This document shows positions 1 to 38,123 of a stretch of 38,123 nucleotides of DNA, piece after piece (the first letter of the stretch is position 1; every line of letters starts with the position of its first letter). This DNA comes from Prevotella sp. (GTDB taxonomy: Bacteria > Bacteroidota > Bacteroidia > Bacteroidales > Bacteroidaceae). The notes under the pieces were generated by a model. It was not told the DNA's origin, ran no database searches, and worked only from the letters and a program-made list of their open reading frames with translations. The stretch covers positions 1 to 38,123 of the forward strand of contig JAFUSC010000014.1 in NCBI GenBank assembly GCA_017467705.1, read 5' to 3'. Position numbers and translations under genes: made by a program.

Positions 1-216
1 CAGACACATACCTATAATCCCCTTGGCCGGATCAACTGATTCAACACTTGTTTTTGCTGCAATAGCGGCCATGTTACGACCAACGGTCAAATTATAGAAT
101 GAGATCAAAAGGTCGAACACAAGCAAGCCTCCCCCGATTAAGACCAATTGTTAACGACGTGTGACGAAGTCACAGCAGAGGACTTTGGTAAATCTATTTA
201 AATCAAACTGTTTCAT
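1..216 (-). pseudogene. Membrane (ABC-2 permease-like) gene, 5' part only, in-frame stop
   Basis: Reading the minus strand, an ATG at 216 overlaps the stop of the ABC ATPase gene (ATGA, 213-216), a typical coupled arrangement. The frame runs MKQFDLNRFTKV..., meets TAA at 151-153 (codon 22), and then stays open to the window edge with a hydrophobic stretch (LIGGGLLVFDLLISFYN) that looks like a membrane segment. The position directly after an ATPase lacking its own membrane domain suggests the permease partner. Seen: the overlap, the stop and the open frame on both sides. Inferred: permease function. The stop could be a true nonsense mutation or a sequence error. The 3' end lies outside the window, so length and family cannot be judged. 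Confidence 0.5.
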
Positions 217-1031
217 GCATCTTTCTTTGAGGTGATGTAGTTAAACAAAAGTTCTAAGTTCAGCGGCGTCTCGGGACTGTCGGGCGTGCGACGGGTAATG
301 ACGGCGTTGCCCTGCAGCGAGGGCTCTGCATAAATGACGGCGGAACCGTCGTTCACCGGACGATACTCGAAGGAGTATTGGTCGGTCAGTTCCTGCACCG
401 AGGCATTGAGCAGCAACGAACGCTGCGAGAGGATGAGCACGTGGTCCAGCAGCTGCTCCACGTCGTGCACCTGATGGGTGGAGATGATGACGATGCGGTC
501 ATCGCTCATGTGCTGTGCCACCACCTTGCGGAACTGGCTCTTCGAGGGGATATCGAGGCCGTTGGTGGGCTCGTCCATCAGCAGGTACTTGGTGTTCGTA
601 GCCATGGCAAAGGCAATGAAAGCCTTTTTCTTCTGTCCCATCGACAGCTCTTTCAGGTGAACGGACTCCGACAGTTCGAACTCACGCAGACAGTTTTGCA
701 GAATCTCATTAGAAAAAAGCGGATAGAACGGTGCATAGAGCCGCACGTAGTCAGCGAGGCGGAGCGCCGGCAGTTCAAACTCCTCGGGCACGAGGTAGAT
801 GTCACGCAGCGTTTCGGGCAGACGCCGACAGGTAGCCACGGAATCGCAGCACACAGAGCCCTGCGTGGGGCGGAGCAGGCCGGAGAGTAAATATAAGAGC
901 GTGCTTTTGCCTGTTCCGTTCTTCCCCAGCAGGCCATAGACGCGGTTTTCAGTCAGCTGAAGGCTGAACTGGTCAAATACAAGAGCCCGTTGGCCCTTGT
1001 ATCTAAACTGAATGTTGTTGACCTCAATCAT
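213..1031 (-). CDS. ABC transporter ATP-binding protein
   Basis: Cytoplasmic ATPase subunit of an ABC transporter (272 aa). Visible motifs are Walker A GLLGKNGTGKST (residues 33-44), signature LSMGQ (129-133), Walker B LLMDEP (150-155) with the D-loop GLD, and the H-loop His in ISTH (186). It contains only the nucleotide-binding domain, so a membrane partner is needed; the next gene on the same strand overlaps it by ATGA and is the obvious candidate, although broken. The substrate cannot be told from sequence; ATPases of this type with GntR/YtrA control are often efflux or cell-envelope-stress exporters. The start at 1031 is preceded by a 66-base leader, a perfect operator-like inverted repeat and a full Bacteroidota promoter. 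Confidence 0.9.
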   Translation of the reverse strand: MIEVNNIQFRYKGQRALVFDQFSLQLTENRVYGLLGKNGTGKSTLLYLLSGLLRPTQGSVCCDSVATCRRLPETLRDIYLVPEEFELPALRLADYVRLYAPFYPLFSNEILQNCLREFELSESVHLKELSMGQKKKAFIAFAMATNTKYLLMDEPTNGLDIPSKSQFRKVVAQHMSDDRIVIISTHQVHDVEQLLDHVLILSQRSLLLNASVQELTDQYSFEYRPVNDGSAVIYAEPSLQGNAVITRRTPDSPETPLNLELLFNYITSKKDA

Positions 1032-1097
1032 TGGTTTACTTAGTGTTTATGTTTTACGTTTAGCGTTTTCTACAATCCCTTTAAAAAGGATGTTTTT

Positions 1098-1119
1098 GTG
1101 TACTACTTTAATAGTACAC
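1098..1119 (-). promoter_or_regulatory. GntR/YtrA-like operator upstream of the ABC ATPase
   Basis: A perfect inverted repeat, GTGTACTA-N6-TAGTACAC, lies immediately downstream of the -7 box, where the transcription start of the ABC gene should be. Arms starting GTGTAC and separated by a short spacer resemble operators of YtrA-subfamily GntR repressors, which control ABC operons. The position over the start site suggests repression. The regulator itself is not between operator and ATPase gene, where it often sits. Confidence 0.65.
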
Positions 1120-1121
1120 TG

Positions 1122-1153
1122 CAAAAGTAATACATTTTAGCCGTTCCACCAAA
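1122..1153 (-). promoter_or_regulatory. Bacteroidota promoter of the ABC ATPase
   Basis: On the minus strand, TTTG (1150-1153), a 20-base spacer and TACTTTTG (1122-1129) match the Bacteroidota housekeeping promoter (TTTG-N19-21-TAnnTTTG). Confidence 0.7.
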
Positions 1154-1220
1154 CTTTTTCCGTGATTTTTTCATCCGGCCTGCATTTTTAACATTTCCAC
1201 CTTATTTTATTTACGCGCGC

Positions 1221-1461
1221 ACGCACACACGCGCAGGATTCCTTTTTATATAGTGCAGGGGGCCATTTTCCATAGTACAGGGGTCATTTTCCGCAGTGCA
1301 AGATTCCATTTCCTATAGTATTGGATTCCAACGACTTCCATTTGGGATTCCAAAATAGCCTATTTTGCTGACCAAAATAGACTATTTTCCTCACCAAAAT
1401 AGACTATTTTACTTTGCAAAATAGACTATTTTGGAATCTAAAACAAACGGTTCTGGAAACC
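1221..1461. repeat. 22-bp register array A
   Basis: Eleven consecutive units with a 22-bp period (one unit is 21). The core is four units starting at 1352, 1374, 1396 and 1418, each a 15-bp odd palindrome AAAATAG-(A/C)-CTATTTT followed by a 7-bp spacer that differs every time. The flanking units keep the register but not the palindrome; several end in GGATTCC or a close variant. 22 is not a multiple of 3 and no ORF covers the array, so it is not coding. It lies 35 bp past the nadK stop and upstream of the ABC promoter. The remaining bases between 1154 and 1220 show nothing else recognisable. Confidence 0.85.
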
Positions 1462-1496
1462 AATAACTTAGAAACGGGAAGCGCGGCAGCGGGGTA

Positions 1497-2387
1497 TTAG
1501 TCGCGCGAATCGGCACCCCACATCATCTTTTCACGCAGGGTCTGAAAGTGATTCTGCCGCTGGCGCTTCACAATGCGGGCCTTGTAGGGGGCCAGATGCA
1601 GCGTCAGGTGAGTGGCGGCGGAGAGACTTTCACTGCGTCCGTCGACGGCCACGAGGAAGTTGCCCGTACGACTCTCCACCTCAATGCGCAGTTCAGCCGT
1701 CTCGGGGAAGACAAGCGGACGGGTGTTGAGCGAGTGAGGAGCGACGGCGGTCATGGAGAAGACGCCCGTCTGCGGCACGATGATGGGGCCGCCGTTCGAG
1801 AGCGAGTAGGCCGTTGAACCGGTGGGGGTGCTCACCACGAGGCCGTCGGCCTGATAGGTGGTGAGGTATTCGCCGTTGATAGTAGCACGGATGGAGATCA
1901 TCGACGCATTGTCGTGCTTCAGGATGGCCACGTCGTTCAGAGCGCAATTATAGCCCTCCAACGGCTCACCGTCGGTGTCCACCTGTATGAGGGAGCGGCG
2001 GTCAACCTGCACTTTGCCGTCCAGCACGTCGCGGATGCACTGCTCGAACTCATCGGGCCGCACGTCGGCCAGAAAGCCCAGCCGTCCCATGTTCACACCG
2101 ATGATGGGCGTCGCGGCTGCGCCCACGATGCTGGCCGTGCGCAGCAGCGTGCCGTCACCTCCCATCGAGATGGCGTAGTCGTAGGCCTCGCCGTCGTAGC
2201 GGTCGAAGACGTGGGCGAACGTAGGCTGCACGCCTGCCGTGTGTTGCAGGAACTCGAAATAGTCACGGTCAACGTGCACCTGCGCCTCGAATTTCTGCAG
2301 GCACGAGAGCACTTGCTGGATGGAAGCCGACTTCTTGGCTTGGTAGCAATTGCCGAACAGGGCGATAATCAATTTACGTCTGTGCAT
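1497..2387 (-). CDS. nadK: NAD kinase
   Basis: Phosphorylates NAD to NADP using ATP or polyphosphate (cytoplasm). The diagnostic GGDGTLL motif is at about residues 76-82, and the later NAD-binding block [20 protein letters not shown] is intact. I chose the ATG at 2387 ([16 protein letters not shown]) because family members start just before the first beta strand; an upstream in-frame ATG at 2420 would add 11 residues with no family support. This gives 296 aa, normal for the family. It diverges from pdxJ, so the 133 bp between them hold both promoters. The stop is TAA. Downstream lies array A and no clear terminator hairpin. Confidence 0.93.
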
Positions 2388-2428
2388 AAAAAAAGATGCT
2401 AAAATGCGGTTGTTTGCCAAAAATTTCG

Positions 2429-2436
2429 TAATTTTG
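2429..2436 (+). promoter_or_regulatory. -7 box for pdxJ
   Basis: TAATTTTG matches TAnnTTTG and is followed by GCGG, 85 bp before the pdxJ start. A TTTG element lies only 12 bp upstream, so no properly spaced -33 element is visible. Confidence 0.5.
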
Positions 2437-2520
2437 CGGTTGAAAGACTCACCGCTTCGGCGGCAAAGTTACACAATTTCAGCGAAACAACATCAAAACA
2501 AACCCGACAAATCGACGAAA

Positions 2521-3234
2521 ATGACGAAATTAAGCGTAAATATCAACAAAGTGGCCACGCTGCGCAATGCCCGCGGCGGCAACAATCCCGACGTGGAGCG
2601 CGTGGCTCAGGACTGTGAGCTGTTCGGCGCGCAGGGCATCACGGTGCATCCGCGCCCCGACGAGCGGCACATCAAGTATCAGGACGTGCGCGAGCTGAAA
2701 CCGCTCATCACGACCGAGTTTAACATTGAGGGCAACCCCATCGACTCGTTCACCGAGCTGGTGCTGGAGGTGAAGCCCAAGCAGGTGACGCTGGTGCCCG
2801 ACGGTCACGACCAGCTGACGAGCAACCACGGCTGGGACACGGTGGAGAACCGCCCGTTCCTGACCGATATCTGCCGCACGTTCCGCGAGGCAGGCATCCG
2901 CACGAGCATCTTCGTCGACCCCGACCCGCGCATGGTGGAAGGTGCCAAGCTGTGCGGCGCTGACCGCGTGGAGCTCTACACCGAGCCCTACGCATCGGGC
3001 TATCTGGCCGACCGCGCCGCAGCCATCGCCCCGTTCATCGAGGCCGCTGAGGAAGCCCGCCGTCAGGGACTGGGACTGAACGCCGGTCACGATCTGTCGT
3101 TGGTCAATCTGCACTACTTCCATGAGCGCATCCCCTGGCTCGACGAGGTCAGCATCGGCCACGCCATCATCTGCGACGCCCTCTACATGGGCCTGCGTGA
3201 AACGATTAAACAGTATTTAAAAGCGTTAGAATAA
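2521..3234 (+). CDS. pdxJ: Pyridoxine 5'-phosphate synthase
   Basis: Condenses 1-deoxy-D-xylulose 5-phosphate with 3-amino-2-oxopropyl phosphate to pyridoxine 5'-phosphate, the last ring-forming step of DXP-dependent vitamin B6 synthesis. The protein (237 aa) begins [20 protein letters not shown], the family's standard N-terminus with the first TIM-barrel strand, and contains [12 protein letters not shown] with the conserved catalytic and phosphate-binding residues, followed by LVPD and the C-terminal VSIGHAII. The open frame extends upstream to 2350, but that extension overlaps nadK and the promoter, so the ATG at 2521 is preferred. The DJ-1 family gene starts 6 bp after its stop, so the two are probably cotranscribed. 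Confidence 0.95.
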
Positions 3235-3239
3235 AGTAT

Positions 3240-3806
3240 ATGAAAAAAGTATTTATGTTCTTAGCTGAAGGCTTCGAGGATGTCGAGGCCCTGATACCGC
3301 TCGACGTGCTGCGTCGGGGCGGCGTTGACGTGAAGACAGTGAGTGTGGGCGACGGCTATGTCGTCACTTCGGCCCACGGCGTGAACATCGAGGCCGACCT
3401 GATGTTCATGGAAATCAAGCCTGCCGAGGCTGACCTGCTGATGTTGCCCGGCGGCATGCCCGGCGCCAGCAACCTCTACGCACACGAGGAGCTGTGCGAG
3501 GCGCTGCTGAAGCAGAACGAGAAGGGCAAGAAAATCTCCGCCATCTGTGCGGCACCCGCCGTCGTGCTGGGTCAGTTAGGCATCCTGAACGGGAAGAAAG
3601 CCACGTGCTACCCGGGCTTCGAGCACCTGCTGACCGGGGCCACCTACACGGGCGACCTCGTCACCGTCGACGGCAACATCACCACCGCCGAAGGCCCCGC
3701 CGCCGCCTTCCCCTACGCCTACGAACTGCTGGCCCAGCTGGTCAACAAAGAAACAGCCGACCAGATTGCCGAAGGCATGAGGTACAAACATTTGATGGAG
3801 AAATAA
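3240..3806 (+). CDS. DJ-1/PfpI family protein
   Basis: DJ-1/ThiJ/PfpI superfamily protein of 188 aa, the usual length. Family members include glyoxalase III, deglycase-like and chaperone-like proteins. The reactive nucleophile-elbow cysteine is Cys103 in AICAAPAVV, and the assisting acidic residue is Glu16 in AEGFEDVEA, both conserved as in human DJ-1. The flavodoxin-like fold is consistent with LLMLPGGMPG. It sits 6 bp after pdxJ, so it is probably in the same transcript; a role in handling reactive aldehydes or dicarbonyls near B6 synthesis is only a guess. Confidence 0.88.
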   Translation: MKKVFMFLAEGFEDVEALIPLDVLRRGGVDVKTVSVGDGYVVTSAHGVNIEADLMFMEIKPAEADLLMLPGGMPGASNLYAHEELCEALLKQNEKGKKISAICAAPAVVLGQLGILNGKKATCYPGFEHLLTGATYTGDLVTVDGNITTAEGPAAAFPYAYELLAQLVNKETADQIAEGMRYKHLMEK

Positions 3807-3812
3807 TTGATA

Positions 3813-3832
3813 GCATCGGACTCTACGGACTG
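3813..3832. repeat. Left 20-bp inverted copy of the GxxExxY-flanking repeat
   Basis: These 20 bases are the exact reverse complement of 4421-4440 (and of 4384-4403). They begin 6 bp after the DJ-1 gene stop. With the right-hand copies they form perfect inverted repeats around the GxxExxY gene, about 588 bp apart. Confidence 0.85.
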
Positions 3833-3888
3833 AAACGGACTCAATAAAATCGCCAAAGTCTACGTACAGAAGAGAAAAAGGCTCGTGT

Positions 3889-3925
3889 CTGTCCGTAATG
3901 TCCGATGTAAAAAAAGGCAAAAAGG
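3889..3925. repeat. Diverged direct copy of the 37-bp repeat, left side
   Basis: Begins CTGTCCGTAATGTCCGATGT and continues A/G-rich, like the three right-hand units. It ends 3 bp before the GxxExxY start codon, so the gene lies between direct copies as well as between inverted ones. Confidence 0.75.
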
Positions 3926-3928
3926 ACT

Positions 3929-4306
3929 ATGCTGCTATATGAAGAGCTCTCTAACAAAGTGTTACAAGCATATTTCAATGTCTTCAGGCACTTGACGACA
4001 GGTCTACTTGAGAGCGTCTATGAAAATGCTCTATGCATAGAGTTTGACGAAATGAGGATTCCTTATGAACGGCAGAAGCACTTAAATGTCCTCTATAAAG
4101 GAAAAGTAGTTGGCGAGTTTATTCCTGATATTGTCGTTGACAACAAGATTATCTTGGAGCTGAAGTCTATCCCACAGCTGACGCCAGCCAATTCTGCTCA
4201 ACTCATCAATTATCTAACCATCACTCAGTTCAAGGTAGGATACCTGTTAAACTTCGGTGAAGGTCGGGATTACAAACGGATTCTTCTGAGAGAAAGACCT
4301 GAATAA
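3929..4306 (+). CDS. GxxExxY protein (PD-(D/E)XK nuclease-like)
   Basis: A 125-aa protein of the GxxExxY family, named for the motif seen here as GLLESVYENAL. A PDIVV ... ILELKSI pattern matches a PD-(D/E)XK nuclease core (Asp, then ExK), so nuclease activity is likely but the biological role of the family is not established. Base composition is clearly more A/T-rich than pdxJ, recG or ispD around it. The gene is bracketed by the 37-bp repeat family in direct and inverted orientation, suggesting it arrived as a cassette between the DJ-1 gene and ispD. The start ATG follows the left repeat directly. Confidence 0.85.
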   Translation: MLLYEELSNKVLQAYFNVFRHLTTGLLESVYENALCIEFDEMRIPYERQKHLNVLYKGKVVGEFIPDIVVDNKIILELKSIPQLTPANSAQLINYLTITQFKVGYLLNFGEGRDYKRILLRERPE

Positions 4307-4346
4307 CAACAACGGACATGACAGGCGGAAAGAAAAAAGTCCGCGT

Positions 4347-4457
4347 CTGTCCGTAAAGTCCTATGCAAAAAAAAGAACAAAGACAGTCCGTAGAGTCCGA
4401 TGCAAGAAAAAGAACAAAGACAGTCCGTAGAGTCCGATGCAAGAAACAAAGAATATG
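4347..4457. repeat. Three tandem 37-bp repeats before ispD
   Basis: Units start at 4347, 4384 and 4421, exactly 37 bp apart. The last two share the 20-base head CAGTCCGTAGAGTCCGATGC; the first differs at a few positions. Tails are A-rich (AAGAACAAAGA). The third unit runs into the ispD start codon at 4455, so the leader of ispD is made of repeat. The period is not a multiple of 3, so it is not coding. Confidence 0.85.
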
Positions 4458-5192
4458 GATTACGTCATTATCGTAGCAGGCGGTAAGGGTCTGCGCATGG
4501 GAAGTGACATTCCCAAGCAATTCCTGCCCATCGGCGGGAAGCCGGTGCTGATGCGCACGATTGAACGCTTCCGGGAGTACTCCAAGGAGTTGCAGATCAT
4601 CCTCGTGTTGCCCAAGGCGCAGCAGGACTATTGGAAGGAGCTCTGCCAGCAGTACCAGTTTCCCCTCCCTTCAGAGGGGGCAGGAGGAGACTCCTATCGC
4701 CTCGCCGACGGTGGCGAGACGCGCTTCCACAGCGTGCAGCACGGGCTGGCGCTCATCCCCGACGACGCCGAGGGCGTGGTGGGTGTGCACGACGGCGTGC
4801 GCCCCTTCCCCAGCTTGGACGTGATTGCCCGCTGCTACGAGACCGCCCGCACAGCCAAGGCCGCCATCCCCGTCATCCCCGTGGTCGAAAGCCTGAGGCA
4901 TATAGGGCCTATAAGCCCTATGGGGTCCATGGGGCCCACAAGCCCCAGTCCCGTGAGCCACACCGTTCCCCGCTCGGATTAGCGCCTAGTGCAGACTCCG
5001 CAGACGTTTGACATCCAGCTACTCAAGGCTGCCAACCGTCAGCCCTACAACGACGGATTCACCGACGACGCCAGCGTGGTCGAGGCTTACGGCCATGACA
5101 TCACGCTCGTCGAGGGCAACCGCGAGAACATCAAGATCACCACCCCCTTCGACATGACCATTGCCGAAGCACTGCATAGCACCCGACACTAA
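4455..5192 (+). pseudogene. ispD: 2-C-methyl-D-erythritol 4-phosphate cytidylyltransferase, internal TAG
   Basis: Makes CDP-ME from MEP and CTP in the non-mevalonate isoprenoid pathway. The N-terminus [20 protein letters not shown] holds the CTP-binding glycine-rich motif, and VHDGVRPF the substrate-binding block. The frame reaches TAG at 4980-4982 (codon 176) in RSD[13 protein letters not shown], where related proteins usually have Tyr, and then continues open through RLVQTPQTF and DDASVVE to TAA at 5190-5192. So one base change breaks an otherwise complete gene. Two extra segments look like repeat insertions: [10 protein letters not shown] (near 4665-4690) and a GP-rich stretch [15 protein letters not shown] encoded by 9-bp repeats near 4903-4950. 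The start at 4455 is used because it begins the conserved core. recG follows 26 bp later. Confidence 0.85.
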
Positions 5193-5213
5193 GCGCTCAG
5201 CACTCAACGCTCA
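5193..5213. repeat. Short heptamer run between ispD and recG
   Basis: Three 7-bp units (GCGCTCA, GCACTCA, ACGCTCA) fill the gap from the ispD stop to just before recG. They belong to the same heptanucleotide family seen at other gene ends in this window. Confidence 0.6.
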
Positions 5214-5218
5214 ACAAA

Positions 5219-7318
5219 ATGACCATTCTGCAACAAGACATACAGTTTCTGCCCGGTGTAGGCCCGAACCGGAAGAAGATGCTCAGTCAGGAACTGGGCA
5301 TCGAGACCATCGGTGACCTGTTGCAGTACTACCCCTACAGGCACGTGGACCGCAGCCGGCTCTACAGCATACAGGAGCTGACGGGCGACATGCCCTACGT
5401 GCAGGTGAAGGGACGCATCCTGAGTTTCGAGACGTTCAAGATGAACGCCCGCAAGGAGCGCGTGGTGGGCCACTTCACCGACGGCAGCGGGCGGGTGATG
5501 GACTTGGTGTGGTTCACCTACGGCAAGTCGGCCATCAGCAAATACAAGGTGGGCACGGAGTATGTGGTCTTCGGCAAACCGACGGTCTTCAACGGCCGCG
5601 TGCAGGTGGCCCATCCCGACATTGAACCAGCTGACATGCTGGAGCTCTCGACCATGAAGATGCTGCCTTACTATCACACGACGGAGCGGATGAAGAAGGC
5701 GGGCATGAACTCACGCGCCATGGAGAAGCTGACGAAGACCATGGTGAACGTCATCAAGGAGACGCTGCCCGAGACGTTGCAGGCCGACATGACAGAGCGG
5801 CTGCACCTGATGTCGCGCGACGAGGCGCTGCGGGCCATCCACTACCCCGCCGACGCCAGACAGCTGGAGCGCGCCCGCGTCAGACTGAAGTTCGAGGAGC
5901 TGTTCTACGTGCAGCTGAACATATTAAGATATGCGAGCGACCACCGTCGCAAATACCGCGGCTACGTGTTCTCGCGCGTGGGCGAACTGTTTAATACGTT
6001 CTTCTACCAGCACCTGCCCTTCGAACTGACGGGCGCGCAGAAGCGCGTCATCCGCGAGATACGCAAGGACATGGGCTCAGGCCGGCAGATGAACCGCCTG
6101 CTGCAAGGTGACGTGGGCAGCGGAAAGACGCTCGTGGCGCTGATGTCGATGCTCATTGCGCTGGACAACGGCTATCAGGCGTGCATCATGGCCCCCACGG
6201 AGATACTGGCCGAGCAACACTTGCAGACCATCCGCGACTTCCTCGGCGACATGCCCATCCGCGTGGAACTGCTGACGGGCATCGTGAAGGGCAAGAAGCG
6301 CAAGGAGGTGCTTGACGGGCTGCTGACCGGCGACGTGCAGATACTCGTCGGCACGCACGCCGTCATCGAGGACACGGTGCAGTTCCGTCAGCTCGGTATG
6401 GTGGTGGTCGACGAGCAGCACCGCTTCGGCGTGGCACAACGTGCGAAGCTGTGGAACAAGAGCACCAACCCACCCCACGTGCTCGTCATGACGGCGACGC
6501 CCATTCCGCGCACGCTGGCCATGATGCTCTACGGCGACCTCGACGTGAGCGTCATCGACGAGCTGCCCCCGGGCCGCAAGCCCATACAGACCACCCACGT
6601 CTACGACAGCCGTCTGGGTTCGCTCTACGACGGCATACGCCGCCAGATCAACGAGGGCCGGCAGGTGTATATCGTCTTTCCGCTCATCGAGGAGAGCGAG
6701 AGCCTTGACCTGAAGAACCTCGAAGACGGCTTCGACCAGCTCATTCAAGTCTTCCCCGAATTCCGCCTCAGCAAGGTGCATGGCAAGATGAAGCCCAAGG
6801 AGAAGGAGGAGGAGATGCAGCGCTTCGTCAGCGGCGAGACGCAGATACTGGTGGCCACGACGGTCATCGAGGTGGGCGTCAACGTGCCCAACGCCTCGGT
6901 CATGGTCATCCTCGAAGCCCAGCGCTTCGGCCTCAGCCAGTTGCACCAGCTGCGCGGCCGCGTGGGGCGCGGCGCCGACCAGAGCTACTGCATACTGGTG
7001 ACCAACTACCAGCTCAGCGCCGAGACACGCAAGCGCATTGAGATCATGTGCGAGACGAATGACGGCTTCCGCATAGCCGAAGCCGACCTGAAGTTGCGCG
7101 GGCCAGGCGACTTGGAAGGCACGCAGCAGAGCGGCATGGCCTTCGACCTGAAGATTGCCGACATCGCCCGCGACGGACAGCTGGTGCAGATGGCCCGCGA
7201 CGAGGCACAACGCATCATCGACGACGACCCCACCTGCACCGACACGAAGTATCTCATGCTCTGGAACCGGCTGCGCGACCTGCGCAAAACCAACATCAAC
7301 TGGTCTGCCATCTCATGA
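5219..7318 (+). CDS. recG: ATP-dependent DNA helicase RecG
   Basis: Branch-migrating helicase that remodels stalled forks and recombination intermediates. Length is 699 aa, normal for RecG. Order: N-terminal wedge/OB region (about 1-230), including YYPYRHVDRS and VKGRILSF; helicase core with Walker A GDVGSGKT at about 297-304; DEQH box at about 398-401; TATPIPRTLA; then C-terminal helicase motifs VATTVIEVGVNVPNA and QLHQLRGRVGRG, ending in the RecG-specific DLKLRGPGDLEGTQQSG. The ATG at 5219 follows the heptamer run after ispD, and the tight spacing suggests cotranscription. The stop is TGA. Confidence 0.96.
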   Translation: MTILQQDIQFLPGVGPNRKKMLSQELGIETIGDLLQYYPYRHVDRSRLYSIQELTGDMPYVQVKGRILSFETFKMNARKERVVGHFTDGSGRVMDLVWFTYGKSAISKYKVGTEYVVFGKPTVFNGRVQVAHPDIEPADMLELSTMKMLPYYHTTERMKKAGMNSRAMEKLTKTMVNVIKETLPETLQADMTERLHLMSRDEALRAIHYPADARQLERARVRLKFEELFYVQLNILRYASDHRRKYRGYVFSRVGELFNTFFYQHLPFELTGAQKRVIREIRKDMGSGRQMNRLLQGDVGSGKTLVALMSMLIALDNGYQACIMAPTEILAEQHLQTIRDFLGDMPIRVELLTGIVKGKKRKEVLDGLLTGDVQILVGTHAVIEDTVQFRQLGMVVVDEQHRFGVAQRAKLWNKSTNPPHVLVMTATPIPRTLAMMLYGDLDVSVIDELPPGRKPIQTTHVYDSRLGSLYDGIRRQINEGRQVYIVFPLIEESESLDLKNLEDGFDQLIQVFPEFRLSKVHGKMKPKEKEEEMQRFVSGETQILVATTVIEVGVNVPNASVMVILEAQRFGLSQLHQLRGRVGRGADQSYCILVTNYQLSAETRKRIEIMCETNDGFRIAEADLKLRGPGDLEGTQQSGMAFDLKIADIARDGQLVQMARDEAQRIIDDDPTCTDTKYLMLWNRLRDLRKTNINWSAIS

Positions 7319-7422
7319 CAACAAATGCAAAAAAATGACAAGAAACTACTACTTTTACACCTTGTAAGTGTTAAATAACACACAAATAGTGTTAAGAGTA
7401 TGCGAGTTTAGAAAATAATTTG

Positions 7423-7430
7423 TACCTTTG
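7423..7430 (+). promoter_or_regulatory. -7 box for the M23 peptidase gene
   Basis: TACCTTTG followed by CACCG matches the Bacteroidota TAnnTTTG box, 66 bp before the chosen start. No convincing TTTG element is seen 19-21 bp upstream. Confidence 0.55.
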
Positions 7431-7496
7431 CACCGTTATTTTTTCGCGTGGCATCTCTCAGCCACATCATTGGATTGTAAAAACCAAACCTGTGTT

Positions 7497-8453
7497 ATGA
7501 TAATAAAAGGACTTAAAACATTAGCAATTATGGCCATGGCATCGCTGACTTCTCTCCCGATGATGGGACAGGACCTCTTGGCGAACCAGGCACCCATCGA
7601 CCGTAAGATGAAGGCTGTTGACTCAGTGGCCTTTCATCAGTTAATCATGAATGAACTTTCCGAAAATCCCTCTGCTGACATTTACACCGACTGGGACAAC
7701 CGTTACGTGAGCCGCGTCAACGGCACCATGCCTAACGAGTTCCGCATTGACCTGCGAGGTTTCTGCATGCCAACGCCGAGCCGTGTCATCACGAGCAACT
7801 TCGGCGCCCGCTGGGGACGTCAGCACAAAGGACTGGACATCAAGGTTTACATTGGCGACACCATCGTGGCAGCCTTCAGCGGCAAGGTGCGCATTGTGCG
7901 CTACGAGCCGCGCGGCTACGGTAAGTACGTCGTCATACGTCACGACAACGGTCTGGAGACCGTCTACGGACACATGTCAAAGCAGCTGGTGCACGAGAAT
8001 CAGATTGTCCGCGCCGGCGAGCCCATCGGCCTCGGTGGCAACACGGGCCGCAGCACGGGTTCACACCTGCACTTCGAGACACGCCTCTGCGGTGTAGCCA
8101 TCAACCCCGCGCTGATGTTCGACTTCCGCAATCAGGACGTCGTGTCAGACTTCTACACCTTCCGCCGCGCCAACTACAGCAGCGAGTCAGCTCAGGCAAC
8201 CCGTCTGCGCGGTGCCAGCGCACAGTATGTGGAGAACGAGCGCCCGTCGGCACGTGAGGTGGCCAGCGTCACCAAGACGAACCGCCGCAACAACACCGGC
8301 ACCAGCGAGACACGCTTCCACAAGGTGAAGAAGGGTGAGTCACTCTCGACCATCGCCCGCAAGCGCGGCATCAGCGTCGACAAGCTCTGCAAGCTGAACC
8401 ACATCGGCAAGAGCTTCCGCCTGACCCCGGGACAGATTCTGAAGTATAACTAA
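7497..8453 (+). CDS. M23 family metallopeptidase with C-terminal LysM domain
   Basis: Secreted peptidoglycan endopeptidase or amidase-activator-like protein of 318 aa. The start at 7497 gives a signal peptide (MIIKGLKTLAIMAMASL ... MMGQ); the longer open frame from 7428 begins inside the promoter and is rejected. The peptidase domain shows the zinc-site patterns GRQHKGLDIKV and HLHFETR, with GYGKYVVIRHDNGLETVYGH between them, so it looks catalytically intact. The C-terminal 45 residues (KVKKGESLSTIARKRGISVDKLCKLN) are a LysM peptidoglycan-binding module. Likely role: periplasmic wall remodelling. A strong terminator follows. Confidence 0.92.
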   Translation: MIIKGLKTLAIMAMASLTSLPMMGQDLLANQAPIDRKMKAVDSVAFHQLIMNELSENPSADIYTDWDNRYVSRVNGTMPNEFRIDLRGFCMPTPSRVITSNFGARWGRQHKGLDIKVYIGDTIVAAFSGKVRIVRYEPRGYGKYVVIRHDNGLETVYGHMSKQLVHENQIVRAGEPIGLGGNTGRSTGSHLHFETRLCGVAINPALMFDFRNQDVVSDFYTFRRANYSSESAQATRLRGASAQYVENERPSAREVASVTKTNRRNNTGTSETRFHKVKKGESLSTIARKRGISVDKLCKLNHIGKSFRLTPGQILKYN

Positions 8454-8471
8454 GCACATAGCTATCCAATA

Positions 8472-8511
8472 AGAGCCACACCCAGCAATGAGTGTGGCTC
8501 TCTGTTTTCTC
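8472..8511 (+). terminator. Rho-independent terminator after the M23 gene
   Basis: Perfect 10-bp stem AGAGCCACAC (8472-8481) / GTGTGGCTCT (8492-8501), 10-base loop, then a T-rich tail. Confidence 0.8.
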
Positions 8512-8630
8512 TCTTACTCACACTATTGCGTTAGCAATAGAGAGGAATTGCTTTGTCAAGCAAACTAACAAAAACAGAGTGAGAATCGCATTTTTTATCC
8601 TGTGTTTTCTGTTTTCTCACAGATTTTTAC

Positions 8631-8638
8631 TAAATTTG
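8631..8638 (+). promoter_or_regulatory. -7 box of the toxin-antitoxin operon
   Basis: TAAATTTG followed by CACCG, 27 bp before the antitoxin start. The stretch 8512-8630 holds only T-rich sequence and no gene. Confidence 0.6.
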
Positions 8639-8665
8639 CACCGTGTTAATAATAACAACTGCAAT

Positions 8666-8893
8666 ATGAACGCTGTATCGATGAATAACCTGTGGAGCTA
8701 TCTGCAAGGCTTGTCGCTCACAGCCAGCAATCGCAAGTGGCTGGCAGAGAAGCTAATAGAGACTCCGGAAAAAGACATTATGAGCGACAAAGAAATAAGT
8801 GAAGGACTGACCGAGGCTTTCGTACAGCTTGAGGAGGTAAAGGCTGGCACACGCCAGACCCGAAAGGCAGAAGAACTACTGTATGAGCTTTGA
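8666..8893 (+). CDS. Putative antitoxin of a RelE-type system
   Basis: Small 75-aa protein, MNAVSMNNLWSYLQGLSL..., with a charged helical C-terminal half (MSDKEISEGLTEAFVQLEEV). I do not recognise a named domain, but its gene precedes and overlaps a RelE/ParE-like toxin gene by 11 bp (the toxin ATG lies within the last codons), the standard antitoxin-first, translationally coupled layout. The longer open frame from 8492 starts in the previous terminator region, so the ATG after the -7 box is preferred; a second ATG five codons later is also possible. Antitoxins of this kind usually bind the toxin with the C-terminus and repress the operon with the N-terminus; that is inferred. Confidence 0.75.
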   Translation: MNAVSMNNLWSYLQGLSLTASNRKWLAEKLIETPEKDIMSDKEISEGLTEAFVQLEEVKAGTRQTRKAEELLYEL

Positions 8894-9230
8894 AATCAGG
8901 ACTATTGAGGTGTTCGACCGACAAGCCCGTCGGTTGGCCAAGCACTATGCCTCATTCAAACAGGACTATACCAACCTATTAAAAGAGCTTCATGAGAATC
9001 CTCTTTCTGGTACGGACTTAGGGGGTGGTGTAAGAAAGGTGCGCATGGCTATTGCATCAAAGGGCAAAGGCAAAAGTGGTGGTGCAAGGGTTATCACCTA
9101 TACGGCTGATGTTATTATACAGACGGGCGAGGGGAAACTGATTCTGCTCTCCGTTTACGACAAATCGGAGCAGAGCACCATCACCGACAAAGAGATAGTA
9201 AGACTGAAAAAACTTGCTTCTACAAAATAG
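8883..9230 (+). CDS. RelE/ParE-family toxin
   Basis: A 115-aa protein typical of the RelE/ParE toxin fold: IEVFDRQARRLAKHYASFKQDYTNLLKEL (two N-terminal helices), followed by strands with GGGVRKVRMAIASKGKGKSGGARVITY and VIIQTGEGKLILLSVYDK, ending EIVRLKKL. The K/R-rich G-K-SGGAR segment resembles HigB/RelE mRNA interferases, so ribosome-dependent mRNA cleavage is the likely activity, but the target is not proven. It ends in TAG, showing that TAG is a genuine stop in this genome. Low G+C compared with recG, and it neighbours a decayed gene, which fits an accessory pocket. Confidence 0.85.
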   Translation: MSFEIRTIEVFDRQARRLAKHYASFKQDYTNLLKELHENPLSGTDLGGGVRKVRMAIASKGKGKSGGARVITYTADVIIQTGEGKLILLSVYDKSEQSTITDKEIVRLKKLASTK

Positions 9231-9311
9231 AGAACATGACCGAAAGACTATTCTTTCTTTTTGTCGGCAGGTTCTGGTGATTCTTGAAATTAAAACCTAA
9301 AACAAATAATT

Positions 9312-9893
9312 ATGAAAAAGATTCTTTTATTATTCATACTTGTTAGCTACACAATGTCCATCCATGCTGATGATATCGTCTTGAAAGACAAAAGCGATTC
9401 TCTTTCTTATGCATTTGGATTGGCATATATTGCTGTCTTTGCTGGGAATACCGTTGAATATGTTGAAACGGAAGCACATACTATATAGGTGCTTTGCGTG
9501 CAGTTTTTATTTTAAATACCATTGAACATAAGAAAAACTCATTTTGTGTTGATGGATTGATTGAAGGAATAAAAGATGACGCAGTTACATGTATGTCCGG
9601 CGGCATTTGAAGTGACAATGACCGAATATGATGTTGCTCCATCGGAACGCAGTCTTCAGGAATACGCAAACGGTCTCATTGATATTCTGTCCTACAACCG
9701 TCCTCCTAAAGACTCATATGAATATGGTCTTAGAGTCGGCTCTTATATTCTTATTTACGATAATAGCCCTAATAAAATAAATCCTCTAATCATGGTACAA
9801 GCACTTGAAGATTTCTTATTACAACGTCCTCTCCTTATTCCAAGGGATCAAGCAGAAAGCATGATGGAAGAAAATCGGGAATTCTTTACATAA
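9312..9893 (+). pseudogene. Decayed FKBP N-terminal-domain-like exported protein
   Basis: Starts with an intact signal peptide (MKKILLLFILVSYTMSIHA) and DSLSYAFGLAYIAVF, then stops at TAG 9486-9488. Another frame continues with IGALRAVFILNT ... FCVDGLIEGIKDDAVTCMSGG and stops near 9610; a third open stretch (9576-9893) carries SLQEYANGLIDIL, YEYGLRVGSYI and AESMMEENREFF. The repeated pattern D-SYA-GL and F-GI/LIEGIKD resembles the domain that precedes FKBP-type peptidyl-prolyl isomerases in Bacteroidota, but no FKBP catalytic domain is present. Read together these are pieces of one coding region broken by frameshifts. Very A/T-rich. A set of short real genes is less likely. Confidence 0.6.
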
Positions 9894-9945
9894 AGAAAAG
9901 AGAATCTGCGGGAACGGGGCCTGCCCTAAAATAATCCTTAAAAGA

Positions 9946-9977
9946 TTTGGTGATTTGGAATATTCATTGTAATTTTG
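9946..9977 (+). promoter_or_regulatory. Promoter of the WG-repeat gene
   Basis: TTTG (9946-9949), a 20-bp spacer and TAATTTTG (9970-9977) form a full Bacteroidota promoter, 46 bp before the start. Confidence 0.7.
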
Positions 9978-10023
9978 CGGGCAGATGGATGCAAGGAAAC
10001 TCACTTTAAAAAAGTATATGACA

Positions 10024-10650
10024 ATGAAAAAAATTCTATCAATGGTGATGGTGGCTGTTGCTTCAGTATTTGCTCCGGCCACAGCAAGCGCTCAGTGGTT
10101 TGACGACGGTTCATTTGACATCTTGAAAAATGCTAATGTAGTTATGTCGTCTGAAGGACTTGAGATTTTCAAGGGAGACAATGGGCTTTATGGTTATAAA
10201 GACGAGTCGGGCAAAATCGTCATCGCTTGTCAGTGGAAAGACGCAACTGTGTTCCGCGAAGGCTTGGCCTTAGTGAAGGACGACAGTGGCAAGTGGGGCA
10301 TCATCGACAAGAAAGGCAAGCAGGTCACTCCTTGTAAGTGGAATCGTGCCGCCTCATTTAGTGAACAGCTGGCTGCCGTGCAGGACGACCATGACAAGTG
10401 GGGCTTCATCGACAAGAAAGGCAAGTTGGTCATTCCTTGTAAGTGGAATCGTGCCGCCTCATTTAGTGAGCAGCTGGCTGCCGTGCAGGACGACCATGGC
10501 AAGTGGGGCTATATCAACAAGAAAGGCAAGCTGGTTATTCCCTGTAAGTGGAACAGCACTTACAGCTTTAAGAAAGGAAAGGCTAAGGTGACTGACGATA
10601 ACGGCAAATTTCACATTATCAACAAAGCTGGTAAGGTAGTGAAGAAGTAA
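10024..10650 (+). CDS. Exported WG-repeat protein
   Basis: 208 aa with a signal peptide (MKKILSMVMVAVASVFAPATASAQ) and then WG (KWG) beta-hairpin repeats: KDESGKIVIACQWKDA, GKWGIIDKKGKQVTPCKW, DKWGFIDKKGKLVIPCKW, GKWGYINKKGKLVIPCKW, GKFHIINKAGKVVKK. WG-repeat proteins are beta-solenoid-like and their role is mostly unknown; a periplasmic or surface location is implied by the signal. Two central units are 105 bp long and nearly identical in DNA, so a recent duplication or gene conversion is likely. The start at 10024 places the signal peptide correctly; the frame is open from 9985, but that would put 13 charged residues before it. A strong terminator follows. Confidence 0.85.
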   Translation: MKKILSMVMVAVASVFAPATASAQWFDDGSFDILKNANVVMSSEGLEIFKGDNGLYGYKDESGKIVIACQWKDATVFREGLALVKDDSGKWGIIDKKGKQVTPCKWNRAASFSEQLAAVQDDHDKWGFIDKKGKLVIPCKWNRAASFSEQLAAVQDDHGKWGYINKKGKLVIPCKWNSTYSFKKGKAKVTDDNGKFHIINKAGKVVKK

Positions 10651-10709
10651 CAAGACGGACGGGGACGGTGAGCGCTTTTTAAGGAAATAATTTTGAGATA
10701 CGAAGACGA

Positions 10710-10749
10710 GACCGGTTGTCTGATTGAACAGACGGCCGGTCTTTTTTTT
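10710..10749 (+). terminator. Rho-independent terminator after the WG-repeat gene
   Basis: A 13-bp stem GACCGGTTGTCTG / CAGACGGCCGGTC with two wobble pairs, 6-base loop, then eight T (10742-10749). Confidence 0.9.
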
Positions 10750-10762
10750 GTGAATCAGCAAA

Positions 10763-11004
10763 TTCGAGGGGCACAACGCACATTTCTGCGGAGCAGAACG
10801 CACGGTTTCGCGGTACCAAAGGCATGGTTTCGCGGTACAATGCAGGTTGTTTCGGGTCGTCCACCTCGGGCTGCGCGGTCGCGCAGCTGGAGGTGGACGA
10901 TCGCGCAGCCCAAGGTGGACGGTCGGGAAAAGGCGCTACTGTACCGCAAAACGGTGCGTGCTGCCCCGCAGCATCGGGTGTTCTGTACCCGGGAAAAAAC
11001 AAGT
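10763..11004. repeat. 22-bp register array D (G/C-rich)
   Basis: Eleven units of exactly 22 bp, starting at 10763, 10785, 10807 and so on to 10983. Unit heads recur as TTCGCGGTAC, TTCGGGTCGT, GCGCGGTCGC, GGACGATCGC, GGACGGTCGG and CTGTACC. A near-perfect 21-bp inverted repeat (10857-10877 with 10902-10922, two mismatches) is made from units in register. It begins 13 bp after the WG terminator and ends 6 bp before the pgeF stop codon. Same period as arrays A, B and C, but G/C-rich sequence. Confidence 0.8.
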
Positions 11005-11010
11005 TTGAAG

Positions 11011-11901
11011 TTACCTCAGCATCACGGCGGAATAGATGCGCCCGGAGTTGATGCCTAACCGACGGGCGGAGAAGAAATCATCACAACGCTGATAGGTGCA
11101 GATGCCGGCCACGTGGATGTTTTCAGCGAGAACGCCGCAAGCGAGCAACTGCTGACGGTTGCACTCCCAGAGGTCGATGTGGGGCTTCGGGGGGAGGGTG
11201 GAAGGTGGAGGGTTGAGGGTGGAAGGTGGAGGGTTGAAGGTGGAGGGTTGAGGGTGGAGGGGGGAAGGTGGAGGGTTAAGGGTGGAGGGAGGAGGCTTAA
11301 GGGGGCGGCGGGCTATTCGTTGCATGTCAAAACCGGCAGCGGAGAAGGCTTCGTAGACCTCTTCGCCTACTTCGAAAGCATCAAGCGAGATGCCCGGACC
11401 AATGACGGCACGCAACGATGCGGGGCACGTGCTGTAAGTGGCTTGCATGGCTTCCACCGCACGGCGGACGATGCGCTGCACGGTGCCACGCCAGCCTGCA
11501 TGAACGGCACAGACGGCACGGCGGTCAGCGTCAAAGAGCAGCACGGGGATGCAGTCAGCCGTGGACACGCCGACGCAGACCTGCGGCACGTCGGTCATGA
11601 CGGCATCAACGCCCTCTAACTGCTGGCGGCGCCCGGCAGCGGACAGCGTCAGGAAGTCGCGCGAGACGGTGCACACCACGGTGCCGTGCACCTGATGGGG
11701 CACGATGAGACGGTCGGGCGTGATGCTCAGCTGTTGGCAAAGCGAAAGGCGATTCTGCCGAATGGCATCGACAGCATCGCCACAATACTCATTGATGTTA
11801 AACTCGCCGTAGAGCCCCGCGCTCACTCCGCCCCGGCGCGTTGAGCTGAACGCCACCACGCCGGGGCCGAAGTCGTAACGCAGCAACTCAGGACTACTCA
11901 T
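11011..11901 (-). CDS. pgeF: Peptidoglycan editing factor PgeF (YfiH/laccase-like)
   Basis: Cytoplasmic amidase-type enzyme that removes wrongly incorporated L-Ser from peptidoglycan precursors in the family's characterised members; formerly called multicopper polyphenol oxidase. Key metal/catalytic blocks are present: [10 protein letters not shown] near the start, [13 protein letters not shown] and [12 protein letters not shown], and the terminal [17 protein letters not shown]. The ATG at 11901 lies inside the 3' end of obgE (8-bp overlap), so the two are translationally coupled. Residues about 200-235 are an extra proline-rich segment with PPPSTLN units, encoded by 15 tandem heptamers (11197-11301), placed before HIDLWECN. 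The segment is in frame, so the protein can still be made. Confidence 0.9.
11197..11301. repeat. Heptamer satellite inside pgeF
   Basis: Fifteen 7-bp units on the plus strand, mostly GGTGGAG, GGTTGAG and GGTGGAA, total 105 bp (35 codons). On the coding strand they give PPPSTLN-like seven-residue periods. Confidence 0.9.
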
Positions 11902-13063
11902 CTTCTTCCTCGTACTCAAAGTCCTCGTAGTCCTCCACTTCCTCCACGTCGTCATCGTCGAGGAACTCAATGTCGTCCTCACCCTCGTCGGCCATCTCAA
12001 CGGCAAACTGCGTCATGTCCTTGTCGCGGTGCACGATGGTCTCAGCCGTGGTGATGGCCGCCAGCTTGTTGCTCTCGCTGTTCAGCTCATGCCAGAGCAC
12101 GTCCTTCAGCTCGTCGAGTCCCTGCTGGGCCACGGCGGAGATGAACACCACGGGGATGTCGGTCGGCACGGTCTCGCGCAGCATATCGATGAGCTCAGCA
12201 TCCAGCAGGTCGCACTTCGTCACGGCCAGCACGCGGTGCTTGTCCAGCAGGTCGGGGTTGAACTGCCGCAGCTCGTTGAGCAGTATCTCGTATTCGCGCT
12301 TGATGTCGTCGGTGTCGCCCGGCACCATGAAGAGCAGCAGCGAGTTGCGTTCAATGTGACGCAGGAACCGCAGGCCCAGGCCGCGGCCCTCGCTGGCCCC
12401 CTCGATGATGCCCGGAATGTCGGCCATGACGAATGACTTGCCGTCGCGGTAGCCCACGATGCCGAGTGAGGGTTCCATGGTGGTGAAGGGGTAGTTGGCT
12501 ATCTTGGGCCGGGCATTGCTGAGTGCCGACACCAGCGTCGACTTGCCCGCATTGGGGAAGCCCACCAGTCCGACGTCGGCCAGCAGCTTCAGCTCCATGA
12601 TGATGGTCATCTCCTGCATGGGCTCGCCGGGCTGCGCATAGCGCGGTGCCTGATTGGTGGCCGAGCGGAACTGATAGTTGCCCAAGCCGCCACGTCCGCC
12701 CTTGAGCAGCACCACCTCCTGTCCGTCGTAGGTGACGTCGCAGACGTACTTGCCCGTCTCGGCGTTGTAGACCACCGTGCCGCAGGGCACGTCGACGTAG
12801 ACGTCCTTGCCGTCGGTGCCGTGGCACTTGTCGCGCCCGCCGTTGCCGCCATGCTCGGCCTTGATGTGGCGCATGTACTTCAGGTGAAGCAGCGTCCAGT
12901 AGTTATGATAGCCGCGCAGGATGATGCTGCCGCCCTTGCCGCCGTCGCCGCCGTCGGGCCCGCCGTTGGGGTTGTACTTCACATGGCGCAGATGCATGGA
13001 ACCGCGCCCACCCTTGCCCGAACGACAATAGATTTTTACGTAGTCAACGAAATTACTTTCCAT
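11894..13063 (-). CDS. obgE: Obg GTPase
   Basis: Essential GTPase of 50S ribosome assembly and stress signalling, 389 aa. The glycine-rich Obg domain (1-158; [21 protein letters not shown]) precedes the G domain with G1 GFPNAGKST, switch TTMEPSLG, G3 [10 protein letters not shown] and TKCD. The C-terminus is an acidic tail ([31 protein letters not shown] in parts), common in Bacteroidota Obg. It lies between adk and pgeF on the minus strand; a 122-bp inverted-repeat element sits in the gap to adk. The stop TAG overlaps the pgeF start. Confidence 0.96.
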
Positions 13064-13079
13064 TTCATTTTCTAATTAG

Positions 13080-13201
13080 TAATTAGGAATTAGTAATTAG
13101 AAATTATGATTAGTTCTAAAGACAGAACCACCGCCGATACCGTGCCCCTCACACAAGGGCTTGCAAGGTAATCATAATTTCTAATTACTCATTCCTAATT
13201 A
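13080..13201. repeat. 122-bp inverted-repeat (MITE-like) element between adk and obgE
   Basis: Arms 13080-13112 and 13169-13201 are 33 bp with one mismatch; both are built from TAATTAGGAAT/TAATTAGAAATTATGATTA. The 56-bp centre (13113-13168) holds two small hairpins, GTTCT/AGAAC and GCCC/GGGC. The arms are very A/T-rich against G/C-rich neighbours. No ORF or target-site duplication is clear. Confidence 0.8.
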
Positions 13202-13206
13202 CTCAT

Positions 13207-13779
13207 TTAAATACTGTCTATTACCTTTTGAATATCAGCAAAGATGCGCTCCAGCGTGCCGGAGCCGTTGATGTGGTGGTGCAGGCCTTCCTGCTTGTAC
13301 CACGCAATGAGGGGCTGGGTCTGCGAGTGATAGACCACGAGGCGCTTCTTGATGGTCTCCTCGTTGTCGTCGGCCCGGCCGCTCTGCTGACCGCGCAGCA
13401 GGAGGCGCTTCATCAGCTCGTCCTCGGGCACGTCGAGCTCAATCATGGCCGCCACGCGGTCACCACGCTCGTCGAGCATCTGCTTCAGAGCCTCAGCCTG
13501 CGGAATGGTGCGGGGAAAACCATCGAAGATGACGCCCTTGTGGGCACGACCGAAACCGTCATAAACGCCCGCGAGGATGCTGATCATCAGGTCGTCAGGA
13601 ATCAGGTTGCCCTTGTCGATGAAGCTCTGGGCCGTCTTGCCCAGCTCCGTACCTTTCTTTATCTCGGCGCGCAATACGTCGCCCGTCGAGATGTGCTCTA
13701 ATCCGTAATGCTCGATGAGCAGGTCGCTCTGTGTTCCCTTGCCGGAACCGGGAGCGCCGAAAATCACGATATTCTTCAT
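13207..13779 (-). CDS. adk: Adenylate kinase
   Basis: Interconverts ATP + AMP and 2 ADP. The protein from MKNIVIFGAPGSGKGTQSD is 190 aa with the P-loop GAPGSGKG (8-15), AMP-binding STGDVLRAEI, VIFDGFPRTIPQAEAL and the LID region MKRLLLRGQQSGRADDNEETIKKRL, a short zinc-free LID. The family start fits the ATG at 13779. The frame is open a further 47 codons upstream to an ATG that overlaps the hpt stop (ATGA, 13917-13920); an N-terminal extension is therefore possible but unsupported by the family. Confidence 0.95.
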   Translation of the reverse strand: MKNIVIFGAPGSGKGTQSDLLIEHYGLEHISTGDVLRAEIKKGTELGKTAQSFIDKGNLIPDDLMISILAGVYDGFGRAHKGVIFDGFPRTIPQAEALKQMLDERGDRVAAMIELDVPEDELMKRLLLRGQQSGRADDNEETIKKRLVVYHSQTQPLIAWYKQEGLHHHINGSGTLERIFADIQKVIDSI

Positions 13780-13916
13780 TACTATTCGTTGTTTTTGTTC
13801 GTCCTGTATTATTTGTGTATCCTTATTCTTCCATTTGTACCACAAGTCGGTCATCAGGTCTCTCTTTCCTTTGCCCTGCTCCATGTCGCTGGGCAGATGT
13901 GGCAGCTTTATTTGTC

Positions 13917-14456
13917 TCATTCGGCTACCAGTGTAAAGATTTCCTTCAGGTTACGCCCCTGCTGGTCGTAGTCCAGACCGTAGCCCACAATGAAGTCGTT
14001 GGGAATGGAGAAGCAGGGATAGTCAATCGTGATGTCCTCCTCCAACTTGTCGGGCTTGACGAAGAGCGTGCAGATGTGCACCGACGCGGGCTGGCGCGTA
14101 CCGATGGACTCCATCATGCGCTTCATGGTGCAACCCGTGTCAACGATATCCTCAACGATAATGACCGTGCGACCGGTCAGGTCTTCATTGATGCCCAGCA
14201 CTTCGTGCACCTTGCCCGTTGACATGGTGCCCTGATACGACGCTAACTTCACGAACGAGATTTCGCACGGAATGGTCACCTCGCGCATGAGGTCAGCGGC
14301 AAAAATAAACGAGCCATTCAGCACACCGATGAACAGCGGATTCTTACCCGCCATGTCCTGACTGATTTGGGCTGCAACGGCCTTGATTCTTTCTTTGATT
14401 TCTGACTCCGAAATTGACGTTTTAAACGTCTTGTCTTTGATTTTTACGATGCTCAT
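13917..14456 (-). CDS. hpt: Hypoxanthine phosphoribosyltransferase
   Basis: Purine salvage enzyme converting hypoxanthine or guanine with PRPP to IMP/GMP, 179 aa, the normal size. The PRPP-binding loop is VIIVEDIVDTGCTMKRM, the N-terminal substrate-flexible region follows LFIGVLNGSFIFAADLMRE, and the C-terminal PNDFIVGYGLDYDQQGRNL is typical. First gene of the minus-strand run hpt-adk-obgE-pgeF. A -7 box lies 26 bp upstream, divergent from nnr. Confidence 0.95.
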   Translation of the reverse strand: MSIVKIKDKTFKTSISESEIKERIKAVAAQISQDMAGKNPLFIGVLNGSFIFAADLMREVTIPCEISFVKLASYQGTMSTGKVHEVLGINEDLTGRTVIIVEDIVDTGCTMKRMMESIGTRQPASVHICTLFVKPDKLEEDITIDYPCFSIPNDFIVGYGLDYDQQGRNLKEIFTLVAE

Positions 14457-14481
14457 ACCTTGATTTTTGTTTAAATTGCTA

Positions 14482-14489
14482 CAAAATTA
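14482..14489 (-). promoter_or_regulatory. -7 box for hpt
   Basis: TAATTTTG on the minus strand, 26 bp upstream of the hpt start. A TTTG (14513-14516) is 23 bp upstream, slightly too far. Confidence 0.5.
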
Positions 14490-14533
14490 CGAAATTTCCT
14501 GAAAAGAATATGCAAATATTAGCATAAATTTTG

Positions 14534-14541
14534 TATTTTTG
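14534..14541 (+). promoter_or_regulatory. -7 box for nnr
   Basis: TATTTTTG followed by GCGG, only 9 bp before the nnr start at 14551, so the transcript would be nearly leaderless. Confidence 0.5.
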
Positions 14542-14550
14542 CGGTCGGAA

Positions 14551-16065
14551 ATGAAAATTTTTACCGGAGCTCAGATTCATGAGCTGGATAAATTCACCAT
14601 TGAGCACGAGCCAATCGAGTCAATAGAACTGATGGAGCGTGCCGCGAAAGCATTGACGCGGGCCATCTGCGAGCAATGGCCTACGGGTGTGCCCGTGGTC
14701 GTGTTTGCCGGTCCCGGAAACAACGGCGGCGACGCGCTGGCCGTAGCACGCATGCTGGCCGATATGAACTACGAGGTGTCTGTCTACCTCTTCAACATTT
14801 CCGGTCACCTGTCGCCCGACTGTGCCGTCAACCGTCACCGTCTCACCGAGTGCAAGAACCTGAAGGAGTTTGTAGAGGTGATTGAGGAGTTTGACCCGCC
14901 TGTGCTTGAGGAAGACATGCTCGTCATTGACGGACTGTTCGGCTCGGGACTGAACAAACCGCTGGCGGGCGGTTTCGCCTCACTGGTCAAGTACATCAAC
15001 GCAGCGCCCTCACGCACCGTCAGCATCGACATGCCGTCGGGACTGATGACGGAGGACAACACATACAACATACATGCCAACATCATACGCGCTGACCTGA
15101 CACTCACGCTGCAACAGCCGAAGCTGGCCTTCTACTTCCCGGAGAACCAGCAGTACCTCGGCAAGGTGCGCGTGCTCGACATACGGCTGAGCCGCGAAGG
15201 CATGGAGCACATTGACGCTCAGTACACCATCATTGAGGAGAACGAGATACGTCCCCGGCTGTTAGGCCGCGACATCTACGCCCATAAAGGCAACATGGGC
15301 AATGCGCTGCTCATTGCCGGCAGTTACGGCATGGCCGGCGCCGCAGTGCTGGCGACGAAAGCCTGCCTGCGCTCAGGAGCAGGAAAAGTGACGGTGCACT
15401 CACCGAAGCGTAACAACATGATACTGCAGATTTCCACACCGGAAGCTGTGGTACAGCTTGACTCTGAGGAGACCATCTTCTCAGAAGCCGTGGACACAGA
15501 GGACTACGACGCACTGGGCATCGGTCCGGGACTGGGTCAGAGCGAGACGACAGCCATCGCCCTCATTGCCCAGCTGCGGCGCACGCAGTGCCCCATTGTG
15601 GCCGACGCCGACGCGCTGAACCTGCTGGCCAACCACCGGGCTTGGTTGCAACAGCTGCCAAAGGGCATCATCATGACGCCCCACCCGCTGTAGTTCGACA
15701 GGTTGCAGGGACGATCTGCCGACAGCTACGAACGGCTGACCAAGGCACGCTACTTGGCTGAACGGCTCAGTGCCTACATCATACTGAAGGGACACTACAC
15801 CGCGCTGTGTTGCCCTGACGGACACGTGATGTTTAACCAGACGGGCAATCCCGGCATGGCGACTGCGGGCAGCGGCGACGTGCTGACGGGTATCATCACC
15901 GCACTGCTGGCACGCGGCTACAAGCAGCAGGATGCCTGCATGGTGGGCATGTACCTGCACGGGCTGGCCGGCGACATTGCCGCCAAGCATGTCGGCATGG
16001 AAAGCCTCATTGCCAGCGACCTCATACAATATCTGCCCGAAGCGTTCAAACGGCTGAACGACTGA
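14551..16065 (+). pseudogene. nnr: Bifunctional NAD(P)H-hydrate epimerase/dehydratase, internal TAG
   Basis: Repairs damaged NAD(P)HX: the N-terminal half (about 1-210) is the epimerase with PGNNGGDALAVARMLAD, and the C-terminal half is the ATP/ADP-dependent dehydratase with KGNMGNALLIAGSYGMAGAA and NPGMATAGSGDVLTG. The frame is interrupted by TAG at 15691-15693 (codon 381) in the motif TPHPL-stop-FDRL, where the family has TPHPxEFxRL; a GAG to TAG change explains it. Both halves are otherwise collinear (504 codons). The start at 14551 (MKIFTGAQIHELDKFT) suits the family. If real, the stop would leave the epimerase intact and remove the dehydratase active site. Sequence error is the other explanation. 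Confidence 0.85.
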
Positions 16066-16070
16066 AGATG

Positions 16071-16112
16071 GAAGGTTGAAAGTTGAAAATTGAAAATTGA
16101 AAATTGAAGATT
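16071..16112. repeat. Heptamer satellite after nnr
   Basis: Six 7-bp units starting 6 bp after the stop: GAAGGTT, GAAAGTT, GAAAATT (three times), GAAGATT. Confidence 0.8.
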
Positions 16113-16132
16113 AATATATCAGACGGAGAACA

Positions 16133-17245
16133 ATGAAGACGAAGCGCATGATGGGAAAGATTGAGCAGACGGTGAAATGGTTGATACCTTTTTACCTGTT
16201 GGTCTTTTTGCCGCTGTTCATGTCTGCACAGACCCGTCTGTCGCAGTATCGGCACGGCGTGACCAGCGAAGGTGCTGTCTATTTCCTGCCGAAGACCGCC
16301 CTGCGCTTCACCGTACAGGTGGAGAAGACCAGCTATTCGCCGGGTGAGTATGCCAAATATGCTGACCTGTATCTCGGTCTGCACGACGTTAACACACAGC
16401 CGGACGTCAGCTATCGCGTCACGCACATTGACATGACGCCCTTCGGCGTGGTTGACACCACCAAATGCTATGCGGTAGAGTTCAATGCCAAGACCTCAGC
16501 ATGCAACATCCAACTGAGCGACGACGGAGTTCTGCTAGCCATCAATGCCAGTGCGCCGCAGCCCGTAGCCAGCCCCAAGGTGTTCGTACCCATACAGAAG
16601 CCCAAGCCGATGAACACGCGGCAATACCTGAGCGAGGAGATTCTGACGGCCGGCAGTCATGCCAAGCGCGCCGAGCTGATAGCGCAGGAGATTTACAACA
16701 TACGCGAAAGCAAGAACCTGTTGACACGCGGCGAGGCCGACTTCATGCCGAAAGACGGCGAGCAGCTGCGCATCATGCTCAACCAGCTCGACATTCAGCA
16801 GAACGCCCTCATGCAGTTCTTCACGGGCACGACGACCGTCGACACGACGGAGCACGTGTTTGAACTCTGCCCGACGGAGGAGATCAGCCGCACCGTACTC
16901 TTCCGGCTGTCACAGAAGCTGGGCTTCACGGATGCCGATGACTTGTCAGGGGCACCCTACTACATCACCGTCGAAGACCTGCACGCCACACCTGCTGCGG
17001 CTCCCGTGGAAGAAAAGAAAAAGAAGAAAAAGGAGGACGGAATCTATATCAACGTACCGGGCCGCATCAGGGTGTGCGTCAGCCAAGGCAATGATATGAT
17101 ATACAAGGCTGAGACGCCTGCCGCACAGTTCGGCTTTACGGAGCTGCTCAGCGGCGAACTGTTCAACAAACGCTACACCACGCACGTCTGGATGAACCCC
17201 GCAACGGGCGCGCTGGAGAAGCTTGAGGCAGAACAGCCGGAGTGA
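16133..17245 (+). CDS. DUF4831 family exported protein (copy 1)
   Basis: 370 aa, signal-anchor or signal peptide in the first ~33 residues (WLIPFYLLVFLPLFMSAQ), then GAVYFLPKTALRFTVQVEKTSYSPGEYAKYADLYLG, the start of the DUF4831 family known from Bacteroidota. Function is unknown; a periplasmic or outer-membrane-associated location is likely. Near residue 290 a lysine run (EEKKKKKKED) precedes the conserved GIYINVPGRIRVCV. The next gene is a paralogue with the same N-terminal pattern (SYYLPKTALRFALQVEK), so this is a tandem duplication that has diverged. The ATG at 16133 gives an extended n-region; Met6 or Met7 are alternatives. Heptamer satellites lie on both sides. Confidence 0.82.
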   Translation: MKTKRMMGKIEQTVKWLIPFYLLVFLPLFMSAQTRLSQYRHGVTSEGAVYFLPKTALRFTVQVEKTSYSPGEYAKYADLYLGLHDVNTQPDVSYRVTHIDMTPFGVVDTTKCYAVEFNAKTSACNIQLSDDGVLLAINASAPQPVASPKVFVPIQKPKPMNTRQYLSEEILTAGSHAKRAELIAQEIYNIRESKNLLTRGEADFMPKDGEQLRIMLNQLDIQQNALMQFFTGTTTVDTTEHVFELCPTEEISRTVLFRLSQKLGFTDADDLSGAPYYITVEDLHATPAAAPVEEKKKKKKEDGIYINVPGRIRVCVSQGNDMIYKAETPAAQFGFTELLSGELFNKRYTTHVWMNPATGALEKLEAEQPE

Positions 17246-17253
17246 ATGATTTT

Positions 17254-17302
17254 AGATTTGAGGTTTGAGAGTTGAGATTTGAAATTTGATAATTGAGGTT
17301 TA
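17254..17302. repeat. Heptamer satellite between the DUF4831 genes
   Basis: Seven 7-bp units (AGATTTG, AGGTTTG, AGAGTTG, AGATTTG, AAATTTG, ATAATTG, AGGTTTA), starting 8 bp after a stop codon. Confidence 0.8.
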
Positions 17303-17334
17303 AGAAAGAGAATAACTAAAAAAATAGATAAACA

Positions 17335-18342
17335 ATGAGAAAACTGATTTGTGCCATTCTTGTTATGCTCTCGTGCGTTGCCAACGCACAGACCGGTGTA
17401 ACTGAGGAGAGTGCCAGCTACTATCTGCCGAAGACAGCTTTGCGCTTCGCGTTGCAGGTAGAGAAAAATGCCTACACGCCGGGGCGTTTCCAGAAATACA
17501 CATCGAAGTATTATGGTGTCGTGCCCATCTCGAACAAAGAAGTAACTTACAGTATTGTCAATCTGGGCATGGAGACCATAGGTATACCTGACTCTACCCA
17601 GCTCTTCACCATTCAGCTGAAAGGCAAGAGCAAGGGTTCTGACATTCATCTGTCAGAAGGTGGTCAGCTGCTTTCCATCAATGCCGAGCCGCGTGTTGTG
17701 AAGCTGCGCCCGCCATTCCAACCGGCACCGAAGGTAAAGCCCATGCGCACCAAATACTCAAACCTGAAGAGCAGCAGCGAAGAGAGTGAGCAGCAGCTGG
17801 CTCAGGAGGCCATTGACCGCATCGTCGTCGTGCAGGAGAAGATTAACAAGCTGAAGCTGGGCGAACCGGTTGAACTGGAAGCAGGCGAGACACTTGAGAA
17901 GCTGAAGCGCGAGGACAAGGCGCTGACAGCGCTGTTCTTCGGCACTGAGGTGAAGGACACCACGGAGCAGGTGGTGGTCATCATTCCCGAAAAGGAGGTG
18001 AACCGTCAGGTGATGTTCCGCCTGAACCCCACCAACGGCGCCGTCAGCACGACAGCCAGCACGGGTGTGCCCTACTACATCACCGTGGAGGATGCTCACA
18101 GCTACCCGAAGCCCCGTTATGAACTGCCTGACAACAAGAAGGAGGGCTGCGTCTACACGCGCGTGCCCGGTAAGATCAAGGTCACCATTCACCGCGAGGA
18201 TAACTTCATGGGAGCCTTCGACATCTACGCCGCACAGTTCGGTTTCATTGACGAACTGGCCGGAACGCTGTTCAAGAACTACCGCGTGCAGATGATACTC
18301 AGCCCCATCGTAGGCTATCAGGAGAAAATCAGTTATCAGTAA
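17335..18342 (+). CDS. DUF4831 family exported protein (copy 2)
   Basis: 335 aa with a clear signal peptide (MRKLICAILVMLSCVANAQ). Domain pattern: SASYYLPKTALRFALQVEKNAYTPGRFQKYTSKYYG, then IQLKGKSKGSDIHLSEGGQLLSINAEP, a charged helical middle (SSSEESEQQLAQEAIDRIVVVQEKI), and GVPYYITVEDAHSY, VPGKIKVTI and YAAQFGFIDELAGTLF near the end. The same end pattern is in copy 1 (APYYITVEDLHA, AAQFGFTELLSGELF). Function unknown. The 11-bp-stem terminator after it is shared with the convergent fba gene. Confidence 0.85.
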   Translation: MRKLICAILVMLSCVANAQTGVTEESASYYLPKTALRFALQVEKNAYTPGRFQKYTSKYYGVVPISNKEVTYSIVNLGMETIGIPDSTQLFTIQLKGKSKGSDIHLSEGGQLLSINAEPRVVKLRPPFQPAPKVKPMRTKYSNLKSSSEESEQQLAQEAIDRIVVVQEKINKLKLGEPVELEAGETLEKLKREDKALTALFFGTEVKDTTEQVVVIIPEKEVNRQVMFRLNPTNGAVSTTASTGVPYYITVEDAHSYPKPRYELPDNKKEGCVYTRVPGKIKVTIHREDNFMGAFDIYAAQFGFIDELAGTLFKNYRVQMILSPIVGYQEKISYQ

Positions 18343-18343
18343 G

Positions 18344-18422
18344 CCCCCTCCCAACCTCCCCGAGGGGAGGCTGCTGCTACGCCCGATGCGTTTGTATCCC
18401 CCTCGGGGGATGAAGGGGGGCT
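18344..18422. repeat. REP-like G/C palindromes after DUF4831 copy 2
   Basis: Two hairpin-like blocks, CCTCCCCGAGGGGAGG and ATCCCCCTCGGGGGAT, the second followed by GAAGGGGGG. Same family as blocks at 18496-18528 and inside GH3 and ispD. Confidence 0.7.
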
Positions 18423-18441
18423 TCCTAAAATGGATATACAA

Positions 18442-18480
18442 AAAGGCTGGAACCTGCAAGAGATTCCAGCCTTTATTTTA
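18442..18480. terminator. Bidirectional terminator between DUF4831 copy 2 and fba
   Basis: Perfect 11-bp stem AAAGGCTGGAA (18442-18452) / TTCCAGCCTTT (18464-18474) between convergent genes, with an A/T-rich tail. Confidence 0.8.
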
Positions 18481-18495
18481 ATGTTGTATTTATTC

Positions 18496-18528
18496 CCCTC
18501 TCCCCTTGGAGAGGGGTTAGGGGTGAGG
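18496..18528. repeat. REP-like palindrome next to the fba stop
   Basis: CCCTCTCCCCTTGGAGAGGG core followed by GTTAGGGGTGAGG. Translated, this well-known repeat gives PSPLGEGLGVR-type peptides; here it is intergenic. Confidence 0.7.
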
Positions 18529-18534
18529 CTCTTT

Positions 18535-19539
18535 TTACTGAGCGAGCCTGCCGTCAGAACCGAGCACATTCACAATCTTGTGGATATACATCTTCTTCAT
18601 GTTCTCACGGGCGGGCTTCAGATACTGGCGCGGATCGAAGTGATCGGGATGCTCAGCCATGTACTGGCGGATGGCAGCGGTCATAGCCAGACGTGAGTCA
18701 GAGTCGATGTTGATCTTGCAGACAGCGCTCTTTGAAGCCTTGCGGAGCTGCTCTTCGGGAATACCCACTGCGTCGGGCAGGTTGCCACCGAACTTGTTGA
18801 TGGTGTCCACCTCGTCCTGAGGAACTGATGAAGAACCGTGAAGCACGATGGGGAATCCGGGGAGCTTCTTCTCGATTTCAGCCAGCACGTCGAAAGCGAG
18901 TGGCGGCGGAACGAGCTTACCGGTCTTCGGGTCGCGTGTGCACTGCTCGGGCTTGAACTTGTAAGCACCGTGGCTGGTACCGATAGAGATAGCCAGTGAG
19001 TCGCAGCCTGTGCGGGTAGCGAAGTCAATAACCTCTTCGGGCTTGGTGTAGTGAGACTCCTCAGCAACCACCTCGTCCTCAACGCCGGCGAGCACGCCAA
19101 GCTCACACTCTACGGTAACATCGTACTTGTGAGCATACTCAACCACCTGACGTGAAATACGGATATTCTCCTCGTAGGGCAGTGAGCTGCCGTCGTACAT
19201 CACAGAAGAGAAGCCCATGTCAATGCAGTCCTTGCAGAGCTCGAAGCTGTCACCGTGGTCAAGGTGCAGTACAATCTCGGGATGCTCGCATCCGAGCTCC
19301 TTAGCGTATGCCACAGCACCCTCAGCCATGTAGCGCAGGATGGTAGCGTTGGCATAGTTGCGTGCGCCCTTTGAAACCTGCATGATGACGGGAGACTTTG
19401 TCTCAACAGCGGCCTGAACGATGGCCTGCATCTGCTCCATGGTGTTGAAGTTGAAAGCGGGAATGGCGTAGCCACCGGCTACTGCCCTCTTGAACATCTC
19501 GCGGGTATTCACGAGACCTAAATCCTTGTAGTTTACCAT
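18535..19539 (-). CDS. fba: Class II fructose-1,6-bisphosphate aldolase
   Basis: Zinc-dependent aldolase of glycolysis/gluconeogenesis, 334 aa. Motifs: GGYAIPAFNFNTMEQ at the N-terminus; VLHLDHGDSFELCKDC with the catalytic/zinc-binding region; GVLAGVEDEV; ISIGTSHGAYKF; and VLHGSSSVP. The C-terminus is ARENMKKMYIHKIVNVLGSDGRLAQ. It is alone on the minus strand, with its own -7 box (19592-19599) and terminator, so probably monocistronic. Confidence 0.95.
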   Translation of the reverse strand: MVNYKDLGLVNTREMFKRAVAGGYAIPAFNFNTMEQMQAIVQAAVETKSPVIMQVSKGARNYANATILRYMAEGAVAYAKELGCEHPEIVLHLDHGDSFELCKDCIDMGFSSVMYDGSSLPYEENIRISRQVVEYAHKYDVTVECELGVLAGVEDEVVAEESHYTKPEEVIDFATRTGCDSLAISIGTSHGAYKFKPEQCTRDPKTGKLVPPPLAFDVLAEIEKKLPGFPIVLHGSSSVPQDEVDTINKFGGNLPDAVGIPEEQLRKASKSAVCKINIDSDSRLAMTAAIRQYMAEHPDHFDPRQYLKPARENMKKMYIHKIVNVLGSDGRLAQ

Positions 19540-19591
19540 AATGATTTTAAAATTTTACAATGATGATTTATAATCTGTTTGTTTTATGCTG

Positions 19592-19599
19592 CAAAGTTA
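19592..19599 (-). promoter_or_regulatory. -7 box for fba
   Basis: TAACTTTG followed by CAGC on the minus strand, 52 bp before the fba start. Nothing else recognisable lies between 19600 and 19732. Confidence 0.5.
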
Positions 19600-19732
19600 C
19601 AATTTAAAATTAAGAATGAAGAATCAAGCATCAAGAAATTAGCATCGCTTCACCCTCTTTTTTAAATTATTTCACACTGCGCGCGGACTTTTCGGCCCGT
19701 TTGCAACATGCACTTTACAAACAAAAACGCTT

Positions 19733-19802
19733 AACCTTCAACCTTTAACCTTCAACCTTTAACCCTTAACCTTCAACCCTTAACCTTCAACCCTCAACCT
19801 TT
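19733..19802. repeat. Heptamer satellite ending at the DUF6377 stop codon
   Basis: Ten 7-bp units in perfect phase: AACCTTC, AACCTTT, AACCCTT, AACCCTC variants. The last unit overlaps the stop codon of the minus-strand DUF6377 gene by two bases. On the sense strand the unit reads GAAGGTT, the same as after nnr. Confidence 0.9.
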
Positions 19803-21453
19803 ACCGCGGCATACCAATCTCCTTCACCTGCCGCTCGAAGCTCTCGCGGTTGCCCGCAGCGCCGTTCTTGATGCGTGCACGGTAATTGTAGATGGTGTTC
19901 ACCGAGTAGTGCAGGAACTCCGCAATCTTCGACGAGTCGTCAATACCCAGCCTGATCAGCGCGAAGATGCGCAGGTCGGTGGTCAGCCGGTGCTCCTCCT
20001 TCGGATGCACCTGAACCTCAGGTAGCAGCAAGGCGTTGAAATCGTCGATGAAGTTGGGGAACAGGTGCAGGAACACGGAGTCGAAGTTCTGGCTGAGTTC
20101 CTCTATCTCCTTCTCCTTCAGTTCGGTCGACTTCGACTGCTGGAACAGGTCATCCAGCTCCTTGTTCTTCATCTTGCGGTTCACCATCTTGCGATAGTTG
20201 TCCAGCTTGTCGATGTACTGCGAACAGAGTGAGAGGAACCGCCCAATGTACTCCTCCTTCACACGGTTGGCCTCTGAGAGTTGTGCGTTGAGCGTGGACA
20301 ACTGTTCGTTGAGTGTTGACAGCTGTGTGTTGCTGCCCTGCAACTGGTCGTTGGCCTCACGCAGCTCGTTACGTGCCACGTCCAGCTGCTTGTTGCGCCG
20401 ATGCAGGAAGAACAGGACGCCCAGCAGCAGCAGGGCCAGCACACTGAGAATGGCCAGCAGCACGCGCAATTGCGCCGTCGTGTGGTCGCTCTTCTCCTTG
20501 TACGTCTTGGCTATCTCGGTCATCAGCGGCGCAATCTGCCAGTTACGCTGACGCGAACCGTAGCGTATGGCGCAGTCGCTGGTGTAGCTGATGTAGCGGT
20601 TGGCATGTTCCACATCGCCTCTCAGCATCAGCTGGTTGGCCAGTTCCCACATGGAGCCCTGGTCCAGCACGCCATTGCGGATGTCGGCCAGCACGGACTC
20701 GGCGAGCCAGTACATCATCTGCTCCTCGTCGCCACGCGCATTGTATTCCAGATAACGGTAGAGCGCCACCATGGCGTATGGATGCGAACCCGGCTCGCTC
20801 ATCTTCAGCCACTCGTCGTTGATGGCCATCGACTGCTCCAGCTTACCAGCGTTCAGGAAGGTCATCTCGCGGCGCAGCATGATGCGCGGGTCGTCGGCTG
20901 GCAGCGTCTCGTACATCATGTTCTGGTATTGGTCTGCCTTGGCCGCATACGTCTGCTTCAGCTCCGGCATCTGCGTGTAGTAGGCCATCTCGTTATATAC
21001 ATTATTGTACGCGTGCGCGTATTCGCCCAGTGCGGCCTGGTCAATGCCCACGGTGACAATGGAGTCGAGAATGTTCAGCGCTTCCTCGTACATGCCCGTG
21101 CTCGAACAGCGCCACGCCAGCGATGCCTTGCAGCGAATCTCATTGGAACGGTTATCAGTCTGACGGGCCAGATGGATGCACTGCTTCAGGAAATAGATGG
21201 CCGAATCGTTCACGAACGGACGATACAGGTCGTAAAGCGCGTAGGCCGCCACAAAGCCTGCAGAGTCCGTGCGGACCAAGTCAAGCTTCTTGCGGGCCTC
21301 TGCAATGCGGGCCTCATGCTGTGCCACGTAACGCGGCGACTCTTCAATGGCTTCGTCAATGGTGCGAAGCAACTCAGGCAGCGGTTTGGTCTGGGCATGC
21401 AGGCCAACCACAGCCGTCATGCAGCAGACAACCAGTAACAGTAACTTTCTCAT
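19801..21453 (-). CDS. DUF6377 family membrane regulator-like protein
   Basis: 550 aa. Signal peptide (MRKLLLLVVCCMTAVVGLHAQ), a helical TPR-like periplasmic region (about 25-320; AEARKKLDLVRTDSAGFVAAY, EALNILDSIVTV), one membrane segment (about 328-348, LLAILSVLALLLLGVLFFL), a coiled coil (about 350-400), then a cytoplasmic domain ending in a LuxR-like helix-turn-helix (DDSSKIAEFLHYSVNTIYNYRARIKN). This layout fits a one-component sensor that binds DNA from the membrane; the ligand is unknown. Part of the coiled coil (SNTQLSTLNEQLSTLNAQLSEA in pieces) is encoded by 21-bp periods resembling the heptamer satellite. Its start overlaps the SIMPL stop by one base (TGATG). Confidence 0.85.
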   Translation of the reverse strand: MRKLLLLVVCCMTAVVGLHAQTKPLPELLRTIDEAIEESPRYVAQHEARIAEARKKLDLVRTDSAGFVAAYALYDLYRPFVNDSAIYFLKQCIHLARQTDNRSNEIRCKASLAWRCSSTGMYEEALNILDSIVTVGIDQAALGEYAHAYNNVYNEMAYYTQMPELKQTYAAKADQYQNMMYETLPADDPRIMLRREMTFLNAGKLEQSMAINDEWLKMSEPGSHPYAMVALYRYLEYNARGDEEQMMYWLAESVLADIRNGVLDQGSMWELANQLMLRGDVEHANRYISYTSDCAIRYGSRQRNWQIAPLMTEIAKTYKEKSDHTTAQLRVLLAILSVLALLLLGVLFFLHRRNKQLDVARNELREANDQLQGSNTQLSTLNEQLSTLNAQLSEANRVKEEYIGRFLSLCSQYIDKLDNYRKMVNRKMKNKELDDLFQQSKSTELKEKEIEELSQNFDSVFLHLFPNFIDDFNALLLPEVQVHPKEEHRLTTDLRIFALIRLGIDDSSKIAEFLHYSVNTIYNYRARIKNGAAGNRESFERQVKEIGMPR

Positions 21454-22148
21454 CAGTCTTTCAGTGAATAAGTAATGGTTGAGACTACGCGCACTTTCTT
21501 CTGGTAGTCAATGTCAGCCTCGTCAATGGAGAACTCGCCCTGTCCGGCTTCCACAATCTTGTTGATGGTCGAGTGACTGTTCTCGGCAAACTGCCCGGCA
21601 GTCTTCTCTGCAGCGGCGATGGCCTCGCTCATCATGTCGGGCTTCAGCTCTTGAAACTTCGTGTACTCATAGTTGGCATAGTCACTCTCCAAGATGACGC
21701 CGCGCTCTATCAGGTCATCGTTGGTCGATTTCTTCAGGGTGCTGATCAACTTGGTGTCAGCTGACGTGATGCTCACGCTCCGCGAGACGGAGTAGCGGAA
21801 CGCCGGTTTGCGCTCATTCCACACATTGGCATCGTTGTCAGTGATGTTATACGAGTTGACCGTCACGGTGGCCTTGCCGTCCAGCCCTTTCTCCTTCAGA
21901 TACTGCTGAATGGTGCTGATGCGCTGGTTCAGCACGGCAAAGATGGCGTTCAGGTCGTTGCCCGTCGTGCCGACGGTGAGCGTCCACGTCACCTTGTCAG
22001 CATCCACCACCCGCTCGGCCAGTCCTTTCACGGTGACGCGGCGGTCCTTGTTGGTAAAGTTATCAATGCCGCCCTTGATGCAAAGGCCAAGCAGCAGCAA
22101 ACCGACAGCAATGATGGCTGCCTGAATCAACTTTCCGTACTTTTCCAT
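21453..22148 (-). CDS. SIMPL domain-containing protein
   Basis: 231 aa with an N-terminal membrane anchor (AAIIAVGLLLLGLCI), then a SIMPL/DUF541 domain: VTVKGLAERVVDADKVTWTL, IQQYLKEKGL, VTVNSYNITDN, RYSVSRSVSITSADTKLI, and the C-terminal QFAENSHSTINKIVEAGQGEFSI. The family is periplasmic or envelope-attached and mostly uncharacterised (E. coli YggE affects oxidative-stress tolerance). Stop and the DUF6377 start overlap by one base, so the pair is translationally coupled; it may modulate or report to that sensor, which is inference. Confidence 0.88.
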   Translation of the reverse strand: MEKYGKLIQAAIIAVGLLLLGLCIKGGIDNFTNKDRRVTVKGLAERVVDADKVTWTLTVGTTGNDLNAIFAVLNQRISTIQQYLKEKGLDGKATVTVNSYNITDNDANVWNERKPAFRYSVSRSVSITSADTKLISTLKKSTNDDLIERGVILESDYANYEYTKFQELKPDMMSEAIAAAEKTAGQFAENSHSTINKIVEAGQGEFSIDEADIDYQKKVRVVSTITYSLKD

Positions 22149-22208
22149 AGTCTAATTTGTTCTTAAAGTTATTAGTTAATGATGCAAAGAGTGCCCTGTT
22201 GCTCCAAA

Positions 22209-22472
22209 TTATCTGAACCATTGGGGATGTTTCTGTTTGAATTGTCCCATAAAGTTCTCCCATGTGTCCCACTTGCTGGAATCGTTCCGTTCACTGACGG
22301 CACGCTCTACCTCAACCTTCAACTCTTCTACGGTGCGGGGGTAGCCGAAGTCCACATCATATGGAATTTCTGATTCCACACATGGAGCTGCATGATATGT
22401 CGCTGCCACGGCTGGCTCAGAGGCCATACCACCCTCAAACTGAGGTTTATCATATCGTTTTTCGTCGTTCAT
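22209..22472 (-). CDS. Small hypothetical protein
   Basis: 87 aa, not recognised. The N-terminal third is disordered and charged (MNDEKRYDKPQFEGGMASEP), the middle carries VEELKVEVERAVSERND (helical), and the end is aromatic-rich (KWDTWENFMGQFKQKHPQWF). No signal peptide or membrane segment. A -7 box lies 26 bp upstream of the start, and the gap to the SIMPL gene is 60 bp, so it may lead that operon. Real rather than a shadow: nothing overlaps it, and it has its own promoter. Confidence 0.65.
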   Translation of the reverse strand: MNDEKRYDKPQFEGGMASEPAVAATYHAAPCVESEIPYDVDFGYPRTVEELKVEVERAVSERNDSSKWDTWENFMGQFKQKHPQWFR

Positions 22473-22497
22473 CTACATGCATGTTATATTCTGCCGA

Positions 22498-22505
22498 CAA
22501 AGATA
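22498..22505 (-). promoter_or_regulatory. -7 box for the small hypothetical gene
   Basis: TATCTTTG on the minus strand, matching TAnnTTTG, 26 bp upstream of the start. Confidence 0.5.
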
Positions 22506-22553
22506 CGAATTAATAAAGAAACAACCAAGAAAAAGACCATCATTTTTTTGAGA

Positions 22554-22817
22554 CTAAGAATATTTCCATCAATTGAAAAGCAGCGACTCGTTAACTGGAA
22601 AACAGAAGTTCATTAACAGGAAAGTGTCAGTTCTTTAACTGGGAAACGGCCGTTTTAAGAAGCAATAAACCGTTTATTGAAAAGTAATAAACGGTTTTTT
22701 ACTCGGTAATAAACGGTTTATTGGTCGGTAATAAACGGTTTATTACTTGGTAATAAATGGTTTATTACTTTTCAAGTTGGGCGGTTTCCGAACGATAAAC
22801 GGCTGGTTTCCATGCCG
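22554..22817. repeat. 22-bp register array B
   Basis: Twelve units of exactly 22 bp. Five core units (22664-22773) are the 15-bp odd palindrome AATAAAC-(C/G)-GTTTATT plus a variable 7-bp spacer; one copy is mutated. Before them are three related units ending TTAACTG or TTAACAG and one with the palindrome AAACGGCCGTTT; after them two units share GGTTTCC. Lies between the GH3 terminator and the small hypothetical gene's promoter; not coding. Confidence 0.9.
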
Positions 22818-22826
22818 TTTACAGAC

Positions 22827-22870
22827 AAAAAAGAGGTGCGCCGCATGTCTCGCTCGACATAAGGCGCACC
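22827..22870 (-). terminator. Terminator of the GH3 transcript
   Basis: Stem GGTGCGCC / GGCGCACC (22835-22842 / 22863-22870) with an inner ATGTC/GACAT stem; on the minus strand it is followed by six T (22827-22832). Confidence 0.8.
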
Positions 22871-22974
22871 CTCAACTTCAGGATAAATAATACTAACTAA
22901 CTTTATGAATCAAATAGAACTGTGTATATACCTTATTTTGGAGTTCTTCTGTTGGAGCACATGAACTATTGTCT

Positions 22975-23041
22975 GCAACTCCTGTAACTCCTGCGCTCGG
23001 CTTTGCCGCTTTGCCCAGCAAAGAACTCCTGAAACTCCTTA
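22975..23041. repeat. 9-bp repeats after the GH3 stop
   Basis: On the sense strand AGGAGTT-type nonamers (AGGAGTTTC, AGGAGTTCT, AGGAGTTAC, AGGAGTTGC) flank a short G/C block. Between this and the terminator (22871-22974) I see nothing. Confidence 0.5.
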
Positions 23042-23044
23042 TTC

Positions 23045-25387
23045 TTATTTCAACGTGAACCGCTGGCGGGCTACGATGTTGCCTGCTGACGTGCCTACCA
23101 GTGCTTCGAAGTCACCGGGCTCAGCCGTCCACTCACCGCTCTGCTCGTTCCAGTATGACAGGGCACGGCGGTCAATGGTCAGACGCACGGTCTTGGTCTC
23201 GCCCGGCTGCACGTAGACTTTCTGGAAAGCCTTGAGTTCCTTCACGGGACGCTCCACGGCTGACTTCAGGTCGCTCACGTAGAGCTGTACGGTCTCTGCG
23301 CCTGCCGTCTGGCCGGTGTTGGTCACGTTGACGGTGAACGCCAGGGCGTCGTCGGCAGCTGTCAGTTCCTTGCTGTCGGCTGTGAAGTTATCCACCCGGA
23401 AGGTGGTGTAGCTGAGTCCGTAGCCGAAGGGGAAGAGCGGAGCAGCGTCTGCCGTCTTGCGACCGGCGAGCTTCGTCTTGCGCTTGGCAGGCAGGTCAGC
23501 CCAACGATAGCCCACGAAGACGTCTTCACCATAGGTCTCGTCAATCACCTGACGGTCAGCACGCCACGTGCCGGGATATGTTCCCATCAGGTGAGAAGGC
23601 ACATCGTTCAGCGCCTTGAACCACGTGAAGGGCAGCTTGCCGCTGGGGTTCACCCGTCCCGTCAGCACGTCGGCCAAGGCATTGCCGGCCTCAGAGCCGA
23701 TGAACCAGCCCTGCACCACGGCGGGCACCTTGTCAATCCACGGCATGGCCACGGCATTACCTGAGATATTGACGAAGACCACGTTCTTATTGACCTGAGC
23801 CAGCGCCTCTATGAGCTCGTTCTGTTCGTAGGGCAGCTCATACTGCTTGCGGTCGTGGCCCTCGCAGTCCTGATAGTCGGCCTTGTTCAGTCCGCCGAAG
23901 ACGATGACGACATCAGCCTGCTTTGCTTTCTCCACAGCCTCAGCACGCAGCTCAGCGGGCGTGCGGCTCTCGGCAATGCTGCGTCCGACGGTCACGCCGT
24001 TGTAGCTCTGCACGGTGTCGCCGACGTAGCCTCGCACATAGTTGAGCGTTGAGGGCTGAGCGTTGAGCGCCTCCGTAAGTCCATCCAACGGCAGTACTTC
24101 GTGCTGCACCTTGAGCGACGAGGAGCCACCACCGACGGTCATCATCTTGATGGCGTTCTCACCGACAATGAGGATGCGGCCCCCCTCGTTCCCCCCTTGG
24201 GGGGATGACTGATGCAGTTTAGCCAATTTTTCAGGAGTAAGGGGCAGCAACGGCTCCTCCCCTTTGGGGGAGCTATTCTTCAGCAGCACAATGCCTTCGC
24301 CGGCAATCTTGCGGGCAGCAGCGTAATGAGCTTCAGAGCAGAGGAAGCCGTAAGGACGCTGACGGTTCATCGTGGTGCGGAAGTGCAGGCGCAGCACGCG
24401 GCGCACCTTCTCGTCCAGCTCCTTCGTGGTGTAACGTCCTTCTAGAATGGCTTTCTTGTAAGCCTCAGCCAAGTAATAGTTGTCGTAAGCATTGGTGGCA
24501 CCCATGGTGAGGCCGTCGGTCCACGTGCCGAACTCCATGTCAAGCCCGTTGCGCACGGCCTCATCGGTGTTGTGGGCTCCACCCCAGTCGCTCACCACGA
24601 CGCCGTCGAAGCCCCACTCCTGCTTCAGTATCTGGTTTAAAAGTATTGCATTGTGGCAGTTGTGCTGATTCTTATAGAGATTATAGGCGCCCATGATGGC
24701 CCATGCCCCACCCTCTTTGATGGCGGCCTCGAACGCGGGCAGGTAAATCTCGCGCAGGGCACGGTCGCTGACAATGACGTTCACCTGATGGCGATACTCC
24801 TCATCGTTGTTCAGTGCGTAGTGCTTCACGCAGGCTGCCACGCCCTTCGACTGCAAGCCCTGCACGTAAGGCACCACCATGCGGCTGGCCAGCCACGGGT
24901 CTTCGCCCATGTACTCGAAGTTACGGCCGTTGAGAGGCGTGCGGTTGATGTTGACGCCGGGACCGAGAATCATGCCCTTGCCACGGTAAAGCGCTTCCTC
25001 GCCAAGGCTCTCGCCGTAGAGACGGGCCAAAGAGGGATTCCACGTTGCTGCCAGACAGGTCAGTGCAGGGAAGGCCACGCACGAGTCGTTGGTCTGTCCG
25101 GCCTGTTCCCACTCGTCCCACAGCACGTCGGGGCGCACACCGTGAGGACCGTCGTCGGTCCACATGTCGGGAATACCAAGACGCTTCACACCCGGGGCAC
25201 TGAACTTCGACTGAGCGTGGATGACGGCAATCTTCTCGTCGAGCGTCATGCGTTGCAGCGCGTCTTCCACGCGCTCGTCAATCGACTTGCTTTCGTCTAA
25301 GTAGAGTGGAATAACTGAAGTGGTTTGTCCACAGACAGTGCCCGTCAGCATCAGTGCTGAGATCAGGGCGGTGAGCATCTTGTTCAT
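23045..25387 (-). CDS. GH3 beta-glucosidase
   Basis: Periplasmic exo-acting glycoside hydrolase family 3, 780 aa, signal peptide MNKMLTALISALMLTGTVCGQ. N-terminal (beta/alpha)8 domain with RLGIPDMWTDDGPHG, LGPGVNINRTPLNGRNFEYMGEDP, VKHYALNN and the nucleophile region VVVSDWGGAH (Asp267); second domain with RILIVGENAI and NISGNAVAMPWI; C-terminal fibronectin-like domain (VNVTNTGQTAGAETVQLYV). Likely releases glucose from imported beta-gluco-oligosaccharides. Residues about 366-402 contain SSPKGEE and SSPQGGNEGG, translations of REP-like repeats, and about 443-452 ALNAQPSTLN from heptamers, in otherwise variable linker positions. Follows the LruC gene by 28 bp, same operon. Confidence 0.93.
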   Translation of the reverse strand: MNKMLTALISALMLTGTVCGQTTSVIPLYLDESKSIDERVEDALQRMTLDEKIAVIHAQSKFSAPGVKRLGIPDMWTDDGPHGVRPDVLWDEWEQAGQTNDSCVAFPALTCLAATWNPSLARLYGESLGEEALYRGKGMILGPGVNINRTPLNGRNFEYMGEDPWLASRMVVPYVQGLQSKGVAACVKHYALNNDEEYRHQVNVIVSDRALREIYLPAFEAAIKEGGAWAIMGAYNLYKNQHNCHNAILLNQILKQEWGFDGVVVSDWGGAHNTDEAVRNGLDMEFGTWTDGLTMGATNAYDNYYLAEAYKKAILEGRYTTKELDEKVRRVLRLHFRTTMNRQRPYGFLCSEAHYAAARKIAGEGIVLLKNSSPKGEEPLLPLTPEKLAKLHQSSPQGGNEGGRILIVGENAIKMMTVGGGSSSLKVQHEVLPLDGLTEALNAQPSTLNYVRGYVGDTVQSYNGVTVGRSIAESRTPAELRAEAVEKAKQADVVIVFGGLNKADYQDCEGHDRKQYELPYEQNELIEALAQVNKNVVFVNISGNAVAMPWIDKVPAVVQGWFIGSEAGNALADVLTGRVNPSGKLPFTWFKALNDVPSHLMGTYPGTWRADRQVIDETYGEDVFVGYRWADLPAKRKTKLAGRKTADAAPLFPFGYGLSYTTFRVDNFTADSKELTAADDALAFTVNVTNTGQTAGAETVQLYVSDLKSAVERPVKELKAFQKVYVQPGETKTVRLTIDRRALSYWNEQSGEWTAEPGDFEALVGTSAGNIVARQRFTLK
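24036..24063. repeat. Heptamer run inside GH3
   Basis: About four 7-bp units (GTTGAGC, GTTGAGG, GCTGAGC, GTTGAGC) near this position give ALNAQPSTLN on the coding strand. Confidence 0.65.
24180..24274. repeat. Two REP-like blocks inside GH3
   Basis: CCCCCCTTGGGGGGAT (near 24190-24206) and CTCCCCTTTGGGGGAG (near 24256-24272) are palindromes like those at 18344-18422. They are in frame and encode SSPQGGNEGG and SSPKGEE, about 25 residues apart. Confidence 0.75.
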
Positions 25388-25415
25388 ATTCGTTAATTTT
25401 TTTAGTTAATGGATT

Positions 25416-27347
25416 TCATTTCGCCTTGGCTGCATACCAGTCAGTAGCCTCTGCGCCGTTCGACCTGACCCAGTTGACGAAGGAAGGATACTCCACGTCA
25501 ATGCGGATGCGCTCGGTGACGACTTCGAAGTTCTTGGTGGGAATGTTCATGGCGAAGGGGAAGTTGCTGTCATTCACGTAAGCACGCTGGTAGACATCCA
25601 GTCCGTCGAGCTTGGCATTGGCTGACGGGGCCTTCTTGGTCAGGTGCACCTCGTAGCCCGTTCCCTTGACGGTGATGTAGGGGTTGAAAGCATCCCACTT
25701 CAGCTCATCCTTGTCCATGGACACGAGCTTGCCGCTGGCCACCTCACCCTTGAACGTGCGGAGCGTCTCAGGTGCGCTGTAGGCAGGCACATAGTCGAGC
25801 TGGTCGTCGAAGATGTTGACCGGAGTCGTGATGATGTCGTCGAAGAGGAAGGAGAAAGAGCTGTGATACGAAGCACCGCTCCAGACGGGTGTGAACTCAT
25901 AACCCAGCTTCACGATCTTGTTCTGCTGATTGAAGAACTTGGTGAGCTTATAGGTAATCACCACGTCGTTCATGTCGTAGTCACCCTGGTTGGGGAAGAG
26001 GTCTTCATAGAGCAGCGTTCCTTCAATGGACTCCTCGCTGTACTGGTCCTCTACCTCGGGCATGTCGGGAATCTCGTCGTCGGTAATGGCGTCGATGGGG
26101 TCAGCCTTGACGACGAACATCACGTCGTTGTAGTCCCAGTCGCTGGGCATGTTGAAGTAGGGATTCTCAGCGTGCGTCTGAGTGGCAATGTGCTGCTCGT
26201 GCTCAGGCCACGTCTCACCCCAGATGTCGTTACCCAGTGTCGAGAGGTCCTCAATGCCGTAGACTATCACCTTGTCGTCACCCGTGCCGTAGGCATAGCG
26301 GATGGACTGTGACTTCTGGTCGGGGTTCAAGGCGTCGATAGAATAGATGAAAGGCATGCGGTAGTTAGCTGCATAGCTGTCAGCAGGATTCCACTTGTTC
26401 ACCAGCTGATAGTTGGGGTGAGTGACCACCCAACCGATGCGCGTGCCGGCAGGAATCGTGGTCGAACCGTTCAGCGTCAGGCGCACGGTGGTACCCATCA
26501 GGTCGTTGGATGTGGCCTGGTCAGCACCGGCAATGACCAGATGCTCGTCATTGATGAAGTTAGCCTCAATCTCCTCTGCCGTGGGAACATGGCCCGCCGT
26601 GTAGGTGAAGTAGTAGAGGTTGCACTTGAAGTCGTTGCACACCCATGTGGGCTCCGGCTCACCACGCTGACACTTCCACACGTCGTCAGGATCATTGGGG
26701 CTGCCCCAGAAACCGGTCCAGTAGTTATTACCGGCACCGCCCCAGACGAAGGTCACCTCAATGGTACAGTCTTTCTTTACCTTAATATTAATATCGCTCT
26801 CACCGGCAGCAGCCTTGACAGCCTCGTTGTTCACAGCCTCGGGCAGTGCACCCTCAATGGCCTCGCGGATGCCGGCGGGAATACCGGTCTTGCCAAGCTG
26901 TTCAGCACGGGTGCCAGTCTCGTTCAGCACCAGACCGCTGCGTGTGATGGTTCCTTCCACCTTGTTCTTCACGCCAATGCTCTTCGAGAAAGCATAGACT
27001 TTCTTACCAATCAGACTGGAGGGAATCACCATCTTGCCCTGATACTGGCCGTTGGCGCCGGTGTAGGCAGCGTAAATCTTGCTGGGGCGCTTGGTGCTGC
27101 TGGCCACGGCAACTGACGTTGAGTCGGCGTCGTAGATTTCAATGAGTGCACCTGCGCGATTATAATTAAGCATGACAGGAATTTCGGCCGTCAGCTTGTA
27201 GTCAAAAGAAGTGGCAATGGTTTGGCGAGCATCCTCAGTGTTGCCTGTCACTACTTCCTCATCAAAGAGGTCTTTACTCTGGCAACCCACCAACATGACA
27301 GCGGCGGCGCCCATCAGTAACACAGATTTCAGATTCATACGTTTCAT
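25416..27347 (-). CDS. LruC/DUF4114-type surface lipoprotein
   Basis: 643-aa lipoprotein: lipobox VMLVGC with Cys22 followed by QSKDLFDEE, an acidic stretch like the Bacteroidota surface-export signal. About residue 400 is DWDYNDVMFVVKAD (DUF4114-like), and about 445-465 EDLFPNQGDYDMNDVVITYK, the hallmark of LruC-domain proteins (DUF4842). Aspartate-rich motifs in these domains suggest calcium binding. Its job is unknown; a place in the PUL suggests glycan binding or cell-surface contact. It leads a second transcription unit with GH3, with its own promoter and the operator-like pair shared with susC. Not a SusE/F by sequence. Confidence 0.82.
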   Translation of the reverse strand: MKRMNLKSVLLMGAAAVMLVGCQSKDLFDEEVVTGNTEDARQTIATSFDYKLTAEIPVMLNYNRAGALIEIYDADSTSVAVASSTKRPSKIYAAYTGANGQYQGKMVIPSSLIGKKVYAFSKSIGVKNKVEGTITRSGLVLNETGTRAEQLGKTGIPAGIREAIEGALPEAVNNEAVKAAAGESDINIKVKKDCTIEVTFVWGGAGNNYWTGFWGSPNDPDDVWKCQRGEPEPTWVCNDFKCNLYYFTYTAGHVPTAEEIEANFINDEHLVIAGADQATSNDLMGTTVRLTLNGSTTIPAGTRIGWVVTHPNYQLVNKWNPADSYAANYRMPFIYSIDALNPDQKSQSIRYAYGTGDDKVIVYGIEDLSTLGNDIWGETWPEHEQHIATQTHAENPYFNMPSDWDYNDVMFVVKADPIDAITDDEIPDMPEVEDQYSEESIEGTLLYEDLFPNQGDYDMNDVVITYKLTKFFNQQNKIVKLGYEFTPVWSGASYHSSFSFLFDDIITTPVNIFDDQLDYVPAYSAPETLRTFKGEVASGKLVSMDKDELKWDAFNPYITVKGTGYEVHLTKKAPSANAKLDGLDVYQRAYVNDSNFPFAMNIPTKNFEVVTERIRIDVEYPSFVNWVRSNGAEATDWYAAKAK

Positions 27348-27365
27348 CGTTAATTGAGTTTTGAA

Positions 27366-27421
27366 AAGTTGATAATAAGTTAATTACTTTTTTTACTTTT
27401 TGTTAAGTTGATAATAAGTTA
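27366..27421. repeat. 17-bp direct repeat upstream of the LruC gene
   Basis: AAGTTGATAATAAGTTA occurs at 27366-27382 and 27405-27421, in the leader between promoter and gene. Confidence 0.6.
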
Positions 27422-27456
27422 GATAGCGATGTCGGCCTTTTTTATTTCCGACGATG

Positions 27457-27488
27457 CAAAGGTAGACGTTTTTTTCATACGCTCCAAG
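27457..27488 (-). promoter_or_regulatory. Promoter of the LruC-GH3 unit
   Basis: On the minus strand CTTG (27485-27488), 20-bp spacer, TACCTTTG (27457-27464). One mismatch in the -33 element; the -7 box is exact. Confidence 0.6.
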
Positions 27489-27498
27489 AGGATATAGA

Positions 27499-27603
27499 CG
27501 GAAAAGTGGGGAAAATCGACTACGCAGAAAACTCAACTAACAAGAAATCAACAGATTAACCATGAGCCCGAAAGTGGTGAAAGTGGACGTTGTGTAGAGG
27601 TGT
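27499..27603 (-). promoter_or_regulatory. Bipartite operator-like region of the LruC-GH3 unit
   Basis: Plus-strand AGTGG at 27505-27509 and AGTGGAC at 27582-27588, 77 bp apart; the distal site continues N6-TAGAGGTGT (27595-27603). The proximal site is 41 bp upstream of the -7 box. The same arrangement exists upstream of susC. Suggested binding sites of a shared activator. Confidence 0.6.
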
Positions 27604-27619
27604 TTTTTCTACACAAAAG

Positions 27620-27657
27620 CCTTTATCAGGAGTGCAGAAAGGCTCCTGCACTCCTGA
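27620..27657 (-). terminator. Terminator of the susC-to-GH5 operon
   Basis: Perfect 12-bp stem TCAGGAGTGCAG (27626-27637) / CTGCACTCCTGA (27646-27657), 8-base loop, 8 bp past the GH5 stop; the T-run on the minus strand is short. Confidence 0.7.
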
Positions 27658-27664
27658 CAGACGG

Positions 27665-28888
27665 CTATTCGTTTTTCAATCCCATGGACTGAATGTAACT
27701 GGTCTGCGGCACACAGCGCTCAATACGGCTGTTGGCAGCATACTCCATCAGCAGCCGACGGGCGGTCAACTGATCAGGCCGGGCCTCGCGCCACTCCTGA
27801 TAAGAGTTGCGGCTGGTCTCCGAGAACTTCACGATGACGCTGTCCCACTCCGCCGGACGCACAATGCCCATCATGCAAGAGTTGTCTATTTTCTTGTAGG
27901 GCCAGAACGTGTAGCCGATGTTGTTCTGCTTCATCACCTTCACAAACTGTGCCTGCCACTCGTCGGTGTTGTGGCCTATCTCGCCCATATACATCGGCAA
28001 CTGCGTCTTGTCGCGGAAGTCAATGTAGTCCTTGATGGCCTCCTTGGTGGCATCGCCGCCGTAACGGTGGCATGTATACATGATGTTGGAGTCGAAGGTC
28101 CAATCATCGAACATAAAGAAAAAGCTGTTCCAGTGGGCACCGCCTAACAGGATGACGTGGTTCGTGTCCACCTCGCGGATGGCTTTGACGGCACGCTTAT
28201 AGAGCGGTTGCAACAGCTGGTAGAGCGCATCCTTGTTCTCGAAGTAGTGGGCAATAGGCTCGTTCATCAGCTCGTAGCCCAGAATGGTGGGCTCGTCCTT
28301 GTAGTGACGGGCTATCTGCTGCCAGATGTTGCAGAACAACTGCTGCGAACGCTCACTCTCGAAGAGCCACGGGTAGCCGTGTCCGTCGTCGATGTTGTCG
28401 CCCGTCTGCCCGCCCGGACAGTCGTGCATGTCGAGAATCAGGTAGAGGTTATTGTCCTTGCACCAGCTGACCAGCTGATCAATGAGCACGAAGGCATGCT
28501 TCTCGCCCGTCTGACCCATGTAGTCCTCGTCGGTAAACAACTTGTAGTTGAACGGCAGGCGGATGGTGTTGGCCCCTTGCGCGGCAATGAAGTCGATGTC
28601 AGCCTTCGTCACATAGTTCGTGCGGAACATCGTCCAGAAGTCGGCAGCGGCGTCGGGACCCACCATTTCCTTCACCATCAGGTCAATCATCCACGCCGAG
28701 TTGGTCTTCGACAGGCCGAACATGTAGCCTTCAGGATTCAGCCAGTTGCCAAGATTCGTACCCTGAATATACAATCGCTCACCGTTGGGCTGTACCAGGT
28801 TCGGGCCGTCCACACGGACGAACTTTTCCTTTGCCTGTAAGGAAAGTGAGATGAGCAATACTGATAATATTATGAATAGTTGTTTCAT
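27665..28888 (-). CDS. GH5 glycoside hydrolase
   Basis: 407 aa, signal peptide MKQLFIILSVLLISLSLQA. The (beta/alpha)8 barrel has IQGTNLGNWLNPEG (resembling the NLGxWL of exo-beta-1,3-glucanase-like GH5), ANTIRLPFNY, LILDMHDCPGG, acid/base Glu210 in GYELMNEP, HRYGG and nucleophile Glu303 in YMGEIGHN. Both catalytic glutamates are present. No lipobox, so periplasmic rather than surface. Substrate probably a beta-glucan; subfamily not assigned. A hairpin with a T-run lies directly upstream of the start, so expression probably depends on read-through from the GH16 gene. Confidence 0.9.
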   Translation of the reverse strand: MKQLFIILSVLLISLSLQAKEKFVRVDGPNLVQPNGERLYIQGTNLGNWLNPEGYMFGLSKTNSAWMIDLMVKEMVGPDAAADFWTMFRTNYVTKADIDFIAAQGANTIRLPFNYKLFTDEDYMGQTGEKHAFVLIDQLVSWCKDNNLYLILDMHDCPGGQTGDNIDDGHGYPWLFESERSQQLFCNIWQQIARHYKDEPTILGYELMNEPIAHYFENKDALYQLLQPLYKRAVKAIREVDTNHVILLGGAHWNSFFFMFDDWTFDSNIMYTCHRYGGDATKEAIKDYIDFRDKTQLPMYMGEIGHNTDEWQAQFVKVMKQNNIGYTFWPYKKIDNSCMMGIVRPAEWDSVIVKFSETSRNSYQEWREARPDQLTARRLLMEYAANSRIERCVPQTSYIQSMGLKNE

Positions 28889-28895
28889 TGCTGTT

Positions 28896-28939
28896 AAAAA
28901 GAGATAGCGACACTGCCGTAGATGGGCAGTATCGCTATC
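28896..28939 (-). terminator. Intra-operon terminator/attenuator before GH5
   Basis: Stem GATAGCGA / TCGCTATC (28903-28910 / 28932-28939) plus an inner ACTGCC/GGCAGT stem; followed on the minus strand by TCTTTTT, ending 8 bp before the GH5 start. Confidence 0.75.
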
Positions 28940-28953
28940 AGGATTAATGGTTA

Positions 28954-30078
28954 CTATTTCTGAAACACGCGGACGTAGTCAACCTCCATCGTAACAGGAA
29001 GAGCCGACTCATCTACACCGTACATACCACCCCATGAACCACCCCATGCAAGGTTGAGAATGGGATAGAACGCATAGTGGAATGGCCACTGGTTATGACC
29101 ACTGCCCAAATCAGCCTTCGTTACTGCCAGCTGCACCTTACCGTCAACGTAGGTCGTAATGGCATCAGGTGTCCACTCTAAAGCATAGACATGGAAAGCA
29201 CCTTCAGCATCAGCAATACGCATGGCATGTGTCTTCTGCGTATTCTTGGTATGGTTATAGTCCTGCGTATGGAGTGATGACGAAACCTCATTAGGCACAC
29301 AGCCCACTTCTTCCATGATGTCAATCTCGCCACACATCGGCCACGGGTTGGTATTCCAGTCATTCCCTACTGGCATCATCCAGAAGGCAGGCCAGGTTCC
29401 CTTGCCCTTCGGCAGCTTAATCCTTGCCTCGAAGTAGCCGTACGTCCAGCCTTGGTTCACCTTAGCATAGACACGGCCTGAATAAATCTTTCCACCTTCC
29501 TTGAAGCAATGAATCTTCAGCAGTCCGTTTTCGAGTTCTGTCACAGGATTTCCATTAGGCGAAACTTTGTTTACATAGGTCTGTAACTCATTGTTTACCC
29601 AACCGGCTCCCTGCACCTCATGCGTCCACTCGCTGCTCAAGGCCAGTCCTTTATCGAACTCGTCATTCCAGACCAGTTGATAGCCTTCAGGTGCGTCATA
29701 TTGAGAAGAGCCTCCTCCTTCACCCGCTGCTTGTTCCACGGTAATCGTCTCATAGGCAGCACCCGACATAATGGTTACTGTACCTTGACGAGCCGCAGAA
29801 GTGGAGTTCGCCTCTGCCTTGATTGTTACTGTGACAGGACTGGTCAGCGCGCCGTCGGGAGAAACCGTCAACCACGCATCGGAGGTATAAGAGCCCCATT
29901 CACGGCTTGACGTTACGACGACCGTTGCCGTTCCGCCGCCTGCAGGAACCGTAACAGACTTCTTATCAACCGACAGGGAATTGGTTGCTGCAGGAATATC
30001 ATTGCTGTCGTCACCACCACAAGCTACCAGTATTGCAGAGAATGACACCAATAATAATGATAAAAATACTTTCTTCAT
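28954..30078 (-). CDS. GH16 endo-beta-glucanase lipoprotein with BACON domain
   Basis: 374 aa from the ATG at 30078. Lipobox ILVAC (Cys20) followed by GGDDSND, an acidic surface-export-like stretch. A BACON domain (about 33-117; NSLSVDKKSVTVPAGGG ... ETITVEQAA) leads a GH16 laminarinase-type catalytic domain (130-374): YQLVWNDEF, GYFEARIKLPKGKGTWPAFW and GEIDIMEEVG with nucleophile Glu251 and acid/base Glu256. Role: cuts beta-1,3 or mixed-linkage glucan at the cell surface and feeds SusCD. An upstream in-frame ATG at 30123 would put 15 hydrophobic residues before the lipoprotein signal, so it is rejected. Confidence 0.93.
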   Translation of the reverse strand: MKKVFLSLLLVSFSAILVACGGDDSNDIPAATNSLSVDKKSVTVPAGGGTATVVVTSSREWGSYTSDAWLTVSPDGALTSPVTVTIKAEANSTSAARQGTVTIMSGAAYETITVEQAAGEGGGSSQYDAPEGYQLVWNDEFDKGLALSSEWTHEVQGAGWVNNELQTYVNKVSPNGNPVTELENGLLKIHCFKEGGKIYSGRVYAKVNQGWTYGYFEARIKLPKGKGTWPAFWMMPVGNDWNTNPWPMCGEIDIMEEVGCVPNEVSSSLHTQDYNHTKNTQKTHAMRIADAEGAFHVYALEWTPDAITTYVDGKVQLAVTKADLGSGHNQWPFHYAFYPILNLAWGGSWGGMYGVDESALPVTMEVDYVRVFQK

Positions 30079-30149
30079 GTTGTTTATTGTCATAAAAGGG
30101 AAAAAGGGGAAGACGAAAAACACCTCCCCCCTTTAGATAGTGTATGATA

Positions 30150-32576
30150 TTAATTCTCCTTGAAGATAATCTTGCTAATCTTCACTTTCGTGCCTCCGGG
30201 AGAGCCGCCGAAGTCGAAGAACAGACGAATGGCGTCAGCGTCAACGCCTTCCTTCAGCGTAGCACCCTTCAGGGTGAACACGAACGGTTCGCCTGCCTCA
30301 ATGTCATGACGTCCTTCGCAGAAGAAGTTGGTGTCACCAGCATCAGTCAGCTTAATAGTCACACCGGGACAATCGTTCTCGACCTCCATCTGTAACTGGA
30401 AGTTGTACGACTTCGATGCGCTGGCCGTCAGTTTGGTGTCAATATGGAACTGGCCTTGCCACTGGCTGCCACCAAGCCCCTCGGGCAATGTAAGTTCGTA
30501 GGTATCGCCACTATGGGTTGCCTCATTATAAGGAATAGCCCCCCAACCATTATCGGCAAAGTAGTAGCCGAAAGCATCAAACAGTGAACCATTGTCAACA
30601 GCCTTCCACAGATTATCAGCATCGTCGTAATTCATGGAGACAGCCTCTTCAAAGTATATTTTGCTAATCTTGATATTAGTACCTGCAGGAGAACCGCCGA
30701 AGTCGAAGAACAGACGGATAGCCTCTGCATCAACGCCATCCTTCAGCACTACACCTTCCTTCTTGAAGACATACTCGCCTGCGGGAACGTCGTGGCGCTC
30801 CTCGAAGAAGTAGTTACTGTCGCCGGCATCGGTCAGCTTGAAGGTAACCTGCGGGCAGTCGTTGGAAGCCTCCATGACGAGGTAGAAGTTGTATGCCTTA
30901 GAAGCACTGGCCGTCAGCTTGGTATCAATGTGGAACTGACCCTGCCACTGTGAACCACCAAGGCCCTCGGGCAGTGTAAGTTCATAAGTATCACCATTGT
31001 GAGTTGCCTCATTATAAGGAATACCACCCCAACCGTTATCAGCAAAGTAGTAGCCGAAAGCCTCAAACAGCGTACCATCGTCAACGGCCTTCCACAGGTT
31101 GCTGGCTGCATCGTAGTTCCAGTCCATGACTGCAACCTCATCACCGCCACCGGGCTGGTCGCTCGGCAGCACGGTGCCGTCGTCGTTGGCATGGTCCTTC
31201 AGCACCACGTTACGGATATTGATGTGCGTATCATCACCAGCACGACCGAAGTCGAAGACGAGCTTAATCTGTTGCAAGTCGAGACCCGGCATGTCGCTCT
31301 TCCAGAATACGTAGTCCTCACCAGCCTTCAGGTCAACATTCTCAGCAAAGTAGAAGTCTGAGCCGTCAGCCTCGTTGGTCAGTTTGACGGTTGCACCGTT
31401 CACGTCCTTGTCAGCATTGAGAATGACAGAGAAGTCATAGTTGCTGCTGGCAACCGTGTTGATGTCGGTATGGAAGTGAACTTGAGCCTGCCACTGGTCG
31501 TAACCAGCAGAAGGAACGGTTACGGTGTAGTCGTTGTTGCCCAACTCGAAGAGTGATTCGAACAGTGCGGTCTGCTCATTGCCCCAAGCGGGATCTGGAT
31601 TATAGTAGAATGACATGTTAGGTGTAATGCCCTTCCACATGTTGAAGTCGTTGTTGGCATCGAAACCGTCAAATGCCTTCACCTCACCTTCACTGGTCAG
31701 GATGAAATGCCAGGCAATGGTTCCGGGAATGTCATAGACAAGTGAAAGCTTCTTGGCCGTGATGCTCTCAATGCGGAAGCGGGGATTCTCCCACTGGTCG
31801 TCGCTTGAGATGTAGGGGAACTGCGTGTGAGCAGGGAACACCAGATAATAACATGCTTCCTCGTTGCCTTCAGCGTCAGTCCAAGTGCCAGCCTCGAAAG
31901 AATAGGTTGTGGTCTGCTCGTTCACCGTAGCCAAGAAATCCTGACCGTCATTGGTATTGAACTCAGAGAAGACAGAGCAACCTGTGTTGACATACATCGT
32001 TCCACCTTCACCGGGATTGTAAGTGTAGTTACCTCCCTTGCGGTTTTCCTGCGTGAAGACCAGACGGTCGTCATAGACGCCCCAATCCTTCTTCTCGTCA
32101 GCACCGGCACTCCACCATTCAACACCAGCTGTGCCCGAAGGACCGCAAGCCAGATGTGCAGGCTCTGCATTTGCAATGCGCCACTCCTTACCCGTCAGAC
32201 GGTTGAAGTAGTTGGTGAAGTCCACCTTCGTCTCATTAAAAGTAAACTCTTTCTTTACACCTGTCTGGGTGATACCATTGCGGTTACCCAAGCGAAGTTC
32301 AACCGTATAGGTACCAGCCTCAGTATTCGACCAGTCCACTTCATTCAAAGTAGAATAACGGGAACCATTAATAATCCATACCGGATACTGCCCTGCCACT
32401 TCAGGATAGCTGGCAGTAATCTGGTTCACTTCTTGATCGACGCTCAGCGTGAAGTCAACGCCGCTCAAACTTGGAAGCCCATTGGGGTCAACACCGTCAA
32501 ACTTTTCCGGTGAACAAGCGGAAAACGCTAATGCCATAGTCAATGCGCATCCAATATACTTAAATATCTTTTTCAT
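30150..32576 (-). CDS. Surface glycan-binding lipoprotein with three CBM-like modules
   Basis: 808 aa, lipobox FSAC (Cys21) with SPEKFDGVD. After a PKD-like strand region (about 35-110) and a middle domain with HLACGPSG and WHFILTSEGEV, three related carbohydrate-binding-like modules follow: about 310-480 (NMWKGITPN ... FDFGRAGDDTHINIRNVVL), about 495-650 and about 655-808. The last two are nearly identical (LWKAVD ... FGYYFADNGWG, LPEGLGGSQWQGQFHID) at a 486-bp period, with many synonymous differences in DNA. Likely the SGBP that captures glucan next to SusD. No catalytic residues evident. Placed third in the operon, as SGBP genes usually are. Confidence 0.87.
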   Translation of the reverse strand: MKKIFKYIGCALTMALAFSACSPEKFDGVDPNGLPSLSGVDFTLSVDQEVNQITASYPEVAGQYPVWIINGSRYSTLNEVDWSNTEAGTYTVELRLGNRNGITQTGVKKEFTFNETKVDFTNYFNRLTGKEWRIANAEPAHLACGPSGTAGVEWWSAGADEKKDWGVYDDRLVFTQENRKGGNYTYNPGEGGTMYVNTGCSVFSEFNTNDGQDFLATVNEQTTTYSFEAGTWTDAEGNEEACYYLVFPAHTQFPYISSDDQWENPRFRIESITAKKLSLVYDIPGTIAWHFILTSEGEVKAFDGFDANNDFNMWKGITPNMSFYYNPDPAWGNEQTALFESLFELGNNDYTVTVPSAGYDQWQAQVHFHTDINTVASSNYDFSVILNADKDVNGATVKLTNEADGSDFYFAENVDLKAGEDYVFWKSDMPGLDLQQIKLVFDFGRAGDDTHINIRNVVLKDHANDDGTVLPSDQPGGGDEVAVMDWNYDAASNLWKAVDDGTLFEAFGYYFADNGWGGIPYNEATHNGDTYELTLPEGLGGSQWQGQFHIDTKLTASASKAYNFYLVMEASNDCPQVTFKLTDAGDSNYFFEERHDVPAGEYVFKKEGVVLKDGVDAEAIRLFFDFGGSPAGTNIKISKIYFEEAVSMNYDDADNLWKAVDNGSLFDAFGYYFADNGWGAIPYNEATHSGDTYELTLPEGLGGSQWQGQFHIDTKLTASASKSYNFQLQMEVENDCPGVTIKLTDAGDTNFFCEGRHDIEAGEPFVFTLKGATLKEGVDADAIRLFFDFGGSPGGTKVKISKIIFKEN

Positions 32577-32617
32577 ATCTTTTCGTTTTTATTTGCTTGT
32601 TATCTTATGACAAACCA

Positions 32618-34165
32618 TTAATAACCGGGATTTTGAGTAAGATTCGGGTCTGCAGCCAGTTCTGTGTAAGGTATCGGCAGATACTTCTTGTCAGCAGTCC
32701 AAGCCTTGTTACGCCATAATCCGTCAATCTCATTGGAAGCAACCAATACTGATGCAGCCTTGCCAGAACGGACGAGGTCCCAATAACGCTTACCTTCACC
32801 GACGAACTCAAGATGGCGCTCATTCAGCACATCGTCAACCGTAACGTTCGACAAAGCCTCAACACCGGCACGTGTACGGACACGATTCACATAGTCTGTT
32901 GCCGTGGAAGCTGCGCCGCCAGTCTTCAACAGAAGTTCAGCAGCATTCAGCAACGTCTCTGCATAACGATAGATACGCAGATTGTTGTTATAGTTCAGCT
33001 GCTTGTCGCCTGATGCACGGGCCACGTTCTTGGAATAAGCATAATACTTACCAATCCAGAAGCCTGTATTCTCATAACGCGGAGTGAACTCGCTGTTACC
33101 CTCTGTGTAAGCTCTTACATCGAGAATAGAACCTTCACGGCGTGTGTCGCCCTCAGCAAACATGTTCCAAGTGGCAGCACGGACAGGTGCAAAGCCCCAA
33201 CCGTCGTCAGTGCCCAACTCACCGATAGCATAAGGACAGCCACAGAGACGGGGGAACACCGTACCACCAGCGATGATAGCATCACCAGAACCCCAACCAC
33301 GAACACTCATGTTGTCAGTGTAGTTCACCTCAAAGATAGACTCTGAAGACCACTCACCCGTTGACTCCCAGATAGAGGCATAGTCAGCAACAAGGTCGTA
33401 CTCGCTGTCGGAAATAATCTCATTCATATATCCAAGAGCTTTCTGATAGCGTGACTCATCGTTCTGGTACATCACCATCTCAGCATACAGCATGTAGCCT
33501 GTGTAGAGATTCACACGTCCCAAATTATCATCGTCCCACTTGGTAGGCAGGGCTTTCAGCGCCAACACTTCTTCCAAATCGGCAATCACGTTCTCATAAA
33601 CCTGATCTGCCTGGAGCTGCTCTGCAAAGAAAGGAGCTGACAAATTCTCAAAATAGAAAGGAATATTGCCATAGAACTTCCAAAGCATATTGTAATAATA
33701 TGCACGAAGCACACGAGCTTCAGAAGTCCACTCATTATACTCTGCATCTGTCAACACGTCACGACTTTCATTTGCGTACTTTATCAAGTCATTTGAACGC
33801 TTCACACCAGAATACATGTTACTCCAGATACCAGCCATGCAGTTGGTCGGAATGGCAGAATAGTTTGCCATCAGATGCCAATACTGGTTGTCGGTAGCCG
33901 ACTGACCACCAGGGTAGATGTCGTCACCCATGATGTCACTCATAACGTTCTGCGGATTATATTGGCTGCCATTCCAGTCGTTCCACTCCATCGGGCTATA
34001 TGCAGCGACAAGCGACTGCGAAATATGCTCTTCCGTGGTGTAGTAGGTTTCCACAAAGTCCTGAGTGTGAGATTCCACTTCAAGGAAGGAATCCTTACAT
34101 CCTGTCATAACCGTCAGGCCAGACAGAAGACCTATCGCTAATATATTAAAATTTTTCATATACAT
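32618..34165 (-). CDS. susD: SusD-like starch/glycan-binding lipoprotein
   Basis: 515 aa. Lipobox VMTGC (Cys23) with KDSFLE; then the SusD-type TPR scaffold: THTTEEHI-like region YYTTEEHISQSLVAAY, NDLIKYANE, EARVLRAYYYNMLWKFYGNIPFY, and the RagB/SusD C-terminal block RIYRYAETLLNAAELLLKTGG ... YVNRVRTRAGV ... ERHLEFVGEGKRYWDLVRSG, ending in KYLPIPYTEL. Works as the lid of the SusC channel to capture oligosaccharides. Start at 34165, with Met3 (34159) equally possible. Gap to susC is 42 bp. Confidence 0.95.
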   Translation of the reverse strand: MYMKNFNILAIGLLSGLTVMTGCKDSFLEVESHTQDFVETYYTTEEHISQSLVAAYSPMEWNDWNGSQYNPQNVMSDIMGDDIYPGGQSATDNQYWHLMANYSAIPTNCMAGIWSNMYSGVKRSNDLIKYANESRDVLTDAEYNEWTSEARVLRAYYYNMLWKFYGNIPFYFENLSAPFFAEQLQADQVYENVIADLEEVLALKALPTKWDDDNLGRVNLYTGYMLYAEMVMYQNDESRYQKALGYMNEIISDSEYDLVADYASIWESTGEWSSESIFEVNYTDNMSVRGWGSGDAIIAGGTVFPRLCGCPYAIGELGTDDGWGFAPVRAATWNMFAEGDTRREGSILDVRAYTEGNSEFTPRYENTGFWIGKYYAYSKNVARASGDKQLNYNNNLRIYRYAETLLNAAELLLKTGGAASTATDYVNRVRTRAGVEALSNVTVDDVLNERHLEFVGEGKRYWDLVRSGKAASVLVASNEIDGLWRNKAWTADKKYLPIPYTELAADPNLTQNPGY

Positions 34166-34207
34166 GTTCTTATTAAATTTCTTTCGATTTCAAACAACCA
34201 TAATCGA

Positions 34208-37200
34208 TTAGAAGCCGACATTGACACCAACGGTCCATGTACGAGGCTGGGGATAAACACCATAGTCAACGCCAAGTGATGTTCCGCCAGAAGAGATTTC
34301 CGGATCAAGTCCAGCGTACTTCGTAAAGGTCAGCAGGTTTTCTGCAGAGACAAATACGCGGAGTTTCTCAACAAAGAACTTCTTGGTGATGTTAAGAGGC
34401 AGCGTGTAGCCCAACTGTATGTTCTTCAGGCGCAGATAGCTGCCGTCAGTGAGATACAGGTCGCTTGAGCGCCAGTTGCGACCGTCATTGCTGGTGTCGC
34501 CGATGCGGAAGGCAGGATACTTGTCGGAAGTGCCTTCACCGGTCCAACGACCCAACATCCAAGAGGGAAGGTTGATGGCATCAATGTCTGTACGGCGAGT
34601 GGCATCGAAGATGTCATTGCCGATGGTGCCCTGAAGCATCATTGAGAAATCAAATCCACGCCAGGCAGCGGTCAGGTTCAAGCCGAAAGTCCAGTCGGGC
34701 ATACCCTTACCGATACGTGTCTGGTCGTCGTCATCAATGACACCATTTCCGTCGACATCAACGAAACGGACATCACCGGGACGTGCGTTCGGCTGAAGCA
34801 GTGCACCCTCACTATTCGTGTAGTCATTTACCTCGGCCCAGTTCTGGAAGATGCCATTTGTCTTGAAACCATAGAAGTAGGGGAACGGCTCACCGTTCTT
34901 AGCACGTGTGATGGTTCCTATGCCCTGGAAGGAGTCATAATCCTGATAGCCGGTGTCATTACCATAGTTGATCAGTTCATTCTTCAAATAGGAGAGGTTA
35001 CCACTGACACGGAACTGAGCGTCGGCAATATGCCACTTGTAAGAAGCCTCAAACTCAATACCGGAGTTCTTCATCTCACCGACATTACCCCAAGGCTTCG
35101 ACTCACCGACATAGGTAGGAATAGGCTGCTGCAACAACATGCCATTAGTTTTCTTGACATAATAGTCAACACTGAATGTCAGTGCATTGTTGAAGAAACC
35201 GAAGTCAAGACCCAGGTCAGTCTGCTCGCTCTCTTCCCACTTCAGGTTAGCATTGGGAAGACCCGATGCTTTGGAACCGATAGCCTGATGCTCGTCACGT
35301 CCCAACAGGAAGTTATTGTTACCGCCAGTTGCAGCAGTAACGGTATAGAGGAAGTTACCAATGTTCTCGTTACCGTTCTTACCCCAACTGAAGCGGACCT
35401 TGAAATTGCTCAGCCAGTCGCGGGTCTTAACCATGAACGCTTCGTTCATCACGTTCCAACCTAATGAGAAAGACGGGAACGTAGCATAGTGGTTGTTGGA
35501 ACCGAAGTGGCTCGAACCATCACGACGGATGGTGAACTCAGCCATATAGCGCTCTGCGTAGTTATAGCTGGCACGACCGAACAGCGAAGACAGGGTGCTG
35601 AAATCATAAGGAGCACCACTTACATACTGCTTACCGTCGGCACGCTCACCGGTAGATGCATCAATGTAAGGACGTGCCAGACTGATAATGTCGTCACGGG
35701 AACCCCACAAGTATGCACCATAGGACTTCTTGGCTGACTGACCGAGCACGATGTTAAATGTATGCTCATCAATGGTCTTGTCAAACGACAGGGTGTTCTC
35801 AATCTGCCATACAGTGTTATCACCTTTCTGGCTGTGAGCATTGGTCTTGTCAGACGAATAGCCCTTACGTATATAATAAATAGGTGTATAGCCGTCGCTG
35901 CCCCAGAAGCTCTTGTCAGCGCCGTAGCTGAAACGATACTTCAGACCGTTGTAGAGCTGAAGATCAATCATGAAGTTGGCAACGAACTTATGGCTCCAAC
36001 CCAGATCGCCCGGCAGTGAGAGCATGGCCAGCGGGTTACCCATTTCGTTATAGTCAGCACCAGGCAGTGTATATACCTCTTTATAACCATCGGCATCAAC
36101 ATTGCCGGTATACATCGGCACATACTCACTGTAGTCAATCAGGTTCTTTGCAACATGGGCATCAGCCTCAGCGCCGGAGATGGTCGGAGTGAGAATCGGT
36201 GACAAGGTAAGTGCCGAACCCAAAGCCGTACCCCAAGTTGAATTGGTGTCAATAGAGCGGGAGTGGATGCGTGCATACGACAGGTTAACCGTCACATCGA
36301 GCTTGTTCAGCCATTCGCGCGTCTTGGTTTCGTCGAAGATATTGTACTTCGTGTTGCTGCGCATGGTCAGACGGTCGTAGTTAGAACGGTTATAGTTACC
36401 ACCGATGATACCCTCCTGAGAATAATAGCCCAGCGAGAGGTAGTAGTTCACTTTGTCAGAAGCACCACTGATACTTACTTCATGATTCTGGACCGGGGCA
36501 TTGTCGTTGAACACCAGATCCTGCCAGTCGGTGCCTACACCATACTGATAAGGATTGTCATACTTGATGGCACGGTTTGAGTTAACCAGACCTTCGTTCA
36601 TCATCACGGCATACTCCGTTGCGTTGAGCACGTCACGGTGTTTCCACGCTGACTGCCAACCCATTGAGAAGTTGTAGTTGACGCGGGTCTTGCCCACCTT
36701 GCCCTGCTTGGTTGTCACAAGAACCACACCATTAGCAGCACGGGCACCGTAAATGGCACCTGAAGCAGCATCCTTCAACACCTCCAGACTCTCGATGTCA
36801 GTCGGATTCAAATAGTCAAGACCGCCTTCAATGGGCATACCGTCGACAATGTAAAGAGGATCAGTATTATTAATTGTACCGATACCACGAATACGAATCT
36901 GTGCAGCAGCACCGGGCTGACCTGACGAAGAGGTCACGGTAACACCAGAGGCCAATCCCTTCAGGGCGTTATCCATACGGAGCGGTGCCGTTGTGGCCAG
37001 ATCCTCATTATTCACTTTGGCAATAGAGGCCGTCACGACACTCTTCTTCTGAACACCGTAACCCACGACAACGACTTCCTCAAGGGCCTTGTTGTCAGGA
37101 ACGAGCACGATGCGGAGATTGTCAGCGGCTTTTACCTCCTGCGTCGTGTAACCGATGTAAGAGATAACGAGCGTAGCACCCGGCTCCACGTTAACCGTGA

Positions 37201-37381
37201 ACTCACCGTCCAAATTGGTAGCAACACCATTGGTGGTGCCTTTCTGAACTACAGAAGCGCCAATGACCGGCTCATTGGTCTCGTCGAGAACGACGCCCGA
37301 GAAGGCTCGCTTCTGCGCAAGAGCTGTTGCAGACATCAGCACGAATGTCAGCAACAATAATAAAGACTTGCTTCTTTTCAT
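34208..37381 (-). CDS. susC: SusC/RagA-family TonB-dependent transporter
   Basis: 1057 aa, normal length. Signal peptide MKRSKSLLLLLTFVLMSATALAQ; a carboxypeptidase-regulatory-like domain (FSGVVLDETNEPVIGASVVQ); the plug with EEVVVVGYGVQKKSVVTASI, LASGVTVTSSSGQPGAAAQI and IRGIGTINNTDPLYIVDGMP; then a beta barrel ending YPQPRTWTVGVNVGF with the terminal Phe. Imports glycan oligomers energised by TonB-ExbBD. First gene of the PUL operon with its own promoter and a bipartite operator-like region. Confidence 0.96.
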   Translation of the reverse strand: MKRSKSLLLLLTFVLMSATALAQKRAFSGVVLDETNEPVIGASVVQKGTTNGVATNLDGEFTVNVEPGATLVISYIGYTTQEVKAADNLRIVLVPDNKALEEVVVVGYGVQKKSVVTASIAKVNNEDLATTAPLRMDNALKGLASGVTVTSSSGQPGAAAQIRIRGIGTINNTDPLYIVDGMPIEGGLDYLNPTDIESLEVLKDAASGAIYGARAANGVVLVTTKQGKVGKTRVNYNFSMGWQSAWKHRDVLNATEYAVMMNEGLVNSNRAIKYDNPYQYGVGTDWQDLVFNDNAPVQNHEVSISGASDKVNYYLSLGYYSQEGIIGGNYNRSNYDRLTMRSNTKYNIFDETKTREWLNKLDVTVNLSYARIHSRSIDTNSTWGTALGSALTLSPILTPTISGAEADAHVAKNLIDYSEYVPMYTGNVDADGYKEVYTLPGADYNEMGNPLAMLSLPGDLGWSHKFVANFMIDLQLYNGLKYRFSYGADKSFWGSDGYTPIYYIRKGYSSDKTNAHSQKGDNTVWQIENTLSFDKTIDEHTFNIVLGQSAKKSYGAYLWGSRDDIISLARPYIDASTGERADGKQYVSGAPYDFSTLSSLFGRASYNYAERYMAEFTIRRDGSSHFGSNNHYATFPSFSLGWNVMNEAFMVKTRDWLSNFKVRFSWGKNGNENIGNFLYTVTAATGGNNNFLLGRDEHQAIGSKASGLPNANLKWEESEQTDLGLDFGFFNNALTFSVDYYVKKTNGMLLQQPIPTYVGESKPWGNVGEMKNSGIEFEASYKWHIADAQFRVSGNLSYLKNELINYGNDTGYQDYDSFQGIGTITRAKNGEPFPYFYGFKTNGIFQNWAEVNDYTNSEGALLQPNARPGDVRFVDVDGNGVIDDDDQTRIGKGMPDWTFGLNLTAAWRGFDFSMMLQGTIGNDIFDATRRTDIDAINLPSWMLGRWTGEGTSDKYPAFRIGDTSNDGRNWRSSDLYLTDGSYLRLKNIQLGYTLPLNITKKFFVEKLRVFVSAENLLTFTKYAGLDPEISSGGTSLGVDYGVYPQPRTWTVGVNVGF

Positions 37382-37446
37382 TACGTTAATTTTTTGGTTT
37401 ATAAATTTAAGTTAGTTGCAATCTTCCGAGTAATGGAATTTGAGCA

Positions 37447-37476
37447 CAAAATTATATAAAAATTAAAATAGTCAAA
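37447..37476 (-). promoter_or_regulatory. Promoter of susC
   Basis: On the minus strand TTTG (37473-37476), 18-bp spacer, TAATTTTG (37447-37454). Confidence 0.6.
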
Positions 37477-37485
37477 CAGCACTTG

Positions 37486-37592
37486 GTCGAAAAAGTGGAC
37501 GTTTTTGATGGTATAAAAACAGCAAAGCACTCATTAACAAACACTTACAATTTTTCAAAGCACAAAAAAGAGTGGACTAAATATAGAGGTGT
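37486..37592 (-). promoter_or_regulatory. Bipartite operator-like region of susC
   Basis: Plus-strand AGTGGAC at 37494-37500 and 37571-37577, 77 bp apart; the distal site continues N6-TAGAGGTGT (37584-37592). The proximal site is 40 bp upstream of the -7 box, matching the LruC-GH3 promoter. Confidence 0.6.
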
Positions 37593-37673
37593 AAAAGCAA
37601 CAATTAACGTCTTCTCAGACTGTTTTTGATTGTTTTACTAACACTATTTCAAGCGATTTAGCCCTGCGTAAAC

Positions 37674-38003
37674 GCCTTTCCTGAATCGGCGAAGAGCCTC
37701 CTTTCAATCGACGAAAAGCCTCTTTTCAATCGACGAAGAGGCAGTCTTGATTTGACGAAAAACCCCTTTCCGATTGACAAAAGGCTTTAATTCATTTGTA
37801 ATATAAGCTATTTTGAATTGTAATATAGTCTATTTTACAAAGTAATATAGTCTATTTTACGTTGTAATATAATCTATTTTACATTGTAATATAGACTATA
37901 TTACAAATCAATTCAAGCCCCTTGTCAATCAGGAAAGGGCACTTTGGCAGTTATATAAAGGAAGTTTGGCAGTTATATAAGGGCACTTTGAACACAAAGA
38001 CAC
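37674..38003. repeat. 22-bp register array C
   Basis: Fifteen consecutive 22-bp units. First block: units with GACGAAAAGCC-type cores (AATCGACGAA). Middle block (about 37800-37909): five units of AATATAG-N-CTATTTT palindromes with variable spacers; the last contains the perfect GTAATATAGACTATATTAC. Last block: units with GGCAGTTATATAA and GGGCACTTTG. Register is kept throughout although the sequence changes. Region 37593-37673 holds nothing else recognisable. Confidence 0.9.
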
Positions 38004-38057
38004 AAAGACACGAAGAAAAAGAGAAAAAATGACTTACAATTTCCTGAGATGGGAGTC

Positions 38058-38095
38058 CACAAAGGAAAGAGCTGCATCCGCAGCTCTTCTTTGTG
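38058..38095. terminator. Strong hairpin near the right edge
   Basis: Arms CACAAAGGAAAGAGCTGC and GCAGCTCTTCTTTGTG pair over about 16 bp with a 2-base bulge; loop ATCC. No T-run on either side, so a terminator is only probable, perhaps for a gene to the right. Confidence 0.45.
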
Positions 38096-38123
38096 AGCTT
38101 CCGTTAAAGGAATAACAAACACC

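Follow-up and report, generated by a model that had tools for sequence, protein, structure and literature searches.

The window analysed here is a 38,123-bp stretch of a Prevotella contig carrying four arrays of short tandem units, named A, D, B and C in their order along the sequence (Table 1). The first-pass annotation described all four as intergenic. This holds for A, D and B, which are flanked by genes on both sides, while array C has a gene on one side and the contig end on the other. Array C lies upstream of a SusC-like TonB receptor gene. Array D is flanked by a WG-repeat gene and by a laccase-domain gene in convergent orientation, and the short ORFs overlapping this array were taken as spurious. 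For each array, lag 22 gave the best self-match of all lags from 1 to 60 (A 0.616, D 0.518, B 0.599, C 0.633), and the observed value was reached at any lag from 12 to 44 by none of 300 dinucleotide shuffles of each of the four intergenic regions. The proposed 22-bp period and its excess over shuffled controls were therefore confirmed, as was the single 21-bp unit in array A. Unit counts are approximate because the array ends fade.

Table 1. Positions of the arrays and related features in the window.
Feature	Position	Strand	Description	Basis
Array A	1221..1461	.	22-bp period, one 21-bp unit	self-match and shuffles
21-bp unit in array A	1265-1285			by inspection
Array A core	1352..1432	.	four 15-bp palindromes AAAATAGNCTATTTT starting at 1352, 1374, 1396 and 1418	
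Array D	10763..11004	.	22-bp period, G/C-rich, between convergent genes	
Array D centre	about 10851-10938		long imperfect palindrome	
Array B	22554..22817	.	22-bp period; TTAACTGGAAA in left units, AATAAACGGTTTATT units in core	
Array B core	22664..22766	.	five 15-bp palindromes starting at 22664, 22686, 22708, 22730 and 22752	
SusC-like TonB receptor gene	34208-37381	minus	downstream of array C	
Array C	37674..38003	.	22-bp period; contig end at 38123	
Array C core	37800..37902	.	five units like (GT)AATATAGTCTATTTTA(C) at 37800, 37822, 37844, 37866 and 37888	

The left and right units of array A differ in sequence (GGATTCC in the left, GGAAT in the right), and the 7-bp linkers of its core are GCTGACC, CCTCACC and ACTTTGC. 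The claim that unit sequences differ by locus was correct in general, as 115 pooled arrays of 21 or 22 bp fall into 54 families by BLAST, but array A units were found again on three other contigs (81-89% identity), and the array C core is related to the array A core (79% over 70 bp, opposite strands). The reported split between A/T-rich and G/C-rich arrays exists, but it is just part of the wide range of 18-71% G+C spanned by the pooled 115 arrays.

The typical unit consists of a palindrome of about 15 bp and a linker of about 7 bp. Significant dyads were found in 53 of 66 arrays and in 26 of 44 arrays of a second set using column-permutation nulls, where arrays within one family are not independent; 49 of the 53 were base-centred. 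The remaining 13/66 and 18/44 arrays had no significant dyad, so the period is not confined to palindromic units. Array D itself gave no significant result in the unit-level dyad test (p=0.48). Within six hand-picked related arrays, identity between units was 0.92 for cores vs 0.57 for linkers. Linker conservation by position was moderate (0.75 and 0.57 within two core groups, 0.68 between groups). In one superfamily, exact linkers are common to four genomes while the cores are different; among 200 genomes, only four clearly had the exact linker pair within an array. By inspection, many arm units in genomes G156 and G181 resemble GAAAG-N5-CTTTC with a variable centre, which looks like the form of a dimer site. 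Dyad symmetry, dispersed families and linkers shared across different cores were all missing from the first-pass annotation.

The arrays belong to a class that is spread through the genus Prevotella. Comparing periods of 10-45 bp in non-coding DNA of 80 named loci (Prevotella loci fetched by a protein), we found 25 arrays with period 22, 20 with period 21 and at most three with any other period; 16 arrays with an open frame (1 at 21, 3 at 22) were left out of this count. The laboratory isolate Prevotella sp. tf2-5 also carries an array (locus L196). The pooled samples, which were partly picked for arrays, gave 90 arrays at 22, 25 at 21 and at most five at any other period among 157, with lag 23 appearing only once. 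Phased arrays are present in relatives, and a conserved length with free sequence, as originally noted, was borne out. A 21-bp version, absent from the first-pass annotation, also exists, and one core (L302) includes a 20-bp unit. We considered whether the period is a trait of the genome, but this was unsupported: 22-bp arrays occurred in 19/80 named loci and 21-bp arrays in 19/80, and the four loci with both are near the product of the two single rates. One genome, G022, had 21-bp arrays only; the 100 kb covered included four non-coding ones and no 22-bp array. The looser first scan of the window's genome also gave 25 matches at lag 21, but none was left after the primary-period and no-open-frame filters, and the listed matches look like coding repeats. 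Samples of 12 genomes from other Bacteroidales families contained no array at 22 and three at 21; G026, of another family, had one 22-bp array that passed the looser scan only. Array density was about 70 per Mb in a sample of the window's genome. It was 62 per Mb for 12 stretches taken arbitrarily from other Prevotella, and 31 per Mb for the 80 named loci, which lie around one gene. A literature search, with thin coverage of subscription journals, found no title or abstract describing such arrays in Prevotella.

Arrays were present in 28 of 246 divergent gaps, 18 of 168 convergent gaps and 37 of 783 tandem gaps. Divergent and convergent gaps are therefore enriched, although such gaps may simply be better at tolerating inserts. 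No reading frame was open across the array plus 100 bases in 45 of 49 arrays of 21/22 bp from the 80 named loci. A naive ORF call covered at least half of the array in 14 of 44 cases in the window's genome, and these ORFs were taken as spurious.

Related species differ in whole arrays, and one collinear site is known both with and without the array. Among dispersed copies, homology is mostly confined to the array. Comparison of copies by inspection revealed that linker order is largely kept and that groups of about 4-6 units reappear as blocks, so the earlier suggestion of unit-by-unit copying was not supported. A central block was common to 10 fetched G156 loci, with a related block at 9 G181 loci, all picked by one linker pair. 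Aligned families I, IIa and III showed no common ends by inspection, their homology fading outward, and the G156 and G181 loci gave a similar picture. Two loci (L050 and L069) have about 30 bases of left flank in common. A search of viral contigs for two core patterns found no match.

Two turns of B-DNA are the natural reading of 21/22 bp, which we infer from length alone; on this reading the dyad sites lie an integral number of turns apart in most, not all, arrays. The data support the view that length is measured and suggest that DNA length and mirror symmetry are being read, more than any fixed sequence. We tentatively favour the explanation that the arrays are helically phased double-stranded-DNA sites for a putative dimeric protein, dispersed as blocks. 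Tandem dyad sites of about 15 bp with 7-bp linkers, two turns apart, would place successive sites on one helix face, where one or more putative dimeric proteins may bind cooperatively, needing spacing and symmetry over fixed sequence. A nucleoprotein or topological block could then form between transcription units. Multi-unit blocks, presumably copied by an enzyme, would be gained at new places or lost in their entirety, in the manner of a MITE or BIME, and cores within one array would change together. Against this explanation, no array-binding protein was found, many different cores occur in one genome, and no single sequence-specific protein would bind all of them. The arrays without a significant dyad, the moderate linker conservation and the few genomes with an array-borne linker pair also weigh against it. 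A bolder proposal, which we consider doubtful, is that of a genus-wide class of chromosomal elements defined solely by length and symmetry. A factor present in Prevotella would recognise or build dyad arrays of 21/22 bp with almost any sequence. Genome-specific palindromic cores would be exchanged together while the linker scaffold stays in place, as though following a DNA-binding specificity that changes fast.

An origin by mutation without function appears unlikely. Palindrome hairpins would lead to template switching and slippage at the fork that make, homogenise and multiply units, and intergenic DNA would simply tolerate them. The palindromic units, the similar cores within each array, the free sequence and the differences between related species agree with this, as does the strong hairpin potential of either strand (z from -6.05 to -10.45). 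However, it does not account for the exclusive prominence of 21 and 22 bp, nor for arrays without dyads that keep the period. Whole-unit slippage should also equalise the linkers, which are far less alike than the cores within arrays.

BrickBuilt MITEs of Porphyromonas gingivalis, also of the order Bacteroidales, are intergenic tandem minisatellites of imperfect 23-nt units with predicted long stem-loops and 19 dispersed copies in one strain (PMC4596501). They form one sequence family with a leader, a tail and IS5-like terminal repeats, present in P. gingivalis and P. gulae (PMC4596501). The Prevotella arrays are likewise intergenic, tandem, imperfect, dispersed and hairpin-prone. It is nevertheless rather improbable that they are selfish elements of this kind, with a transposase acting in trans and the minisatellite as cargo. 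The dispersed copies with homology mostly limited to the array, the common central blocks and the site known with and without an array would fit. In contrast to BrickBuilt, however, the Prevotella arrays comprise many families of 21/22 bp instead of one of 23 nt, and no shared ends were seen in the alignments of families I, IIa and III. Moreover, movement alone would not account for a constant period across unrelated sequences.

The A-form helix has about 11 bp per turn. Transcribed arrays could thus fold as rods of 11-bp half-units that affect mRNA stability or termination, in agreement with the rods predicted on both strands and with 22 bp as two A-form turns. We regard this as quite improbable, because 21 bp fits poorly, arrays occur in gaps of every orientation, and an Rfam search of the window gave no match. 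By inspection with a generally known promoter motif, the L118 array also seems to lie upstream of the promoter of each gene in a divergent pair. Core mismatches showed no strand bias (G-T 258 vs A-C 236; heterogeneity between arrays p=0.99), which speaks against RNA pairing as the selected property. Compensatory changes inside arrays were no more frequent in the core dyad than in the linker dyad (132/328 vs 123/300 pair-restoring double deviations). Tests for long-range pairing between left and right arms were negative in 19 G156 and G181 loci (p=0.38, 0.28 and 0.60 for arms 1-3), and also with a tighter core definition in 15 loci (p=0.17, 0.20 and 0.11), which left out three with a second core copy and one with a slipped unit. 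The exact arm matches at L289 and L304 thus carry no weight as evidence for pairing.

The BIME characteristics used for comparison are in part general background, and we know of no 21/22-bp period lock as a REP property. REP/BIME elements are extragenic palindromes of high copy number, sometimes arrayed, with a possible role in DNA topology, and form sequence-defined families, many tied to RAYT (PMC3733652). The Prevotella arrays are also extragenic imperfect palindromes in many copies, and a Y1_Tnp match of some kind is present in 23 of 30 genomes, but production by a RAYT transposase is very improbable, since two array-bearing genomes (G003 and G017) have no Y1_Tnp match and the window's genome has only a sub-cutoff one. 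BrickBuilt and REP/BIME are the nearest known kinds, and neither fits. Iterons of plasmid replication are tandem sites about two turns apart that place proteins on one helix face, and the Prevotella sites have similar spacing; however, iterons form few arrays per replicon for one protein, whereas here many sequences occur at about 31 to 70 arrays per Mb. CRISPR arrays also carry short palindromic repeats, but with unique spacers between them, whereas the Prevotella units are degenerate and directly adjoin.

Sequence is the usual basis for defining bacterial repeat families. In the Prevotella arrays, length and symmetry persist and sequence does not, so similarity searches will miss most members. 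The favoured explanation predicts that a half-turn change in spacing would abolish the effect of an array, and that a new sequence with spacing and symmetry kept would retain it. The arrays also bear on the origin of minisatellites such as BrickBuilt.

All four window arrays, A, B, C and D, are real. The 22-bp period described in the first-pass annotation was borne out: lag 22 gave the top self-match among lags 1-60 in every array, and dinucleotide shuffles, 300 per region, never reached the observed value, whichever lag between 12 and 44 was taken. The genome to which the window belongs, as contig C113, measures 2.53 Mb in 170 contigs and is 77% complete. A 383,652-base sample of this genome, comprising the window with its four arrays and 29 stretches at even contig steps, contained 33 lag-22 arrays by a simple detector and none at lag 20 or 23, and the same detector found zero arrays at any lag in block-shuffled sequence. 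Under a stricter rule, which also requires that no reading frame be open over the array and 100 bases on each side, 27 arrays were left at 22 and at most two at every other lag. The 44 arrays of this genome, a set including places fetched as array-A matches, fell into five groups of at least two members and four singletons; one two-member group was merely two neighbouring arrays with flanks in common.

Two sets chosen without regard to arrays extended the observation to the genus. Twelve arbitrary 20-kb stretches from 12 other Prevotella genomes, on already-known contigs or single long contigs, held 13 non-coding arrays at period 22 and two at 21, and eight of the stretches contained an array. 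The 80 named relatives (1,455,430 bases, all surrounding the same gene) were fetched with one protein of the window and are labelled Prevotella, Prevotellaceae, Bacteroidales or Bacteroidaceae, with ruminant gut sites named in many record titles. They gave 25 arrays at period 22, 20 at 21 and at most three at each other period from 10 to 45, and their shuffles gave two in total. A pooled set, which adds samples partly picked for arrays (array-A matches, genomes with known 21-bp arrays and known-array surroundings), held 157 non-redundant non-coding arrays: 90 at 22, 25 at 21 and at most five elsewhere. BLAST sorted the 115 of 21 or 22 bp into 54 families with a cutoff of E<1e-4 and 47 with 1e-2; their G+C ranged from 0.18 to 0.71. 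In 539,802 bases from 12 genomes of other Bacteroidales families, none was found at 22, three at 21 (at least one, by eye, a proline-codon-like repeat) and one at 20; a looser scan gave one 22-bp array, in genome G026. Within the sampled material, the array class and its 21/22 lock are nearly certain.

In the named loci, 45 of the 49 arrays with a 21- or 22-bp period were crossed by no open reading frame. Naive ORF calls (at least 80 aa) covered at least half of 14 of the 44 arrays in this genome, and these ORFs are probably spurious. By rough, ORF-based gene calls, and excluding loci fetched as array-A matches, 6 of 104 arrays had their midpoint inside a called gene, a figure that is low partly because open-frame arrays had been filtered out beforehand, as had any ORF situated chiefly over an array. 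An array was present in 28 of the 246 gaps between divergent genes, in 18 of the 168 between convergent genes and in 37 of the 783 between tandem genes (chi-square p=0.0002).

Dyad symmetry was significant, against permuted columns of each array's own units, in 53 of 66 arrays (17 of them among the 22 from outside this genome) and was base-centred in 49 of the 53. In a second set, with one array with masked bases excluded, 26 of 44 were significant; in these counts, arrays that share a family are not independent. In arrays selected for a significant dyad, Watson-Crick matching was 0.53-0.66 over the six positions nearest the dyad (distances 1-6), fell to 0.49 at distance 7 and was about 0.4 at distances 8 and 9, a drop that gives a core of about 15 bp and a 7-bp linker. 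The period was kept also in arrays without a dyad. Array D was not significant in the unit-level test, yet its centre is a long palindrome.

Six hand-picked related arrays of this genome carried AAAATAGACTATTTT cores (four arrays) or AATTTCGACGAAATT-type cores (two). Within-array identity was 0.92 for cores and 0.57 for linkers; between the two groups it was 0.64 for cores and, by position, 0.68 for linkers (0.75 and 0.57 within groups). Core agreement within arrays is therefore far above linker agreement, and linker conservation by position is only moderate. When two of this genome's cores were sought as exact pairs, each pair occurred in 2 of 299 genus genomes, the present one among them. 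The gap upstream of the window's ABC-ATPase gene held a 22-bp array in 3 of the 29 top-matching other loci, with a different core in each, and a fourth locus had one at another place. With the core left free, the linker pair ACTCGGT-N15-ACTTTGY matched 37 sites, spread over 10 of 200 genomes (reversed control, 13 sites). Thirty fell in four genomes (G000, 2; G051, 3; G156, 14; G181, 11), and the remaining seven were not above the reversed-control yield. Cores at the 30 sites were AT-rich, near-palindromic and different from genome to genome, identical across all 14 in G156 and slightly varied in the other three. Among the loci fetched, all selected by this pair (10 from G156, 9 from G181, 1 from G051), inspection showed a central block, mostly 4 to 6 units long, in otherwise unrelated surroundings, with differing arms on its two sides in which the 22-bp register was mostly kept; a 20-bp unit occurred in one locus, and in three the core was present a second time, off the register. 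At L290, L291 and L297 of G156, second copies of the core linker pair are separated from the first copy by 63, 36 and 96 bp, out of the 22-bp register, as if blocks had been fused. By inspection, five other loci (Table) carry, upstream of one shared gene, 21-bp arrays that have ACATAAG-like linkers in common and vary in their cores, GTTTCC...GGAAAC or GTACC...GGTAC.

Turnover was compared in four gaps between genomes G178 and G165, which are collinear in several blocks at 76-90% nucleotide identity. One gap was not alignable. In another, an array upstream of the same gene in G178 was absent in G165; a third had arrays of unrelated sequence in both, with an extra short gene in G178; and in the last the units of both looked partly similar. 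Two other loci, L196 and L204, had by inspection almost identical arrays, so persistence is also possible. Separately, L053 and L057 share 86% homology over 404 bp, on opposite strands, reaching well past the array, perhaps as a larger mobile element.

The window also contains a GGGTGGA heptamer array, apparently an in-frame insertion in a laccase-domain ORF, which translates to repeats like PPPSTLN. Several further heptamer arrays (Table), with differing unit sequences, are perhaps a second class of fixed period and free sequence.

Features of the window and of fetched loci, with their coordinates
Feature	Location	Detail
ABC-ATPase gene	window 216-1031	
Array A	window 1221-1461	22-bp period
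Tandem repeat	window 4349-4453	37 bp, 2.8 copies, 91% matches
Array D	window 10763-11004	22-bp period
Laccase-domain ORF	window 11011-12006	
Heptamer array	window 11189-11303	GGGTGGA, 15 copies
Heptamer array	window 13073-13114	7 bp
Heptamer array	window 16076-16112	7 bp
Heptamer array	window 17248-17305	7 bp
Heptamer array	window 19608-19637	7 bp
Heptamer array	window 19733-19803	7 bp
Array B	window 22554-22817	22-bp period
Array C	window 37674-38003	22-bp period
Array with extended homology	L053:4303-4451	
Array with extended homology	L057:9558-9734	
Arrays upstream of same gene	L178, L193, L220, L221, L234, near 9590-9840	21 bp

Searches of the open literature gave no paper whose title or abstract described this 21/22-bp class in Prevotella. 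The nearest known in kind is BrickBuilt (PMC4596501), a 23-nt minisatellite that sits within a MITE in a different species of Bacteroidales; that paper also mentions an earlier observation, in P. gingivalis W83, of tandem repeats of 41, 23 and 22 nt. BrickBuilt as described there, however, is one sequence family with a leader and tail. REP/BIME elements (PMC3733652) are defined by sequence and linked to RAYT, unlike the arrays here.

In all four window arrays the central part folds as a rod on both strands (z -6.05 to -10.45), an inevitable outcome for palindromic sequence. Selection on RNA pairing would lead mismatches to favour G-U over A-C on one strand; no such bias was present (258 versus 236), with no heterogeneity among 94 arrays (p=0.99), and no covariation between left and right arms was found within loci. 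The absence of both, together with the occurrence of 21 as well as 22 bp, favours double-stranded DNA over a structured RNA. Given the helical repeat of DNA, two helical turns are the natural reading of 21/22 bp. As a candidate cause of the arrays, helically phased binding sites fit most of the facts, with hairpin-driven mutation and MITE-like movement next in line.
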